A stretch of DNA of 64,000 nucleotides from NCBI GenBank assembly GCA_020832445.1, contig JAFIEO010000029.1, positions 1 to 64,000 on the forward strand, in the 5' to 3' direction. Below the pieces are notes generated by a model. It saw only the letters and a program-made list of their open reading frames with translations. It did not search any database and was not told the DNA's origin. This document shows, one piece after another, positions 1 to 64,000 of the stretch (within the stretch, counting starts at the first letter, position 1; each line of letters begins with the position of its first letter). This DNA is from Paracoccaceae bacterium (GTDB taxonomy: Bacteria; Pseudomonadota; Alphaproteobacteria; Rhodobacterales; Rhodobacteraceae). The position numbers and the translations under genes were made by a program.

Positions 1-78
1 CCCCCCCGGCCCCCCGGCGCCCGCACCAACACAACAAAACCCCCCCCGCCGCCCCGGGGGGGCGCCCCGGGGGCGCAC
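1..78. other. Low-complexity C/G homopolymer run at window edge
   Basis: The first ~80 bases consist almost only of runs of C and G, with one short A/C-rich stretch (about 24-40). Nothing else in the window looks like this, and no promoter or coding signal can be read from it. It most likely marks a low-quality contig end, so the sequence upstream of the first gene should not be trusted. Confidence 0.6.
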
Positions 79-103
79 CAGTCCAGTCAAGGGTAAGTCA
101 TCA

Positions 104-547
104 ATGAACAGATTCGTGTTAGCAACAGTGACCGCGGTGGGAGCCTGTGCGCTCTATACCGGCATCGCCTTCAGTCATGGCGATGTCAACCCGCAGCCGG
201 TGGATGCCAGCGACCTGCCGTCGCTGGATGGATGGAAAGAGGAGAACCCGTACCGGGAGATGGGCGGGGATGTCTACGAGACGGCGATGCGCATCGGCGA
301 GCGTGGCTACCAGGCAAACTGTGCCGCCTGTCACGGGCTGGGCGGGGTTTCCGGCGGCATCGCGCCCGACCTGCGCCTACTGGAGCCCGGTTACGACGAC
401 CCGTACTACATCGAGAAGGTCCGCGGTGGAGCCCGCGGCATGCCTGCCTTTGACGGCGTGCTGGACCAGGAGGCGATCTGGGCGGTGAAGTCATGGCTTG
501 ATTCGCTTCATGACGAGGCGATGGAGGAACGTTATGGCAGCAATTAA
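104..547 (+). CDS. pedF: Cytochrome c-550 (PedF type), electron acceptor of a PQQ alcohol dehydrogenase
   Basis: A 147-residue secreted mono-haem cytochrome c. It opens with a signal peptide (hydrophobic segment about residues 4-24, ending near FSHGDV). The haem-binding motif is CAACHG at about residues 73-78. The probable axial methionine is in GARGMPAFDG near residue 113. In the PedF family this protein takes electrons from a periplasmic PQQ-dependent alcohol or methanol dehydrogenase. The next four genes are all known companions of such dehydrogenases, which supports the call. The dehydrogenase gene is not visible and could lie upstream of the window edge. The last 14 bases overlap the next gene. 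Confidence 0.88.
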   Translation: MNRFVLATVTAVGACALYTGIAFSHGDVNPQPVDASDLPSLDGWKEENPYREMGGDVYETAMRIGERGYQANCAACHGLGGVSGGIAPDLRLLEPGYDDPYYIEKVRGGARGMPAFDGVLDQEAIWAVKSWLDSLHDEAMEERYGSN

Positions 548-1544
548 CTGGCTCGGCCTGGCCGCGGGAGCGGCATTGGGGTTCTCCGCCGTTACTCAGA
601 GTGCGCTGGCGGAGCGTCTGGAGCGGGTGCAGGAGCGCGGGGTTCTCACCATTGCCGTCTACAACGACTTCGCACCTTATTCCTGCAACGCCAGAGCTGG
701 CGGGCTGACCGGCGTGGACGTGGAACTGGCGCGGGCGCTGGCCGAGCGCATGAACCTGCGCGCAGAACTGGTGGGTTTCGGTTCGGACGATAGCATGGAT
801 TCCGATATCCAGATTCTCAAACAGGCCGAGGAGTACGACGAGTGGCGCGGGCAGAACCCGGACAAGGAAGCACCGGACCTGATGATGCACGTGCCGCTGG
901 ACCCGGTGTTCGCGGACCGCAACCCGGAGTTCAGCTTCTTCGGCGGCTATTATCACGAGCTGATGGCAGTGCTCTACGACCGCGACCGGCTGGGCGATAT
1001 CCCGGCAGTGGTGAGCTCGCCTGATCCGTTCACCGGCATGCCCATCGGCGTGGAGATGTACACGTTGAGCTATATCTTCCTGACCAACGGATTCGACGGC
1101 CGCTTGCGCGACAGCACCGTGAACCACAAGAGTGTGGCGCTGGCCGTGGAATCCCTGCTCAACGGGGATGTCGCGGCGGTGATGGCCCCGCGAGGAGAGT
1201 TGCAGGCCGCATTGGCGGGATTCAACGAGGTTGAGGGCAACTTCGGCATCAGCGCCCTCACGGATCTGTTCCGCACCGATCGTGTACGCAGCGCCTGGGA
1301 CGTAGGGCTGGCCACGGCCAAGGGCAGCCCTGCACTGGACAGTGCCGTGGAGGCGGCTCTGGAGGGAATGCGCAGCGACGGCACGCTGGCGGAGATCTTC
1401 AGTCGCTACGGCATCGCCTGGATGCCGGCCGGTGCCAACGGCCTGGACAGCATGGCGGATGCGGGCGGCCCCGCCGGAATCGCGCGGCAGGGTCTGGACA
1501 GCGGGCGTATCTGTGCCAAGCACGTGCCTGCCGGTCTGCTTTAG
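534..1544 (+). CDS. Quinoprotein dehydrogenase-associated periplasmic substrate-binding protein (XoxJ-like)
   Basis: A 336-residue secreted protein with the type 3 periplasmic-binding fold of amino-acid ABC receptors. There is no transporter gene beside it. After the signal peptide (residues ~1-25) comes GVLTIAVYNDFAPYS and then GVDVELARALAERM, the usual opening of this fold. In PQQ loci this family (XoxJ type) is thought to assist maturation or activation of the dehydrogenase rather than import. The start at 534 is preferred because GGAGG lies 7-11 bases upstream and a signal peptide follows at once. An upstream in-frame ATG at 498 would add 12 residues and spoil the signal peptide. The stop codon falls inside a dispersed repeat (1541-1572). 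Confidence 0.82.
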   Translation: MAAINWLGLAAGAALGFSAVTQSALAERLERVQERGVLTIAVYNDFAPYSCNARAGGLTGVDVELARALAERMNLRAELVGFGSDDSMDSDIQILKQAEEYDEWRGQNPDKEAPDLMMHVPLDPVFADRNPEFSFFGGYYHELMAVLYDRDRLGDIPAVVSSPDPFTGMPIGVEMYTLSYIFLTNGFDGRLRDSTVNHKSVALAVESLLNGDVAAVMAPRGELQAALAGFNEVEGNFGISALTDLFRTDRVRSAWDVGLATAKGSPALDSAVEAALEGMRSDGTLAEIFSRYGIAWMPAGANGLDSMADAGGPAGIARQGLDSGRICAKHVPAGLL

Positions 1545-1572
1545 GGAAGCACTGAAGTATTCACGCTGCCAC
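1541..1572 (+). repeat. Dispersed ~28-bp repeat, copy 1
   Basis: The segment reads TTAGGGAAGCACTGAAGTAT followed by TCACGCTG. An almost identical segment lies on the opposite strand at 57558-57585, with 2 differences over 28 bases. The repeat contains the stop codon of the preceding gene. It may be a relic of an insertion-sequence end or of a small non-coding mobile element. This is inferred from the two copies only. Confidence 0.55.
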
Positions 1573-1583
1573 ACCTGGAGAAC

Positions 1584-1609
1584 GCCACTGCCGCCCCCGC
1601 GGCAGTGGC
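1584..1609 (+). other. Perfect 11-bp stem hairpin between two PQQ-operon genes
   Basis: GCCACTGCCGC (1584-1594) and GCGGCAGTGGC (1599-1609) are exact reverse complements with a CCCC loop. It sits 21 bases before the start of the next gene and no T-run follows. It is therefore better read as an mRNA-stabilising or attenuating hairpin than as an intrinsic terminator. Confidence 0.5.
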
Positions 1610-1630
1610 CGCCTCGGAGGAGACTGTCCC

Positions 1631-2383
1631 ATGCCACAACGTTTGAGATTGCTGTTGCCGTTGCTTGGGCTGCTGATCTGTACCACGGCCCTGGCACAGG
1701 ATGATCCGCTGCGATCACCAGGCTGGAATATCATGGTGGATCGCTTCTTTCGGGACGCCACCGTCATTCACGATGAGCGGGTGCAGGTGAGTGCGCCACC
1801 GGGTGCCGAGAACTCCCACAGTGTTCCCGGCCTGGTCAGGGTGGAGGGTATCGAGGACATACAGCGGCTGCTGGTGTTCGCGGACCTCAACCCCATCCCG
1901 CGGATTCTGGAACTGACCCCAACCACCGCGCTACCCACTGTCGGCTTCCAGTTCAAGGTTCAGCAGGCAACACCGTTGCGGGCCGCGGTTCAGACCGCGG
2001 ACGGGACCTGGTACGTCGGCGGCACCTGGGTGGATGCCGCGGGTGGCGGATGTTCCGCGCCCAGCATCGCCAGCGCCAACCCCGACTGGCAGGATCGGCT
2101 GGGTGAAATGGCGGGGCGACAATGGCAGCAGCAGGATGGTGCGCAGCGTATTCAGTTCTCGGTGATTCATCCCATGGACACGGGGCTGGCCCCGGGCATA
2201 CCGGAGTTCCACCTGGAAGAGATACAGGTGTACCGCGAAGACGGGACGCTGCTGGCCTCGCTGGAGATCGAATCCTCCATGGCGGAGAATCCGCGCCTGC
2301 TGCTCGAATTGCCCGGCGAAGGCACGCTGCGGATACATGGAAGGGACAACAACGGCAACCGCTTTGCAGGGGTCCTGCGATGA
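1631..2383 (+). CDS. Quinoprotein dehydrogenase-associated SoxYZ-like carrier protein
   Basis: A 250-residue secreted protein. The signal peptide covers residues ~1-22 (LLLPLLGLLICTTALAQ). The first part (~25-145) resembles SoxY, with the family's cysteine-bearing end as AGGGCSAPS near residues 135-143. The second part (~150-250) resembles SoxZ. Such fused SoxYZ-like proteins occur beside PQQ dehydrogenases, where the carrier cysteine may hold a cofactor intermediate. That role is inferred from SoxYZ, not demonstrated here. GGAGGAGAC precedes the ATG. The stop overlaps the next start (ATGA at 2380-2383), indicating translational coupling. Confidence 0.85.
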   Translation: MPQRLRLLLPLLGLLICTTALAQDDPLRSPGWNIMVDRFFRDATVIHDERVQVSAPPGAENSHSVPGLVRVEGIEDIQRLLVFADLNPIPRILELTPTTALPTVGFQFKVQQATPLRAAVQTADGTWYVGGTWVDAAGGGCSAPSIASANPDWQDRLGEMAGRQWQQQDGAQRIQFSVIHPMDTGLAPGIPEFHLEEIQVYREDGTLLASLEIESSMAENPRLLLELPGEGTLRIHGRDNNGNRFAGVLR

Positions 2384-3312
2384 ATCGCGCGCTGCTGCTG
2401 TGCCTGACCATGCTGTGGACGCTCCCTGCGACAGCCTACGAGCTGAGTCCGGAAGAAGTCGCGCCCGGTGTGTGGGTCTTCGAAGGCCGGCAGGAGCATT
2501 TCACCCGGGAAAACCAGGGGGATATCGCCAACACCGGTTTCATCGTTACCGGGGCGGGCGTCATCGTCATTGATACCGGCCCCTCCGCGCGGTATGGACG
2601 CGCCATGCATGCGGCCATCCGTGATGTCACCCGCGAGCCCGTGATCGCCGTCTACATCACGCACGCGCATCCCGACCATTTCCTCGGGAACCAGGCCTTC
2701 CCGGAAGTGCCCATCGTGGCGTTGCCGGCCACCATCGAGGCCATCAAGCGGGACGGCGACGCGCTCACCGACAATCTGTACCGGATGGTTGGCGCGGCGA
2801 TGGAAGGCACCGACCCGGTGGTGCCCGGCCACGAGGCAATACCCAACCGCTACAAAGTCGGCGACCGTGAGCTGAAATTCATTGCCGCCGCCGGCCATAG
2901 CGGCAAGGTGGCCAGCGACCTGATGATCCTGGACCGGACGGCCGGGGTTCTGTTCGCGGGGGACGTGGTTTTCCACGATCGCGCACCGACCACGCCCCAT
3001 GCCGACGTCAGCGCCTGGATCGCCCAACTGGATGCATTGTCGGAACTGGATTTTCGTGTGCTCGTCCCGGGGCACGGCCCTGTGGCCCGCAATCACGATC
3101 CGATAGAGCAGACGCGGACGTACCTGCGATGGCTGGATGCACATCTGCGAGAGGCCGCCGATGCGGGGGTGCATATCGTTGAGTTCATGAATCAGCCGCT
3201 TCCGGATCGGTTTGCTGCGCTCGCGGTCGCCCGTGAGGAATACAAGCGCTCCGTTGCCCATTTGTACCCGCCCCTGGAACAGGCCCGACTGCAACCGCTG
3301 GAGCGCCCCTGA
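2380..3312 (+). CDS. Quinoprotein relay system zinc metallohydrolase (MBL fold, SoxH-related)
   Basis: A 310-residue secreted metallo-beta-lactamase-fold hydrolase. A signal peptide (LLLCLTMLWTLPATA, residues ~4-18) is followed by the metal-binding motif THAHPDH near residues 93-99. Further ligands are seen as AGHSGKVASD and the late GHGP motif. The protein resembles SoxH-like hydrolases found with SoxYZ-like carriers in PQQ loci, where it may release a product from the carrier cysteine. Its substrate is unknown. The ATG at 2380 overlaps the upstream stop. A much longer in-frame opening upstream would run through the previous gene and is not used. The stop overlaps the next ATG by one base. 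Confidence 0.85.
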   Translation: MNRALLLCLTMLWTLPATAYELSPEEVAPGVWVFEGRQEHFTRENQGDIANTGFIVTGAGVIVIDTGPSARYGRAMHAAIRDVTREPVIAVYITHAHPDHFLGNQAFPEVPIVALPATIEAIKRDGDALTDNLYRMVGAAMEGTDPVVPGHEAIPNRYKVGDRELKFIAAAGHSGKVASDLMILDRTAGVLFAGDVVFHDRAPTTPHADVSAWIAQLDALSELDFRVLVPGHGPVARNHDPIEQTRTYLRWLDAHLREAADAGVHIVEFMNQPLPDRFAALAVAREEYKRSVAHLYPPLEQARLQPLERP

Positions 3313-3875
3313 TGCAGCGGCTGCGGGTGTTGCCGATACTGCTTCCCTGGCTCATCACCGTCGCCGCGGCCCATCAGCCCCTCGACGCACACATGTCCGA
3401 GGACGGTTATCGCGAGAGTCGCTTTCGCGCCGAGCTGCCGCTGCACCATCCAGACGCGGTGACGCTGGATACGGAAGCGCTCGACCAGTTCGTCGCGGAC
3501 CACGCTCCCGTTCTCATCGACGTGATGCCCAAGATTGTCCTTGATCGGCCGCAACTGGACAGCGGCCTGCCCCCCGGAGCACCGCGCGTCGGGCTGCCCG
3601 GAGCGGTGTGGCTGCCAAACATCGGCTTGCCTGAGCTTGACCACGAACTCGACACATACTTCCGGGGCAATCTGCACAGGCTGACGGGCGGGGATGCCGA
3701 CCGGCCCGTGGTGTTCTACTGCATATCGGATTGCTGGATGGCATGGAACGCCGCCCGCCGCGCCAGCCGTTACGGCCACCGCGCGGTGTACTGGTTCCGG
3801 GACGGTAGCGACCAATGGTCCGCCACCGGCCGGGAAGTTGAATTGCTGACACCCGTCGGGGAGGGCAGACCATGA
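3312..3875 (+). CDS. PQQ-dependent catabolism-associated CxxCW-motif protein (rhodanese-like)
   Basis: A 187-residue secreted protein of the family named after its CxxCW motif in PQQ-dependent catabolism loci. The signal peptide is at residues ~1-20. The hallmark here reads FYCISDCWMAWNAARR near residues 136-151, which is strictly C-x3-C-W. The fold around it (VLIDVMP early, RPVVFYC later) resembles rhodanese, with the first cysteine in the position of the rhodanese active-site loop. A role in sulfur or redox handling for the quinoprotein is inferred. The gene overlaps its neighbours by 1 and 4 bases, so it is a tightly coupled operon member. Confidence 0.85.
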   Translation: MQRLRVLPILLPWLITVAAAHQPLDAHMSEDGYRESRFRAELPLHHPDAVTLDTEALDQFVADHAPVLIDVMPKIVLDRPQLDSGLPPGAPRVGLPGAVWLPNIGLPELDHELDTYFRGNLHRLTGGDADRPVVFYCISDCWMAWNAARRASRYGHRAVYWFRDGSDQWSATGREVELLTPVGEGRP

Positions 3876-4186
3876 GACGGTTGGGAGGCCATGCCGGGAT
3901 CATGGCGATCATGATGGTGGGCGCGTTGCTGGTGCCGCCCTTGCAGTTGTTTGCGCAAAGCGGTGGGGCGAGTCCCAGTGTTCAGGCGTTCGAAGGCTAT
4001 GCGGCGTTCAAGCAGGGGGATCATGCGCGCGCCTATGCCATTCTGAAGCCGGTCGCCGAAGTGGGCCATCGGGGCGCCATGATCCAGCTCGCCTATCTCT
4101 ACGAACATGGACTGGGGGTAGAGCGAAGCGAGGAACGCGCGGCTTACTGGATGGCCCGGGTGGAGGAGCAGGATCACCGTGATTGA
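3872..4186 (+). CDS. Small secreted Sel1/TPR-like repeat protein
   Basis: A 104-residue protein with a signal peptide or membrane anchor (residues ~9-29, MAIMMVGALLVPPLQLFAQ). One to one and a half Sel1-type helical repeats follow: YAAFKQGDHARAYAILKPVAE, then GAMIQLAYLYEHGLGVERSEERAAYWM. These repeats usually mediate protein contacts, so it may be a small scaffold for the upstream quinoprotein accessory proteins. The ATG overlaps the previous stop by four bases (ATGA), and it is the last gene of the run. The specific function is unknown. Confidence 0.72.
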   Translation: MRRLGGHAGIMAIMMVGALLVPPLQLFAQSGGASPSVQAFEGYAAFKQGDHARAYAILKPVAEVGHRGAMIQLAYLYEHGLGVERSEERAAYWMARVEEQDHRD

Positions 4187-4472
4187 GGCGGCGCTTGTAC
4201 CTTCCTGCGGTACCGGGTAACCGATGCGCTGGTACGGTGACAGTTCCGGAAACCTCTGTTAAATTGAAAACATACGAAGTGCCGATGTCCAGGGAGGTTA
4301 TCGCGCCTGGCCAGTTGGTTACTTGCCGGCGCACCATGCCCCGTCAACGCTTTGATCCGCGTTTATGCTTCCCGGATATTCAGAGTCGCGAACCATCAGC
4401 TTCGGCAGCAGCCCAGTGCCGCCCGAGCGGAGTAAGCGACCAATATAAGAAAGAGTGTGGAGGAAGTAGTCA
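4187..4472. other. Intergenic region ahead of the sigma-54 regulator
   Basis: This 286-base gap separates the PQQ accessory operon from the regulator gene. A ribosome binding site (GGAGGAAG) lies just before the ATG at 4473. An AT-richer stretch around 4255-4280 (TTAAATTGAAAACATACG) could hold a promoter, but no clear -35/-10 pair or sigma-54 site could be fixed. An apparent reading frame across it has no recognisable protein. Confidence 0.4.
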
Positions 4473-6401
4473 ATGGCGCGTTCCATGCGTTCCGGACCGG
4501 TGCAGAGTTCGGCCACCACGGTCGACCCAAGCACCATCATCTTCCGCTCCTGGCAGCGCTGCCGGGAGCAGTATCGCATCGATCACCGGGCCGACACCGA
4601 ATTCGCGGTGGTCGAGCAGCCACGCCTGAACGAGTGTATGGACCGCTACGGGGAGTTCATTCATCTCGCCCGCACGGAAATGGAGAACCTCTACCAGCAG
4701 ATCGCCGGTTCGGGTTACGCGCTGCTGTTGACCGATCCCGATGGCCTGATTCTGGATTATGTGGGCGATACCAGTCTGCGCCGGCTGTTTCGCAATGCCG
4801 GCCTGATTCGCGGCGCCATATGGAGCGAGCAGAACGAAGGCACAAACGGTGTCGGAACCTGCATTGCGGAGATGCGACCGGTCACCGTTCACCGCGACCA
4901 GCATTTCCGTGACCGGCATCATTCCCTGAGCTGTTCGGGTGCCCCTATTCTGGATGCTGACGGCAGGCTGCTCGCCGTCCTGGATGCCTCCTCGGCCAAC
5001 GCCAAGGACACCCCGGGCAGCCAGCTACACACCCTGGCCCTGGTCACCATGTCAGCCCAGTTGATCTCGAAGTGCCGGTTCATCCGCAACTTCCCCGATT
5101 GCCTGATCCTGCGCTTCCACAGCCGTCCGGAGTACGTGGGCCTGATCAATGACGGGGCGCTGGCCATCAATGGCGAAGGGGTGATTCATGCCGCGGACCA
5201 GAACGCGGTGGCCTACCTTGGGCTGAGCACGCGCGCGGAACTGGTGGGGCGGCCCATCGATGAGATCCTGGATGTCACGCCGGATGCCCTGCACAGCTGG
5301 GCCAATCGACAGTCCATGCCTTACTGGCCCACCCGAGGCCTCGCTCACGGCACGCGCTACTACGCAACAGTGGTTCCCGGACACACCGAGGGTCTGCCTG
5401 GCGACCGGGTGTTCAGTGACCAGCCCGGCAAACAGCAGCTGCGCCTGCCCAAGCGCTCCCTCCCCACCCTGGACCAGGTGGGAGCCGGGGACGCCACCAT
5501 GCAACGTAACGCAGACCGGGCTCGGCGTGTGGCCGCCCGCGGCATCCCCGTGCTGCTCACCGGCGAGACCGGTACAGGCAAGGAGGTATTTGCCCGTGCA
5601 CTGCATGAATCCAGCCCCTGGTCGGATGGCCCGTTCGTGGCGGTCAACTGTGCCGCCATTCCGGAGAATCTGATCGAAAGCGAGCTCTTCGGATATCGGC
5701 CCGGCGCGTTCACCGGCGCCCAGAAGAACGGTATGAAGGGCAAGGTGCTGCAGGCCAACGGCGGCACGCTGTTCCTGGATGAGATCGGCGACATGCCGCT
5801 GGAACTGCAAACGCGATTGCTGCGCGTGCTGGAAGAGCAGGAGGTGGTGCCGCTGGGCGGGGACAGACCGATCAAGGTGGAGATCAACCTGGTCAGCGCG
5901 ACGCATTGCGACCTGCAGGAGCAGGTCGCGGAAGGGCGTTTCCGCGAGGATCTCTATTATCGCCTGAACGGGCTTCAGATCATGCTTCCGGCGCTGCGGG
6001 AGCGCCAGGACAAGGCGGCGCTCATCCGCTCCATCATCCGGGAAGAGGGCGGGGCGGGTACGGCTATCACGGACGAGGCGTTCCAGCGTTTGCTGGACCA
6101 CGACTGGCCGGGCAACATCCGGCAGTTGCGCAACGTGCTGCGCACCGCGGTGGCACTGGCCGAGGACAATCTGATCCAGCTCTGCGACCTGGGCCCTGAA
6201 CTGGAGCAATCACTCAGCGCAACGCCGGTCGGCGACAGGCTCACGCTGCCCGATGCATCCACCCTGGCCATGGCTGAACGCGACGCGCTGCTGGAAACAC
6301 TTGATGCGCACGACTGGAACATCAGCCGCACGGCCAACTCCCTGGATATCAGCCGAAACACTCTTTACCGGAAGATGCGCAAACACGGCATTCGGGCCTG
6401 A
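4473..6401 (+). CDS. Sigma-54-dependent activator, AcoR-like (GAF-PAS-AAA+-Fis)
   Basis: A 642-residue enhancer-binding protein. The N-terminal sensory part has a GAF-like domain (~70-185), then a PAS-like segment (~225-295). The AAA+ domain (~340-565) has Walker A GETGTGKE near 363-370, the sigma-54-contacting GAFTGA loop near 410-415, and [12 protein letters not shown] as Walker B. A Fis-type helix-turn-helix closes the protein (about 595-642, [19 protein letters not shown]). AcoR-type regulators commonly control alcohol, aldehyde or acetoin catabolism. Its place directly after the PQQ genes suggests it drives them or the missing dehydrogenase. No matching sigma-54 promoter was found in the window. 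Confidence 0.9.
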
Positions 6402-6547
6402 CCAGGGAAGGTCGACTCTTCGCGAACCGCCTTTGGCGCTGGTAAACCTTGCCGCCAGATTGCTCGCCGGCGTCGGGCATGGCAATCCCTCCTGAAAGCT
6501 TAGTAAGCTGGCTGCTCAACTAACGCCAGCGAAGGAACACCCATCGC

Positions 6548-7957
6548 ATGTCAACACTGACTTTCCTCGGTGCTGTTGGTGAAGTCACCGGATCCCGCTA
6601 CCTGCTCGAAATCGAGAACGGGGAAGGCCCACGCAAACTGCTGCTGGAATGTGGCTTGCGCCAGGGCGGACAGGAAGCCGAGAAGGCCAACGCGGAACCC
6701 TTCGGACAACTCGCGCGCGAGCTTGATGGGGTGGTGGTCTCCCACGGTCATCTGGATCACGCCGGCCTGTTGCCCAAGCTTGTGCGGGAAGGTTACCGGG
6801 GGCCTATCTACTGCACCCCGGAAACCGAAGAGCTGCTGGAGATCATGCTGAGCGATGCCGCGTTCGTCATGGCGCGGGATGTGGAGTGGGAGAACAAGTG
6901 GCGTGCCCGTTCCGACAAGCCGTTGCTAGAACCGCTCTACAACATCGACGACGTGGCGCAAACCCTGTCTCAGTGCCAGGCGCAAGCCTACGGCAAGCCG
7001 CTAGGAATCGCCGGCGGGGCCATGCTGGTATTCAGGGATGCCGGACACATCCTGGGCTCCGCGGTGGTGGAGCTGACCGTGCCGTCCGGTGGTCGGCAAC
7101 GCCGTCTCGTCTTCTCGGGTGACCTGGGCAACCCCGATTCAGTGCTGATGAACGACCCTGCGCGGATCCAGGATGCAGACATCGTGCTGATGGAGAGCAC
7201 TTACGGAAACCGAGACCACCGTCCCATGCAGGAGACGCTGGAAGAGTTCGCTCAGGTGCTGGAGGAAGCCCATGCTGCGGGCGGCAATGTGCTGATTCCC
7301 GCCTTTGCGGTAGGCCGCACCCAGGAGATTCTCTATCACCTCAGCGCGCTCTACCACCAGGGGCGACTGAAGCAGCAGCGCATCTTCCTGGACAGCCCCA
7401 TGGCCATCCGTGTCACCGAGCTTTACGCGCGCATGCACAATTCCCTGAAGCAGCAGGATCTGGATGCGTTGAACGCAGCGGCGCAGGGTGATCCGTCCCG
7501 CTATCTTCCTGGGCTGCGTGCGACCCGGACAGTGGAAGAATCCATGGAGATCAACCGCATCCACGGAGGTGCCGTCATCATCGCTGGTGCGGGGATGTGC
7601 ACCGGAGGTCGCATACTCCACCACTTCCGCTACAACCTGGCCAAACCGGGCACACGACTGGTCATCGTCGGATTCCAGGCCGAGGGGACACTGGGCCGGC
7701 AACTGGTGGATGGCGCGGAATCCGTCCGGGTGCTGGGCGAGGACATCGCGGTGCGGGCCAAAGTGCACACCATCGGCGGTTTTTCCGCGCACGCGGGACA
7801 GTCTTATCTGCTGGGCTGGGCCGGCGCTTTCCGCAGTGCACCGCGGTTCTACCTGGTACATGGTGAGCCCGCCGCGCAGCTGGCACTGAAACAGGCGATG
7901 GAGGAAGCAGGAATGCATGCCGACATACCCGCCTACCAGGAGCAGATCGTCCTCTGA
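6548..7957 (+). CDS. MBL-fold / beta-CASP RNA-specificity exonuclease-type protein
   Basis: A 469-residue cytoplasmic metallo-beta-lactamase with an inserted beta-CASP domain, the architecture of CPSF-type RNA processing nucleases. The metal motif SHGHLDHAG lies near residues 63-71. GDLGNPDSVLM and MESTYGNRDH follow, and the C-terminal zinc-dependent RNA-metabolism region contains GGFSAHAGQ near 415. The early GEVTGSRYLLE motif is typical of this family. Its true substrate is unknown. It is coupled to the next gene by ATGA at 7954-7957, an unusual pairing with a phosphate transporter. The start has a modest AAGGAA ribosome binding site. Confidence 0.88.
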   Translation: MSTLTFLGAVGEVTGSRYLLEIENGEGPRKLLLECGLRQGGQEAEKANAEPFGQLARELDGVVVSHGHLDHAGLLPKLVREGYRGPIYCTPETEELLEIMLSDAAFVMARDVEWENKWRARSDKPLLEPLYNIDDVAQTLSQCQAQAYGKPLGIAGGAMLVFRDAGHILGSAVVELTVPSGGRQRRLVFSGDLGNPDSVLMNDPARIQDADIVLMESTYGNRDHRPMQETLEEFAQVLEEAHAAGGNVLIPAFAVGRTQEILYHLSALYHQGRLKQQRIFLDSPMAIRVTELYARMHNSLKQQDLDALNAAAQGDPSRYLPGLRATRTVEESMEINRIHGGAVIIAGAGMCTGGRILHHFRYNLAKPGTRLVIVGFQAEGTLGRQLVDGAESVRVLGEDIAVRAKVHTIGGFSAHAGQSYLLGWAGAFRSAPRFYLVHGEPAAQLALKQAMEEAGMHADIPAYQEQIVL

Positions 7958-9597
7958 TGAGCGCGCAGGCGCTGGTGTATTTCGCAGGCGGGATCGGCCT
8001 GTTCCTGCTCGGCATGCGGCTGATGACCGATGGGTTGCGTGTCTCGGCCGGTGACGCGCTGCGCCGCATTCTGGCCGCTTGCACCGACAGGCCCGTGCGC
8101 GGTCTGGGGTCCGGGATTCTGGTCACGGCCCTGGTGCAATCCTCCAGCGCCGTGACCTTCGCCACTGTGGGCTTCGTCAACGCCGGCCTGCTCACCGTGG
8201 CGCAGGCGATCACGGTGATCTATGGCGCGAACGTGGGCACGACGCTGACCAGCTGGTTGGTGGCCGTGGTCGGATTCAACGTCAATCTGCAGGCGCTGGC
8301 GCTGCCGGCCATCGCACTGGGCATGTTGCTGCGGCTGACTGGCGGGGACACGCGTCGCGCTCCGCTCGGTGATGCGCTGGCCGGTTTCGGTCTGTTCTTC
8401 CTGGGCATTGACGTGCTGCGCTCCACGTTCATGGATCTCGGCACCGGCGTGGACCTGGCAGCATTGGCATTGCCGGGTATCGGCGGTGTGCTCGTCTTTC
8501 TGCTGGTGGGTATTCTTCTCACCGTGTTGATGCAGTCATCCAGCGCCGCGCTCGCGCTGACGCTGACCGCGGCCGCCGGGGGGCTGATCACGCTGGAATC
8601 AGCGGCAGCGGTGGTCATCGGAGCCAACCTGGGGACGACCTCAACCGCCGTGTTCGCAGCGATAGGGGCGACGCCGAACGCGCGGCGCGTGGCTGCCGCG
8701 CACGTCATATTCAACGCCATCACAGCCCTAGTAGCGCTGCTGCTGCTTCCGGTACTGCTGTGGCTGGCCGGCGCGCTTGGCGGCTTGCTCACCGGCCCCG
8801 CGGGCGTCGCCACCACGCTTGCGGTTTTCCATACCTTGACCAAGCTTGCCGGCCTGCTGGTGGTCTGGCCGCTGACGGGCCGGCTCGTGGCCTGGCTGGA
8901 GCAGCGCTTCCGGGCGCAGGAGGAAGATCTGGCGCGCACCGAGTTCCTGGACACCAACGTGCTGGCCACGCCTTCGCTGGCACTTGACGCGATCCGGCTT
9001 GAGCTGGGCCGCACGGGTGATCTTTCATTGTCGCTGTTGTCGGATGCGCTCGAGGGTTCCGGCCGGCGCGGCGACCCCCGGCGGCGTGCACTGGAAAAGC
9101 GGCTTGAGACCATCGCGGACTATGTCAATCGCCTTCACCACACGGGCTTGCCCAGCAGCCTGAGTGCCGCGCTACCAATCGCGCTTCGTGTCGGCCAGTA
9201 CCAGAATGATATTGCCCAGCGGGCGGAGGAGTACCACCAGTTGCGGATCGAACGGAGCACGGTTGGAGACACTCAGACCCCTGCTGTGCAAACCGCCCGA
9301 TTGTGGCAGGGCCAACTGGCGGCGAGCGTGCCGCAGGCGGCAGTCTGGCGTCAGGAGAGCACGACCGAAACGAGCTGGGCAGGCCATCTGCAGCAGCAGT
9401 ACCAGGCAGTGAAGGAACAGTTGCTGGAGGAGGGTAGCCGGGGGCAGTTGACAGCCCGCAGGATGGTCCATGCCCTGAACGAGATCAGCGTATTGCATCG
9501 CGCACTCGAGCAAATGCAGAAAGGCGCTGAGCACTATCGGAACATGACAGGGCTGATTACCTCGGTCAGCACCGAGGGCCATCACGTGGCGGCATAG
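7957..9597 (+). CDS. Na/Pi cotransporter family protein with PhoU-like C-terminus
   Basis: A 546-residue inner-membrane protein. Two inverted Na/Pi repeats carry the QSSS signatures (VQSSSAVTFATVGF near residue 62, and MQSSSAALALTL near 192). They are embedded in about eight to nine hydrophobic segments up to residue ~320. The C-terminal ~220 residues are soluble and helical, like the PhoU-type domain found on NptA/YjbB homologues. The family moves phosphate with sodium, and some members export it. The gene overlaps the nuclease gene by one base and ends ten bases from the convergent regulator gene. Confidence 0.88.
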   Translation: MSAQALVYFAGGIGLFLLGMRLMTDGLRVSAGDALRRILAACTDRPVRGLGSGILVTALVQSSSAVTFATVGFVNAGLLTVAQAITVIYGANVGTTLTSWLVAVVGFNVNLQALALPAIALGMLLRLTGGDTRRAPLGDALAGFGLFFLGIDVLRSTFMDLGTGVDLAALALPGIGGVLVFLLVGILLTVLMQSSSAALALTLTAAAGGLITLESAAAVVIGANLGTTSTAVFAAIGATPNARRVAAAHVIFNAITALVALLLLPVLLWLAGALGGLLTGPAGVATTLAVFHTLTKLAGLLVVWPLTGRLVAWLEQRFRAQEEDLARTEFLDTNVLATPSLALDAIRLELGRTGDLSLSLLSDALEGSGRRGDPRRRALEKRLETIADYVNRLHHTGLPSSLSAALPIALRVGQYQNDIAQRAEEYHQLRIERSTVGDTQTPAVQTARLWQGQLAASVPQAAVWRQESTTETSWAGHLQQQYQAVKEQLLEEGSRGQLTARRMVHALNEISVLHRALEQMQKGAEHYRNMTGLITSVSTEGHHVAA

Positions 9598-9607
9598 GCG
9601 GCGGGTA

Positions 9608-10336
9608 TCAGCGGTCCAACATGCGCGCGTAGCTGTCTCTATCCACCTGGTAGCAGCAGCAGGAGGCCGTTTCCAGCCCCTCTCTGTCCAGTATGGTGAT
9701 GTCTCCGCGGCGATAGCGGATCAGCTTGCGGTTCTGCAGAGACATCGCGGCCTTGGTGATGCCGACCCGGCGCACGCCAAGCAGCATTGCCAGGAACTCA
9801 TGGGTGAGGTGGAACTCGTCGGACAGGGAACGGTCGTGCGTCATCAGCAACCAGCGGGCCAGACGCTCCTCCATGACATGGAAACGGGTGCAAGCCGCGG
9901 TCTGGGCAAGCTGGGCCATCAACACATGCAGATAGCGTTGCAGCAGATGCCGGAATGCGGCGCTGTTGGTCAACTGGCGTTGAAAATGCTGGATATCGAT
10001 CCGCAGTGCCCAGCCCTCGCTCTGCACGATGGCACGCAATGGGGAGGTGTCCACGCCAAGTATCAGTGAGACGCCCAGCATACCCTCATCTCCGACCAGG
10101 CTGACTTCCAGCCCCGCACGGTCATCCACGGGGGTCAGCAGGGAGATGCAGCACGAGAGCGGGAAATGCACCGCCCTGATGGGCTCGCCCGCATGGATCA
10201 GCGTCTCACCGAAGGCCAGCTGTACCGGCTCGGAGTGAGCCAGCAGGGCCTGTCGGTCCCGCGGAGACAGTGATGCAATCAGTCGATTTGCAATGGTGTC
10301 CGTGGACGGTGTGACACATGCAAGTTCTTCTAACAT
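9608..10336 (-). CDS. Crp/Fnr-family transcriptional regulator, copy 1
   Basis: A 242-residue regulator with an N-terminal cyclic-nucleotide-binding-like barrel (~20-140) and a C-terminal winged helix. The recognition region is LGVRRVGITKAAMSLQ near residues 188-203. The end carries a cysteine-rich ETASCCCY motif, shared in form with the second regulator at 54628. It has no Fnr-type N-terminal cysteine cluster. The start at 10336 is chosen because the family fold begins right after it; a longer in-frame start (10471) cannot be excluded. It is divergent from wecB, and the gap holds a palindromic operator candidate (10503-10518). Confidence 0.82.
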   Translation of the reverse strand: MLEELACVTPSTDTIANRLIASLSPRDRQALLAHSEPVQLAFGETLIHAGEPIRAVHFPLSCCISLLTPVDDRAGLEVSLVGDEGMLGVSLILGVDTSPLRAIVQSEGWALRIDIQHFQRQLTNSAAFRHLLQRYLHVLMAQLAQTAACTRFHVMEERLARWLLMTHDRSLSDEFHLTHEFLAMLLGVRRVGITKAAMSLQNRKLIRYRRGDITILDREGLETASCCCYQVDRDSYARMLDR

Positions 10337-10502
10337 TGGGGGGACCCGGTCAGCCGAACGCAGGAATGCGCTGTTGTTCACGTTTTCGAGCTGTCGCCTC
10401 CTGGCGAAAATCCATGATGCCAGCCAAAGGATCGAGTGAAATCCCGGATATGTCTGGGCGGTAGCGCACATAACATGTTCCGCTCATCATTCTTCCTTGC
10501 TT

Positions 10503-10518
10503 GTGTTCGCTAGCGAAC
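10503..10518. promoter_or_regulatory. Palindromic operator candidate, site 1 (crp-like / wecB divergent region)
   Basis: TGTTCGCTAGCGAACA is a perfect 16-bp palindrome in the divergent region between the first Crp/Fnr gene and wecB. It belongs to the TGTnCG-N4-CGnACA family seen five times in this window. A half-site, TGTTCGCTA, starts at 10546, 43 bases downstream, or about four helical turns. It could allow one factor to control both divergent units. Confidence 0.65.
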
Positions 10519-10618
10519 AGATCCGAAGCTCCACGGCACCCTACCGTGTTCGCTATGCCACCGGTAAGGCCAGCGTCCCGCATCGGCGACGCGGCGTCGG
10601 GGCAGTCGCAACAGGGGT

Positions 10619-11749
10619 ATGAAGGGCATGGCGGCGCGTCGGGTGCTCACGGTATTCGGTACACGTCCGGAGGCTATCAAGATGGCCCCGGTGGTGCAGG
10701 CCATGACGCAGTCTCCCGATATCACGTCCTTGCTCTGCGTAACGGGCCAGCATCGGGCGATGCTGGACCAGGTACTGGACTTGTTCCAGCTTACACCCGA
10801 CGTTGATCTGGACATCATGCGCCCCGGTCAGGATCTCACGGATATCACCACCCGTGTCCTCATCGGCTTGCGGGCGGTCATTCGGGAAGTCTGCCCGGAC
10901 ATGGTGCTGGTGCATGGCGACACCACGACCACACTGGCGGGTAGCCTGGCCGCCTACTACGAACAGGTTCCGGTGGGGCACGTGGAGGCCGGGCTTCGTA
11001 CCGGCAACATCTATTCGCCATGGCCGGAGGAAGTCAATCGACGGATTGCCGGCATCGTCGCCAGTCACCATTTCGCACCCACGGAACGGGCGCGAAACAA
11101 TCTGCTGGCCGAGAACGTGTCTGCATGCTGCATTTCCGTTACCGGAAACACGGTGGTCGATGCCTTGCTGGCAACCGTCGAGCGTCTGCGTGGAGACCAG
11201 ACGCTCCAGGCAACGCAGCGTGAGCGTTTTCCCTTTCTGGATGACAAACGGGTGATTCTCGTCACCGGCCACAGGCGGGAAAGCTTTGGCGGGGGCTTCG
11301 AGCGGATCTGTCTGGCGCTGGCCGCATTGGCCGAACGGGAGGATGTTCGCATCGTCTATCCGCTGCACCTCAATCCCAATGTCAAGGGACCGGTGGAAAC
11401 GGCGCTGGGCAGCCTGGAGCGCGTACACCTGATACCACCGCAGGATTACCTCCCGTTCGTCTACCTGATGGATAACGCGACCTTGATCCTGACCGATTCC
11501 GGGGGCGTCCAGGAAGAGGCGCCGTCGCTTGGAAAGCCGGTTCTGGTGCTTCGGGAAATCACGGAACGGCCGGAGGCTGTGGAGGCAGGGACAGTGAAGG
11601 TCGTGGGCACCGATATCGATTGCATCGTCTCCACTGCGGAAACCTTGCTTGACGATGAATCCGCCTATCAGGCCATGGCGAGGGCGCACAACCCGTACGG
11701 GGACGGGCGCGCAGCGCAGCGTATAGTGGAGGTGCTTCGACATGAGTGA
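10619..11749 (+). CDS. wecB: UDP-N-acetylglucosamine 2-epimerase (non-hydrolysing)
   Basis: A 376-residue cytoplasmic enzyme converting UDP-GlcNAc to UDP-ManNAc. The N-terminal signature [14 protein letters not shown] is at residues ~12-25. [25 protein letters not shown] (near 120) and [11 protein letters not shown] (near 290) are all classic for the family, and the length is normal. It overlaps the next gene by eight bases and is paired with it in the pathway to UDP-ManNAcA. The ATG at 10619 follows a weak GGGG; an ATG at 10628 is an equally possible start. The palindromic operator lies ~100 bases upstream. Confidence 0.95.
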
Positions 11750-13001
11750 ACGTCGGCGAATCTGTGTGATGGGCCTGGGTTATATCGGCTTGCCGACTGC
11801 CAGCCTGCTGGCGACCAAGGGGTACGAGGTCCACGGCGTGGATGTGAATCCCGACGTGGTGGAAACCGTCGCCGCCGGTGGTATCCATATCACTGAACCG
11901 GAGCTGGATGTGCTGGTGAAATCGGCGGTTCAGAGCGGGCGCTTGCGGGTTGGTCTGCAGCCGGAGCCTGCGGACGTCTTCATCCTTGCTGTGCCGACCC
12001 CGTTCCAGGAAAACCACAAGCCGGATCTGGGTTGCGTGGAAGCATCAGCCCGGCAGATTGCGTCCCGGTTGGAGCCCGGTAATCTGGTCATACTGGAGTC
12101 CACCAGCCCGCCCGGCACCACAGAGCGCGTGGCGCAATGGCTGGAAGAGGAACGCCCGGATCTCCGATTGCCGCGAGCGAGCCGCTACGCCGTCAGCGAG
12201 GTTGCTTCCGACGTACTGGTGGCGCATTGCCCGGAACGGGTGCTTCCCGGGCATATTCTGAGGGAACTGGTGGGCAACGACCGTATCGTCGGCGGTGTGG
12301 ACGAAGCCTCCACAGAGGCGGCCGCGGAGTTCTACCGTGACTTCGTGTCCGGCACGGTGCATACCACGAACAGCCGGACCGCCGAGCTGGCGAAACTCAC
12401 CGAGAACACCTTCCGCGACGTGAACATCGCCCTGGCGAACGAGCTGTCCCTGATCTGCAATCACCTGGATGTGGATGTGTGGGATCTCATCAAGCTCGCC
12501 AACTATCACCCGCGGGTGAATATCCTGCAGCCGGGGCCTGGTGTGGGCGGCCATTGCCTGGCGGTCGACCCCTGGTTCATCGTGGACAGTGCGCCGGAGC
12601 AGGCCAGATTGATACGCACGGCGCGGGAACTGAACGATGCCAAGCCCGATTTCGTGGTCAAGTGGACCTCCGCCCGGGCCGATCGGCTCAAGGAACCCGT
12701 GATCGCCTGTCTGGGCCTGGCTTACAAACCCGATATCGACGACCTGCGGGAGAGCCCGGCCCTGGATATCACCCGGCGCCTCGCGAGCGATCATGTGGGG
12801 CGGGTCCTGGCCGTGGAACCCAACATCAGGCGTTTGCCGCCGGCGCTGGAAACGCTCGACGTACAACTGGTCCCGGTGGAGGAAGCCTTGCATGAGGCGG
12901 ACATCATCCTTGGCCTGGTGGCGCACAGGCAGTTCAAGCGTATCCCGATGTCACGGCTGCAGGAAAAGATCCTGCTGAACGTCTGCGGACTGTGGAGCTG
13001 A
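11742..13001 (+). CDS. wecC: UDP-N-acetyl-D-mannosamine dehydrogenase
   Basis: A 419-residue member of the UDP-sugar 6-dehydrogenase family that oxidises UDP-ManNAc twice to UDP-ManNAcA. The NAD-binding loop [11 protein letters not shown] is at residues ~10-20. The central region contains [17 protein letters not shown], and the catalytic cysteine is in [13 protein letters not shown] near residue 271. The C-terminal UDP-binding domain includes [16 protein letters not shown]. Pairing with WecB shows that the polymer built here probably contains N-acetylmannosaminuronic acid. The stop lies 33 bases from the convergent glycosyltransferase gene. Confidence 0.95.
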
Positions 13002-13034
13002 TGGGCGGGCCTTCCAGGTAACAGCACCTATGCT

Positions 13035-13787
13035 TTATAGACGCCGTGCCCGTCCGGTGCGTGAGAGAGCATCCTGCAGCACCCTGACGGCGAACAGCGG
13101 CAGGGCGCTCTGGCGGTGGAGACGACTGGGCTGGGTAACGAGTCGATAGAGCCATTCCAGATTCATCCGTCGCATCAGCGCCGGCGCCCGACGGGGGTGC
13201 CCGCAGAGGGCGTCGAACGTGCCGCCGACCCCCTGGCAGACTCTCACCCCGGTCAACACGTCCCGATAGCGAACCATCCACAATTCCTGTCGCGGACTGC
13301 CCAGTCCCACGAACAGCATCCTCGCCCCGGAGGCGTTGATGGCTTCGATCAGCTCCGGCATTCGCTCGGATTCCAGGTAACCATGCTGCGTTCCGGCGAT
13401 TTCCAGGCCCGGGTAACGCTGCTGCAACAACCGCGCCGCCTTGGTGACTATCTCCGGCTTCGCACCGTAGAGGAAAACCGGATGTCGATCTTCCGCGGCA
13501 AGCGCGCAGAGTTCCGGCATCAGCTCTGAACCAGGCACTCGGGCGATATCCCGATGCCCGGCCAGCCTGGCGGCCAGCACGACCCCGATACCGTCCGGTA
13601 TGACCAGATCCGCTTCCCGGAGTGCCCGAGCGAGCTCCGGGTTTCGTCGCGCCGCGACCACTTTCTCCGGGTTGGTCGCGACCACCAGACAGGGCCTGTC
13701 GCCGGCCAGCATCTCGCGAGCGCGGTGCAGGGTGGTGGACATGGTCGCAAGGTCCACCGGCACGCCGAGCACATCGTGGCGCTTCAT
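13035..13787 (-). CDS. WecG/TagA/CpsF-family glycosyltransferase (probable ManNAcA transferase)
   Basis: A 250-residue GT26-family enzyme. Family signatures are NPEKVVAARR, LVIPDGIGVVLAARL (near 70-85), GLGSPRQELWM and GVGGTFDALCG (near 200). WecG adds ManNAcA to undecaprenyl-PP-GlcNAc, and TagA adds ManNAc. With WecB/WecC next door, the ManNAcA activity is the better guess. The ATG at 13787 sits two bases after the preceding stop and has GGAG upstream. In-frame ATGs at 13814 and 13823 are less likely because they overlap the upstream gene. It is the last gene of a three-gene minus-strand operon. Confidence 0.88.
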   Translation of the reverse strand: MKRHDVLGVPVDLATMSTTLHRAREMLAGDRPCLVVATNPEKVVAARRNPELARALREADLVIPDGIGVVLAARLAGHRDIARVPGSELMPELCALAAEDRHPVFLYGAKPEIVTKAARLLQQRYPGLEIAGTQHGYLESERMPELIEAINASGARMLFVGLGSPRQELWMVRYRDVLTGVRVCQGVGGTFDALCGHPRRAPALMRRMNLEWLYRLVTQPSRLHRQSALPLFAVRVLQDALSRTGRARRL

Positions 13788-13789
13788 CT

Positions 13790-15730
13790 TCAGTGCGTCT
13801 CCGCGGTCATCCATTGCAGGCACTCCTCGATTCGTCGCCCCGGAACCTCTATGCCCGGAAGCAGCAGCAGCGTTGTCATGCGGTGCGGCAGCTCACCATG
13901 GTGATACACCCGTACTGTCGTGATCGGGCGGCGCATGGCATATGCCGGCGACTGCCACCCCAGCACGGGAGAGGTCTCACCTCGATGCAGGCTGAGATAG
14001 CCGCCGGTACAGGTCATGGTCGCGTTGCCGCCGGGCAGTCTCAAAGCCAGGGCCCCATTCTGCTGCTGCTCCGCTACCACACCCAGATGCCAGTGCAGCG
14101 CCAGTTCGTGCATGCCGTCGCCGCTGAGCACATCCTGGACCAGCAGCCAACCCTCCGGTGACCAGGCAACGCCGCGGGTATGACTGACGCCACGGGCCTG
14201 GTAGCCGTCGTGCCGAGCCAGTAGCAGTTCGGTGGAGTCCGGTCCGGTGCGATGGCTGAGCAGTTCCGCGCGATAGGGCCTGGACCACAGGAACCCGCTT
14301 TGCTGGAAAGCCTGGTCGGATTCGTCGACGGTGACCGTATTATGCGCCGCCGTGCTCCTGAAATATTTCCGCCAGACCGGGTCCCCCGCGTAGGCAAAGG
14401 TGCCGGTGTCCACCAGTAGCGGAACGTCGCTGACCCACAACAACAGCGAGAGCGCATCCGCGTGGCCGTGGCCATGGGAGGGAGGCATCCCAAGAGGCCC
14501 GTGGTCGAGGATCAAAAGAATGTCCCGCGGGCTGCCCGAGCGGAGGACCGTGTAGCCCGCGTAGGGCAGGGTGGTGACCGAAGCCCGTTTCTGTTCGCGC
14601 CGTCTCGGCTGACACAAGGTCAGCGAGGGGCTCAGCGCTTCGCCGTCGTCGCTGTCCCCGATGGCCGGAAGTTCGCCGGAGGGCAGCGCAAGTTCGTCAA
14701 GGAAATGGGTTCCTCGTTCCACTGCCGCTGTAAGTCGCGGATCGCCTGGGAGTCTCAGGTGTATGAGCAGTTGCTCGGACAAGGCCATCAACTGCAGATT
14801 CGCGTGATGATAGGCAATGGCCTGCTCGGTGCCGCCACCATCCGCAAGCACCTGATGGTCCGCTTCTTCGGCGAGCAGGTTCAGGCCCAGAGAGCGCCAG
14901 CCTGCTGCTTCCGGCAGATCGGTGAATAGCGCACCGGCGTGGATGAGACCCGCCGCCTCCGCGATGGTGTGGTTTCCCAGTGACGAGTACAGAGAGAGTC
15001 GCTGGGCGATGAGTCGCGGGTGCTCCACGGCCATTGCTGCCACCGCCTGACGGGCCGGTGCGTCGTCTGCGAGCCAGGGGCGGATCAGGTCCAGTGCGTA
15101 GCAGGCCGAGATCAGCCTGAGCGCGCATTCCATCGAGGAAATGTAGTGGGGCCCGGCCATGTGCGGATTGCACTCCACCCAGGAAACCAACTGGGTGGCG
15201 ACAAGATCAACCGCTCGCTGGCGAATTCCCCCGGAGCTGGTCGCGGCAATCTGCGCCAGATCCACCAGGTGCTGCAGCCGGGAAGGTTCCCATAGCTCCC
15301 GGACATCCCCGTAGGGATTCCCCTGACGGTAGGGGATGGACCCGAAGAACCAGCCAGGCCAAAGCCTGCCGCTATCGGGAGCGCGTCGCCAGATGTCGGC
15401 GTCCTCGGGGCTCCACCGCCAGTTGCTGCCCGCACGCCGGATGTAGCCATCGAGCAGTGCGGGCGTCATGGTGGCCAGGTTGTTCATGTCCATGGCCAGT
15501 GGCGGCAGAATCGTCCGGCTTCCCCGGCAGAACGCGGGCAACGGCATCGGGCGCCGCGTCGCGGCGATGGACTGGCGATACCGCAGATGAAGCACTGCCA
15601 GCGTCACCGCCTGGGAACCGCGATGCAGCATTTCCGGCGCTGACATCACGCTGAGCCGCCGGTAATACCACAGTGCGCGAGCCCCAAGGTTGGCCGACTG
15701 CTGGGCGCTGACCGTCAACGGGTTGATCAC
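13790..15730 (-). CDS. Heparinase II/III-family polysaccharide lyase
   Basis: A 646-residue protein. It has an N-terminal alpha-helical toroid-like domain (to ~330) and a beta-rich heparinase II/III domain with GMPPSHGHGHADALSLLLW and LLVDTGTFAYAGDP (near 420-455), then TAAHNTVTVDE. These residues match the catalytic region of this uronate lyase superfamily, which cleaves uronic-acid glycosidic bonds by beta-elimination. Members inside exopolysaccharide operons are thought to trim or release the polymer. No signal peptide is evident, though some homologues act in the periplasm. The start is a GTG overlapping the upstream stop (GTGA at 15727-15730). Confidence 0.85.
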   Translation of the reverse strand: MINPLTVSAQQSANLGARALWYYRRLSVMSAPEMLHRGSQAVTLAVLHLRYRQSIAATRRPMPLPAFCRGSRTILPPLAMDMNNLATMTPALLDGYIRRAGSNWRWSPEDADIWRRAPDSGRLWPGWFFGSIPYRQGNPYGDVRELWEPSRLQHLVDLAQIAATSSGGIRQRAVDLVATQLVSWVECNPHMAGPHYISSMECALRLISACYALDLIRPWLADDAPARQAVAAMAVEHPRLIAQRLSLYSSLGNHTIAEAAGLIHAGALFTDLPEAAGWRSLGLNLLAEEADHQVLADGGGTEQAIAYHHANLQLMALSEQLLIHLRLPGDPRLTAAVERGTHFLDELALPSGELPAIGDSDDGEALSPSLTLCQPRRREQKRASVTTLPYAGYTVLRSGSPRDILLILDHGPLGMPPSHGHGHADALSLLLWVSDVPLLVDTGTFAYAGDPVWRKYFRSTAAHNTVTVDESDQAFQQSGFLWSRPYRAELLSHRTGPDSTELLLARHDGYQARGVSHTRGVAWSPEGWLLVQDVLSGDGMHELALHWHLGVVAEQQQNGALALRLPGGNATMTCTGGYLSLHRGETSPVLGWQSPAYAMRRPITTVRVYHHGELPHRMTTLLLLPGIEVPGRRIEECLQWMTAETH

Positions 15731-17352
15731 GTGAAACCTCGCAGCATCAGGATGACCGTGGAAACTGTCACCGCTAACAACAACCATTCCCGCCGATCAC
15801 GCCGTTCCACCAGCAGCAGCTCGCTGCCGTAAAGCAGTATCGGCGCATAGAGCAGGAACAGGGGGTTGAAGGCCAGCGGGCTGCTCCGCACGGCGATGAA
15901 GGTGAGCAACACCAGGATGATCAACAGTACGTCCAGCGCACTGGTCCTGAACTCCTGCCGACGCCGCATGGGCGAATAACGTACGGCAACCAGCGCCATG
16001 ACACCGATGGCGCACATGCCCATGATTTCCGTGATTTGCGCCACCTGGCTGACGAACGGCGGGTTGTCCGTGTAGAGATAGAGCACCGCCGCCACCGTCA
16101 TGAATACCGGAACCCGGTTCATGAACGAGGGCGGGGTTCCACTGCGCACCATACGCAGCAGCAACAGCGCGAACGAGGCCGCTGCAAGCATCCCGAAATC
16201 TCTGGGCACGTGAGTGGCGAGCGCGGCGAATGTCACCAGCGTCAGGGGCACCATGATCTCCAGAGCCACTCGTGGAACCCACACCAGCAAGGGGCGGACT
16301 GTCCTTTCCTCCTTGACTTCGGATACGTTCTGGACGGATTTCATCCGATGCTCGTAGGCCTGCTCAGCGAGAGTCAGGAAGCCGTAGATCAGGGACAGAT
16401 GCAGCCCGTAAGCGAGGAGGACTTTCCATGGTTCCGATGAGAACAGCGCAACACCGAAGAACACGAATGAGGCCTGGAGCAGATAGATCGCGATCACCGA
16501 CTGGGAATGCGTGAACCCAAGGGCAAGCAGCCGGTGGTGGATGTGGGTCTTGTCCGGGCGGAACGGATGCAGGCCCCGCAATACCCGCCGTATGCTGACG
16601 ACTGCGAGATCCGCCGGCGGAAGGCCGACCAGCAGCAGCAGTGCCCACGGTGACATCCCGACCCCTTGGGTGTGCACCAGTGCCAGCCCGAGGAAGCCCA
16701 CCGCGAAGCCGAGAAACTGGCTGCCCGCATCGCCCATGAAGATGGTGGCCGGATGTGTGTTGTAGCGTAGAAACCCGGCGAGCCCGCCGATGGCGGCCGC
16801 GCTGACCAACAGCACATCCGAGCGCTCGAACACGAATGCCAGGTACGACATGCCCAGCAGGCTGAGCAGGGTGATGCCGGCTGCAAGCCCGTCCAGCCCG
16901 TCCGATGTGTTGGATGAATTGATACAGACAGCCAGCCCCAGGACGGTCAACGGCAGGGCAAGAGCCAGCGGCAGTGCGAACTCCCCGAACAAGGGGATGG
17001 TGTGCATCGAAAAGCCGGCATAGATCACCACCGGCGTGGCTGCCGTCAACTGTATGGCGAGCTTGACCAGCGCGGGGAGGTTTCCATGATCATCCAGCGC
17101 ACCACCCAGGAGCAGGATCGCTGCGCCGATCACGAACGCAATGGGGAGCGGGGCAACGGGGAGCCAAAGCAGCACGGCGGTCATGGCGCCGAGGGTAATG
17201 CCCCATCCTCCCACCCTGGGAATGGGGCGCATGTGCACCTTTCGAGGCCCTGGCTGATCGAGCATGCGCAGGACCGGCGCCAGACGAATCATGATCGGCG
17301 TCAGGGCGAGGCTCACGGCCAGAGCTGTAATCGTGGCGAAAAGCGACTGCAT
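15727..17352 (-). CDS. WecA/MraY-family undecaprenyl-phosphate sugar-1-phosphate transferase with extra membrane domain
   Basis: A 541-residue integral membrane enzyme. The first ~330 residues are a complete GT4/WecA-type core: DDHGNLPALVKLAIQ, NSSNTSDGLDGLAAG, MGDAGSQFLGF and RPDKTHIHHRLL. These mark the Asp-rich Mg/prenyl-phosphate site and the HIHH nucleotide-sugar loop. It should put GlcNAc-1-P or a similar sugar on undecaprenyl phosphate to start the repeat unit. About 210 further residues form five to seven more hydrophobic segments that WecA (about 370 residues) does not have. The ATG at 17352 is chosen as the start of the first membrane helix. Confidence 0.88.
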   Translation of the reverse strand: MQSLFATITALAVSLALTPIMIRLAPVLRMLDQPGPRKVHMRPIPRVGGWGITLGAMTAVLLWLPVAPLPIAFVIGAAILLLGGALDDHGNLPALVKLAIQLTAATPVVIYAGFSMHTIPLFGEFALPLALALPLTVLGLAVCINSSNTSDGLDGLAAGITLLSLLGMSYLAFVFERSDVLLVSAAAIGGLAGFLRYNTHPATIFMGDAGSQFLGFAVGFLGLALVHTQGVGMSPWALLLLVGLPPADLAVVSIRRVLRGLHPFRPDKTHIHHRLLALGFTHSQSVIAIYLLQASFVFFGVALFSSEPWKVLLAYGLHLSLIYGFLTLAEQAYEHRMKSVQNVSEVKEERTVRPLLVWVPRVALEIMVPLTLVTFAALATHVPRDFGMLAAASFALLLLRMVRSGTPPSFMNRVPVFMTVAAVLYLYTDNPPFVSQVAQITEIMGMCAIGVMALVAVRYSPMRRRQEFRTSALDVLLIILVLLTFIAVRSSPLAFNPLFLLYAPILLYGSELLLVERRDRREWLLLAVTVSTVILMLRGFT

Positions 17353-17495
17353 TGAGCTTTCGCCCCCCGGAATAACGGACTCGCATGGCAGCCAGGGAGC
17401 GAGCGCCGGGTGCAAATTGTTATGCCCAGGCAATGCCCCAAGAAAACCTGGCTGGGCCTGCCAAAGCACTGTAGAAGGCGCGTGGCTGCAGCATC

Positions 17496-17511
17496 TGTGC
17501 GGTAACGTACA
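17496..17511. promoter_or_regulatory. Palindromic operator candidate, site 4 (between two exopolysaccharide operons)
   Basis: TGTGCGGTAACGTACA matches TGTnCG-N4-CGnACA and shares 14 of 16 bases with the site at 41270. It lies 144 bases upstream of the WecA-like gene on the minus strand and 125 bases upstream of the export operon on the plus strand. It is well placed to control both. Confidence 0.55.
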
Positions 17512-17636
17512 GACCCTCCCGGACCCCCTCCGTAGGCTCGTTTGTCATAGGGAACGGTTTGCCGGCAAGCAGAGACATTCTTCGCGCAGCGGCGAGTTCC
17601 GCCGTTTAGAAGCCAGCAAACAGGGAGGCAAAAAAA

Positions 17637-18092
17637 ATGGCGAACCCAGGGTGCGTTACTGCTATTGCCCGCTGTTTACGTGGCACGGCGGTGTTTCTGC
17701 CCCTGCTGTTGGCAGGCCTGGGGCATACCTCCCTCGCTGCCACCGTCACGGGATCTCCCCAGGCGTCGGCGGAACCAGTCCAGAAACTTGACTCGGCGCT
17801 TGCAGAGCCGCTCCCGTATTTCGTGATTGACGCCATTCCGCAAAAGGCCGTTCTCCAGAACCTGGCGGCCGGTGCTGCCAGACAGCGGGGTGATGAACGC
17901 GAGAAGCCCCTGGCTGTTCGGCAAAGCCAGCAACACAACCCGGGAAACAGACCGGATCAGGGTGTGGAACAGCAAACGGGGGCTCCCGAATCGGGGGGAG
18001 TGCAGGATATCGTCGTAGCCATCATGTTCGGCCTCGCGGCGCTGATTCTTGTTACCCGGCGCCGAATTACCTCCCCCACCCCAGATTCCTAG
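17637..18092 (+). CDS. Secreted protein with C-terminal sorting-tag-like end
   Basis: A 151-residue protein of unknown function that opens the export operon. It has a signal peptide (residues ~10-35, GTAVFLPLLLAGLGHTSLAA) and a low-complexity hydrophilic middle rich in Q, N, P and E. It ends with a single hydrophobic helix followed by an arginine cluster (IVVAIMFGLAALILVTRRR). This three-part end resembles PEP-CTERM and related exosortase tags, but no Pro-Glu-Pro precedes the helix and no exosortase gene is visible. It could instead be a simple C-terminally anchored envelope protein. GGGAGG precedes the start. Confidence 0.62.
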   Translation: MANPGCVTAIARCLRGTAVFLPLLLAGLGHTSLAATVTGSPQASAEPVQKLDSALAEPLPYFVIDAIPQKAVLQNLAAGAARQRGDEREKPLAVRQSQQHNPGNRPDQGVEQQTGAPESGGVQDIVVAIMFGLAALILVTRRRITSPTPDS

Positions 18093-18129
18093 CTTCCCAT
18101 CCCGCGCCACGAGCTGAGCAGGAGCGAAC

Positions 18130-18789
18130 ATGACGATGAAAAAAACATTATCGCAGCTTGGTGCATTCGCAGTACTCGGACTGATAGTAGCCCTGGTCGG
18201 CGGCTGTACCGCTTTCAATGGGGGTGACCCCGAGCCAAGGCGTACGACATCCAACGCGACCTCGGGCTCCGCCGCGGGTGCGGCCGAGCGAGCGCAGATG
18301 TCCAGGGCGGAGTACCGCATCGGCCCCGAAGACGTGCTGGAGATCTCCGTCTGGCAGGAAGAGGATCTTCGACGCGAGGTTCTCGTGCGACCTGACGGCG
18401 GTATCTCGTTCCCCTTGGCCGGGGACGTCATGGTTGCAGGGCGCACCGCGGAAGAGGTACGCGAGGAACTGACCCGGAGAATCGACGCCTACATCCCGGA
18501 TGCCATGGTCAATGTGTCCGTAGTAACCGTTTCCGGTTACCAGATCTATGTGTTGGGCAAGGTCAACAACCCGGGGCAATTCACCGTCGGGCGCTACGTG
18601 GACGTGGTACAGGCCCTGACGCTGGCGGGAGGTCTGACGCCCTTCGCATCGGAGCGGCGTATCAGCGTGATCCGCCGGACCGCCGACGGAGAAGAGGTGT
18701 TTCCCTTCAACTACAGCGACGTGAAGCGGGGGCAGGGACTGCGGCAGAACCGGATTCTGCAGAGCGGAGATGTCGTCCTTGTGCCCTGA
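18130..18789 (+). CDS. Polysaccharide export lipoprotein, Wza/outer-membrane auxiliary family
   Basis: A 219-residue outer-membrane export protein. The lipobox VGGC at residues ~22-25 predicts a lipoprotein. A Poly_export domain follows (YRIGPEDVLEISVWQEEDL, then RPDGGISFPLAGDV). A SLBB domain comes next (VLGKVNNPGQFTVGR). It is shorter than E. coli Wza (379 residues) and lacks its extra SLBB and pore helix. It would then resemble the short EpsE/exosortase-associated type that works with a separate barrel protein such as its neighbour. AGGAG five bases before the ATG supports the start. It overlaps the next gene by 20 bases. Confidence 0.9.
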   Translation: MTMKKTLSQLGAFAVLGLIVALVGGCTAFNGGDPEPRRTTSNATSGSAAGAAERAQMSRAEYRIGPEDVLEISVWQEEDLRREVLVRPDGGISFPLAGDVMVAGRTAEEVREELTRRIDAYIPDAMVNVSVVTVSGYQIYVLGKVNNPGQFTVGRYVDVVQALTLAGGLTPFASERRISVIRRTADGEEVFPFNYSDVKRGQGLRQNRILQSGDVVLVP

Positions 18790-20086
18790 ACGGTATGCGT
18801 CGGAATCATTCGTGCAAGTATCTGCCAGCGCGGCGATAGGCATCCCGCGCTGGCGCCCGGGAGTAACGAAACTGGTCATGAGTACTGCGATTGCCGCCCT
18901 CATAGGAACCCCCGCCCTGGCCCCAAGCCATGCGGCGAACTGGTTCGTGGCGCCTGAATTCGAGGCGCGTCTCGGCTTCGACGACAACATACGGCTGCGG
19001 GAGCGGAATACGGAGGACACCTGGCGGGGCACCGCCAGCGTCGGGGCGGTGGCGGAGCAGTACTCGGAAAGCAGGCAGTTGCGAATTCGCGGGGTAGCAG
19101 GCTACTCCGTGTATGAAGGGGCCAGTGACGCGCCGGACGACGGTGATTTCCAGCAACTGCAAGGGCAGAGCACGTTTCGCACCGACCGGACCACCTGGCG
19201 GTTGAACGGAGATGCATTCCGGGAGAAAGACGTGATCGAGCGGCTTGAACGGATTGATCTCACCGATCCGGACGAGGGCATCGACCCCGGTTCCGACATC
19301 GATGTGCGGGAGCGGGAAGAGACGCTGACCCGCTACAGGGTTTTCCTGTCCCCCTCCGTGGATCATCAGATATCAGCTCGCCAGTCCGTGGGTGCGTCGT
19401 ATGTGGGCCGCTATATCGGCTTCGATAGCGATGTGCCGGAGGGGAGGGAGTCGCTGAACCATGAGGCGGAAGTACGCACGGACTATGCGGTATCGGAGCG
19501 TACCACCGTAGGCACGGCGCTCTACGGCGCCATGTTTCGCCCTCGCGGCAGCGACCGGGCGCTGAATACCTACGGATTGTCCCTGACCTATGGATACACC
19601 TTCACCCAGCGCAGCGGCATGAGCATGTCAGGCGGGGTGCGTCGCTCGGAGCCCACGGGCGGCGCGGACGACATTGACAGTTCGACCGGCTTCATCGGCG
19701 ATCTCCGCATGTTCACCCGAGGGGAAGACTGGCGCGGCGCGCTTCGACTTGAGCGTCGGCTGCTGCCCAGTGGACGCGGGGTGCTGCGGGAAACCGACCA
19801 GGTGATTGTCACCGGATCCCGTGAATTCGGCCCGCGCTGGGAAGGGGGGCTGAGACTGCGGGCGTTCAAGACAAGAAATGTGGGCCAAGGCACCAGCCCG
19901 GGGGAAACCCGGTATTACGCCAGCGCGCAGCCACGCATCAGTTACCTGCTGTCCGAAACATGGTCGGTGTTTGGTGAGTACGAGTTCCGTACCTTGCGCC
20001 GCGTCGAGGGGGACGGGCAGGCCAGAGGTAACGTGGTTTTTCTGGGTATCCAGTACGCACCTCAACGGAGTCACCCAGCGTTCTGA
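18770..20086 (+). CDS. Outer-membrane beta-barrel protein of the export operon
   Basis: A protein of up to 438 residues with alternating hydrophobic/polar strands typical of an outer-membrane barrel, ending with FLGIQYAPQRSHPAF. A signal peptide-like region (MSTAIAALIGTPALAPSHA) ends near residue 56 if the ATG at 18770 is used. The true start may be the GTG at 18812 or the ATG at 18878. The DDNIRLRE segment after the signal resembles barrel proteins encoded with XrtA-type exopolysaccharide genes. It probably forms the outer-membrane pore or a partner of the preceding lipoprotein. The exact export role is inferred from position. Confidence 0.72.
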   Translation: MSSLCPERYASESFVQVSASAAIGIPRWRPGVTKLVMSTAIAALIGTPALAPSHAANWFVAPEFEARLGFDDNIRLRERNTEDTWRGTASVGAVAEQYSESRQLRIRGVAGYSVYEGASDAPDDGDFQQLQGQSTFRTDRTTWRLNGDAFREKDVIERLERIDLTDPDEGIDPGSDIDVREREETLTRYRVFLSPSVDHQISARQSVGASYVGRYIGFDSDVPEGRESLNHEAEVRTDYAVSERTTVGTALYGAMFRPRGSDRALNTYGLSLTYGYTFTQRSGMSMSGGVRRSEPTGGADDIDSSTGFIGDLRMFTRGEDWRGALRLERRLLPSGRGVLRETDQVIVTGSREFGPRWEGGLRLRAFKTRNVGQGTSPGETRYYASAQPRISYLLSETWSVFGEYEFRTLRRVEGDGQARGNVVFLGIQYAPQRSHPAF

Positions 20087-20133
20087 GCCAGTTCGGGCAG
20101 GGCGTGGGGCTTCGTAAGGGCAGGGAGTGAACC

Positions 20134-21849
20134 GTGATTGCAGCACCTTCAGTTTCAGATTATCTGGAGATATTTCGCCGTCGCAAGGTGCTTGTGGGCT
20201 TACCATTCTTGCTGCTGTTCGGTATCAGCGCAGCGTTGGCCCTGCTATTGCCACCCGAGTACGAGTCCACGGCGACGATCCGTATTGATCGCCATCAGGT
20301 GCCGGCGAATGTCATCCAGGGCACCGTGGTTACCGGCTATATCAACGAGCAGCTCAGCAACCTCGCCCAGCCGGTCATGTCCACAGCCAGCCTTTGGGCC
20401 ATCGCCGAGGAGCATGATCTCTATCCCGAACTCAGGGACGAGAACGCCAAAGGCATTGTTGCCTCCGAGATACGAAGAAAGACGCGGCGAGAGATTCTCT
20501 ACGTTGACGTCGGGGAGGAGGAGCAACGGAGGAATGTGAGTGTCGCTGTGGCGTTTACCGTAACGCATGCGTCGCGCGATCCGCACACGGCTCAGATTCT
20601 GGCGAATGCAATCGCGGAGCGTTACATCGAGGAGAGCGACAACGCAAGGGCGCAACAAGCGGCGCGGCTGACCCGATTCCTGAGAACGCAGTCTGACGAA
20701 CTCAAGGAACGCATCGCGCAGCACGAGGACGCCCTGGCCGAATTCAAGCAGGCGAATGCAAGCAGTCTGCCCGAGTTTGTCCAGTTCAACATGAACCGGC
20801 TGGAGAACATCCAGGACCAGCTGGATCGCATCAGCGAGAACATCAACTCCCTGAATCAACTGCGCATCACCCTGGAATCCCAACTGGCGCAGCTGGATCC
20901 CAGGGTAAATGTACTGGCAGGCGACCGCCGCGAACTCACACCTTCCAATCAGGTGGAGCGGCTTCGGTTGGAGTACTTGTCCATGTCCGGTACCTACGCT
21001 CCACGCCACCCGAGCTTCGCCCGATTGCGCAATGAGCTTCAAGCACTGGCAGGGCAGGGGCAGGGCGCCGAGGAAGTGTTGAGGCTGATCCAGGCCGCGG
21101 AGTCCGACCGTGGGCGGCTCTTCGAGTTGCGCCAGGAGGGACAGACCTCCGGGGCGGAAGTCGCAGATCTGGAACGTTCGGTAGGTATGCACCGCGAACG
21201 GATTCGGACATTCAACCAGGGCGGCGGCGGGTCCGAACCCGTGCGAGCTGACAACCCCGCCTACCTGGCTGTCAGCTCGCGCCTGCAAGGAGTGGAATCG
21301 GAACTGCAGACGGAGGTGGCTCGCCGCGACGCGCTTCAGCAGCGTGTTACCGAATTCGATAGCAGAGTGGTAGCCACCGCTGGGGTGGAACGGGAGTTTC
21401 GCGTGCTGACCCGGCAGTTGGAGCACTCACTCAGCGAGTATGAGGAAGTGCGGGAGCGTCTGCTCCGCGCAGAGGCGGCGGAGCGCCTTGAGAGCGGACA
21501 GATCGGGGATCGCTTCACGCTGGCCAGCCCGGGCGGCCTGCCCAGCGAACCTGCCAGACCGATGCGGATCGGCATCGCCATGCTGGGCTTCATCTTCGCG
21601 GCGGGAACCAGCACCGGTATAGCCGCCGTTGCCGAATACCTGGACAAGACGCTACGCGGGGTCAGGGGCGTGGTGGCGCTGTGGGGCGCCCCGCCGCTTG
21701 CAACGATCCCCGTCCTGCATACCCGTCGGGAAAGGCAGGTGCGCAAGCGACGTCTCTTCATCATGTGGAGTGTGGCGCTGGTGATTATTGCTGCCCTTGC
21801 CTGGTATTTCCTGGGCGAGGAGATTGGGGTCTGGTTCGGGGGTAATTAA
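20134..21849 (+). CDS. Wzz-type polysaccharide chain-length determinant / polymerisation regulator
   Basis: A 571-residue polysaccharide co-polymerase. One transmembrane helix lies near residues 22-42 and a second pair near 470-500 and 545-565. In between is a large periplasmic coiled-coil region (~170-440). The PARPMRIGIAMLGF segment before the second helix is the Pro-rich family hallmark. There is no fused kinase domain; the cognate ATPase is the next gene, one base away. The start is a GTG preceded by GGGAG. Its role is to set polymer length and couple synthesis to the outer-membrane channel. Confidence 0.9.
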   Translation: MIAAPSVSDYLEIFRRRKVLVGLPFLLLFGISAALALLLPPEYESTATIRIDRHQVPANVIQGTVVTGYINEQLSNLAQPVMSTASLWAIAEEHDLYPELRDENAKGIVASEIRRKTRREILYVDVGEEEQRRNVSVAVAFTVTHASRDPHTAQILANAIAERYIEESDNARAQQAARLTRFLRTQSDELKERIAQHEDALAEFKQANASSLPEFVQFNMNRLENIQDQLDRISENINSLNQLRITLESQLAQLDPRVNVLAGDRRELTPSNQVERLRLEYLSMSGTYAPRHPSFARLRNELQALAGQGQGAEEVLRLIQAAESDRGRLFELRQEGQTSGAEVADLERSVGMHRERIRTFNQGGGGSEPVRADNPAYLAVSSRLQGVESELQTEVARRDALQQRVTEFDSRVVATAGVEREFRVLTRQLEHSLSEYEEVRERLLRAEAAERLESGQIGDRFTLASPGGLPSEPARPMRIGIAMLGFIFAAGTSTGIAAVAEYLDKTLRGVRGVVALWGAPPLATIPVLHTRRERQVRKRRLFIMWSVALVIIAALAWYFLGEEIGVWFGGN

Positions 21850-22650
21850 ATGAGCGATACGATCTCAAGAGCGTTGGAGCTCGCCATGAAGTCGGGGGAG
21901 GGCAGCGCTGCAACCGATCTTCGCAGCGAGAGGGCGGTTGAGTCCATATATCCCAAGGCTCGCCCGGTGATCTGGTCCCAACTGGCGATGGAGGAAAGCA
22001 GACTGATCACGGGATCTCCCACCCAACAGATCATGGACTGCTATTCCCTGCTCAGAACACGGGTACTGCATCGGGTCCGACAACACCGTATCCAGACGAT
22101 AGGCATCACCAGCCCTGCGCCGCGGGATGGAAAAAGCCTCACATCCACCAACCTGGCTCTCAGCATCGCCATGGGTGAGAGCCACCCCGTTGTATTGATC
22201 GATGCCGATGTACGACGCCCAACGCTGGCGGGGTTATTCGGCATCGAACCGGAAGTGGGGCTGGGCGACTATTTCATGGACGAGGCGTCTCTAGAGGATC
22301 TGTTACTGAAATTGCCGCAAAAGGGTATGTACCTGATACCTGGACGCGCCCAATCCAGACTGCGCCCAGAGGCGCTCTCCTCCGACAAGGTACTGGATTT
22401 CACACTGCGCCTGAAGCGGATGTTTCCGAACGGGTTGCTGATTTTCGACATGCCTCCCGCCCTGGTTGGCGGCGATGTCGTCGCCTTTGCACCCAACCTT
22501 GATGCCACGCTGATTGTTGTTGCCAATCGCCGCACCCTCGAGAAGGAGATTCAACAGACAATGACCGTGATGGAAGACGTCAACGTGATCGGGACCGTCT
22601 TGAATTTCGCGGAAGAAACAATCTCCAGGAACGAGTACTACAAGGCGTAG
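21850..22650 (+). CDS. CapB/CpsD-type ATPase (bacterial tyrosine kinase family)
   Basis: A 266-residue cytoplasmic P-loop ATPase that partners the Wzz protein just upstream. Walker A is PAPRDGKSLTSTN near residues 90-102, Walker A' is VVLIDADVRRPTL, and Walker B is LLIFDMPP. The usual C-terminal tyrosine cluster is very short here (NEYYKA), so autophosphorylation may be reduced or limited to these two tyrosines. In exopolysaccharide systems this kinase and its dephosphorylation control polymer assembly. It has the normal length for the separate CapB form. Confidence 0.88.
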   Translation: MSDTISRALELAMKSGEGSAATDLRSERAVESIYPKARPVIWSQLAMEESRLITGSPTQQIMDCYSLLRTRVLHRVRQHRIQTIGITSPAPRDGKSLTSTNLALSIAMGESHPVVLIDADVRRPTLAGLFGIEPEVGLGDYFMDEASLEDLLLKLPQKGMYLIPGRAQSRLRPEALSSDKVLDFTLRLKRMFPNGLLIFDMPPALVGGDVVAFAPNLDATLIVVANRRTLEKEIQQTMTVMEDVNVIGTVLNFAEETISRNEYYKA

Positions 22651-22692
22651 GCGTTTTTATTCTTTTCGTCAGCTGCCCGGCGCAACGGTCAT

Positions 22693-24021
22693 ATGATTAA
22701 GGCAATTCTTCTAGGTGCATTCTTCCTGACGGTTGCTCTGGATGAGTTCCTGGCGCTTGGCCTGCTGATTGTTACGGGATTGAGCGCCAAGAACGCCTTT
22801 CTCTATGTTCTGTTACTTGCTGTGTTGTGTCACAAGGTACTGGAACGTACCGATGAAGGGTTCCAATTCCCGCAGACCCACATCCTATTTCTTCTCTTGA
22901 TGGCCTATGCGTCCCTGACGATCTTCTTCATGCACTTCGTTATCGGTCAAACCAGTGGTTTCGGCCTGTTCGGCCACATCGCGTCTCTTAAAGGCCATCT
23001 GGTTGATTTCTATCTTCTGTTTATTGTTTTTCTTTACGGTGCTGTGACCACGACCTCTGCCATTCGTCTTGTGAAATTCATCCTGGCCGTCATGAGCGTC
23101 ATGATTCTGGTGACTCTGGTCGACGTGCTTGGCATGCCCAGTCTCGGGTTGGTTGGAGAAGGAGCCTACGGGCGCCTGGAGGGACCGGTAGGAGGCCCCA
23201 ACTCCTACGGTGTCTTCTTCGCCGTTTTCATTCCGGTGCTGATCGTATCGGCCATGGGTTTCCGCAACACTCCGCTCAGGATTCTCTACTTCATGGGGGC
23301 CGTGGCGGCAGTCGCCTTGTTGATTCAGACAGGGTCCAGAGGGGGGATGGCCGGCTTGATCGGGGGTCTCATCCTGACTGCGTGGTGGCTGCGTGGCGGC
23401 TATGACCTGAAAAAATGCCTCACGTGGACCCTGGTGATTGGCGGCGTCTTTGCCATAGTCGCAACCACCACTGTGATGCTCAGCGATAACGTGTACGAGA
23501 TCGTGCAGCAGCGGATCGAGCGTTCAACCAGTGGCGGAATCGAGGAAGTCAGCGCGGGTAGAACGTGGATCTGGGGGTTGGGACTGAACTACATGCTTGC
23601 CCGTCCGTGGATGCTGATCACAGGGGCAGGGTGGGGGACCTTCTGGAACAACATCGGGATGGGGCCTCACAGCGCCTATCTGAACTTCTTCTTTTCCCTG
23701 GGAATCATTGGCCTGGCGCTGTTTCTTGGCCTGATTTACAACATTCTTTCTGCGACAAGGCGGGTCTTTTTCTCGGAGTCGGCTGGCCACGAAGAGCGTG
23801 TCGTACTGGCGAGTATGACGCTGGCATGGTTCGTCATGATCATCGCCATGGCGACGGGGACGACCTTCAAGGTGTGGACCTTTCTGTGGCCTCTGACAGG
23901 TCTTGGTTTCCGCATCGCTTATCCGCATCTGAAGGTCGCTGCAGAACAACGATACAAGGATACCGTTGAAAGCTATCGCAAGGCCTTTCCAATGATGTCT
24001 CAACCGAAGGTGAAGATGTGA
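22693..24021 (+). CDS. O-antigen ligase / Wzy-polymerase family membrane protein
   Basis: A 442-residue membrane protein with about ten to twelve hydrophobic segments. It has a periplasmic loop (~285-335) of the kind seen in the Wzy_C/O-antigen ligase family (SAGRTWIWGLGLNYM, then GPHSAYLNFFFSLGIIG). GSRGGMAGLIGG marks another conserved loop. In this setting it most likely polymerises the lipid-linked repeat units; a ligase role cannot be excluded from sequence alone. It starts 42 bases after CapB and its stop overlaps the next GTG start. Confidence 0.85.
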   Translation: MIKAILLGAFFLTVALDEFLALGLLIVTGLSAKNAFLYVLLLAVLCHKVLERTDEGFQFPQTHILFLLLMAYASLTIFFMHFVIGQTSGFGLFGHIASLKGHLVDFYLLFIVFLYGAVTTTSAIRLVKFILAVMSVMILVTLVDVLGMPSLGLVGEGAYGRLEGPVGGPNSYGVFFAVFIPVLIVSAMGFRNTPLRILYFMGAVAAVALLIQTGSRGGMAGLIGGLILTAWWLRGGYDLKKCLTWTLVIGGVFAIVATTTVMLSDNVYEIVQQRIERSTSGGIEEVSAGRTWIWGLGLNYMLARPWMLITGAGWGTFWNNIGMGPHSAYLNFFFSLGIIGLALFLGLIYNILSATRRVFFSESAGHEERVVLASMTLAWFVMIIAMATGTTFKVWTFLWPLTGLGFRIAYPHLKVAAEQRYKDTVESYRKAFPMMSQPKVKM

Positions 24022-25994
24022 AAGGCAGTTCGCTCATTCTTATCGAGCCATGGAACGAGAACGCCTTTCCACGGGTTCCGTGGTGGGCATGGCTTACCAT
24101 GTGGGGATTTGCGCTCGCTGCGCTCTATCTCCGCCTGCATGATCTTGGGGCCGTCGGTCTCTACTCTGACGAAAAATACACATTCATGTCGGCCCTTGCG
24201 GTGCTGGAGCGAGGAACCCCTGAGCTACCCAGCGGAATGCTTTATCCGCGGGCGATGTTCCAGACGTACCTAATGGCCGCCAGCGTTGCCGTGCTGGGTG
24301 AAAGCGAATTCGCCTTCAGGCTACCATCAGCGCTGGTGGGTGCGTTGTGCGTTCCTGTGGCGTTCCTCCTCGGAGTCCGCCGGCTTGTCCTGCCTTTTGC
24401 GCTGCTGTTCGCGGCAGTCGCCGCTTTTCTGCCGCAGTTCGTGGAAATCTCCCAGATAGCCAGGATGTACATATTCCTAGTGTTCTTCGTCTTCCTTTAT
24501 CTGTATTTCTGTGAACGGTGGGCGGTTTCCGGCCATTGGGTTGCGTTGGCAGGGGCCTGCGTATCCCTCCTTTTCGCCATCGAAACACATGTGCTCGCGA
24601 TATTCGCGCTTCCAGTGATCGTCATCATCTCAGTCTCCCAGCCAACGCGTGTCCGATTGGTTCAGGCGTTGGCCGTCGCTGTCCTGGCTGTTGGCTTCTA
24701 TGTCTTCATGGATGCCTTCATCTCCGAGCAGTACGCCGGCACTGTCAGGGATCTGCAGTCGGATGAAATGACGCTCGCGTCCGCTGGCAGCGGTGTGAAC
24801 ATCAGCCTCGTACTTGCCTTGATGATCGGCGTTGTCGCCATGATGGCGTTTCTATTCACCAAGTTCGCTCCTCCCAAGGCCAAGTCGGCGGATTTCGTGT
24901 TGAGACTGACCGCATTAGCCGGAATGGGCGCAGCTTTCGTTGCAGCACTGGGGCTTGCCTGGATACCGGCGGTTCTGTTGTTCGTTTTCTCAGCAGCGCT
25001 TCATCTGTTTGTCGGGGGCAGGCCGAACGGGACGATCATCGCCGCGTGTGTGATGTTTGTGCTGTTCCTGGGTCAGGTGGCTTATCTTGCCGGGGCCGGA
25101 GATCTGAGGTCCCTGTCCGATTTGTTGCATCTGATGTTTGCCTACCCTTCGCCCACGCCGCTGATCCGGTTCGTGATGCTTTTCCCGGCTGCGTTCGTGC
25201 TGGCGGTGTTCTGTTTCTCAGCGGATCTGTTGGCATTTGCCCGCGGGCGTCCGGCTCCACTGCACCTGGCGCTCGTGCTTGGGGCTGTGCTGCTGCCGAT
25301 GTTGATGATGGGGGTGATTCAATGGAGTATCCCACCTCGCTACATGTACGGCCTCCTGCCAGTCTTTCTCTTCTGTCTGTTCCTATCGGCGCAGGGTCAT
25401 ATGGAGACTTTGACTGGCATTCATGCATCAGCAGCACGAGCAAGATTGCTCCGACCGGCCGCGCGCAACGTGGTGGCCGCACTTCTGCTGATCTCTCTGG
25501 TCTCGCCGGCAGCGCTTAGCCATGCCCTGCAGCGCGACTACGAAAAGTACCCGGATCACAAGGGTGCGGCCATGTTCCTCCGTTCGCTCGAGATCCAGCC
25601 CACGGACGTCGTCATGGTGCTGGACGCCCCGATCCAGACCTACTACCTCGGCCGCGTGGATTATCTGCTCCGCCAGCTTGACGTTGCAGCATGGCAGGTC
25701 CGTCAGACGGATTCGGGCTTGAGCGATATTTTCACCGGCACCCCCCTGGTGCACACATCGGAAAAGCTACTTGACATCATTCGAGACCCATATCGAGGTG
25801 ATATGTACCTCATCGGAAGCGGTGAGATCTCCGGTGAGGAAGCGGAAAGGCGTGTTCTGGGAGACGCCATCTTGCGTGTGCTGGAGCAGGAAGCGCAGCA
25901 CACCGTCTTCGTCGGCCGTGACGGTCTAACCAAGATATGGAAGTTCCCACCTCCCGAGGCGAAGCAGAGCATGGCGGAACGAACTGATGATTGA
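24018..25994 (+). CDS. GT39-type (GT-C fold) membrane glycosyltransferase
   Basis: A 658-residue integral membrane protein with roughly ten to twelve transmembrane segments. The first periplasmic loop carries the catalytic-type acidic motif GLYSDEKYTF (near residues 46-55), as in the PMT/ArnT family that uses polyprenyl-phosphate sugars. The soluble C-terminal part (~510-658) contains DVVMVLDAPIQTYYLGRVDY. It may add a branch sugar to the polymer or modify a lipid carrier. The GTG start overlaps the previous stop (GTGA), and the 3' end overlaps the ABC transporter gene by eight bases. Confidence 0.8.
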   Translation: MKGSSLILIEPWNENAFPRVPWWAWLTMWGFALAALYLRLHDLGAVGLYSDEKYTFMSALAVLERGTPELPSGMLYPRAMFQTYLMAASVAVLGESEFAFRLPSALVGALCVPVAFLLGVRRLVLPFALLFAAVAAFLPQFVEISQIARMYIFLVFFVFLYLYFCERWAVSGHWVALAGACVSLLFAIETHVLAIFALPVIVIISVSQPTRVRLVQALAVAVLAVGFYVFMDAFISEQYAGTVRDLQSDEMTLASAGSGVNISLVLALMIGVVAMMAFLFTKFAPPKAKSADFVLRLTALAGMGAAFVAALGLAWIPAVLLFVFSAALHLFVGGRPNGTIIAACVMFVLFLGQVAYLAGAGDLRSLSDLLHLMFAYPSPTPLIRFVMLFPAAFVLAVFCFSADLLAFARGRPAPLHLALVLGAVLLPMLMMGVIQWSIPPRYMYGLLPVFLFCLFLSAQGHMETLTGIHASAARARLLRPAARNVVAALLLISLVSPAALSHALQRDYEKYPDHKGAAMFLRSLEIQPTDVVMVLDAPIQTYYLGRVDYLLRQLDVAAWQVRQTDSGLSDIFTGTPLVHTSEKLLDIIRDPYRGDMYLIGSGEISGEEAERRVLGDAILRVLEQEAQHTVFVGRDGLTKIWKFPPPEAKQSMAERTDD

Positions 25995-27777
25995 TACCTG
26001 CAGGAAAATACTGGCGATCCTCACGCCGAGGGAGCGCCGCAGCGGAGCCTTGGTCCTGTTGATGATGGCCGGCCTTGCGGTGATGGAAGTGCTGGGAATT
26101 GCATCGATAACGCCGTTTCTTGCAGTGCTGGGCAATCCGGAGGTTGTGCAAAGCAACCGCTATCTCAATGCTGCCTACGAAATGCTCGGCTTCTCCAGTA
26201 CGAACACGTTCATGCTTGCGCTCGGAGTTATGGCTGTCGTCATGCTGGCCGCTGCTGCGGCACTCCGTATCGTGGCCCACTATGCCATGTATCGCTTCTC
26301 GAACATGCGGCGGCATTCCGTCAGTCGCCGGCTGCTGGCCAGCCACCTGAGGCAGCCGTACGAGTTTTTCCTGTCGAGGAACAGTTCCGATCTCTCCAAG
26401 ACCATCCTCTCTGAAGTCGATCAACTGACCAATAATGTTATCAAGCCCTTCGCGGAGCTTTTCGCATACGGTTTTGCGGCTACAGCCGTGATCGCACTCC
26501 TGATCGTCGTGGACCCTCAGTTGGCCCTGGTCATTGGCGCGGTGTTGGGCGGCTTCTATGCGATCTTCTACATGGCGATCAGGGGATACCTCCTTCACAT
26601 CGGGGTGGACCGCGTGAACGCAAATCGCCAGCGGTTCAAAGCGGCAGCCGAAGCCTTGGGCGGCATCAAGGAACTGAAGGTGCTCGGCAAGGAGCGTGCC
26701 TTCTTCAAGCTGTTCGATCCGGCCTCCAACAGATTTGCCCGGCATCATGCCACGAGCCAGATCATTTCCCAGATTCCCAAACACCTGATCGAGGCCATTG
26801 GTTTCATCGCCATCATCATCGTGGCGCTCTACACGATGGAGCGGCAGGGGGATACCGGACAGGCGTTGCCGCTCATCGGTTTGTATGCCCTGGCCGGCTA
26901 TCGTCTACTGCCGGCGCTTCAGCATATCTATGCGTCCATGACCAAGCTACGGTTCGGTATCTCGGCGCTGGATACAGTACTGGCCGAGCTCGGTGACGAT
27001 GCTCCGGAACGTGATGGCCTGAGGCGAGAAGGGGGAACGCTTCCGCTGCGCTCCCGGATTGTCCTGACCGATGTCTGGTATACGTATCCGAGCACCGAGA
27101 ATCCTGCGCTGAGCGGTGTGAATCTGTCCGTTGATGCTTACACAAGCCTGGCTATCGTTGGCAAGACCGGATCCGGCAAGAGCACTCTTGTAGACATCAT
27201 TCTAGGATTGCTACAGCCATCCCGCGGCAGTGTGGAAGTCGACGGAGTGTCCGTTACCGGGAGTAACGTTCCGCAATGGCAGAACAGCCTGGGCTACGTG
27301 CCCCAACACATTTTTCTGGTGGACGACACGATTGCCGCCAATATCGCGCTCGGGGTTTCACCCGATCAGATCGAGTGGGAGGCCGTGGAAAGGGCCGCCA
27401 GAGCGGCCAGAATCCACGATTTCGTCACAACGGAACTGCCACGGGGTTACCAGACGCTGATTGGCGAGCGCGGCGTGAGATTGTCCGGCGGGCAACGGCA
27501 GCGGCTGGGCATCGCGCGTGCGCTCTACGGTAACCCGGAGGTCCTGTTGCTGGACGAAGCGACCAGCGCCCTGGATCTCAATACCGAGCGCGAGGTGATG
27601 GAAACCATTGCAAGCCTGCAGGGCAGCAAGACGCTGATCATGGTTGCGCATCGACTCAGCACCGTCGAGCGATGCGACCATGTCGTGATGCTGGAAGGCG
27701 GGCGCATCATCAGAAGTGGCCGGTACGCAGAAGTCATCGACGTGCCGGCAAAATCCTACGGTTCCAGCACTCCGTGA
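25987..27777 (+). CDS. ABC-type exporter (fused permease-ATPase)
   Basis: A 596-residue half-transporter with a six-helix membrane domain (~20-320) and a nucleotide-binding domain (~355-590). The motifs are complete: Walker A GKTGSGKST, Q-loop YVPQHIF, signature LSGGQRQRLG, Walker B VLLLDEATSALD and H-loop VAHRLS. It resembles MsbA/PglK-type flippases for lipid-linked oligosaccharides. As the only flippase candidate in this operon it probably moves the completed repeat unit across the inner membrane. A separate Wzx occurs in the second locus at 49887. Confidence 0.88.
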   Translation: MIDTCRKILAILTPRERRSGALVLLMMAGLAVMEVLGIASITPFLAVLGNPEVVQSNRYLNAAYEMLGFSSTNTFMLALGVMAVVMLAAAAALRIVAHYAMYRFSNMRRHSVSRRLLASHLRQPYEFFLSRNSSDLSKTILSEVDQLTNNVIKPFAELFAYGFAATAVIALLIVVDPQLALVIGAVLGGFYAIFYMAIRGYLLHIGVDRVNANRQRFKAAAEALGGIKELKVLGKERAFFKLFDPASNRFARHHATSQIISQIPKHLIEAIGFIAIIIVALYTMERQGDTGQALPLIGLYALAGYRLLPALQHIYASMTKLRFGISALDTVLAELGDDAPERDGLRREGGTLPLRSRIVLTDVWYTYPSTENPALSGVNLSVDAYTSLAIVGKTGSGKSTLVDIILGLLQPSRGSVEVDGVSVTGSNVPQWQNSLGYVPQHIFLVDDTIAANIALGVSPDQIEWEAVERAARAARIHDFVTTELPRGYQTLIGERGVRLSGGQRQRLGIARALYGNPEVLLLDEATSALDLNTEREVMETIASLQGSKTLIMVAHRLSTVERCDHVVMLEGGRIIRSGRYAEVIDVPAKSYGSSTP

Positions 27778-27794
27778 CGAGGGGAGACGGCCAT

Positions 27795-29012
27795 ATGATG
27801 CTATCAGGCTTGGCGAACCCTTCTCCCGGCAGCGGCAAGAAGCCGACGGTCTGTTTCGTTGCTCCAAGAATCCTGCCGGCCCTGGTTCCGGAAGACGGAG
27901 CGCAGGACATTGGCGGCGCCGAAGTCCAGCAACGCCTGCTTGGCTATGCTTTCGCCCACCATGGCTGGGCAGTTCGGTTCGTGTGTCAGGGCAGCGGGAA
28001 ACGGGAACCCTTCCAGTTGGCCGAGAACATTACGATTGATTTTTCGTTTGATGATACCAGCGGCATGCCCGGGCTGCGGTTTCTACACCCACGATTAACC
28101 GGTATGTGGCAGGCGCTGAAGCGAGCGGACGCTGATGTCTATTACTTACGCGGCGCCACCTATCTGACATCGGTGGTTGCTCATTTCTGCAAACGATACG
28201 GAAGGGCGTTCGTTTTCGCCGGGGCCTCCGATGCGAACTTCGATCCGGGGTTGCTGGCGATGAAATCGGTGAGAGACAAATTCCTCTATGAATATGGGCT
28301 CAGACGCGCTGACCTCATCACTGTGCAGTCCGAAAGGCAGGCGAGACTGTTAAGCGAAAACCATGCTCTGCCGGGAGTCGTGGTCAGGAATCTCTGGGAT
28401 CAGCGCGCGCGAGCCACGCCTACAGGCAAACGGACTCTGATACTTTGGGTGGCAATGTTCCGCAAACTAAAGCAAGCAGAACATTTTGTTCGGCTCGCTT
28501 CTTTCTTTCCAGAGGAGCATTTCCTGCTTGTCGGCGGGCCAAATCGAAATGAGCCGGATTACTACAATCACATCGTTCAGATGACATCGTCATTGAATAA
28601 TGTGGAAATGACGGGATTTCTGGCGCCGGAAGAGACCGACATGTATTTCGAGCGAGCCAAGGCGCTGGTCAACACCTCCACCTACGAGGGGTTTCCCAAT
28701 ACTTTCCTACAGGCCTGGTCTCGGGGCGTTCCCTGTCTTTCCTATGTTGATCCGGATGATCTGATCAGTAGCCAGGGTCTCGGGGAGACAGCGACGTCTG
28801 AGGCGGAGCTTGTTTCCGGACTGAAGAAGATCCTGGCACGACAGAATGATTATTCCGAAGGCATTGTCTCGTACTTCAATCAACAGCATTTTGCAGGCAC
28901 CGTATTCGGAGAACTGGAACAGTTGTTTCTGACGGCTGTGGAGACACGAAGGGGCAATCTCTCCCGCGTGGGAGCCATCCCGCAGCCACAGAAGAATGTG
29001 AGGCTGCGTTGA
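27795..29012 (+). CDS. GT4-family glycosyltransferase
   Basis: A 405-residue GT-B glycosyltransferase. The N-terminal donor/acceptor domain includes GGAEVQQRLLGYAFAHHGW. The nucleotide-sugar binding region near the C-terminus reads YEGFPNTFLQAWSRGVP, the E-x7-E motif of family 4. The ATG at 27795 follows GGGGAG by eight bases and leaves a 17-base gap from the ABC gene. An upstream in-frame start would lie inside that gene and is rejected. The sugar it adds is unknown. Confidence 0.86.
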   Translation: MMLSGLANPSPGSGKKPTVCFVAPRILPALVPEDGAQDIGGAEVQQRLLGYAFAHHGWAVRFVCQGSGKREPFQLAENITIDFSFDDTSGMPGLRFLHPRLTGMWQALKRADADVYYLRGATYLTSVVAHFCKRYGRAFVFAGASDANFDPGLLAMKSVRDKFLYEYGLRRADLITVQSERQARLLSENHALPGVVVRNLWDQRARATPTGKRTLILWVAMFRKLKQAEHFVRLASFFPEEHFLLVGGPNRNEPDYYNHIVQMTSSLNNVEMTGFLAPEETDMYFERAKALVNTSTYEGFPNTFLQAWSRGVPCLSYVDPDDLISSQGLGETATSEAELVSGLKKILARQNDYSEGIVSYFNQQHFAGTVFGELEQLFLTAVETRRGNLSRVGAIPQPQKNVRLR

Positions 29013-30235
29013 ACAGCCCTCAGTACAACACCTCCCCGGACTGCCAGGGCCATCCTGATACCAAGGCAGGGGTGCCGAGATCGAGAACGCTTTTCCTTCT
29101 GAACTCACTGATTGTTGGGGGATCTGAAAAAAAGACGATCCGCATAGCGAACACCCTTCATCGCAACGGGCATCAAGTCCGCATCGCCTATATCAATGGT
29201 CATCTGCGGGCAGATTCCCCTTTGCGCGATCTCATCGATCCCGGCGTCGTGATTCATTGTCTCGAAAGAAGGGGGCGGTACTCTCTGCCAGCGTTGATGC
29301 GCCTCATACGGTTGCTTGGCGAGTTCCGTCCATCGAATGTCGTGTGCGTCAATCACCATACTTTGCTCTATGCGGTGCCAGCAGCTCTCGCCAAAGGAAA
29401 CCATCGATTTACCTTGATTGCGCTGCTGAACAAGACTGTATTTGCAGCGAAGTCTGAAGAACGCTACATGCGCATATATCGGTTGTTGTTGTCCAGAACG
29501 GATCGAATGGTTTTCGGTTGCGGTTTCCAGATGGAGACGTGGGTCGAGAAGTACAGGCTGGACCGTTCCAAAGCAATCTACATATACAACGGCGTGGATG
29601 TGGCGACATTTGTCCGTAAAGGCTCCAGCCGGACCTTGAACGAACGTGGGGAAGCCGAGCCCGGTATAGCAATCGGCTCGGTCGGTCAGCTGCGCGCAGG
29701 GAAGAACCAGGAGGAGTTGCTCCATGCATTGCGTCTTCTGGCCACCAAAGGGGTGTTTCCGCAGTTGACGATTGTGGGGGACGGCCCCGAGCGCGATTAC
29801 CTTGAACGGACAGCCAAATCGCTGGGCCTGGCCGAACAGGTACGCTTCCATGGACAAGTCAGTGATGTCCGCGGGCATCTGGAGCAAATGGATGTATTTG
29901 CTATTACATCCTTTGTTGAAACCTTCTCCAATGCCGCTCTGGAAGCCATGTCGATGGGGTGCCCGGTGGTGATGAGCCGGATGAGCGGGGCAAGCGAAAT
30001 GATCGAGCACGGCGTGAACGGTTTTCTCTATGAACTTGGGGACACCGAAACGTTAGCCGAGCTGCTGGAGCGGCTGTGCCGGGACGAGGAACTGCGTTCT
30101 CGCATCGGGGCGAATGCCCGTCTCGCTGTCGAACGGCGATTCAGTTTCGATCGCATGATTATGGAGTACGAGAGGCTGCTGTGCTCGACAAGACCTCCAG
30201 TCGACCTGGCTGCAGGAGGGCGGAGTGAAGCCTAA
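29009..30235 (+). CDS. GT4-family glycosyltransferase
   Basis: A 408-residue glycosyltransferase with FLLNSLIVGGSEKKTIRIAN at residues ~31-50, the usual start of the GT4 N-terminal Rossmann domain. ETFSNAALEAMSMGCPVV near residue 310 gives the E-x7-E donor-binding motif. The start is a TTG overlapping the previous stop by four bases, which implies translational coupling. The first ~28 residues are poorly conserved and the true start may be slightly downstream. It probably adds one sugar of the exopolysaccharide repeat. Confidence 0.85.
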   Translation: MNSPQYNTSPDCQGHPDTKAGVPRSRTLFLLNSLIVGGSEKKTIRIANTLHRNGHQVRIAYINGHLRADSPLRDLIDPGVVIHCLERRGRYSLPALMRLIRLLGEFRPSNVVCVNHHTLLYAVPAALAKGNHRFTLIALLNKTVFAAKSEERYMRIYRLLLSRTDRMVFGCGFQMETWVEKYRLDRSKAIYIYNGVDVATFVRKGSSRTLNERGEAEPGIAIGSVGQLRAGKNQEELLHALRLLATKGVFPQLTIVGDGPERDYLERTAKSLGLAEQVRFHGQVSDVRGHLEQMDVFAITSFVETFSNAALEAMSMGCPVVMSRMSGASEMIEHGVNGFLYELGDTETLAELLERLCRDEELRSRIGANARLAVERRFSFDRMIMEYERLLCSTRPPVDLAAGGRSEA

Positions 30236-31331
30236 GGCACTAAAGGTCATGATCATTGGCCCAAATCTCTCCTTATCGGGTGGCGTTGCCAATTACTACA
30301 CGCTGTTCCTGCCCATGTTGCAGCAAGCGGATGGCGTTGAAGCGGCATATGTCACCGTAGGGAGAGGCGAGAAATCCAGTTTTCTGAGCCCGCTGAGAGA
30401 CCAGTGTGCGGTGAGACGAGCCATCGAGACGGGTCGGCCAATGATCGTCCACCTGAACCCCTCGCTGAGTTACAAGAGCTTTTTCAGAGATGCCTTTATC
30501 GTTATGTCCGCCAAGAGGAAGAATATCCCTGTCATTGTGTTCTTCCGGGGCTGGTCCAGAAGTTTCGAGCGTTTGATTGATCTCTGTTTGCGTCCGTTCT
30601 TTCTCCGGACCTATGGAAGGGCCGACGCATTCATCGTCCTGGCCTCTGAGTTTGAGCGAAAACTGACTTCCTGGGGTGTGAGGTGTGCCATCCATCGGAC
30701 ATCGACGATGGTCGACTCTCGTGGGATCGACCAGGAGGTCATCAGGGAAAGGCTGTCATCGAACCTGAAGTCGCCCAGCCCTCCGCTCAAGTTGCTCTTC
30801 ATGTCACGTGTAGAGATCTCAAAGGGCGTATTGGAGACGGTGGAGGCCGTGTCCCGGCTCGTAGCGAAGGGCGTTGACGTCCGCCTGACCATTGCGGGGA
30901 ATGGGAATGGCATGGCGAGACTGCAGGAGCTTGTTTCGGCGCGCCCCCACTTGAAGTCCCGCATCACCATCACCGGATACGTGAGAGGCGATGAACGCAG
31001 GCACCTGCTTGAGACTCATGACGTCTTCTGTCTGCCCACTTCGCATGGGGAGGGGATGCCGACTGCTGTTCTTGAAGCAATGGCGTTCGGTCTGGTGGTC
31101 GTTACCCGCCCGGTCGGAGGGCTCGTGGACTTTTTCCTTCCCAGTAGAATGGGGTGTTACGCTGAGGATGTCTCTCCGGCCGCCATAGAGGAAGTTCTTC
31201 TTCCGCTTTTTGAGAACAGACAGAAGCTGGTAGAAATCGGCCTCTTTAACATGGGCTATGCCAAAGAACATTTCTATGCTGAGCGCGTTTCCAACGAGAT
31301 CATAAAGATTTATAAAGAGGTCGGCGCCTGA
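30225..31331 (+). CDS. GT4-family glycosyltransferase
   Basis: A 368-residue glycosyltransferase. The N-terminal loop is GPNLSLSGGVANYYTLF. The C-terminal donor site is SHGEGMPTAVLEAMAFGL near residues 272-289, with the two glutamates of the GT4 motif. The start is a GTG preceded by GGAGGGCGGA and overlaps the previous gene by 11 bases. Base composition begins to become AT-richer toward its end. It is the last of three consecutive GT4 genes. Confidence 0.85.
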   Translation: MKPKALKVMIIGPNLSLSGGVANYYTLFLPMLQQADGVEAAYVTVGRGEKSSFLSPLRDQCAVRRAIETGRPMIVHLNPSLSYKSFFRDAFIVMSAKRKNIPVIVFFRGWSRSFERLIDLCLRPFFLRTYGRADAFIVLASEFERKLTSWGVRCAIHRTSTMVDSRGIDQEVIRERLSSNLKSPSPPLKLLFMSRVEISKGVLETVEAVSRLVAKGVDVRLTIAGNGNGMARLQELVSARPHLKSRITITGYVRGDERRHLLETHDVFCLPTSHGEGMPTAVLEAMAFGLVVVTRPVGGLVDFFLPSRMGCYAEDVSPAAIEEVLLPLFENRQKLVEIGLFNMGYAKEHFYAERVSNEIIKIYKEVGA

Positions 31332-31343
31332 AAAGGAAAAATA

Positions 31344-32237
31344 ATGGAATACGTATTCATTGTTGGACTTCCAAGGACGGGGTCAAAAATATACATGTCG
31401 ATAATAAATGATTTCTCCGATATTGATATAGTTCGGGAGATGCATTATCTCGCTCCTCGTTTCATAAGAAAATCAGCGGTCTCGTCGCTCCAGCTTGAAC
31501 AACAGCCGTTAAACAGCCCAGAGCGGGTCGGGCGCGCAATAGAGCGCATGTATGACGGCCAATTAAGCGGCGCCTTCTGGGAGAAAAGATCGAAAGAGGA
31601 TGGCGTTCAACTTCGCCTGGTCGATATTGAAAAGAATGCTCTGCAAGAAGCGCTGCTTAATTCGTCAGGAACGCCGCGGGATCTATTCCGCATCATCCTG
31701 CAGAAACATGCCGAGTCTGTTGGAAAAAAAAGGGCCGGAGCAAAGTTTCCGGTGGATATAGGCTGCGTTCCCAGGATCTTGGAGTGGTGCGATAATGCTA
31801 AAATTATTCATATCGTGAGAGATCCACGGGCAATCTACACGTCGATGGTAATGCGAGAGCGGCCGGGATCTGGAAAGCCGGGTATTCCCCGCGGGTTGGC
31901 AGCATCAAAACGGTTGCCGTATATCATCATGCAGTACCGGAAGGCTGCAAGTCTGCATTCAAGATTCAATGTTAACGACAACTACATCATTTCTCGATTT
32001 GAGGATGTCACAGAATTTCCGGAGGAAAGTTTACGAAAGATAGCGGGCTTCCTCGGCTTCAAATATACTGACGAAATGAAGAGCCAAAACAGGGTCGACT
32101 CTTCATATTCTTATTTAAATAAAAAAGGGATAGATAGCGGTGCTGCTACGCAATGGGAATCACATATACTTGCGCCTGAGAGGAAAATTATCGAAATAAT
32201 TCTAAAAAAAGAAATGAGGATGTTCGGCTATGTATGA
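31344..32237 (+). CDS. PAPS-dependent carbohydrate sulfotransferase-like protein
   Basis: A 297-residue cytoplasmic protein. The 5'-phosphosulfate-binding loop VGLPRTGSKIY lies at residues ~7-17. A 3'-phosphate-binding motif IIHIVRDPRAIYTSM lies near 153-167. Both are diagnostic of the PAPS sulfotransferase superfamily. It follows three glycosyltransferase genes after 12 bases with an AAGGA ribosome binding site, so sulfation of the lipid-linked oligosaccharide is likely. The coding sequence is distinctly AT-rich (many A/T third positions) compared with upstream genes, suggesting recent transfer. Its 3' end overlaps the convergent sulfotransferase gene by ten bases. Confidence 0.82.
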   Translation: MEYVFIVGLPRTGSKIYMSIINDFSDIDIVREMHYLAPRFIRKSAVSSLQLEQQPLNSPERVGRAIERMYDGQLSGAFWEKRSKEDGVQLRLVDIEKNALQEALLNSSGTPRDLFRIILQKHAESVGKKRAGAKFPVDIGCVPRILEWCDNAKIIHIVRDPRAIYTSMVMRERPGSGKPGIPRGLAASKRLPYIIMQYRKAASLHSRFNVNDNYIISRFEDVTEFPEESLRKIAGFLGFKYTDEMKSQNRVDSSYSYLNKKGIDSGAATQWESHILAPERKIIEIILKKEMRMFGYV

Positions 32238-33076
32238 ATATCTTTTCCCGCGCGCTGCTCCAGATAGTGACTCATGAGACGCTCCCATGTCTCTTCGCAA
32301 AGTGACTCCACTTCTTCGCTCAGAGAACTGTATGGCATCATTTTTCTTATTTCCGTGGGTCTGATTAACTTTGAACAGCGCTTGTCAAAAGGAATTTCCA
32401 GTCTATTGAAGACCCAACGCAGCTCATTTTCTGGTGCGGCGGCAAGCGTTTCGTAATTTGCCAAGCTTATTCTTGGGTCCAGAAAAAGCTGTTGCTCTAT
32501 ATAGATCTGATTTCTTGCCCACCAAACAAGGCAGGCAAGGTCAAAATCGCTCATGTCCTCGCGATACACCAACCTCAACTTGGCTGCCATGTCTTCCGAT
32601 ACTCCGTCCTGAAACCAGCCCCCTCCTGGCTCCCCCCGACAGACTATCCTGATCGCTCTCGTCGGGTTCTTAAATTTCTTTAAAGCAGAGAGCGCGGAAT
32701 CCCGGAAATTTCTGAAAACCCATAGCGCCTTTGCGTCAAGGAAGTAGGACATTATTTCTATTGCCTTATGGCTGTCGCAGATCGGTTTAAAGCATACAAA
32801 ATCGTACTTTGATTTATTAACCAGATCATTTATAATTTCGAGGTCTCTGAGTAGATAATTATGAAAGGCGCGACTATTCCTGTGCTCATCAAAGACTAGT
32901 GTTTCAGGGTGAAGATGAAGCGCGAACATCAGCATTGATGTTCCTGATCTCTGTCTCCCGAAGATAAACCGTGGAGAAGACTTTTTTCCGCCCCGGAAAG
33001 GGGCTTTTACTTTTTTTGCAATATCCGCAAGAAAGGAAGCTCTCTTTTGATTGTCACGAATGGAGCGAAGTTTCAT
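32228..33076 (-). CDS. PAPS-dependent sulfotransferase-like protein (second, convergent)
   Basis: A 282-residue protein with the 5'-phosphosulfate loop IFGRQRSGTSMLMF at residues ~37-50. A 3'-phosphate motif is seen as WVFRNFRDSALSALK near 118-132. It is only distantly similar to its convergent neighbour, so the two are not a recent duplication. GGAGG five bases before the ATG supports the start. The gene is AT-rich like the rest of this island. It could sulfate a different position or sugar of the same polymer. Confidence 0.8.
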   Translation of the reverse strand: MKLRSIRDNQKRASFLADIAKKVKAPFRGGKKSSPRFIFGRQRSGTSMLMFALHLHPETLVFDEHRNSRAFHNYLLRDLEIINDLVNKSKYDFVCFKPICDSHKAIEIMSYFLDAKALWVFRNFRDSALSALKKFKNPTRAIRIVCRGEPGGGWFQDGVSEDMAAKLRLVYREDMSDFDLACLVWWARNQIYIEQQLFLDPRISLANYETLAAAPENELRWVFNRLEIPFDKRCSKLIRPTEIRKMMPYSSLSEEVESLCEETWERLMSHYLEQRAGKDIHT

Positions 33077-33530
33077 GCCAACCTCCAGACCTGTTGGATC
33101 GGGTCATTACTCATTTAATTATTTTTGCTGGAATGCGACGCGGGGTATAGAAATCAAAAAAACCTGTGTTTTCCTGGAAAATTTATCTTGACTGTAGCTA
33201 TATCTTACTACAGAAAGACTCTTTCTGTCATCCATTTCTTTATATCTATGGGTGTCTTTTATTGTTATTCGTGCGGCCCACACGGCTCCGTCTTTCCTTG
33301 TGGCTTCGAAAATATTAGATCTCGATTATGTTTAGAAAAAACATTCCCCCATCTGGCGCAAATTAAGAGCTCTTAGTCTTGAATAGACTCTTCAGGATCT
33401 ATAATAGAAAGAGATATAAATTGTTTCTTTGTATTTTGAAATTTACGATAAACTGCTTTGTTCCGACTTCCCATCTCGTGTTTTTCAACACTTCTGAATC
33501 TCGCAATAATCATAGTGCTTCTTTGATGGT
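33077..33530. other. AT-rich intergenic region of the sulfation island
   Basis: This 454-base gap lies between two minus-strand genes. It contains an inverted repeat ACAGAAAG-ACT-CTTTCTGT at 33210-33228 without a clear T-run. A short plus-strand reading frame (33125-33376) has no ribosome binding site or recognisable protein and is not called. The region probably holds the promoter of the sulfotransferase gene, but no confident -35/-10 pair was found. Confidence 0.4.
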
Positions 33531-34313
33531 CTAAGCCATTCTTCTAGCGAGTCCGTCGCTTTTCTTTGCTGTGTAAAGAATGTCAAATATCTGGCTCTTC
33601 GTTTCCGACACAGTTCCGGTTGCATCAATAACCCAGCATCGGATACCGGAGCGCTTGAGTTCGGCTGCAAACTTGCGATATCTCTCCAAGTTTCTGGAAA
33701 TTTTTTCTAATAAAGGGGGGGCCGATCTTTGATTGTCGTCTTGCCCTGAAAATTCCCGCACTCTTCTGGCCTGTCTTTCAAAAACAATCTCGTCGGATGC
33801 ATCCAGCAAGACCACGCCAGAGACCACATGCCCTAATTCATGGATGAACGCGGCCTCAACCCTATCTTCTGTCAGGCCCCTGTGAAGCATGATCCGCTGG
33901 CATAGGCCCTCGCTCATTATTGCGTACTGTTTCTTATTGTATTCTCTGATGATCTGGTTCTGCGCGAAGTTCTTATTGAACAGGTAGGCACTATGGTAGG
34001 CTTGATCCAGGCTAATGCTTCCTGTACGCACTCGGAACGATATTATTTCCCAAGCCTTTTCGGCAAGCTCCGGAAAGCGCTCGTTGAAACGGCTTGAAGC
34101 GGCCCGTAGGGTAGAACTAGGAAGGGAAACATGAGCAATTGCGGCTACAGTACGGAACAGACGTCCACGCCCCTTCATCGTGCGCCAGACATCCTTCTCA
34201 ACATCCTGATAGGTACAGACCCCTGATAGTTCCATCCTACCAGAAGACATTCGCTTGTAGAGAGCAGTCTTGCCTATCCCCGATGCTCCGATAAGTTCGA
34301 TTACCCCAGCCAT
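33531..34313 (-). CDS. P-loop NTPase, nucleoside/sugar-kinase-like
   Basis: A 260-residue protein with Walker A GASGIGKT at residues ~9-16. An acidic strand appears as VVLLDASDEIVFERQARRV near 168-185, with the arginine-rich segment resembling a kinase lid. The end CWVIDATGTVSETKSQIFDIL is typical of P-loop kinases related to thymidylate or nucleoside kinases. It lies in the AT-rich island beside two sulfotransferases, and similar kinase-like genes are scattered in capsule loci. It could phosphorylate a glycan precursor or belong to PAPS supply, but neither is shown. A short AAGG lies before the ATG. Confidence 0.62.
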   Translation of the reverse strand: MAGVIELIGASGIGKTALYKRMSSGRMELSGVCTYQDVEKDVWRTMKGRGRLFRTVAAIAHVSLPSSTLRAASSRFNERFPELAEKAWEIISFRVRTGSISLDQAYHSAYLFNKNFAQNQIIREYNKKQYAIMSEGLCQRIMLHRGLTEDRVEAAFIHELGHVVSGVVLLDASDEIVFERQARRVREFSGQDDNQRSAPPLLEKISRNLERYRKFAAELKRSGIRCWVIDATGTVSETKSQIFDILYTAKKSDGLARRMA

Positions 34314-34669
34314 AGACCTTTAACTCCACCATTGTCTGTGTTCATGTCGCTGGGGCCGGCTATGCCTGCCCCTTGCTCAATCCCGTTCGACACGAGCTTG
34401 TATAATATTAGTTTGCGCAGGGGAGTTTGCCTGAGCACCTGGTTTAGGTGTTAGGCCAGAGACAAGGTGAGTAGCGTTTAAGGAAGCGATGAAAAATTGC
34501 CGCGTTAGTATTACGGCGATCCGGCCATCGAGCCACCGCAGACAAAGTGCCGTAGGTCGACGACCTACGGCACTTTGTCTGCGGTAATTGAGTGGTGCGA
34601 ACCGGCGTGTCCAGTGGTTACACAAGTTCAGGCCAGCTTGGCTCCAGCTGAGAGCGCTCGGCAGGAACC
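34314..34669. other. Intergenic region at the edge of the AT-rich island
   Basis: This 356-base gap lies between the kinase-like gene and the pectate-lyase-fold gene. It contains a 51-bp inverted repeat (34535-34585) and a small imperfect hairpin ending in GTTAGGC (34429-34456). Base composition changes from AT-rich to GC-rich across it. A reading frame through the palindrome on the minus strand is not supported. It may be a scar of the event that brought in the island. Confidence 0.45.
34535..34585. repeat. 51-bp inverted repeat (25-bp perfect arms, 1-base centre)
   Basis: The arm ACCGCAGACAAAGTGCCGTA plus GGTCG (34535-34559) is the exact reverse complement of 34561-34585, with a single A at 34560 between them. 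It can form a long cruciform or RNA hairpin. No T-run follows on either strand, so it is not an ordinary intrinsic terminator. Perfect arms of this length suggest a recombination or transposition relic or a selected structure. No second copy was noticed in the window. Confidence 0.85.
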
Positions 34670-36037
34670 TTAGCGAATGCTTAGGCTGCTTGGGGGGCCC
34701 GGGGGTGCAATAGGACCCCAGATTGAGCCGCCCTCTACCTCAGCGGCCATCTCGTGGAGCCACTCTTCCAGGTTGGTATAGCCGTTTCCATTGCTATCTC
34801 CATGCGGATCGGACGGTAGCGTGAGTTCCCGCCGGTTAACGGAAAGGCGCGGCCATCCACCAAGCTGCGAAGTGCTGTCAGGAATTCGGCCGGAACCACC
34901 GCGCGTTTCATCGATCAAGCGTGAGTCCACAGAATCCCTGTCAGCGGCCCTTGCGCCCGCGCCGTCCAACGCCCATTCAAGCGCCTCCTCGGCGGACACA
35001 GGGGCGAGATCGGGCAGCCATGTAGGGGGAGAAGAGGCACGGAAGGTACTGTCCAGATCTCCGTACTCTACCGCACTCCACGGATCGTTCCCGTCGAAGC
35101 TGGGCGTGATGTTATCTTCGAGATAAACCTTTGAACCTGGGGTCATGTCGCGGCTGCTGCCTCGGCTCCGGAGTTCGATGGCGCGATCATGTAGGCTGTT
35201 CGTCCCAGCCTTGTAGTAGTTCCCAACCAAGCTGTTGCGTGTCGGTACGCCTTCGCCGCCCTGCATTTCCGTGCCTCGCGCCCCCCAATTATACACGACG
35301 TTGTTGACAAATATGAAATCGTCGACGCGCGTCATCGGATTACGCCCGTTGTTGTGAGCGATAAGGTTTCCGATCATTGCCACCCGGGTCCGTTTACTCC
35401 CATCGCGCTGGATCAGTGGCCCCATGCTGTGGGGTCCATTGGAATGCAAAGAATCATGCAGTGCTTCTGAAAATATGTTCCGGTAGAAAGTAACATTATC
35501 CGCATAGACGTTCGTCAACTGGTCTATGCCCCAGCTTATCGAGTTGTTGGCAATAACCACGTTGTCCAGACTGCGCTGCCCTGAAGAGATGCGTAACGAA
35601 TTCCGATTGTCCGGGTCAGGCCCCTCGCGGTCATCTCCGGATCTGAGACGCATATGCTGTATCAGTACATGGCTGTTGCGGACCCAGATGGACGCTCCGC
35701 GGATGGTAATTCCAGGAGAGGGGGCCGTCTGACCTGCGATCGTTATCCGGGGATTGTCGATCTGGAGGTCTCGTTCTAGCTGGATTGTTCCCGAGACCTC
35801 GAATATGCAAACGCGGGGACCGCTTGCATCGACGCACTCCCTAAGCGAGCCAGGTCCGGAATCATCAAGACTAGTGACGCGATAGACGTCCCCACCGCGC
35901 CCCGCTGGTGTATCAATGCCAAAACCACTTACCCCGGGAATAACAGGTAGCGCGTGGGCCCCTGCCACAGGGCCGAGCGTAAGCGCAAGGGAAAATGCGA
36001 GTGTTCTTAGCCGATGCCCGTAATACTTCTGATGCAT
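34670..36037 (-). CDS. Secreted pectate-lyase-fold (PL1-like) protein
   Basis: A 455-residue secreted protein. The signal peptide is at residues ~10-31 (LAFSLALTLGPVAGAHA). A right-handed beta-helix of the pectate lyase type follows. The typical opening is GFGIDTPAGRGGDVYRVTSL and later rungs include IQHMRLRSGDD, VVIANNSISWGIDQ and GNLIAHNNGRNP. Near the end DPHGDSNGNGYTNLEEWL resembles a calcium-binding EF-hand-like loop. This family cleaves uronic-acid polymers by beta-elimination, fitting a polymer that contains ManNAcA. The ATG at 36037 is preferred because the signal peptide follows directly. Confidence 0.8.
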   Translation of the reverse strand: MHQKYYGHRLRTLAFSLALTLGPVAGAHALPVIPGVSGFGIDTPAGRGGDVYRVTSLDDSGPGSLRECVDASGPRVCIFEVSGTIQLERDLQIDNPRITIAGQTAPSPGITIRGASIWVRNSHVLIQHMRLRSGDDREGPDPDNRNSLRISSGQRSLDNVVIANNSISWGIDQLTNVYADNVTFYRNIFSEALHDSLHSNGPHSMGPLIQRDGSKRTRVAMIGNLIAHNNGRNPMTRVDDFIFVNNVVYNWGARGTEMQGGEGVPTRNSLVGNYYKAGTNSLHDRAIELRSRGSSRDMTPGSKVYLEDNITPSFDGNDPWSAVEYGDLDSTFRASSPPTWLPDLAPVSAEEALEWALDGAGARAADRDSVDSRLIDETRGGSGRIPDSTSQLGGWPRLSVNRRELTLPSDPHGDSNGNGYTNLEEWLHEMAAEVEGGSIWGPIAPPGPPSSLSIR

Positions 36038-36513
36038 TTGTCGTGAGTCTCCAAGAATCTCAACCATTAGTTTAATACCGGCGACACGCTTCTCATTAGT
36101 TGGTGAGCACTGGGGGGACGCGGGCTGTCGACTCGCTTTCGAATTAACATGTTTTCATCTGTCTAGACTGCGCGAACCACCAGTTCCTGTGCTCTATCCG
36201 TGCCGGCCAGTGTAATCCTGCTGACGCCCTGTGGAGGTTGCCCTTCCTTCCACCTGGCTGGAACGCAACGATATCGAGTGTCGATTCCGGAGACTGTGAC
36301 GAGATTCACGTGTCGGTGAAAAAATTACTTTTTAAACAAGTCATTAGAGTGCAATAACGTGTCTGCCCGGCGACGCCCCTTCAGCGTGGAGTCTCTCTAT
36401 CCAGACAGTATGACAAGTCTCTCTCATTACAGGACTGACGCTCGAATGATCGGCCGATCATTCACGATGCGACTGCTACGCTAACAAGAGCGGATGGCTG
36501 GAAGAGATCATGT
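36038..36513. other. Long divergent intergenic region
   Basis: This 476-base gap separates the minus-strand lyase gene from the plus-strand fibronectin-type gene. It holds a 20-bp perfect palindrome at 36444-36463 and an AT-rich stretch near 36316-36345 that could contain a promoter. No coding signal was found. Confidence 0.45.
36444..36463. promoter_or_regulatory. 20-bp perfect palindrome upstream of the FnIII gene
   Basis: GAATGATCGGCCGATCATTC is perfectly self-complementary and lies 51 bases before the ATG at 36514. Its arms differ from the TGTnCG family. The position suggests a dimeric repressor or activator site for this gene, but the factor is unknown. Confidence 0.5.
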
Positions 36514-36999
36514 ATGAGGCGTCAGCCTGGTCGACTCACTCAAGGAAACGCGTGGCGCCTGGGGGTCTTTTTTGGGCTTGCGGCGCTACTTTCTTTCGTG
36601 CTCCTGTGGCGCGGGGATAACGCTCGGGGCAGCGGGGACGAGCAGACGGGAGGGCACGGCGTTGCGTTGCTGAGCTGGACAGCACCGACAGAACGCGCAG
36701 ATGGGAGTTGCCTGCGGACCTTGCAGGGGTTCGAAGTCAGTTGGCGCAGGCAGGGCGGGGCGGAACATTGGCATAGCCCTCGGAGGCTGTCTTTATCGGA
36801 CGCCGATTGCAGGACTACCGGGGTGCGAACCAAGTGCGGGGAAGAACAACGCTGCAGATACATGGTTCGCAATCTGGAACCTGGGGTCTGGCACTTTTCG
36901 GTCCGAGCCTACGATATGGCCGGTACACTAAGTGAGGAAAGTGTTGATGGCGAGAAGATCATCGCCCCCCCAGGGCTTCGAGGTGGTGAGGCCAGATGA
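36514..36999 (+). CDS. Membrane-anchored single fibronectin type III-like domain protein
   Basis: A 161-residue protein with one N-terminal hydrophobic helix (residues ~17-32, VFFGLAALLSFVLLW) and an external domain. The domain begins VALLSWTAPTERADGS and ends YMVRNLEPGVWHFSVRAYD, the first and last strands of a fibronectin type III fold. Four cysteines (near 66, 94, 103 and 108) could form disulfides. Such proteins are often found near polysaccharide genes and may bind glycan or protein at the cell surface. It sits alone between two minus-strand genes. Confidence 0.65.
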   Translation: MRRQPGRLTQGNAWRLGVFFGLAALLSFVLLWRGDNARGSGDEQTGGHGVALLSWTAPTERADGSCLRTLQGFEVSWRRQGGAEHWHSPRRLSLSDADCRTTGVRTKCGEEQRCRYMVRNLEPGVWHFSVRAYDMAGTLSEESVDGEKIIAPPGLRGGEAR

Positions 37000-37008
37000 A
37001 GCAAGCCG

Positions 37009-38208
37009 CTATCGGGGGGCTTGGCTGTGGTGGACTGAGTGCTTGCTGTTCACCTGCCCCTCCAGCCAGCCGTACAGCTTGTGCAGCGTTGTTCTGAAGC
37101 TGGCGTAGCTGTGTTGTCTTTCTATGTACTCCCTTGCCTCTTGGCCAAGCAACGTCCGGGCTTCCGGGTCACCCAGCAACTCCTGCCAGGCTGCGGAAAA
37201 CTCTTCCGCCGACGGGGGCGCCAGTCTCGCGATCCGCGGCGTCATTACCTGGGTATGTGTTGGCAGGTCTGTCGCCAGTACGGGGATACCCGAGTGCAGG
37301 TAGCTGTAGACCTTCATCGGCGTGTTCACGCCTTCTGTCCTTGGCGAAACCAATACATCGGCCTGTTTGAGATAGGCACCCATCTGCTCGACCGGTCGCT
37401 TGCCCAGAAAGTGCGTGCGCGGCGTGATGCCAAGCAACGCTGAACGGTTCTGGTACCGCGCTATATCCCGCTCTTCGCCACCGATAATGATCAGGTGGGC
37501 GTTGGGCTGTTTCTGACCCACCAGCGCGAAGCTCTCAAGCAGTAGATCGATACCCTGGTAGCCCTCGAGGTTGCCGATGTAAGCGGTGATAGTGCCGTCA
37601 ATGCCCAGCGATTCCCTCAAGTCCTCCACAGTGTGCGTGTTCTTCGTGGGATCGATTAGCGAGACATCGCGAAGCACGCACACATGCCTGGCGGAGGATT
37701 GCTCCGCCAGCTCGGCCAGCGCGTCGCATACCGGAATAACGGCCTCTGCTCGGCGCATAGGAAGGGATTCCAGGTAGCTGAGTAACCGTCGTAGCGGCCG
37801 GCCGAGGCGATATTTGTTGACAACCTGCGATGCCAGCGAGGAATCCATGTCATAGAGATAGCGAAAGCCGAAAAAGGGCCTGAGAAACATGGCCATGAAT
37901 ACGCTTTCTTCAACGCAATGGAGCACGTCGTAGCGATTGCGCCGCAACAGCCGGATCAACTTGAAGAACAACCATAGATCGCAAACGAGTTTCTTGATCG
38001 AAGGCCCCGGCCGCAGATTGCGGACGCCAGGGGGTGCACTGATCCGAAAGATACGTACTCCCTCGTAGCTACGGTCCTCGCCTTCGTGGAAAGTGAGTAC
38101 ATCGACGGTATCGCCACGTTCGCTGAGCGCACGCACCAGCAGATCGACCGCGATCGGTGTTCCGCGTTCCTGGTAGAAGGGGTGGGGAGCGAGTACCAGT
38201 ATTCGCAT
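37009..38208 (-). CDS. GT4-family glycosyltransferase
   Basis: A 399-residue GT-B enzyme. It starts MRILVLAPHPFYQERGTPIAVDL, with the N-terminal loop typical of GT4 transferases. The donor-binding region reads LVSPRTEGVNTPMKVYSYLHSGIPVLATD near residues 285-315. The serine-rich variant (SPRTEGVNTPMKVYSY) is seen in one GT4 branch, with the first glutamate in RTEG and no second in the usual place. It is three bases downstream of the metal-dependent hydrolase gene and surely co-transcribed with it. Confidence 0.84.
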   Translation of the reverse strand: MRILVLAPHPFYQERGTPIAVDLLVRALSERGDTVDVLTFHEGEDRSYEGVRIFRISAPPGVRNLRPGPSIKKLVCDLWLFFKLIRLLRRNRYDVLHCVEESVFMAMFLRPFFGFRYLYDMDSSLASQVVNKYRLGRPLRRLLSYLESLPMRRAEAVIPVCDALAELAEQSSARHVCVLRDVSLIDPTKNTHTVEDLRESLGIDGTITAYIGNLEGYQGIDLLLESFALVGQKQPNAHLIIIGGEERDIARYQNRSALLGITPRTHFLGKRPVEQMGAYLKQADVLVSPRTEGVNTPMKVYSYLHSGIPVLATDLPTHTQVMTPRIARLAPPSAEEFSAAWQELLGDPEARTLLGQEAREYIERQHSYASFRTTLHKLYGWLEGQVNSKHSVHHSQAPR

Positions 38209-38211
38209 GGG

Positions 38212-39045
38212 TCAACCCGTCCTCTTCAGGCGTAGTCGGACCTGGTTCCGCAGAAAGCGGGTATTGCCCTGGCTGCGCCCGAACGGCTTGAGAGTGACCC
38301 CAGGGGCTCGGATGGCATGCTTGAGCGTAGCTACGGGATCTCCATCCAGTGCAATCGGATAGTCCAGCAGCGCGCCGAAGGAGCCGACCCGGGTCTGCTC
38401 CTCCGCCATGGGCAATGGATCCGTACCGGGGAGTATGCGGACACCACAGGCCCGGGCATACTTGAACTGGGCTGGCTCACTCCACGCAGAGGGGCGAATG
38501 CCGCTATCGCCCACAAGCACGCACTGGCGCACATGCTCGGTTCGTAACAGGCGTTCGATGATTGCGCCGCGTCGCCCCAGCCATTTGCCGACTCCCCAGG
38601 GAAGGACGGTCAGCGCGTCGTTCTCCACCCCCCATGCCAGCGTTTCGTCCATGGTGCCGCCGTCCGGGTAAGTCTCGGCGATTCCCAGCAGGAGAACCTC
38701 CAGGCGTTCGCGGGTAGCGACCTGGCGACCCGGAATGACCAGCAATGGCTCGCGGAAGGAATGGGTGAAGAGAACGGCCGGGCAGGGGTTTCCGATCAGA
38801 CGGGCGCTCCACTCTCCATCGCTACCTTCCACGCTGGAGCTCACCAGATCCCGCCATGGTCCATCCAGCGTGTTCTGATCGCGCATATCGCACAGCATCA
38901 GGACACCCAGCCAGTTGTTGTCCGGGCCGGGCGTCGCAAAGCGGCGAAAGTTCGTTGAGGCAGCGTCAAGAAAGCGGCTGGGTTCGTAACCCGCATGGAA
39001 GTGCGCATGGCCGTCGATCATGGCGCCGGTAAATCGCGCGGTCAC
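38212..39045 (-). CDS. Amidohydrolase-superfamily-like metal-dependent hydrolase
   Basis: A 277-residue protein that begins with the metal-binding motif MIDGHAHFHAG (residues ~9-19), typical of TIM-barrel amidohydrolases. Further likely ligands are LFTHSF (near 92) and RILPGTDPLP (near 203-212), where the late aspartate is common in this superfamily. The rest is poorly conserved and I could not assign a substrate. The start is GTG with GGAGG six bases before it. It is coupled to a GT4 gene and preceded by a palindromic operator at 39106. Confidence 0.6.
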   Translation of the reverse strand: MTARFTGAMIDGHAHFHAGYEPSRFLDAASTNFRRFATPGPDNNWLGVLMLCDMRDQNTLDGPWRDLVSSSVEGSDGEWSARLIGNPCPAVLFTHSFREPLLVIPGRQVATRERLEVLLLGIAETYPDGGTMDETLAWGVENDALTVLPWGVGKWLGRRGAIIERLLRTEHVRQCVLVGDSGIRPSAWSEPAQFKYARACGVRILPGTDPLPMAEEQTRVGSFGALLDYPIALDGDPVATLKHAIRAPGVTLKPFGRSQGNTRFLRNQVRLRLKRTG

Positions 39046-39105
39046 GTCATCCTCCCTGGGCCATCGGCTACCCGGTTGATCATAGCTTGACGTCCTGGCG
39101 GCGTA

Positions 39106-39121
39106 TGTTCGTTCGCGAACA
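39106..39121. promoter_or_regulatory. Palindromic operator candidate, site 2
   Basis: TGTTCGTTCGCGAACA has the same 6-bp arms as the site at 10503 (TGTTCG/CGAACA) with a different 4-bp centre. It lies 61 bases upstream of the GTG start of the hydrolase-GT4 operon, a usual distance for promoter control. Confidence 0.65.
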
Positions 39122-39129
39122 CATCGGCC

Positions 39130-40110
39130 TCAAGGTGCGCCCGGTGTTCTTGTGGGAATGGAGAACTGCCCCAGGCTCAGCGTGTAGGTGAACCACCAGG
39201 GAAGCCAGGACAGAATCTTCAGCAACTGGCCAAGCAGTGCCACCGACAACGCTTCGGTGGTGGGCACGCCCACCAGTGCCAGCGCCAGCACGAAAACACC
39301 TTCGAACACGCCGATGCCTCCCAGCGACAATGGCAGTCGGCTGGCCAGGTTGGCAATGAACGTTGCGGCCATCACGGGCACGAACCCCACGTCCAGTTGC
39401 ATGCCCCATGCGATGATGTAGAAGGCTGCGGAGGTAACGACCGTTTCGACCACGGTAAGCAGCGTGAACAGGCCGAGTTCCCGGCGGTGACGCGCGTATT
39501 CGCGGTAGGCCCCGTGCAGTTCCCGCAGGATACGCAGCGGCTTCTTGTCCGCATAGCGGGATAGCAGGCGGTCGTGAATCAGTGCGTAGATGCCCTGGGT
39601 CATGGACAGCCAAAGCCCCAGGGCGAAGCCCACCAGCAGCAACGCCGAAAGCCAGCCTGTCAGATACAGCGTGGTGCCAAGTGGTGCAATCTCGGCGAAG
39701 TAGAGCACCGCCACGACACAAGTCATCGCCACGATGATGAATCCGATGACTCGTTCGACAATGATCGATGCGACGACATCCTGGGCCCGCAAGCCCTCAC
39801 GGCATGCACACACGGTTCGCACCGCGTCCGGCCCGATGGTCGCGGGCAGGAACAAGCCCCATACGTTTGCCGAACAGTAGATCTGGGTTGTCATGCGCAG
39901 GGGCATGCCGGGACCGCGGGCTTCCAGCAACCGTTTCCATTTGTATGCCATCAGCATCCGGCCTAGCGTGACGGCGACCAATGCCAGCAGCAGGCCTGCC
40001 GCGCTGAGCTGCGACATGACCTCCCAATGCGCTGCGACGCCATCTCCCATCCACACGAGAACCGCGATGATCGCCACCGCGACAAGCAGTCGGATCAGAT
40101 ATTTAGCCAT
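39130..40110 (-). CDS. UPF0104/LPG-synthase-TM-like integral membrane protein
   Basis: A 326-residue membrane protein with about seven to eight hydrophobic helices. It resembles the flippase-like membrane domain of lysylphosphatidylglycerol synthases. The conserved loops include GLFLPATIGPDAVRTV (near 92-107) and ASRLPLSLGGIGVFEGVFVLAL (near 255-275), the hallmark SLGGIGVFE. Stand-alone members occur widely in glycan and hopanoid loci and may move lipids or lipid-linked sugars. No aminoacyl-transferase domain is attached. It starts 45 bases after the epimerase gene on the same strand. Confidence 0.8.
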   Translation of the reverse strand: MAKYLIRLLVAVAIIAVLVWMGDGVAAHWEVMSQLSAAGLLLALVAVTLGRMLMAYKWKRLLEARGPGMPLRMTTQIYCSANVWGLFLPATIGPDAVRTVCACREGLRAQDVVASIIVERVIGFIIVAMTCVVAVLYFAEIAPLGTTLYLTGWLSALLLVGFALGLWLSMTQGIYALIHDRLLSRYADKKPLRILRELHGAYREYARHRRELGLFTLLTVVETVVTSAAFYIIAWGMQLDVGFVPVMAATFIANLASRLPLSLGGIGVFEGVFVLALALVGVPTTEALSVALLGQLLKILSWLPWWFTYTLSLGQFSIPTRTPGAP

Positions 40111-40155
40111 TATTATTGAGCCCCGCTGTCAATTCGTGGGACTTGGGCAGGCCCA

Positions 40156-41160
40156 TTACGCGGCAACATCCGGCAGATGCCCGTTCTGCCGATACCACGC
40201 CACCGTGCGCTCCAGCCCCTCGCTCAGGGTCACCCGGGGCTCGTAGCCGAGCACTTCCCGGGCCTTGGAGATGCGGAAAGCGCGATTGTTGCGGTAGAAC
40301 CGAACACGCCGCCGGTGCAGCGGCGGTTCAATGCCAAACGGCACGCAGGCCGCCTCGCAGGCGGCCGCGGCCGCGTAGAAAGGGGAGTAGGGCAGTCGCA
40401 GCCAGGGAGCCGGCGCGCCGCCTGCCCGGGCCGCGGCGCCGACATAGTCGTTCAGCGGCAGGTACTCGGGCCCACCGATGATGAACACTTCGCCGGCAAT
40501 GCCGGGCGTGGCAAGTGCGCGCATGAACCCTTCCACCGCGTCGTCGATGTACACCGCATGGAAGTTCTCGCGACAGGGGCCCAGCATCAGGAACCGCTTT
40601 CCGGAAAGCATGCGGAACATCTTCAGCATGCGCATATCGCCGGGACCATAGAGCGAGCAGGGCCGCACCACCACGATCTCCATGGCGCCGGAACGAGCGC
40701 GCTCCAGGCAGAGCTGTTCCGCTTCCATCTTGGTCTGCTGGTAGAGGTCGCCGGGATTATAAGGGGAGGTTTCATCGGCGGGTGTAGAGCGCACATGGCC
40801 GTGCACGCCGATGGTGGAGCAGTGTACGACGCGTCGCACGCCGTGCCGTTCGGCGGCGTCCAGTACCGTACGCGTTCCTTCCAGGTTGATAGCCCGATAG
40901 CTCGCCGGCGGGCCGGAGGCAGTGCGGAAGTTGGATACCAGATGAATGACGGAATCCACCGATGAAACCAGGTCGCCGACGGCTTCCTGGTCGCAGATGT
41001 CGCCGACAACCGTTTTCTGCACCCGGCCGCCGAATATGTCTGCCTTGGTGGCATCCCTGGCCAGGATTGCGACGTCGTAGCCGTCTTCCAGCAGTCGCGC
41101 AACCAGATGTTGTCCCAGGAAGCCCGTAGCCCCAGTTACCGCCACTGTCCGATTGCCCAT
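40156..41160 (-). CDS. NAD-dependent epimerase/dehydratase (extended SDR)
   Basis: A 334-residue extended short-chain dehydrogenase. The NAD loop is VTGATGFLGQHL at residues ~8-19. The active-site serine lies in VVHCSTIGVHG (near 115), and the Tyr-x3-Lys pair is in YQQTKMEAE (near 140). Such enzymes change the configuration or oxidation state of a nucleotide sugar, or act on a lipid-linked sugar. The exact substrate cannot be read from sequence. The start is close to a palindromic operator at 41270 shared with the divergent gene. Confidence 0.82.
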   Translation of the reverse strand: MGNRTVAVTGATGFLGQHLVARLLEDGYDVAILARDATKADIFGGRVQKTVVGDICDQEAVGDLVSSVDSVIHLVSNFRTASGPPASYRAINLEGTRTVLDAAERHGVRRVVHCSTIGVHGHVRSTPADETSPYNPGDLYQQTKMEAEQLCLERARSGAMEIVVVRPCSLYGPGDMRMLKMFRMLSGKRFLMLGPCRENFHAVYIDDAVEGFMRALATPGIAGEVFIIGGPEYLPLNDYVGAAARAGGAPAPWLRLPYSPFYAAAAACEAACVPFGIEPPLHRRRVRFYRNNRAFRISKAREVLGYEPRVTLSEGLERTVAWYRQNGHLPDVAA

Positions 41161-41269
41161 CGCTGCGGCCCCGACCCTTGTTCTAATTTATGGCTCTCAG
41201 CTCAACACACAGCCTGACGCCCCACCATCAAGATGATTCGACACAGTACATGGAAAGGGGACAAAGGTA

Positions 41270-41285
41270 TGTTCGCTAACGTACA
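41270..41285. promoter_or_regulatory. Palindromic operator candidate, site 3 (divergent region)
   Basis: TGTTCGCTAACGTACA fits TGTnCG-N4-CGnACA with one arm mismatch. It lies 110 bases upstream of the epimerase gene (minus strand) and 92 bases upstream of the GlpD-like gene (plus strand), so it could control both. Confidence 0.6.
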
Positions 41286-41376
41286 GATTACAGGTCTTCG
41301 TCATCGATAAGCTGCGGGAAATCGCTGGGATATGTGATTGATACAACAGAACGAAAAACAGGGGGGCAGGGTGCCC

Positions 41377-43100
41377 ATGAAGCGGCAGCCGAGCGAGCTT
41401 GCCAACTCCAGGTTCGATCTCGCGGTCATAGGTGGTGGGATCTACGGCGCCTGTATTGCCCGTGACGCGGCGCTCAGAGGCCTTCGTGTGGCACTCGTCG
41501 AGCGGGAGGACTTCGGCTCCGGGGCGTCCTCGCATTCCCTGAAGATCATACACGGCGGTTTTCGCTATCTGCAGCGAATGGAACTGCGCCGGCTGCGCGA
41601 GTCCGTGCATGAACAGCGGTACTGGTTGTGGGCCGCGCCGCACAATATCCGACCGTTGAGATGCGTGGTGCCTGCGGAGGCCAGGGGGCTGCGAGGCGCC
41701 GGTGCCATGCATGCCGCACTGCGTCTGTATGCCATGCTGGCCTGGGATCGCAACAACGGCCTGCTGCCGGACAGGCGGCTCCCACTAGGAACCCTGCTTT
41801 CGGCGGAGGCTCTCCGGGAATACATCCCCGGGCTCGACGAACGGCTTGCGGCCCAGGGGGGGCTGATGTGGTTCGATGCCCAGGTACAGGATACCGACCA
41901 GTTGCTGATCGGCTGCATCCAGGATGCGGTGAACGCGGGCGCGGTGGTGGCAAATTACGTAGAAGCCGAACGCCTGCTCCAGCGTCACGACACGGTTACC
42001 GGCATACGGTGCAGGGACAAGGAGTCCGATACCACGTTCGAGCTGCTGGCACGGGTCACGGTGAACGCGTGCGGGCCCTACGCCATGGCATTCCTGCGAC
42101 GGCAACCCGGCCGCGAGGCAAGCAACGGGGAAACGCCGCCCCGCCTGGCGCGATGCACGAACCTGGTCACCAGGCATCTGAAAGCCGATACGGCCTTCGC
42201 GATCAGAATGAACGGCGGCGGGGAACACAACGCTTCGTCTCCCGGCCGTCTGGCGTTCGTCACCCCTTGGCGGGACTGTTCCGTGATAGGAACAGCCAAT
42301 GCCTCCTACGAGGGTGATCCGGACATCTGCGCCAGCGATGACGACGAGGCCCAGGAACTCCTGTCCGCCGTCAACGCCGCGCTCCCTGGCGCGAACCTGA
42401 CGCTGAACGATGTGCGCTACCGTCATTGCGGACTGATGCCAGCCGAGGGCGGGCGGGGATCAAGTGTCCAGTTGGCCTCCCAGGGGCAACTCATTGATCA
42501 TGCCCGGAATGGTGGGCGTCAGAACTTGATTTCCGTCATCGGCGAAAAGCTCACCACGGCCCGCTCCATGGCCCAGCGTACGGTTGACCTGGTGCTGCAC
42601 AAGCTGGAGATGAAGCCTCGCCCCTGCCTGGCGCTGGAAACGCAGTTGCCGGGGGCTCACGGTTTCACCACCCCCGCCGCGCTTGAGAAAAGGGCTCTGC
42701 AGGCGCTGGACCTGCGCCCCACCCAGCCTCTCCGGGAGCTGCTGGAACGATATGGCACGAACTACCTGGCGGTGTTGGAAATGGAATACGGCGATGCGGT
42801 ACGGGGCACCGCACCCGGCTGGGAACTGCTGTATCGCCACCGCTGCGTGTACGCCATACGGCACGAAATGGCCAGGCGGCTGGAAGACGTGATCCTGCGA
42901 CGGACGGACCTGGCAATCCGGGGCCTGTTCTCCCCGCAGCTGCTCCAGTGGACGGCGGGTCTCATGGGAGGCGAGCTCGGCTGGGGCGAGCCGCGGAAGC
43001 AACTGGAGATCGATCACATCACCAGGCTGTTCCCAGCGCTGCGCGGCGCCCCGTTGCAGGGCAGCGATTCGAGTTGGAGTTCGGCCAGGGAGCAGCGCTG

Positions 43101-43101
<1 letters not shown>
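41377..43101 (+). CDS. GlpD-like FAD-dependent glycerol-3-phosphate dehydrogenase family protein
   Basis: A 574-residue flavoprotein. The FAD-binding motif AVIGGGIYGACIARDAA is near residues 16-32. The GlpD-type signature SHSLKIIHGGFRYLQ is near 54-68, and VNACGPYAM closes the FAD domain. The C-terminal DAO domain is present, so it is full length. Classical GlpD oxidises glycerol-3-phosphate at the membrane in glycerol use. Here it heads a glycan operon without GlpK or GlpF, so it may act on a glycerol-phosphate or related precursor. The ATG at 41377 with AGGG upstream is preferred over a TTG at 41338. Confidence 0.82.
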
Positions 43102-44065
<964 letters not shown>

Positions 44066-44069
<4 letters not shown>

Positions 44070-45112
44070 CGTACGCTCAGTCCGCCATGGAAGGCCCCAT
44101 TGCCGCGATCGTGGTGGTTTCAAGCCGCTACGATGACCCCGAGGCCGTCTATCAGGAGTATCGCGACGGGCTCCGGCCGATCGGGCGCCCAGTCGAGTTC
44201 ACCTATGTGCTTGACGGTCCGTTTCCGGATGTGTACCAGGTCTTGCAGACTCTGCAGGAAAGCGGGGAACCTATCCGCGTGATTCAGCTGAACCGGGTGT
44301 TCGGCGAAGCCGCGGCGCTGTCAGCCGCGTTCCGGAACACCACGGCGCAGGATATATTGCTGCTGCCCGCATTCCGGCAGGTTCGGCCCGACAGCCTTCC
44401 CCGAATGCTGGAGCGCCTGGCGGAAACCGATCTCGTCGTGGCCAGGCGTTCGCCGCGGACGGATTCCACGTTCAACCGGCTGCAGACGCGAGCATTCTCA
44501 AGCCTGGTCCGCTTCCTGACCCGTACCTCGTTCCAGGATCTCGGCTGCAACGTGCGGGCACTTCGCCGCCGCGTGGCAGAGGAGGTCATGCTGTACGGCG
44601 ATCAGCACCGCTTCCTTCCCATCCTGGCGTTGAACCAGGGGTTCCGGGTTGCCGAGCTGCCCCTGCCCCAGTCCCCTGCCGACCGACAGCTGAGAGCCTA
44701 TCCGCCGGGCACGTACGTACGGCGCTTCATCGACCTGCTGACGGTGTTCTTCATCACCAAGTTCACTCGTCGGCCCATGCGTTTCTACGGCCTGATCGGC
44801 TCAGGTATCGCCGGGATAGGGGCCATTCACATGGCGTACCTCGTGGTCCAGAGGCTCTTCATGGGCACTCCGCTGGCCGACCGGCCCGCGTTGTTGCTGG
44901 CAGCACTGCTCGTGGTGCTCGGCGTTCAGATCTTCTCCATGGGGCTGATCGGCGAACTGATCATCTACGCCAATGCGAAACAGATGAACGACTACGCCAT
45001 CGAGTCCATTGTCGAGGATGGCAAGAATCTGGGGCAGGCGGACACATCGGGGCGGGGCAAGGCCGAACACTCCCCGCCGGTGTTCCACCCATCGGGAACA
45101 CCCTTGTCGTGA
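44066..45112 (+). CDS. GT2-family glycosyltransferase, diverged DPM1/ArnC-like
   Basis: A 348-residue protein with the GT-A fold and two C-terminal membrane helices (~250-310), like its upstream neighbour but diverged. The usual VDDGS is replaced by VLDGPFPDV, and the DxD site reads LLLPAFRQVRPDSLP, with the aspartates largely missing. LGCNVRALRRRVAEEV corresponds to the conserved substrate loop. Loss of the metal site suggests a non-catalytic or regulatory partner of the preceding GT2. It overlaps that gene by four bases (ATGA). Confidence 0.75.
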
Positions 45113-45181
45113 ACCGGCCATGAGGGATTGGAGCCAGTAGCCGACGGACGCCAGAAAACAACAGAGGGACGACATGCAGGC

Positions 45182-46525
45182 ATGACACACCCGTTGCACG
45201 TGACATTGCCATCCGTGAAGGCCGGCATGGGCGATCGCGCCAGCTTGTACGCTGGATCAACGCCCGACGCGCCCAAGCCCCAAGCCGTACTGCCGGAAGC
45301 CGGCGTTCGGGACCGGCCGCGCCGTTTCCTGGTGCTCGGCGGGGATTCGGACAGCAACCTGGGTGATCACGCCATTCTCCACGGACTGTGTCTCGCCCTG
45401 GTGCACTGGACGCCCGACGCGCAGATCACCGTCACCTCTCATCTTTCCCGGCACCAGGTGCTGGGTCGGGACATGCCGGGCGTCGTCGATGTGGTGCCCC
45501 GCGGGTCGAAGGGGCTGTTGCGCCTGCTGGCCGCGGCGTTGCGCAGCGACAGGATCGTGCTGGGAGGTGGAGGGCTGCTGCAGGATGACGACAGCCGGGT
45601 GAAGATGCCGTACTGGGCTGCCAGACTGGCATTGCTGGCCGCACTGAACGGCTCGCTCACCAGTACCAGCCTTGGCGCGGGTCCGATACGACGCAGGGAA
45701 AGCCGGGTCTGGGCCCGCTGGGCCGCGCGCAGTCTGGAACAGGTTTCGGTTCGCGACCCGTTCGCGGCGCGAAACCTGGAAGCCGCGCTGGGACGCCCGG
45801 TTGCAATCACGCCTGATCCCGCCTTTCTCCTGCCGGCGGCGCCGGCGGCACGGGCCCGGAGATATCTGGAAATGCTGGGCTTGCAGCCAGACAGACCCCT
45901 GATCGGTGTCAGCCTGCGGCACTGGTTCCATCACAGGGGAGGGTTGGTGCCGCGGCGCTACCGGCATCGTCTGGGGCTGGACCGAAATGACGGCAGCCAT
46001 CAGATGCAAGCCTGCCTCGGCGAGTTGGCATCGGCATTGCGGGAACTGGCGCGTGTACAGGACGCACAGTTGCTGTTCATGCCCAGCTACCCGCTGCCGC
46101 ACGAAGGTGATCTGGACGTCTGCATCTCTCTGTCACGACGCTTGTCGGAGGTGCCCAGCGCCATTGCCGTGATCGGCGATCCGCTGCTCTACAAGGCACT
46201 TTGCGGCCAACTGCGGCTGATGATATCGGCCCGCATGCATCCGTTGATTCTTGCCGCGAGCATGGGCGTGCCGGTTGTCGGCCTGGCTTACAACGGCAAA
46301 TTCCGCGGACTGTTCGAGATGCTGGATACGCCGCCCAGATTGATACCGCTGGAGGACTTCCGGGATGGCACGGCCAACGCGGGTACCCTGGTGGGCCACG
46401 CCATGGACGCCTTGCGGGAGGACAGGGATCTGGCTGCCCGCGCCCGGCGGCTTGCTGAAAGGGCGCTGGGGGATATCGGCAAACAGGTTGCGCGCCTGCC
46501 CGGAAAAGCGAGGGCAAGCGCATGA
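45182..46525 (+). CDS. Polysaccharide pyruvyl transferase family protein
   Basis: A 447-residue protein of the CsaB/WcaK type. The early motif FLVLGGDSDSNLGDHAILHGL (near 47-67) and IVLGGGGLLQDDDSRVKMPYW (near 122-142) are the family's conserved loops. ISARMHPLILAASMGVPVVGLAYNGKF, near 345-370, is the C-terminal signature, with the conserved ARMH. The family puts pyruvate ketals on sugars or acts as a GT-B-like transferase. Pyruvylation would make the glycan more acidic. The ATG at 45182 is chosen; a longer in-frame start at 45128 is possible. Confidence 0.82.
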   Translation: MTHPLHVTLPSVKAGMGDRASLYAGSTPDAPKPQAVLPEAGVRDRPRRFLVLGGDSDSNLGDHAILHGLCLALVHWTPDAQITVTSHLSRHQVLGRDMPGVVDVVPRGSKGLLRLLAAALRSDRIVLGGGGLLQDDDSRVKMPYWAARLALLAALNGSLTSTSLGAGPIRRRESRVWARWAARSLEQVSVRDPFAARNLEAALGRPVAITPDPAFLLPAAPAARARRYLEMLGLQPDRPLIGVSLRHWFHHRGGLVPRRYRHRLGLDRNDGSHQMQACLGELASALRELARVQDAQLLFMPSYPLPHEGDLDVCISLSRRLSEVPSAIAVIGDPLLYKALCGQLRLMISARMHPLILAASMGVPVVGLAYNGKFRGLFEMLDTPPRLIPLEDFRDGTANAGTLVGHAMDALREDRDLAARARRLAERALGDIGKQVARLPGKARASA

Positions 46526-47745
46526 GCGGCGCAGCCAGCCTGAGGGTGCAAACCGGCGCTGAGGTCTCGCGCAGGCTTGGCCGCGTGGTGTCACTGGCTG
46601 GGAAACGAATCCCCCTGTACCGCCAATTCTGGGCAGAGCAGGGCATGGAACCCGCCTCGATCGCCATCCGCGAGTTGTCGGATTTCATCCAGTTTCCGAT
46701 CATCGACCGCACGGTGCTCGCGCAGACTCCGCTCGAGCAACGACGGGATCCGCGCTGGCCGTGGCGTCTGATCCACACCGAACGTTCCGGCGGGTCCACC
46801 GGCGCACCACTGGAGGTTCCCGTTGATCCGGTCAGTCACACGCGGCGGCAGTTGCGCTTTCTGCGCGCACTGGTCCAGTGCGGCTACATCCCCGGGGACC
46901 GGTTCCTGATGCTGAGCACCCGGCCCACAGGCCGGCATCCCATGCTGCCCGGCTGCTTCTGCGCCGATATCCGTTCATCCCAGCAGACGCTGCTCCGGCT
47001 GTACCAGCAGTTCCGGCCGCGCCTGCTGTACGGCCCGCTGAACACGCTGCTGTTGCTCGGGCAGGCTTTGGATCAGGAGGAGGCCAATGCCATCCACCGT
47101 CCCCAGATCGTGGTTTCCACAGCGGAACAAATGGCACCGGGTGATCGCCTGCGGCTTCGCGAGGTGTTTGGTGTTGATCCCGCTGACTTCTATGGCATGA
47201 GTGAATGCGGACTGATTGCCTGGCGACCGCCGGAATCCAGCAGCTACCGCCTTGCCGACCGGGACCTGTTCCTCGAGTTCCTGCCTCTTGCGGAGGACAG
47301 CTCACTGGAGCGGCTGGTCATTACTGATCAGCATGCGGCCGTGTGCATGCCGCTGATACGTTTCGACACCGGTGACCTGGTGCAACGGGAAATGGATCTG
47401 ATCAATGCACCCGTGGTGGGTTTCAGGGGGCGGGTAGTGGATTGCCTCTGGCGCCGCGACCGCAGCGCCGTCTCGCCCTACAGGGTGACGCTGGCGCTGG
47501 AGGACGCTGTGGATGTGTTGCGTTACCAGGTGATACAACGGCGCGATCTTAGTCTGGACGTCAGTCTGTGGGTCAAGGATGAGCTGCCCCAGCAGGCGGT
47601 TCAGCGCGTCGAAACCGACCTTCTCCGCCTGATGGGCGAGGGCGTCGTCGTGAGAGTAAAACAAGGGAGCCCCAATGCTGCGGCGGGGCTGCGCAAATTC
47701 CGACCGGTCCGGTCGGAGGCGGGGGAGGAGCCATGCGCATACTGA
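46522..47745 (+). CDS. CapK-like adenylate-forming enzyme (phenylacetate-CoA ligase family)
   Basis: A 407-residue member of the ANL superfamily. The phosphate-binding loop reads RSGGSTGAPLEVP near residues 89-101. FYGMSECGLIAW near 225-236 and RFDTGDLVQRE near 280-290 are the acid-activation motifs. CapK-type proteins occur in capsule loci, where they may activate an organic acid or amino acid that decorates the glycan. The presence of three FemAB/GNAT-type acyltransferases downstream fits such a decoration. It overlaps the pyruvyl transferase gene by four bases and the next GT4 by thirteen. Confidence 0.78.
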   Translation: MSGAASLRVQTGAEVSRRLGRVVSLAGKRIPLYRQFWAEQGMEPASIAIRELSDFIQFPIIDRTVLAQTPLEQRRDPRWPWRLIHTERSGGSTGAPLEVPVDPVSHTRRQLRFLRALVQCGYIPGDRFLMLSTRPTGRHPMLPGCFCADIRSSQQTLLRLYQQFRPRLLYGPLNTLLLLGQALDQEEANAIHRPQIVVSTAEQMAPGDRLRLREVFGVDPADFYGMSECGLIAWRPPESSSYRLADRDLFLEFLPLAEDSSLERLVITDQHAAVCMPLIRFDTGDLVQREMDLINAPVVGFRGRVVDCLWRRDRSAVSPYRVTLALEDAVDVLRYQVIQRRDLSLDVSLWVKDELPQQAVQRVETDLLRLMGEGVVVRVKQGSPNAAAGLRKFRPVRSEAGEEPCAY

Positions 47746-48869
47746 CGCTTTGCTACGAGTACCCACCAGTGGGAGGCGGAGGGGGGGTGATGGCCGCTGC
47801 GCTGGCGCGCCAGTTGACACGGATGGGGCATGAAATCGAAGTCGTCACCTCCCGCTTCGGCCAGCAGCCGAGGCGGGAGGAGCAGGGCGCCGTGGTGATA
47901 CACCGCCACGACTGTCGTCGCCGACATCAGCACTACACCACGGCCACGGAACTACTCTCCACGCTACGGCCGGCCTATCGGACGGCGGCGGCCATCGTCC
48001 GCGACAATCCGCCTCACCTGCTGCATGCCCATTTCGCCTTGCCCACAGGCCTGGTGGCGGAACAACTGTCCAGGAAGTTCGGCATTCCCTATGTTCTGAC
48101 GGTTCACGGCTCTGACATTCCCGGCTACAACCCGGACCGCTTCCGATGGCACCACAGGATGATCAATCCGCTCTGGAAGCGGGTGATGGTGGGCGCCAGC
48201 GAGGTTGTCTCGCCGTCGAAATTCCTGGCGTCCCTGGTGCGCCGCCAGATAAACCTTCCAATGCAGATCATCCCGAACGGCTATTCCCGGGAGCCTCCGG
48301 GCAGTGAGTCATCCAAACGGCCGCTCGTGCTCGTCGTCTCCCGGCTCTTCCCCCGCAAGGGGGTACAGCATTTCCTGGAGGCCATCCGCGAACTGGATTG
48401 TGACTGGGAATTCGTGATTGCCGGCGACGGCCCCTACATGCCGGAGTTGCGCGCACTGGCTGCCACCGTCAGGCCCAACGTGCGCTTCACCGGCTTCATC
48501 GATCAAACGGCTTTGCATCAGCTTTATGAGCAGGCACGCATCCTGGTCTTCCCGTCGATCAAGGAAAACTTCCCCATGGTGCTGCTGGAGGGCATGAGCG
48601 CGGGCTGTGCGGTGATCACCACAGACGCGGATGGCTGTGCCGAAGTGGTCTCCGACGCCGGCCTGGTCGTGCCCGCTGGAAGCCCTGCGTCCCTGAAAGC
48701 AGCCTTGCTTGCGCTGATCAACGACCCCGCTCGTTGTGACGACCTGTCCCAACGAGCGCGTGTACGCGCGGAGCAGTTTCGCTGGCCCCATATCGCTTCG
48801 CTGTACCTGGAAGCGTTTCATGGCGCCATGCGATGGCGCCCCGGAGGCGCGCCCGCGGGAAGTATCTAG
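47733..48869 (+). CDS. GT4-family glycosyltransferase
   Basis: A 378-residue GT-B glycosyltransferase. The N-terminal loop is YEYPPVGGGGGVMAAALARQ. The donor domain contains VSRLFPRKGVQHFLEA, and PSIKENFPMVLLEGMSAGCAVI near 275-295 has the E-x7-E motif. The ATG follows GGAGGAGCC, a strong ribosome binding site, inside the end of the CapK-like gene. The sugar donor is unknown. Confidence 0.88.
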   Translation: MRILTLCYEYPPVGGGGGVMAAALARQLTRMGHEIEVVTSRFGQQPRREEQGAVVIHRHDCRRRHQHYTTATELLSTLRPAYRTAAAIVRDNPPHLLHAHFALPTGLVAEQLSRKFGIPYVLTVHGSDIPGYNPDRFRWHHRMINPLWKRVMVGASEVVSPSKFLASLVRRQINLPMQIIPNGYSREPPGSESSKRPLVLVVSRLFPRKGVQHFLEAIRELDCDWEFVIAGDGPYMPELRALAATVRPNVRFTGFIDQTALHQLYEQARILVFPSIKENFPMVLLEGMSAGCAVITTDADGCAEVVSDAGLVVPAGSPASLKAALLALINDPARCDDLSQRARVRAEQFRWPHIASLYLEAFHGAMRWRPGGAPAGSI

Positions 48870-48871
48870 CC

Positions 48872-49897
48872 GTGGCACTGATACCGGATCGGCTGCAAAC
48901 CCTGCCAGCCCGGCTCGCGCCTCTGCTCGGGCCGCGAAGCTTCTCGGTCATCCGCCTTAGCGGAACCGTGCACGATGGAAGCTCGGACCTCACGGCACTG
49001 TACCTGGGCAACGGGACCAACCGGGAATGGTTGCAGCGCCAGTTCTTTCGGCAGGCGACGGGGGAGGAACTCTGCAGGCCGTTCATCCCGTCACTCCCAA
49101 CCTCGGCGCTTGCCCGGGACTGGGCCGGGGCGGATCTCCAACTCACGGATCTGCCCCCGGTCTGGAGCAGGCTCTGCGGTGCCCAGCCAGCCCTGCGCAT
49201 CCCCGCATGGATTCGCCAGCAGATGGCCCTGCCGCCGCTAACGGCGAACCGGGCCTGGCCCATCCCGCGTCCGGCAGCGAAGGAGGTGGAACGCCTGATA
49301 CGCCGTCACGACTATTCCTTTGCACTGACCCGGGACGCAGCGGCAATACGGCATTTCTTTCATGCCTACTACGAACCGTACGTTCGTGCGCGTTACGGAA
49401 CGGGGGCGATGGTCGTATCCCTTAAGCGGTTCATGCGCGAGTCCCAAGGCGGAGAGCTCGCGCAGTTGCGGGCCGGGCGCGAAATGGTGGCCGGCATGAT
49501 GCTCTTCCGACGGGCAGACCGGCTACGGCTGGGCTGGTTCGGCTGCCGCGCGGGCGCAAGGCCGCCGAATGGCGCCAGCGAGGTGCTGGATGCGCTGGTG
49601 CTCCGGCATGCCTGGCTGGACGGTGTGCGCCAGGTCAGCTTCGGAAGCTCCCGGCCATGTCTGGCTGATGGTGCCTTCCGCTACAAGCGCAGGCTCGGCG
49701 CCAGCCCGGTTCCCGCCCGCTTTCCCCAGGCGGTGCTGGGTATCGGGTTCCCGGCACGCCATCCCGCAGTGCTGGAGTGCCTCCGCCGGCGTCCCATGAT
49801 CGGCACCGTGGAGGGGCAGCTTCGGGCCTACCGAGTGCGCGCGGAAACAGGAACCGGAGACTGGGTGTCACTGGAAAACATCGGCCATGGCGATTGA
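48872..49897 (+). CDS. FemAB/GNAT-related acyltransferase-like protein
   Basis: A 341-residue protein of uncertain function. The C-terminal half contains VRQVSFGSSRPCLADGAFRYKRRLGASPV (about 260-290), the pattern seen at the end of FemAB/GNAT folds in glycan loci. An earlier segment (~155-250) with FFHAYYEPYVRARYG fits the same fold. The N-terminal ~150 residues are not recognised. The GTG at 48872 directly after the previous stop is chosen; an ATG at 48833 would overlap that gene by 37 bases. It is the first of three such genes. Confidence 0.6.
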   Translation: MALIPDRLQTLPARLAPLLGPRSFSVIRLSGTVHDGSSDLTALYLGNGTNREWLQRQFFRQATGEELCRPFIPSLPTSALARDWAGADLQLTDLPPVWSRLCGAQPALRIPAWIRQQMALPPLTANRAWPIPRPAAKEVERLIRRHDYSFALTRDAAAIRHFFHAYYEPYVRARYGTGAMVVSLKRFMRESQGGELAQLRAGREMVAGMMLFRRADRLRLGWFGCRAGARPPNGASEVLDALVLRHAWLDGVRQVSFGSSRPCLADGAFRYKRRLGASPVPARFPQAVLGIGFPARHPAVLECLRRRPMIGTVEGQLRAYRVRAETGTGDWVSLENIGHGD

Positions 49898-51464
49898 AGA
49901 GAGTACCTTGCCCGTTCGCCAGAGAGGATGGCTGCGGAACGTCGCCACCAGCTACGGCGACATTGCGGTTGGCGGGCTCGTATATATCCTGCTGACGCCC
50001 TTTGTCATCCATCATCTCGGCCTGGAGGCGTATGCCATCTGGGTCGTCAGCCACACCATTACGTTCTACCTGGGGCTGTTCGACCTGGGTTTCAGCCAGG
50101 CGCATGTCCGCTTCCATGCCCGACATGCGGCACGGCGTCGCCTCGCCCTGATGCGCCGCTTGGCGGCCACCGTGTTCCTTGCACTGGCGTGCGCCGGGGC
50201 GGTCGCCATGCTTCTGGCCCTCGGGCTGGTGCTAATGCCTATCGAACACTGGTTCCAGGTGTCCGCCGGCATGCAGGCGGATTTCCGACTGGTCGTTCTC
50301 GTTCTTGGGGTGAACCTGCTGTTCGCCCTACCAGGATCTACGCTGGAGAACATCTACGAGGGCGAACAGCGCTTCGATATCCGGAATCTGCGCTCCATCG
50401 TCCTCCGGGTTCTCACCGTCGCCCTGCAGGTGGGGCTGCTGGTGAACGGTTACGGGATCGTTGCGCTCGCGCTGGTTGAACTGGCGGTAACCCTGCTACG
50501 CATCGCCATCGACCTGGTAGTCACCGCACGACTGGTGCCCGGGCTGCTGCGCACACGACTGCGTTTCGACCGTGCCACCTGGCGGCGCATCAGGCCCTTC
50601 GCACTATGGGCGTTTGTCGACGACTTGCTGGTGGAGGGCACCGCCCATATCGACAAGCTGCTGGTGGCGCTGCTGTTGCCACTGGCGCTGCTGACGCCGT
50701 ACGCGCTTTGTGTTGCCGTCGCCGGCCTGTTGATGCTGGCGGCGCAGCCTATGACCGAGACCTTCTTCCCCATGGCCTCGGCATTCCACGCCCGCGGCCG
50801 GCGGGCGGACATGGTCAGGCTGTTGCTGAGCGGCACCAAGATCAGTCTGGTCGTGAGCGCGCCGCTGCTTATCCTCCTGCTGTTCCACGGCGAGGGACTG
50901 ATGCTGATCTGGGTGCCGGAGCTGGAAGGATATTTGCCCCCCGGACTGTTACAGCTCATCCTGCTCAATTTCTACCTGTCCGTCGGCTTCTGGACCGCAA
51001 CCCTGATCCTGATGGCAGCGAACCGCATACGTTTTGTCGCTCTGCTGACAATCACGGAGCTGCTGCTCGCGCTGGTCCTGATCCTGCTGCTCGTTCCCTG
51101 GCTTGGCTTGAACGGCCTGGCGCTCGGAGCGCTGGTCGCCAACGCACTGATCGGCATGTTCTGGCTGTTGCCGACGGCATGCCGCCACTGCGGCACGAGC
51201 ATGGCCGCGTTTGCCGCCTCGGCAGTGGGGCGCCCCTTGCTGATCTCGATTCCGGTCCTGGCGGTGGTGGGCACGCTCCAACTCGTGTTCACGGGCGGCG
51301 ACTGGGCACTGCTCACCGGATCTTCGGTGCTGATTGGGCTGCTGTACGTTCCCGGCCTGCTGTTGTTCGGGCTGGACGGCTGGGAGCGTGCCAGCCTATA
51401 CGCGTGGCTCCGCCGTTTGCGTCACCCCGGGAGTCCGCGGCTATCGGAGGCGGGCAAGACATGA
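49887..51464 (+). CDS. Wzx-type polysaccharide/lipid-linked oligosaccharide flippase (MOP superfamily)
   Basis: A 525-residue membrane protein with about twelve to fourteen hydrophobic helices. It begins LPVRQRGWLRNVATSYGDIAVGGLVYILLTPFVIHHLG, with the early helix and loop of the polysaccharide_synt family. LLVALLLPLALLTPYALCVAVAGL and the C-terminal helix series agree with this. It should move a lipid-linked glycan to the periplasmic face. This locus therefore has its own flippase, separate from the ABC exporter at 25987. It overlaps both neighbours (11 and 4 bases). Confidence 0.83.
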   Translation: MAIEESTLPVRQRGWLRNVATSYGDIAVGGLVYILLTPFVIHHLGLEAYAIWVVSHTITFYLGLFDLGFSQAHVRFHARHAARRRLALMRRLAATVFLALACAGAVAMLLALGLVLMPIEHWFQVSAGMQADFRLVVLVLGVNLLFALPGSTLENIYEGEQRFDIRNLRSIVLRVLTVALQVGLLVNGYGIVALALVELAVTLLRIAIDLVVTARLVPGLLRTRLRFDRATWRRIRPFALWAFVDDLLVEGTAHIDKLLVALLLPLALLTPYALCVAVAGLLMLAAQPMTETFFPMASAFHARGRRADMVRLLLSGTKISLVVSAPLLILLLFHGEGLMLIWVPELEGYLPPGLLQLILLNFYLSVGFWTATLILMAANRIRFVALLTITELLLALVLILLLVPWLGLNGLALGALVANALIGMFWLLPTACRHCGTSMAAFAASAVGRPLLISIPVLAVVGTLQLVFTGGDWALLTGSSVLIGLLYVPGLLLFGLDGWERASLYAWLRRLRHPGSPRLSEAGKT

Positions 51465-53266
51465 ACAAGGCCTACCGACTGAACTGGTTGAGGGCGGGCG
51501 ATGCCCGGCAGGTCGCCCGGCTGGAGGCGAAGGTCTATCCCCGCAGCTACCGGAGTGGTGTACGGGCGTTGCGGGAACAATTGCACTATGCCGAGGCGGC
51601 GGGGGAGAACCTGTCCGTCGGCCTGTTTCTCGGCAACAGGCTGGTTGGCTATTGCCTGCTCTTCGCGGAGGAGCATCGTCAGAAGATCTGCGCCTATCTC
51701 GATATTTCCCCACCGCCCGGCCTGGAACTGGACGGCCCCGGCCTGTACCTGGCAGACCTGGCGGTACACCCCGCTCACCGCTCGCGGAGTTGGGCACTGG
51801 TCTCGCGGCTGGCCTGCGTTCTGGAGAGCAGGGACGACCTGCGTAGCCTTCCCATGGAAGCACTGAGCACGCCCGACATGCTGCGCTTCTGGAAATCCCG
51901 TCGGCGAGTACTGGCCAGCCTGGGCTTTGTACTGGAGCGAACGGTGGAGTTCCAGGAGGATGATGTGCCTTTCCCGCTACACTGGCTCCAGTTCGCGCAA
52001 CGCCGCACGCCGCGTACAGGTGGCAAACGCCGGGGCGACAACGCCGGGCTGGACGACGCCGTCACGGTACAGAGCGACCGGGGAGCGTTTCGCGTCGGCG
52101 TCGTCAGAACGGATCAGGGCTGGAGCGGCCTTTCGGAGGACTGGGACAGGCTCTGTGCGGACACGCCGGGAGCCACAGTATTCTGCAGCTTCCCCTATCT
52201 GCGGGCGTGGTGGCGACAACTGGGATTGAACAGCGAACTGCGGTTGGTGGTGGTCCAGCAGGCGATCAGCGGTGAAATCCAGACCATCGCGCCCATGCAG
52301 GTACTGTTGAATCCCACCTCCAGTCCACACCGCCGCTGCCTCAGCTTTATCGGCCAGCCATCCGAAGTGGACAGGCCAACCCTGCTGACCCGGGGGGCGG
52401 ATCCGCTCTGTGCAAGGCTGATTGCCGACTACCTGATGCGCAGTTACGGCGAGGACTGGGACAGCATGATCCTGTACGAGCAGCAGCCGGACAGTCCGTT
52501 CCTGGCACTTATGCAGGAACGGCTCGGTGACGCCGGCCTGCTGGTGGATGCCCCCGCTGGCCCGGATTGCCCCAGGGTGGACGTCAGTGGCTCCTGGGAA
52601 CATTACCTGGCATCGCGGAGCCGCTCCCAGCGAAAGAGCCTGAAACGCCATATCGCGAAGGTGAAGGAGGCTGGAACCATGGAGCTGGATACCGTCGACG
52701 AGCCGTTATGTCAAAGCGAGGGGCTGCGGCGGTACCTGGAAGTGGAGGGGCGTAGCTGGAAGGCCGGTAGTTCGGTCAGCGTGGCACGGTCCTCTGCCCA
52801 CCTCGGGTTTCTGCACGCCTTGATGTCTGAGCAAGAGCGCGGTGAGCAGCCGCAACTGCATTTTCGGTTTCTTAGGATCGATGGTCAGGATATTGCTGCA
52901 ACCATCGGACTTTATTGGAAATCATGCCTGTACGCATTGCACGTCGCCCACGACAGCGCATTCGATGCGCTGTCCCCGGGCTTCGTGCTCACAGCGCTGG
53001 AACTGGAAGAAGCCTTCCAGCGGGATGACTACAGTGCGGTGGATTACCTGGGTGGATTCATGAGCAACAAGCGAGGCTGGGCCACGGAACTCAGAACCAC
53101 GCGCGCCTTGTTCGCGCAACCGCCAAACCTGCCCGGTTATCGCTACCATCTCTACCATTTCCGCTGCAAACCCTGGGTCAAGCGGCAACTGGCGAAACGG
53201 CAGCTGCTGGAGCCCGTGCTGCGCTGGAAAAAGGCGCTGGGGCGACGTGAAGGGGGGTTGGCGTGA
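51461..53266 (+). CDS. GNAT + FemAB/BcsL-type two-domain acyltransferase
   Basis: A 601-residue fusion. Residues ~1-175 form a GNAT-like domain (RLVGYCLLFAEEHRQKICAYL, then LYLADLAVHPAHRSRSWAL as the acetyl-CoA-binding strand and loop). Residues ~195-600 form a BcsL/CelD-type FemAB domain with SRSQRKSLKRHIAKVKEAG near 386-404. It has LDALSPGFVLTALELEEAF near 465 and VDYLGGFMSNKRGWATEL near 510. The start at 51461 overlaps the flippase stop (ATGA). Neither acyl donor nor acceptor is known. Duplicate acyltransferase domains suggest acylation or aminoacylation of the glycan. Confidence 0.78.
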   Translation: MNKAYRLNWLRAGDARQVARLEAKVYPRSYRSGVRALREQLHYAEAAGENLSVGLFLGNRLVGYCLLFAEEHRQKICAYLDISPPPGLELDGPGLYLADLAVHPAHRSRSWALVSRLACVLESRDDLRSLPMEALSTPDMLRFWKSRRRVLASLGFVLERTVEFQEDDVPFPLHWLQFAQRRTPRTGGKRRGDNAGLDDAVTVQSDRGAFRVGVVRTDQGWSGLSEDWDRLCADTPGATVFCSFPYLRAWWRQLGLNSELRLVVVQQAISGEIQTIAPMQVLLNPTSSPHRRCLSFIGQPSEVDRPTLLTRGADPLCARLIADYLMRSYGEDWDSMILYEQQPDSPFLALMQERLGDAGLLVDAPAGPDCPRVDVSGSWEHYLASRSRSQRKSLKRHIAKVKEAGTMELDTVDEPLCQSEGLRRYLEVEGRSWKAGSSVSVARSSAHLGFLHALMSEQERGEQPQLHFRFLRIDGQDIAATIGLYWKSCLYALHVAHDSAFDALSPGFVLTALELEEAFQRDDYSAVDYLGGFMSNKRGWATELRTTRALFAQPPNLPGYRYHLYHFRCKPWVKRQLAKRQLLEPVLRWKKALGRREGGLA

Positions 53267-54420
53267 ATCATGCCTACCGCGTCACCCTGATAAAGGACTT
53301 TGCCGAAGCCCGGCGCCTTGCCGCTGTCTGGGATGCACTGTACGAACGGACGACCGGCGCCACCCCATGGCAAAGCTGGCACTGGTTCGAGGCCTGGTGG
53401 ACCAGCATGCGCGGCGATGCGGCATTATGCCTGGTGCTGGTGGAAGACGAGACCGATGGTTCCCCGGTGCTGTTGCTCCCGCTTCAGCGCCGCATTGACC
53501 GGATGCTGGGGCTGCCTGTTCGTATACTTGAGCCGCTGGGGATGCCGGATGAGATCAACAGGCCCAGGCTGGCGCTCGGCGAGTGCTCGCCGGCAGCCCT
53601 GTTCGCCGCACTGGCGGCTTTGCAAGACAAGGGCTCTGCCACCCGGGGGCCGGGCTGGGACATGCTGCGCCTGGATGAAGTCACGACCGAGGACTGGGCA
53701 ACAGAGCCCCTGAAAGCCTTCAGCCGCCGCCGGAATCTTGGTTTGCACTGCGTCACCCAGCATCCGTGTCCCTATCTGGACCTGCGTCAGGACTGGGACA
53801 CTTTCCTTGCAGGCCGTGGCAAAAAGCTGGCGAAGAATCTACGTGCGGCCGCCAGGCGCCTGGAAACAAGCGGGCCGTTGGCTCTGCAGGTGGCGCAGAC
53901 CCCAGCGGAGATCGATGAGGGCTTCACGACGCTGCTCTCCATTCACGAATGCAGTTGGAAACAGCAGGCCGGCATCGGGTTTGCGCGGGGCGAAGGCTAT
54001 GCGGCGTATTACCGGCGCTTCCTCTCCGCAATGGCGGTGCAGGGCAGGGCTCGACTGCTGGTGTTGAAAGCGGGCGAGGTAGCGGTGGCCGCCGCGATCG
54101 GCGTAACGGACGGGCGGGATTACTATGGAGCACAGATCGTCCATGATTCCCGCTATGATCAGTGCTCCCCGGGAACCCTGCTGGAAGCCATGGAACTGGA
54201 AGCGCTGATGCGGGAACAGCGCTTCCGTTACTACGATTTCTTCGGTGCCGCCTTGAACAACAAGCGGCGCTGGACCGACACCTGCCGCAATACCGAGCGA
54301 TGGCTGCTAATCCGCGCCACGCCGGTGACACAGCTGATTCGTGCCTACTACTTTGCCTTCAAGCCCTCAGTGCAACGTCTGCGCCCCTATCTGGGCCTGA
54401 CCAGGCCCCGCGCTTCGTGA
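53263..54420 (+). CDS. FemAB/BcsL (CelD-like) acyltransferase-family protein
   Basis: A 385-residue protein of the BcsL/CelD GNAT-related family. GATPWQSWHWFEAWW near 27-41 and FLAGRGKKLAKNLRAAARRLE near 183-203 are the usual opening and core. RYYDFFGAALNNKRRWTDTCRNTERWLL near 320-347 corresponds to the C-terminal half of a FemAB fold. It resembles the second domain of the preceding protein, suggesting an old duplication. The start is a GTG overlapping the upstream stop. It ends the plus-strand operon that began at 41377. Confidence 0.8.
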   Translation: MNHAYRVTLIKDFAEARRLAAVWDALYERTTGATPWQSWHWFEAWWTSMRGDAALCLVLVEDETDGSPVLLLPLQRRIDRMLGLPVRILEPLGMPDEINRPRLALGECSPAALFAALAALQDKGSATRGPGWDMLRLDEVTTEDWATEPLKAFSRRRNLGLHCVTQHPCPYLDLRQDWDTFLAGRGKKLAKNLRAAARRLETSGPLALQVAQTPAEIDEGFTTLLSIHECSWKQQAGIGFARGEGYAAYYRRFLSAMAVQGRARLLVLKAGEVAVAAAIGVTDGRDYYGAQIVHDSRYDQCSPGTLLEAMELEALMREQRFRYYDFFGAALNNKRRWTDTCRNTERWLLIRATPVTQLIRAYYFAFKPSVQRLRPYLGLTRPRAS

Positions 54421-54492
54421 TGATCCGCAACGCCCGTTCAACCTGATTTTCAAGATCAGCACTATAACTTACGTAGCAGAACATCCCGGCTA

Positions 54493-54508
54493 TGTGCGCA
54501 ACCGCACA
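54493..54508. promoter_or_regulatory. Palindromic operator candidate, site 5 (upstream of second Crp/Fnr gene)
   Basis: TGTGCGCAACCGCACA has perfect 6-bp arms (TGTGCG/CGCACA) and fits TGTnCG-N4-CGnACA. It lies 120 bases before the start of the second Crp/Fnr-family gene, suggesting autoregulation or cross-regulation. Confidence 0.55.
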
Positions 54509-54627
54509 GACGGGAGCGACGCAAAAAACAAAAGCTGTCGATTATAGCTTGTTGTTCTTTCAATTCCGTGAACTGGGTCTCAGTTTGCGAATTTTGATGC
54601 CAAAGGGCGACAGCAGGGGGGCAATTG

Positions 54628-55389
54628 ATGGCATGCGTTCAACCCATACCTGACGACTTACGTGCCCAACCGACCGAGAACAGACTGGTGGCTGCGATGT
54701 CCGCCGGGCTGAGGTCCCATCTGCTTCCGCTGATGGAACAGATTCCGCTGGCGCGGGGTGCGGTTCTATATGAATCCGGTGCCCCACAGCGTCATGTCTA
54801 TTTTCCGACCAGCGCGATCACATCCGTGCTTTACATGCTGGAAGACGGCGCCTCGGCCGAGATTTCCCTGGTGGGGAACGACGGCATGATCGGCACGGCG
54901 TTGATCTCCCACGTGGATACAACACCGAGCAGGGCGATAGTCATTACGCCGGGGGCCGCGTTGCGTATCTCCGCCAAGCATTTCTATCGGGAAATGGACA
55001 CGCAGCCGGAGTTGATGAGCCTGCTGCTACGCTACATCCAGATCCTGTTCATCCAGACAGCACAGACCGCAGTTTGCTACCGGCACCACTCCATTCGCCA
55101 GCAGATCTGCTGGCTGCTCCTGGAGGCGCTGGACCGCCTGCCATGCAACAAGATCGCCATGACGCACGAACTGATCGCCAACGTGCTGGGCGTTCGCCGG
55201 GAAGGGGTGACCGAGGCAGCGCGTCGCCTCCAGCAGGCCGGGGTTATCCAGTACGCACGCGGGCAGATCGCAGTGCTGGACCGGGAGCGGCTGGAGAAGC
55301 TGTCCTGCGAATGCTACGGCGTGGTCAAGAGGGAAACCGAGCGCGTACTCAAGATCCCCATGCATCATTTCGGGAACCACCACCGCTGA
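54628..55389 (+). CDS. Crp/Fnr-family transcriptional regulator, copy 2
   Basis: A 253-residue regulator with a cyclic-nucleotide-binding-like N-terminal barrel (~25-150) and a winged helix-turn-helix at ~160-235. The recognition helix region is NVLGVRREGVTEAARRLQQ. The C-terminus has EKLSCECYGVV, close in form to the ETASCCCY end of the regulator at 9608. Full Fnr-type cysteines are lacking. The ATG at 54628 has GGGGGG seven bases upstream; a TTG one codon earlier is possible. Its site-5 palindrome and place at the end of the glycan loci make it the best candidate for the operator's binder. Confidence 0.86.
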   Translation: MACVQPIPDDLRAQPTENRLVAAMSAGLRSHLLPLMEQIPLARGAVLYESGAPQRHVYFPTSAITSVLYMLEDGASAEISLVGNDGMIGTALISHVDTTPSRAIVITPGAALRISAKHFYREMDTQPELMSLLLRYIQILFIQTAQTAVCYRHHSIRQQICWLLLEALDRLPCNKIAMTHELIANVLGVRREGVTEAARRLQQAGVIQYARGQIAVLDRERLEKLSCECYGVVKRETERVLKIPMHHFGNHHR

Positions 55390-55574
55390 AACCTGTGGTG
55401 GCGGGATTGACTGCGTCGGGCGGCTGACCTCCTGTTGTTCAGATCGCCCCGCGTCCTCGGCTCATCCGCGCTGCCGAGGCTGGACATATGAAGCAGCGCA
55501 CCGAGTATGATGCCGATGTTGGTGCCTATGACCAGCCCCAAGAAGAAGCTCAGCATTGCAGACATCCTGTTCAT
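55365..55574 (-). CDS. Small putative membrane protein
   Basis: A 69-residue product with one hydrophobic helix at residues ~7-30 (MLSFFLGLVIGTNIGIILGALL) and a charged tail. The VIGTNIGIILGALL segment resembles short DUF3789-like membrane proteins. The tail overlaps the end of the regulator gene by 25 bases on the opposite strand. No strong ribosome binding site is seen; ATGs at 55574, 55565 and 55556 are all possible starts. The call is tentative. Confidence 0.42.
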   Translation of the reverse strand: MNRMSAMLSFFLGLVIGTNIGIILGALLHMSSLGSADEPRTRGDLNNRRSAARRSQSRHHRFQRWWFPK

Positions 55575-55691
55575 GATGGGCTGCTATATACTTCAGCCCG
55601 CCCCTGACCATCCTGTCTGTCCGTTTCCGCACGTAACAAGCCATCCTCGGCACCGCACGTGCATCGGCGCTGTTCCGCCCGGCGGATGCAC

Positions 55692-57287
55692 TCAGTAACC
55701 GAGCGCGCAACCGTCCTTCCGGTGATCCGAAGCGCCGGTCAACACGCCATTTTCCCAGTCAAGCCAGATAGCCTGGGAACCTCCGATGGGCCGCGGCGGC
55801 TGAACCAGTCGATGTCCACGCTGCGCCAAGCCCTCGCGGACATGCTGCGGCAGTGTTTTCTCCACCTGCACCGCATCGCTGCCCGGCGGCGCGAACATCC
55901 TGGGCAAATCCATGGCTTCCTGCAGATCCAGGCCGTAATCCAGCAGGTTCGACAGGAAATAGGCGTGGCCGCTGGCCTGATAATGGCCGCCCATCACGCC
56001 AAACGGCATCTGCACGCGTCCATTGCGAACCAGCATGCCCGGGATGATGCTGTGCAGGGGGCGCTTGCCGGACGCGATGGCATTGGGGTGCCCGGGTTGC
56101 AGGGAGAAACTCAGCCCGCGATTGTGCAGAAGCACGCCAGTGCGCGGCGCAACCAGGCCGCTGCCGAAAGGGGAGAAGATGGAGTTGATGAAGCTGACAC
56201 AGTTCCTGTCCTTGTCCACCACGGTGATATACACGGTGTCTTCGTTGACCGGTGCCGTTACCTGGGGCAAGGGATCCAGGCGCCGGGTGGGGTCCAGTTG
56301 CCCCCGCAACGTTGCGGCATGCTCCTCAGAGAGCATCCAGTCCACGGGAATGTCGGCCTGGGCGGGATCGCCCACCAGCGCGTTGCGGACCTGGTAGGCC
56401 AGGCGTCCCGCCTCGATTTCCCGGTGCAGCCGCTCAGCGGAGAGCAGCGGCACGTCGCCGGATTTGAAACCGGCCAGGATATTCAGTATGAGCAGCGCGA
56501 TAATACCCTGGCCGTTGGGCGGACACTCGACCACCTCGTAATCGCGATAGCGCGACCGTATCGGCGTGACGTACTCGCCCTGTGCGGCCGCGAAATCCTC
56601 CATCGTATGCAGGCCACCCAGGCTTCGCAGGAAACCGACCATGTCCTCTGCCACGGGACCGGTGTAGAAGCCGCTGGCCCCCTTGGCAGCAATCGTCTCC
56701 AGCGTTTGCGCAAGCAAGGGCTGCCGGTGCAGGGCGCCGGCTGCAGGGGCTTCGCCGTTGACCAGGAAGATCTTGCTTGCCGTCGTGTCGCCGCGCAGCA
56801 GTTCCACGTGCTGCTGCCAGTCAAGCTGTTGTCTTGGTGCCACCGGGTATCCGTCCCGCGCATGGCGAATGGCAGACTGGAGCAGGCGCGCCAGCGGCAG
56901 GGTACCGTGGTCCGCTGCCAGTTGCTCCCAGGCCTGAACGGCGCCCGGCACGGTGACCCCGTGCGGAGACTGTACCGGCAATTGCGTGATGCCCTGATCC
57001 GCAAACCAGTCCGCACCGGCGGCGGCTGGTGCCCGCCCGGAGCCGTTGTACGCCACGATCTCGTCCCTGCCGCCCTTGGCGTACAGCGCGAAACAATCAC
57101 CGCCAACCCCGGTGGAGCCGGGCTCGACCACACATTGCACCGCACAGGCGGCAATGGCCGCGTCCATGGCATTGCCGCCGGACTGGAGCACGTTCAGGGC
57201 TTCCAGCGTGGCCAGCGGATGCGAGGTTGCCGCCATGCCATTCACCGTGTGGACGGTGGAACGCCCCTGAAGCTCGAAATCTCTCAT
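55692..57287 (-). CDS. ggt: Gamma-glutamyltransferase
   Basis: A 531-residue enzyme of the gamma-glutamyltranspeptidase family. The large-subunit opening is NGMAATSHPLATLEALNVL, and GGNAMDAAIAACAVQCVVEPGSTGVGGDCFAL is the conserved loop. The autocatalytic nucleophile is the threonine of NEDTVYITVVDKD (near residue 350), followed by FINSIFSPFGSGLV. No clear signal peptide follows the ATG at 57287; a longer in-frame start at 57452 adds an unlikely N-terminus. It would transfer or hydrolyse gamma-glutamyl groups of glutathione-like substrates. It appears single and unrelated to its neighbours. Confidence 0.9.
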   Translation of the reverse strand: MRDFELQGRSTVHTVNGMAATSHPLATLEALNVLQSGGNAMDAAIAACAVQCVVEPGSTGVGGDCFALYAKGGRDEIVAYNGSGRAPAAAGADWFADQGITQLPVQSPHGVTVPGAVQAWEQLAADHGTLPLARLLQSAIRHARDGYPVAPRQQLDWQQHVELLRGDTTASKIFLVNGEAPAAGALHRQPLLAQTLETIAAKGASGFYTGPVAEDMVGFLRSLGGLHTMEDFAAAQGEYVTPIRSRYRDYEVVECPPNGQGIIALLILNILAGFKSGDVPLLSAERLHREIEAGRLAYQVRNALVGDPAQADIPVDWMLSEEHAATLRGQLDPTRRLDPLPQVTAPVNEDTVYITVVDKDRNCVSFINSIFSPFGSGLVAPRTGVLLHNRGLSFSLQPGHPNAIASGKRPLHSIIPGMLVRNGRVQMPFGVMGGHYQASGHAYFLSNLLDYGLDLQEAMDLPRMFAPPGSDAVQVEKTLPQHVREGLAQRGHRLVQPPRPIGGSQAIWLDWENGVLTGASDHRKDGCALGY

Positions 57288-57646
57288 AACGCTGGCTGCC
57301 TTTTTCGGGGGGAGATCGATGAAGCATGACAGTGATTCAGCATCAAGGGGAAGCAGAGCACCAGAAACATGTCCATCTGGCGAACAGGAAAGATGACAGG
57401 AAACATTAAAATGCGAGTTCAAATAATTGATATGAGAAAAATATAGCATCACCGATCACTACAGATTATGAAGTATCTTTTGCGCAACCCTGGTGTCAGG
57501 CTGGTTACGGTCAAGCGCCGCAACAACGCAGAACGCAGCGCGAAACTCAAGCACGACAGCGTGAATACTTCAGCGCTTCCTTAAGGCTGCTACGAACAAA
57601 AGCGGTCGTCATATTCACGGGAGAACTCGCAAGGAGGAGGCCAACA
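57288..57646. other. Divergent intergenic region with dispersed repeat
   Basis: This 359-base gap lies between the gamma-glutamyltransferase gene (minus) and a methyltransferase gene (plus). It carries an AT-rich stretch around 57405-57480 suitable for promoters and the second copy of the 28-bp repeat at 57558-57585. No further gene was seen. Confidence 0.45.
57558..57585 (-). repeat. Dispersed ~28-bp repeat, copy 2
   Basis: On the minus strand this reads TTAAGGAAGCGCTGAAGTAT followed by TCACGCTG. It matches 1541-1568 with two differences. The copies are in opposite orientation and 56 kb apart. See copy 1 for the possible mobile-element origin. Confidence 0.55.
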
Positions 57647-58717
57647 ATGAACGCACCCGATCCCGGCAACGCACCGGACCCTGAGAAACTGAAGCAGTTC
57701 ATGGCCCGTTGGACCGCCGACCAGGCGGCGACATTCCACTCGGCAACCGTCGTTCTGGGAGACCAGTTAGGCCTGTACACCGCCCTGGCGGAAGGGGGCA
57801 GGCAGACCGCGGATGAACTGGCGAAGCGGACCGGCTATCACGCGAGGCTGGTGTTGGAGTGGCTTAACGCCCAGGTCGCAAGTGCCTACTGCGAATACGA
57901 CGTGGCCAGTGGGTGCTATTACCTGACGCCGGAACAGACTGCCTGCCTGGCTGACCCGTCCAGCCCGATGTTTGTCGCTGGCGGCGCACTGGTTTCAAAC
58001 GGGAATCATCAGGATGTCGGTCGGGTACGCCAGGCCTTTCTGGAGGACGGCGGAATCGGCTGGCATGAACATCACCATCATTTGTTCGACGGCACGCTTC
58101 GGTTCTTCGAGCCGATCTACCGCCGCCACCTGGTGCAGGACTGGATACCCGCCCTTAGCGGGGTGGAGCATCGACTGAAGAACGGCGCACGGGTGGCGGA
58201 TATCGGGTGCGGGCAGGGCGCGTGCCTGATTCTGCTGGCCCAGGCCTATCCTCGTTCCACCTTCATTGGGTTCGACTACCACCAGGGCTCCATCGATACC
58301 GCCCGTGAAAACGCGGAAAAGGCGAATGTCGCGGACCGGGTGTCGTTCGAGGTGGCGGGCGCAGACACCTTCGGAGGCGATAACTACGACCTGATCTGTG
58401 TGTTCAACGCGCTGCACGAATGGGGGGACCCGGTGCGCGCCGCGAACCATATTCGAAAGTCCCTGGCTCCCGAAGGCGTGTGGATGTTCACCGAGCCGCT
58501 GGCTGACGAGCACCCGGTGGAGAATGTCCGGGCCCGCACCTTCTACTCGGTATCCACCTTTGTGTGTACGCCAAGCGCACTTTCGCAGCCGGGTGGAGAA
58601 TCACTCGGCGCCCAGGCCGGCGAAAAGGAGATACGCCGCATTGCCGAGGCTGCCGGCTTTGCGCGACTGCGCCGGGCCGCCGAAACACCGATGTTCATGG
58701 TTCTGGAGGCCTCCTGA
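57647..58717 (+). CDS. Class I SAM-dependent methyltransferase with winged-helix N-terminus
   Basis: A 356-residue methyltransferase. The N-terminal winged-helix domain includes LGDQLGLYTALAEGGRQTADELAKRTG (~37-63), as in Rv2258c-like small-molecule methyltransferases. Motif I is VADIGCGQGACLILLAQAYP near 181-200, and FDYHQGSIDTARENA follows. A His-rich stretch (WHEHHHHLFDG) lies near 138-148. The ATG has GGAGG upstream. The substrate is unknown, and the gene stands alone. Confidence 0.85.
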   Translation: MNAPDPGNAPDPEKLKQFMARWTADQAATFHSATVVLGDQLGLYTALAEGGRQTADELAKRTGYHARLVLEWLNAQVASAYCEYDVASGCYYLTPEQTACLADPSSPMFVAGGALVSNGNHQDVGRVRQAFLEDGGIGWHEHHHHLFDGTLRFFEPIYRRHLVQDWIPALSGVEHRLKNGARVADIGCGQGACLILLAQAYPRSTFIGFDYHQGSIDTARENAEKANVADRVSFEVAGADTFGGDNYDLICVFNALHEWGDPVRAANHIRKSLAPEGVWMFTEPLADEHPVENVRARTFYSVSTFVCTPSALSQPGGESLGAQAGEKEIRRIAEAAGFARLRRAAETPMFMVLEAS

Positions 58718-58749
58718 CAACGATCCCGGGTCGCGCCCAGCTGTGGATC

Positions 58750-59658
58750 TCAGGCCGCCTTCCTGGCCAGAAGACTCATGCGGCCTCCGGTTCTCGCCAG
58801 GCGCTGCACGAAGGTGAGCGGGAGCAGGGCGGCAACCGCCGGAAGGTTGCGGCTGGAAAGCAGGAATTCCAGCCAACGCCCCTTGAGGCCTCGATCCTCC
58901 AGCCAGTACCGGGAGCTGACCAGCCAGTGTGTGGGGACCAGGCTGAAGCTTACCCGCTCAACCGTGAAATGCTCGGCATTCAGCAGTCGTTCCAGGCTCT
59001 GTGGCGAGAACAGGTTGAAGTGGCGGGGCATATCGTAACCGTACCAGCACGGCCCGAAAACCCGCCGGTCCCAGGAATCCAGGTTGTCGGTGGAAAGCAG
59101 CAGCAGACCATTAGGACCCAACAGGCCACGGATGTGATGGATATCATCGCGCGGAGACGGTACGTGCTCGATCACATTGCGCATCACGACCATGTCAAAC
59201 ACCGCCTCCCCGGTAACATCCGCCACCGTACCAGCCGTGATGTCCAGGCCATGATGCTCCCTGGCGTCGGCTGCCACCCTGGCGTTGAACTCCACGCCTG
59301 AGGCATGCAGTCCGCAGGCCCGCAGTTCCCGCAGCAGATCACCGGATGCGCAACCCACTTCCAGCACATGCGCCCCGGGCGCCACCAGGCGGGAGAGGCT
59401 TCGGGCTTCCCGACGTCGCATCCAGCGGGTGGCGATTCCCAGCCAGCCCGGTTGCCTGGTGTAGGGGGAATAGGTGTCCGGATAGTACATCCCGATGGAC
59501 GAAGGGGCGGGCCGTGGGCTCAGATAGACATGTCCGCACGCGCGACATCGGATCATGGTGAAAATGCCAGGCAAGGGGTGCCTGCGATCCGACCCGTGGA
59601 ACAGTGCGAAAGAAGAACTCTCCCCGCACAGATTGCAGCCTACCGTTTCCTTGGCCAC
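58750..59658 (-). CDS. SAM-dependent methyltransferase with N-terminal zinc-type cysteines
   Basis: A ~302-residue methyltransferase of the Methyltransf_23 type. The N-terminus has two Cys pairs, CNLCG and CRACGHVYLSPRP, the zinc-like pattern common in sugar or glycan methyltransferases. Motif I is VLEVGCASGDLLRELR near 110-125. NVIEHVPSPRDDIHHIRGLLGPNGLLLLSTDNLDS follows. The start is uncertain: GTG at 59658 or TTG at 59661, both behind GGAGG. Longer ATG openings run through unrelated sequence. Confidence 0.78.
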   Translation of the reverse strand: MAKETVGCNLCGESSSFALFHGSDRRHPLPGIFTMIRCRACGHVYLSPRPAPSSIGMYYPDTYSPYTRQPGWLGIATRWMRRREARSLSRLVAPGAHVLEVGCASGDLLRELRACGLHASGVEFNARVAADAREHHGLDITAGTVADVTGEAVFDMVVMRNVIEHVPSPRDDIHHIRGLLGPNGLLLLSTDNLDSWDRRVFGPCWYGYDMPRHFNLFSPQSLERLLNAEHFTVERVSFSLVPTHWLVSSRYWLEDRGLKGRWLEFLLSSRNLPAVAALLPLTFVQRLARTGGRMSLLARKAA

Positions 59659-59774
59659 CAAAGCCTGAACCTCCGAACGACGCGATCCATCACTACGTTC
59701 AGTGTAGCTAGCGGCCACGCGCAGTGTGAGTCTCCCGGAAGCGACGACCGTTCCCTGCCACTGTCGGGCTTTTC

Positions 59775-61694
59775 CTAGTCGAGAGGTGTCAGCAGACCGT
59801 TTGCGACACCGGTGGAAACGACGGCGTCGCACTGTCGCGAGGTCAGCGCGGTATTGCCGGCCGAGGTTTCAGGTCGCATCAGGTTGCCGGGTTTCTCCAC
59901 ATGCTCACCGCTGTCCATGAGCACATGCACCAGTTCGTGTGCGAGGGCGATGCCCGGATCCCGCGTCGCTTCCGTGAACCAGACGGTATCGCGAAGCGCG
60001 GGACGGGTTCTGCTGTTGCTTCTGCCGATGGCTTCGGCATCGTACGGGTCCGGCTGCAAGGTATCCGTTACGAAATAGACCGTGGGTTTTGGCAACTCCA
60101 TCTGCCGGACAAGCTCGATGCCGATCAGGTCATGGAAATAGTGGAAAACGGCCGGGCCCTCGAGCATACGCACGCCCGCCCTGGGGACGTGGATACCGCA
60201 TTGACCGAGTATCTGTGCCGCCTCCTGAGCATGTACGCGCAGCGCATCCAGGCTCCACCCCGAATTCCCGAAATAGACCAGGGTAGGCTCGAGCGCATAT
60301 CCCTGCGAAGGAGCAGGGTGGTCGGCCCCGTAGAGGTCAGCGCCTGTGAGCACTTGGCGCTCGCGTTCACGGAGATCCCCGGCACTCGACAGCGGAGGCA
60401 GGTTCTCCGCCATTTCCGGGCGCGGGATAAAGCCCTGGGAAACGCCACTGTCATTGTCGGAGAAAGCCGGCAGCACCCGCTCGAATATGGCGGCTCTCAG
60501 TTCCGGGGCACCCCAACCGGGGTTGATCGCCAGCAGGCGTGCCGCCAGCGCGGAGACCCGCACGGCGGCGTAGCTGGAGCCTGACGCCACCACATCGTTT
60601 CCATCGAAATCCGTCACCCGCAGTCGTTCAGCCGGAACCAGCAGGTCCACCGACTCCGTCCCCCAGTTGGAGCCCCGTGCGAGCTGGCCGTTGGGCAGGG
60701 CAGAGGTGACAACGATCGTATTCTCCAATGGCAGCGCAGCCGGGTAGATGGGTTGTCTGTCGATATCCCAGCCGTTATTGCCGGCAGACACCACGAACAG
60801 CATGTCGGGGTTGGCCTCTGCTGCCCGGGCAAAGGCCCGCCAGTCATCCAGATCATCGCTGCCCATGGAGATGTTGATGATGCGAACCCCGTGCTCCGCT
60901 GCGTCGGCGATCAGGTCGGCCATGCGCTCCATGTCAGGGCGGGGATAGCGGTAGGGGACCAGCCGCGCTTCCGGCGCTTCCCGCAACAAAAGCCCACCGG
61001 TCCTGGTCCCGTGGCGCTGGGGGAAGAACGGCGACTGCGCCGGGTTGGAATCGAAAGGGCGTCGATTCATGTCCCAGAAGTCGTAGCCGAGGATGGAACC
61101 GGATTCATCCCGGGCCAGCCGCCGAGCGATATCAGGTAGCAGGTAGTTCACACCGGAATCCACATGCGCTACCGGCACCCCGCCAGGATCCTCACCCTCC
61201 GGCACGGTCGGGCTCAACGGTTCGATACGTTCCAGCGACTGTAGATCCTGGTCCAGATGTTCGATGGCGGCGGCCTCGGACGAGTCGGCGTCATACACCA
61301 GCCGGCGCCCTTGGCCGACGGCGCAGTCGGGGCCGGCAATCGCCGCGAGTTCGGGGCGTGGGTCGCCATCGGGGCCAAGTGACCAGTACTCCGCGGTCAG
61401 TCGCCGCAAACGGCCTTGCGGCGCAAACTGCTCGATGCGAATCTCCGAGCCGTCCGGAAGCGCGAACCGCCGCTTCCAGCCGATCTCCATGCCGCGCATG
61501 GCCAGCGGTTCCTCGCTGACAGCCGAAGCACCGCCAGGCATTCGCCCGGCCATTTCCTCGAGACTCGACGACGAATCCTCGCAAGCCGCGGTCACCGCTT
61601 GCTGCAGCGATTCCGCCGCATCGCTAGCGCTGTGCGCCGCTGCGGAGAGGCCGGCAGCACATCCCAGAAAGAGCATTTTCGCGAGGTGGCGCAT
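59775..61694 (-). CDS. Secreted S8 serine protease fused to an HExxH metallopeptidase-like domain
   Basis: A 639-residue secreted protein. A signal peptide (residues ~5-22) is followed by an S8 subtilisin-like domain (~140-400). The catalytic triad can be read as Asp in VAHVDSGVN, His in QRHGTRTGG and Ser in SGSSYAAVRVSA, with SAGNNG supplying the oxyanion Asn. A second part (~440-639) has the zinc motif LAHELVHVLMDSGEH and then GNLM...LTSRQC, resembling a metallopeptidase. Two different protease sites in one chain are unusual. The ATG at 61694 has GGAG six bases upstream and starts the signal peptide. Confidence 0.8.
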   Translation of the reverse strand: MRHLAKMLFLGCAAGLSAAAHSASDAAESLQQAVTAACEDSSSSLEEMAGRMPGGASAVSEEPLAMRGMEIGWKRRFALPDGSEIRIEQFAPQGRLRRLTAEYWSLGPDGDPRPELAAIAGPDCAVGQGRRLVYDADSSEAAAIEHLDQDLQSLERIEPLSPTVPEGEDPGGVPVAHVDSGVNYLLPDIARRLARDESGSILGYDFWDMNRRPFDSNPAQSPFFPQRHGTRTGGLLLREAPEARLVPYRYPRPDMERMADLIADAAEHGVRIINISMGSDDLDDWRAFARAAEANPDMLFVVSAGNNGWDIDRQPIYPAALPLENTIVVTSALPNGQLARGSNWGTESVDLLVPAERLRVTDFDGNDVVASGSSYAAVRVSALAARLLAINPGWGAPELRAAIFERVLPAFSDNDSGVSQGFIPRPEMAENLPPLSSAGDLRERERQVLTGADLYGADHPAPSQGYALEPTLVYFGNSGWSLDALRVHAQEAAQILGQCGIHVPRAGVRMLEGPAVFHYFHDLIGIELVRQMELPKPTVYFVTDTLQPDPYDAEAIGRSNSRTRPALRDTVWFTEATRDPGIALAHELVHVLMDSGEHVEKPGNLMRPETSAGNTALTSRQCDAVVSTGVANGLLTPLD

Positions 61695-61880
61695 CACACA
61701 CTCCATATCGCAGAGGGGCAACCCCCGGTAGCCACATCCCAGCATGGCGACCCGCCCTCTGCCAGTGGCAACTACACTGGATAGTGTCCCATGCGAACGA
61801 GCAGCCCCGAAACGCATGCTTGCGCTTGGGACATAACGCGTCCGGCACTAGTGCAAAGCAAAAACCCGAGGAGACCTGCC

Positions 61881-62102
61881 ATGACGAACACGAATACAGC
61901 CTACAAAGTCATCGAGATCATCGGCATCAGCGATACTTCCTGGGAAGAGGCGACCCGGAACGCGATCAGTATCGCAACCGAGAGCGTCAAGCATCCGCGT
62001 GTTGCCGAAGTCAAGGAAATGGACGTCACTATCGACGAGAACGGCAAGATCACCGCTTTCAGGGTCAAGATCACCTTGTCCTTCAAATACGAACGACACT
62101 AG
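61881..62102 (+). CDS. Dodecin family protein
   Basis: A 73-residue protein matching dodecin, a small flavin-binding (or CoA-binding) dodecamer. The sequence YKVIEIIGISDTSWEEATRNA is typical of the start, and KEMDVTIDENGKITAFRVKITLSFKYE of the end. The ATG at 61881 is preceded by GAGGAGA. Longer upstream openings lack this fold and are rejected. Dodecin is thought to buffer free flavin. A strong hairpin lies 15 bases after the stop. Confidence 0.92.
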   Translation: MTNTNTAYKVIEIIGISDTSWEEATRNAISIATESVKHPRVAEVKEMDVTIDENGKITAFRVKITLSFKYERH

Positions 62103-62117
62103 TACGGAGATGAGCGC

Positions 62118-62151
62118 TCCCGGGATGCACGGGCAATGGTGTATCCCGGGA
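62118..62151 (+). terminator. 13-bp stem hairpin after dodecin
   Basis: TCCCGGGATGCAC (62118-62130) pairs with GTGTATCCCGGGA (62139-62151), with one G-U pair and an 8-base loop. It follows the dodecin stop closely. No poly-T follows, so it could be a transcript-end stabiliser or a Rho-linked end rather than a classic intrinsic terminator. Confidence 0.45.
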
Positions 62152-62284
62152 AGGCAAATCATCAGACGGAAGTCCTGCCCGGCGCTTCATCCCTGGTTAC
62201 GATGCTGCTCCCCGCGACGTCGACAGGGCAGGGGGCGCCAACTACGCTTGCTCACACGTACCCTTACCGAAGAGCGCTCCGACA

Positions 62285-62359
62285 GTGAACAACATCATCT
62301 ACATCATTGGGCTTATCGTGGTCATACTGTTCATCCTCAGTTTCCTGGGTCTACGATAA
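62285..62359 (+). CDS. 24-residue single-helix membrane peptide
   Basis: The GTG-started frame encodes MNNIIYIIGLIVVILFILSF plus LGLR, a nearly pure transmembrane helix ending with one arginine. Such IYIIGLIVVxLxxLSFLGLR peptides look like conserved short membrane proteins found in other proteobacteria, from memory and not checked. A weak GAAGAG ribosome binding site lies ~13 bases upstream. The role is unknown. Confidence 0.5.
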   Translation: MNNIIYIIGLIVVILFILSFLGLR

Positions 62360-62576
62360 GACGTTAACCGGAAGGCAGCTCGCGTTACGCTGATCACTAT
62401 TTCCCTGGCCATTCAGTCGAAACGGCCGTGTCCATCCTTGTCTCAAGGTTTATTGGCGCTCAGCGGCAGTGGCGTCTTACGGCCGGGATGATGATCGGAG
62501 ATCTGCCTGAGCCTGCAACACTCGCCGCAGGGAACCGTCTCAAATTTCATGACCAAACGAAAAAGGATGTCAAAGA

Positions 62577-63458
62577 TTGGGCGCAAGCACAGCTTTCGTG
62601 GCGCTGGCAGCTCTTTTCTGGGGGGTATCTGGCGGAATCGGCGGTATTCTCATGGCCGATGGTTGGGACCCGTTCGTGGTTTCATTCTACCGGGGTGCTA
62701 TCGGACTGCTGTGCGTCCTTCTCTGGCTATCGCTGCGCCCGCAAGGCAGTGGACTGGCGAATCGCCGGTTATGGTTCTGGTCGCTCATTGCCGGGGTCGG
62801 CGTAGCAGGCAATTTCTCATTCTATTTCCTGAGCATCGCGCACGGCAGCGTGGCGGTTGCGGCTACGTTGATGTACAGCGCGCCAGCCTTCGTCTACCTC
62901 GTGTCATTCGCTCTGAAACTCGAAACCCCCACGCCGCTGAAGTGGGGCGCGATCGTGGCGGTGATGGTTGGTATCGCGTTACTTACCCAGATCTACGACA
63001 CCGGGGCGAGCGGCGTCACAGCTATTGGGCTGGGCGCCGGGCTGCTTGCCGGGATGTCCTACGCCGTATTCATCTTCGGCTTCAAGTATGCGGCGCCGCA
63101 CGGCAGCCCGCAGGCGATTCTGGTCATTGCGTTCGCTGTGCTTGCCATCATCCTGATCTGGCCCGCCGATACGAACCAGACCGTTGCCGCCCTGAGCACC
63201 CCGGACTGGCCGCTGTTCGCGGCGCTAGGTGTGTTCGGCGCGGGATTGTCATTCGTGCTCTACATCATTGGCCTGAATCATACCGCGCCTGCCGTGGCCT
63301 CAATTGTGGCCATGGTCGAACCGGTCACCGCCTCGTTGTTCGGTGTTGTGATCTTGAACGAAAACCTGGTTGGCACGCAGATCATTGGTATGGGGCTGAT
63401 CCTGGTCACAGTGACCGCGCTGAGCATATTTACGCGCCCGAAACGCCCGGCATCGTAG
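62577..63458 (+). CDS. EamA-family (DMT superfamily) transporter
   Basis: A 293-residue membrane protein with about ten hydrophobic helices arranged as two EamA halves. The first half reads ALAALFWGVSGGIGGILMADGWDPFVVSFYRG and the second ends with SIVAMVEPVTASLFGVVILNE, the classic family motif. The start is a TTG with AAAGGA upstream because the only nearby ATGs are out of frame. The family exports amino acids, metabolites or drugs; the substrate is unknown. No partner gene lies nearby. Confidence 0.86.
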   Translation: MGASTAFVALAALFWGVSGGIGGILMADGWDPFVVSFYRGAIGLLCVLLWLSLRPQGSGLANRRLWFWSLIAGVGVAGNFSFYFLSIAHGSVAVAATLMYSAPAFVYLVSFALKLETPTPLKWGAIVAVMVGIALLTQIYDTGASGVTAIGLGAGLLAGMSYAVFIFGFKYAAPHGSPQAILVIAFAVLAIILIWPADTNQTVAALSTPDWPLFAALGVFGAGLSFVLYIIGLNHTAPAVASIVAMVEPVTASLFGVVILNENLVGTQIIGMGLILVTVTALSIFTRPKRPAS

Positions 63459-64000
63459 AAGCACGCAGAAACCCACTGTTACAGGCGCGGGGCTTCACCG
63501 CGTGGGGGGTTCGCAGGATGGAGGGCGGCGGCTGCGTTAGTTCCTTCGTACAAGGTGGCTCATCGATCCCAGTGCTGAAAACCTGTTGTACTGCTGTCAC
63601 AGCGAGCGGCAATATCAGGTCTCATTCCCGATGAAATCGGCGCGACTTTATCAATCAGCACCTTAGATGCTTTCGTCTCATAGGCTTCTGAGACTTGTCT
63701 CATGAAAAGTGAAATTTCCTCCTGACCATCTCATCGGCCGTGAAACCACCTTCCGATAGGTCTTCAAGAGGCTGTTATTGTTTGGAAAATAGGATTGCGC
63801 GTCGTCAAACGAGATTCAATGCAGTTCATTGGCAGGACCGGTAACATCATTAACATTCCAGCAAGCGCTACGTGTGCAGACGCGATCGTCTCAGGTCTCG
63901 AATGGTCTGAGAAATCCAGGGTAGGCGATGCCTACTCTAGAAGTCGCTCTACGAGATCTGCCGGCTCATGCTCGGCTGCAGGCGGTTGGCCCGACAAAAG
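63459..64000. other. Right-end gene-free region
   Basis: No credible gene is visible in the last 542 bases. The segment contains a 14-bp inverted repeat TGAGACTTGTCTCA (63689-63702) and further GTCTCA copies at 63675 and 63888. The next gene probably lies beyond the window edge. Confidence 0.4.
63689..63702. promoter_or_regulatory. TGAGAC-TT-GTCTCA inverted repeat
   Basis: The arms TGAGAC and GTCTCA are exact complements separated by TT. A further GTCTCA at 63675-63680 makes a second inverted pair with the first arm. The cluster looks like an operator for an adjacent gene outside the window, but the protein is unknown. Confidence 0.35.

What the first reader, a model, noticed from the sequence alone, without database searches (positions are those of the whole stretch)
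10503..54508. A 16-bp palindrome family marks the promoters of the glycan loci and both Crp/Fnr genes
Five sites match TGTnCG-N4-CGnACA: 10503 (perfect), 39106 (same arms, new centre), 41270, 17496 and 54493 (perfect arms). All five lie between genes, upstream of starts: the divergent crp-like/wecB region, the hydrolase-GT4 operon, the epimerase/GlpD-like divergent region, the WecA-like/export divergent region, and the second Crp/Fnr gene. Ten fixed bases would be expected by chance well under once in 64 kb (64000/4^10, about 0.06). This suggests a dedicated regulon for exopolysaccharide and glycolipid synthesis.
Basis: partly seen in the sequence, partly recalled or inferred. Interest (0 to 1): 0.8.

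Follow-up and report, generated by a model that had tools for sequence, protein, structure and literature searches.

The report
Likely Crp-type operators before glycan operons
Six copies of one DNA palindrome lie before the operons of a bacterial exopolysaccharide gene cluster and before two uncharacterised Crp/Fnr-type regulator genes, and their fixed spacing to a start-up signal of transcription suggests that such regulators switch the cluster on.

Summary
Confirmed and extended. Exactly five TGTNCG-N4-CGNACA sites lie in the window (0.07 expected); the first is at 10504, not 10503. Relatives show a 20-bp motif, TNTGTNCG-N4-CGNACANA; the assembly has five, all in the window. A sixth, asymmetric site (10455-10470) precedes the first Crp/Fnr gene. 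In 45 loci chosen only by homology to that protein the 16-mer occurs 47 times in 717 kb (shuffles 0.97), often before Crp/Fnr paralogues. In relatives a -10-like TANNNT lies exactly 21 nt beyond the palindrome in 31 of 158 directions (about 1.2 expected), which puts the site at -41.5, the class II activator position. In the window all six directions facing glycan operons have TANNNT at 21 or 22 nt; the two facing the regulators do not. Best reading: a Crp/Fnr pair of an uncharacterised subfamily activates this exopolysaccharide/glycan cluster. The downstream genes I could name in relatives are largely envelope and stress types, so the site is not dedicated to glycans. Caution: the contig is probably chimeric (24-G join near 135.6 kb), so the whole-assembly test mostly measured another organism. 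Binding, ligand and expression are untested.

The parts
10502..10521 (.). Site A, 20 bp, between crp1 and wecB
   Evidence: matrix score 23.7, best in window
10455..10470 (-).
   Evidence: score 17.1; same variant before crp1-type genes of relatives, conserved as DNA
17494..17513 (.). Site C, divergent WecA-like / export operon region
   Evidence: score 22.4
39104..39123 (.). Site D, upstream of the 277-aa protein / GT4 operon
   Evidence: score 17.2
41268..41287 (.). Site E, divergent epimerase / GlpD-like region
   Evidence: score 22.9
54491..54510 (.). Site F, upstream of crp2
   Evidence: score 20.8; site also upstream of crp2-type genes of relatives
10542..10547 (+). -10-like TACCGT for wecB, 22 nt beyond site A
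17533..17538 (+). -10-like TAGGCT for the export operon, 21 nt beyond site C
17468..17473 (-). -10-like TACAGT for the WecA-like operon, 22 nt beyond site C
39079..39084 (-). -10-like TATGAT, 21 nt beyond site D
41243..41248 (-). -10-like TACTGT for the epimerase operon, 21 nt beyond site E
41308..41313 (+). -10-like TAAGCT for the GlpD-like operon, 22 nt beyond site E
9608..10336 (-). crp1: Crp/Fnr regulator, recognition helix LGVRRVGITKAA; I move its start from 10471 to 10336 because site B overlaps the start of the longer ORF (inference)
   Evidence: Pfam HTH_Crp_2; non-coding conservation of site B
54628..55389 (+). crp2: paralogous Crp/Fnr regulator, recognition helix LGVRREGVTEAA
   Evidence: Pfam HTH_Crp_2 and cNMP_binding; AlphaFold and Foldseek, CRP fold
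10619..13001 (+). proposed target: UDP-GlcNAc 2-epimerase and UDP-sugar dehydrogenase
13035..17352 (-). proposed target: WecA-like GT4, heparinase II/III-like, WecG/TagA-type transferase
17637..32237 (+). proposed target: polysaccharide export, chain length, tyrosine autokinase, Wzy-like, ABC transporter, glycosyltransferases, sulfotransferase
37009..39045 (-). proposed target: 277-aa protein without family match, GT4 glycosyltransferase
39130..41160 (-). proposed target: NAD epimerase and LPG_synthase_TM protein
41377..54420 (+). proposed target: GlpD-like oxidoreductase, glycosyltransferases, pyruvyl transferase, Polysacc_synt_3 and acetyltransferase-type genes

Best explanation
The six palindromes are binding sites of a Crp/Fnr dimer of an uncharacterised subfamily, made by crp2 (54628-55389), crp1 (9608-10336) or both. 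Shown by sequence: the motif accompanies this regulator subfamily in Beta- and Gammaproteobacteria, lies upstream of many of the regulator genes themselves, and sits at a fixed distance from a -10-like hexamer. Inferred: at the glycan promoters the dimer occupies -41.5 in place of a -35 element and activates RNA polymerase, as at class II Crp/Fnr promoters; one site between divergent operons serves both. At the regulators' own promoters the spacing differs, so those sites may be autoregulatory, perhaps repressive. The signal is unknown. Cysteines 150, 227 and 229 and histidine 154, invariant among the 18 regulators aligned, suggest a metal or redox signal, but this is a guess.
For: Five sites against 0.07 expected. 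47 sites in 717 kb around regulator homologues against shuffle mean 0.97, maximum 3 of 30 shuffles, reversed control 0; 29 of 45 loci have one. A site with at most one mismatch within 350 nt upstream, window genes left out: 41 of 63 crp2-type (20 exact) and 25 of 54 crp1-type genes (1 exact); reversed-sequence control 2 of 63 and 0 of 54 (which mends two wrongly cut rows). Matrix trained on relatives ranks the six window sites first with a clear gap. 20-mer in 23 of 34 genomes with a strong homologue against 24 of 229 without, genomes of other classes of the phylum, Fisher p 2e-12. TANNNT at exactly 21 nt in 31 of 158 directions, binomial p 1.5e-34; 22 of 110 in loci picked by homology alone; 25 of 142 after collapsing similar flanks. 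Window: TANNNT at 21 or 22 nt in 7 of 10 directions, background 0.015 per position. CRP fold.
Against: No binding or expression data. 16 of 45 homologue loci have no exact site. In the assembly's own class the 20-mer is not associated with the homologue: 6 of 35 genomes with, 11 of 73 without (my count). Genome-wide the 16-mer excess is weak: 295 against 178 control in 40 genomes with the homologue, 139 against 98 in 40 without. 29 loci around WecA-like homologues hold no site, so the glycan targets are not shown to be conserved. The matrix also scores 19.7 once in 120 kb of other contigs and 14.0 in the rest of C18, so a single high score is not proof. The two regulator-facing directions lack TANNNT at 21 or 22, while 54493 minus, which faces no gene, has it.
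Confidence: 0.85

Rival explanations
1. The sites are NifA-type upstream sequences (TGT-N10-ACA) serving sigma-54 promoters; a gene that looks like a sigma-54 activator, by eye, lies at 4473-6401.
For: The arms fit TGT-N10-ACA, given as the NifA consensus in PMC4999443 (passages read). The window holds 11 such matches.
Against: No match to my -24/-12 pattern within 300 nt of any of the six sites. The inner CG/CG, the flanking T/A and the -10 at 21 nt are not NifA features (recalled), and the loci were found through Crp/Fnr genes, not NifA.
Confidence: 0.03
2. The sites are bound by another regulator that also controls both Crp/Fnr genes.
For: Co-occurrence does not prove which protein binds. 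Seven other HTH_Crp_2 matches over the cut-off exist in the assembly, none tested.
Against: Loci were chosen only by homology to crp1, and the site recurs upstream of crp1- and crp2-type genes. Size and symmetry fit a Crp/Fnr dimer, and -41.5 is a Crp/Fnr class II position (recalled).
Confidence: 0.08
3. Only crp2-type proteins bind the symmetric site; crp1 is a target with its own asymmetric variant, or acts as an antagonist. (A finer version of the best explanation, so the odds overlap.)
For: crp2-type genes of relatives carry exact sites in 20 of 63 cases, crp1-type in 1 of 54, the latter mostly with the C-C-A variant. The helix position after RR is Glu in nearly all crp2 types, Val or Ala in nearly all crp1 types.
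Against: Both share the rest of the helix LGVRRxG[VI]T, so both may bind the same site.
Confidence: 0.45
4. The palindromes are hairpins, terminators or repeat debris rather than operators.
For: They are inverted repeats in intergenic DNA; one terminator-like match abuts site D.
Against: Only scattered bases are fixed, the core varies, and position is locked to a -10-like element.
Confidence: 0.01

Closest known systems
E. coli CRP at class II promoters
   Same: Same fold; 16-bp TGT...ACA frame and dimer symmetry; class II centre at -41.5 (recalled).
   Different: Site is TNTGTNCG-N4-CGNACANA, not TGTGA-N6-TCACA. No evidence for cAMP.
Bcam1349 (CRP/FNR) of Burkholderia cenocepacia
   Same: A Crp/Fnr protein reported to activate an exopolysaccharide cluster (PMC3584217, start of abstract and passages).
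   Different: It responds to c-di-GMP; the passages seen give no binding consensus. Its sequence was not compared here.
CgrA of Rhodospirillum centenum
   Same: Crp-type regulator; its regulon table lists phasin and entericidin genes (PMC4681086, passages), gene types also near sites here (phasin by eye; entericidin).
   Different: Its motif is TGTGA-N6-TCACA, stated there to be identical to that of CRP.
NifA upstream sequence
   Same: TGT-N10-ACA arms (PMC4999443, passages).
   Different: Works with sigma-54; no -24/-12 match here.
FNR/FixK
   Same: Superfamily and fold.
   Different: Motif TTGANCNNGATCAANG for FnrN/FixK in PMC4999443; the FNR N-terminal cysteine cluster (recalled) is not seen in crp1 or crp2 by eye.

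Membership tests
Crp/Fnr superfamily | HTH_Crp_2 domain | tested here: met
   crp1 55 bits, crp2 50.9 bits, cut-off 27
Crp/Fnr superfamily | cNMP-binding-like effector domain | tested here: met
   crp2 32.1 bits over cut-off 27.5; crp1 25.6, just under it; CRP-like model of crp2
CRP (cAMP receptor) | TGTGA-N6-TCACA site | tested here: not met
   inner bases in this frame are N-C-G, not G-A-N (the pattern used for training fixed C-G, but crp2 upstream sites found with up to one mismatch keep it)
CRP (cAMP receptor) | cAMP binding | not testable with these tools
   no ligand assay; canonical phosphate cassette (recalled) not evident by eye
FNR | N-terminal Fe-S cysteine cluster | tested here: not met
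   not present by eye in the aligned N-termini (cluster recalled)
Class II activator promoters | operator centred at -41.5, 29.5 bp before the -10 hexamer | tested here: met
   single sharp peak at 21 nt in relatives; 21 or 22 nt in window; transcription starts not mapped
NifA/sigma-54 | -24/-12 promoter downstream | tested here: not met
   no pattern match within 300 nt of six sites

The most novel reading that the evidence does not exclude
A widespread pair of Crp/Fnr paralogues in Beta- and Gammaproteobacteria forms an unrecognised envelope-stress activator circuit with its own 20-bp class II operator and a cysteine/histidine-based sensor, acting much as RpoS or EcfG do elsewhere; in the window's organism the circuit has been turned to switch on a whole exopolysaccharide cluster.
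Probability: 0.35. Interest if true: 0.78.

Novelty: new variant of a known kind. Interest (0 to 1): 0.62.

Why it matters
Crp/Fnr proteins of this subfamily are common (150 of 398 phylum genomes match crp1 at E up to 0.001) and carry only a family name in the plasmid records seen. This gives them a predicted binding site, a promoter geometry and a testable list of targets, and links them to exopolysaccharide control. Several of the source organisms named (Accumulibacter, Thiobacillus, Sedimenticola, Denitromonas) are known from flocs, sulfur cycling or sediments (recalled), where matrix production matters.

Tried and rejected
Genome-wide count of the 16-mer as a test of the regulator: too much background, replaced by the 20-mer. 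The split at E < 1e-30 and the restriction to genomes outside the assembly's own class were my choices, made; the 26 same-family and 108 same-class genomes were left out of the Fisher test, and the same-class ones show no association. Conservation of the glycan promoters through WecA-like homologues: best relative only 36% identical, 0 sites in 29 loci. NifA/sigma-54 reading: rejected. Sigma-70 consensus scan of 38900-41500 found nothing, as expected if class II promoters lack a good -35. The -10 test was prompted by conserved columns and by eye, so the window's 21-or-22 rule is partly after the fact; the relatives' single peak at 21 is the stronger evidence. Of the 79 sites in that test, 24 come from loci fetched because they hold the motif; they give 9 of the 31 hits. 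In one search two crp2-type rows (L167, L113) were cut wrongly because the gene lies at the locus end; one search drops them. Those two entries were also among the 65 that trained the matrix; I did not retrain it. Variovorax plasmid pair (L282): no exact site. Cysteine distances in the model could not be measured.

Literature: ten searches listed no paper that I recognised as giving this motif. One search searched its letters; the 11 papers it listed look unrelated by title and none was opened. Only passages of PMC4681086, PMC4999443 and PMC3584217 were read. The library is open-access only, so this is weak evidence of absence.
Full report
Observation. The five 16-mers are present and are the only exact matches in the window; the first starts at 10504, not 10503. 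Dinucleotide shuffles give 0.07 on average. In the assembly there are eight; the three outside the window lie in long ORFs and the reversed control gives seven, so outside the window the count is background. In the 148 other genomes drawn from the same family the motif is at control level: 503 matches against 543 for the control.

The contig. Tetranucleotide composition shows that contig C18 from 1 to about 135.6 kb, which includes the whole window, differs from the rest of the contig and from six other contigs (mean correlation with those contigs 0.64-0.79 against 0.93-0.97). The change falls at a run of 24 G (L096:15601-15624) inside a truncated oxidoreductase-like ORF. The simplest reading is a chimeric join; a real island is not excluded. 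Either way 'the rest of the genome' is a poor test of this regulon. The closest relatives of crp1 come from records whose names I place in Beta- and Gammaproteobacteria, with one Streptomyces among the 45 (up to 65% identity). In the assembly's own family only 3 of the 148 other genomes hold a strong homologue (E < 1e-40).

Relatives. 48 loci were fetched by homology to crp1 alone; 45 were used, three fragmentary matches (L186, L188, L189) being left out. They hold 47 exact 16-mers in 717 kb; 30 shuffles give a mean of 0.97 and a maximum of 3, the reversed control 0; 29 of 45 loci have at least one. Two paralogue types appear. With the window's genes left out, crp2-type genes (helix LGVRREGVT) have a site with at most one mismatch within 350 nt upstream of the conserved core in 41 of 63 cases (20 exact) and crp1-type genes (LGVRRVGVT) in 25 of 54 (1 exact); the reversed-sequence control gives 2 of 63 and 0 of 54 (correcting). 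At crp1-type genes the usual form is an asymmetric variant ending C-C-A. Of 52 crp1-type genes examined, 21 (window included) match TGTNCG-N4-CGNNCA exactly; these fall in mixed reading frames and 12 of 21 have stops between site and core, so the block is conserved as DNA. In the window this variant is 10455-10470 and overlaps the ORF start at 10471, so crp1 probably starts at 10336.

Motif. Aligning 56 sites of relatives shows T in 85% of half-sites two bases outside TGT. It also scores 14.0 in the rest of C18 and 19.7 once in 120 kb of other contigs. The 20-mer occurs five times in the assembly, all in the window, control 0. Among 263 genomes of the phylum sample outside the assembly's class, 23 of 34 with a strong crp1 homologue have it (36 sites, control 8) against 24 of 229 without (28 sites, control 32); Fisher p 2e-12, entered by hand from the tables. 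Within the class there is no association (6 of 35 against 11 of 73, my count).

Promoter geometry. In 79 distinct sites of relatives (158 directions), TANNNT starts exactly 21 nt beyond the palindrome in 31 directions; background 0.0073 per position, p 1.5e-34. In loci picked by homology alone it is 22 of 110 directions; with similar flanks collapsed 25 of 142. Two decoy palindromes (5 sites each) show none there, while a looser form of the motif shows 55 in 123 sites. Sites not next to a regulator gene give 23 of 104 directions; those facing a regulator give 4 of 27 at 21 nt and 4 at 22. 21 nt beyond the site means 29.5 bp from its centre, which is -41.5 if the hexamer begins at -12: the class II position of CRP and FNR (recalled). 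In the window 7 of 10 directions have TANNNT at 21 or 22 nt. These include all six that face glycan operons: 10504 plus, 17496 both, 39106 minus, 41270 both. The seventh, 54493 minus, faces no gene. The two facing crp1 and crp2 lack it. Predicted leaders of about 27 to 110 nt follow (my arithmetic).

Targets. In the window: UDP-GlcNAc 2-epimerase and UDP-sugar dehydrogenase; WecA-like, heparinase-like and WecG-type genes; export, chain length, autokinase, Wzy-like, ABC transporter, glycosyltransferase and sulfotransferase genes; a GT4 operon; epimerase and LPG_synthase_TM; a GlpD-like oxidoreductase with glycosyltransferases and pyruvyl transferase. In relatives, genes just downstream of sites include CsbD, BON, DUF3309, DUF5670, entericidin, OmpA, LemA, FecR, an FMN reductase, CFA synthase, DPBB (RlpA-like), glycine zipper, MlaE, PAS/GGDEF and PAS kinases and one GT4/WecA-like gene; Ysc84 scores just under its cut-off. 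These 20 proteins were picked from the lists, not drawn at random, and many sites have no downstream gene that I could name. A glucan-synthase-like reading of L293 is by eye only and had no Pfam match.

Proteins. crp2 models as a CRP fold (mean pLDDT 83.7, 18 sequences; high-ranking PDB chains include M. tuberculosis CRP, GlxR, NtcA and FNR). Cysteines 150, 227 and 229 and histidine 154 (crp2 numbering) are invariant in the 18 aligned regulators; window crp1 was not in that alignment but has matching residues by eye. Three homologues from the assembly's own family, which lack the site, lack the cysteines. Which paralogue binds, what it senses, and whether it activates are inferences to be tested.

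Noticed in passing
L096:15601-15624 (contig C18 near 135.6 kb): A run of 24 G joins two compositionally different parts of the contig inside a truncated oxidoreductase-like ORF: probable chimeric assembly, so the window is likely not from the organism the assembly is filed under.
   Followed up: yes
window 54628-55389 and 9608-10336: Regulators of this type share Cys150, His154, Cys227 and Cys229 (crp2 numbering), a possible metal or redox sensor.
   Followed up: partly
L142:8845, L147:9135, L149:8319, L163:8371 and others: A second form of the site, with the half next to the promoter reading CAGACA, recurs at class II spacing in relatives.
   Followed up: partly
window 31344-33076: Two sulfotransferase-like genes in the glycan cluster suggest a sulfated polysaccharide.
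   Followed up: no
window 20134-22650: Chain-length and tyrosine-kinase genes resemble the XrtA/PEP-CTERM system models but fall under their cut-offs.
   Followed up: no
window 498-3875: Genes that look like a PQQ/quinoprotein dehydrogenase accessory set, by eye only.
   Followed up: no
L298 and L299, position 2001: Two genomes of the assembly's class carry a 20-mer just beyond the end of a regulator match, before a small ORF.
   Followed up: no
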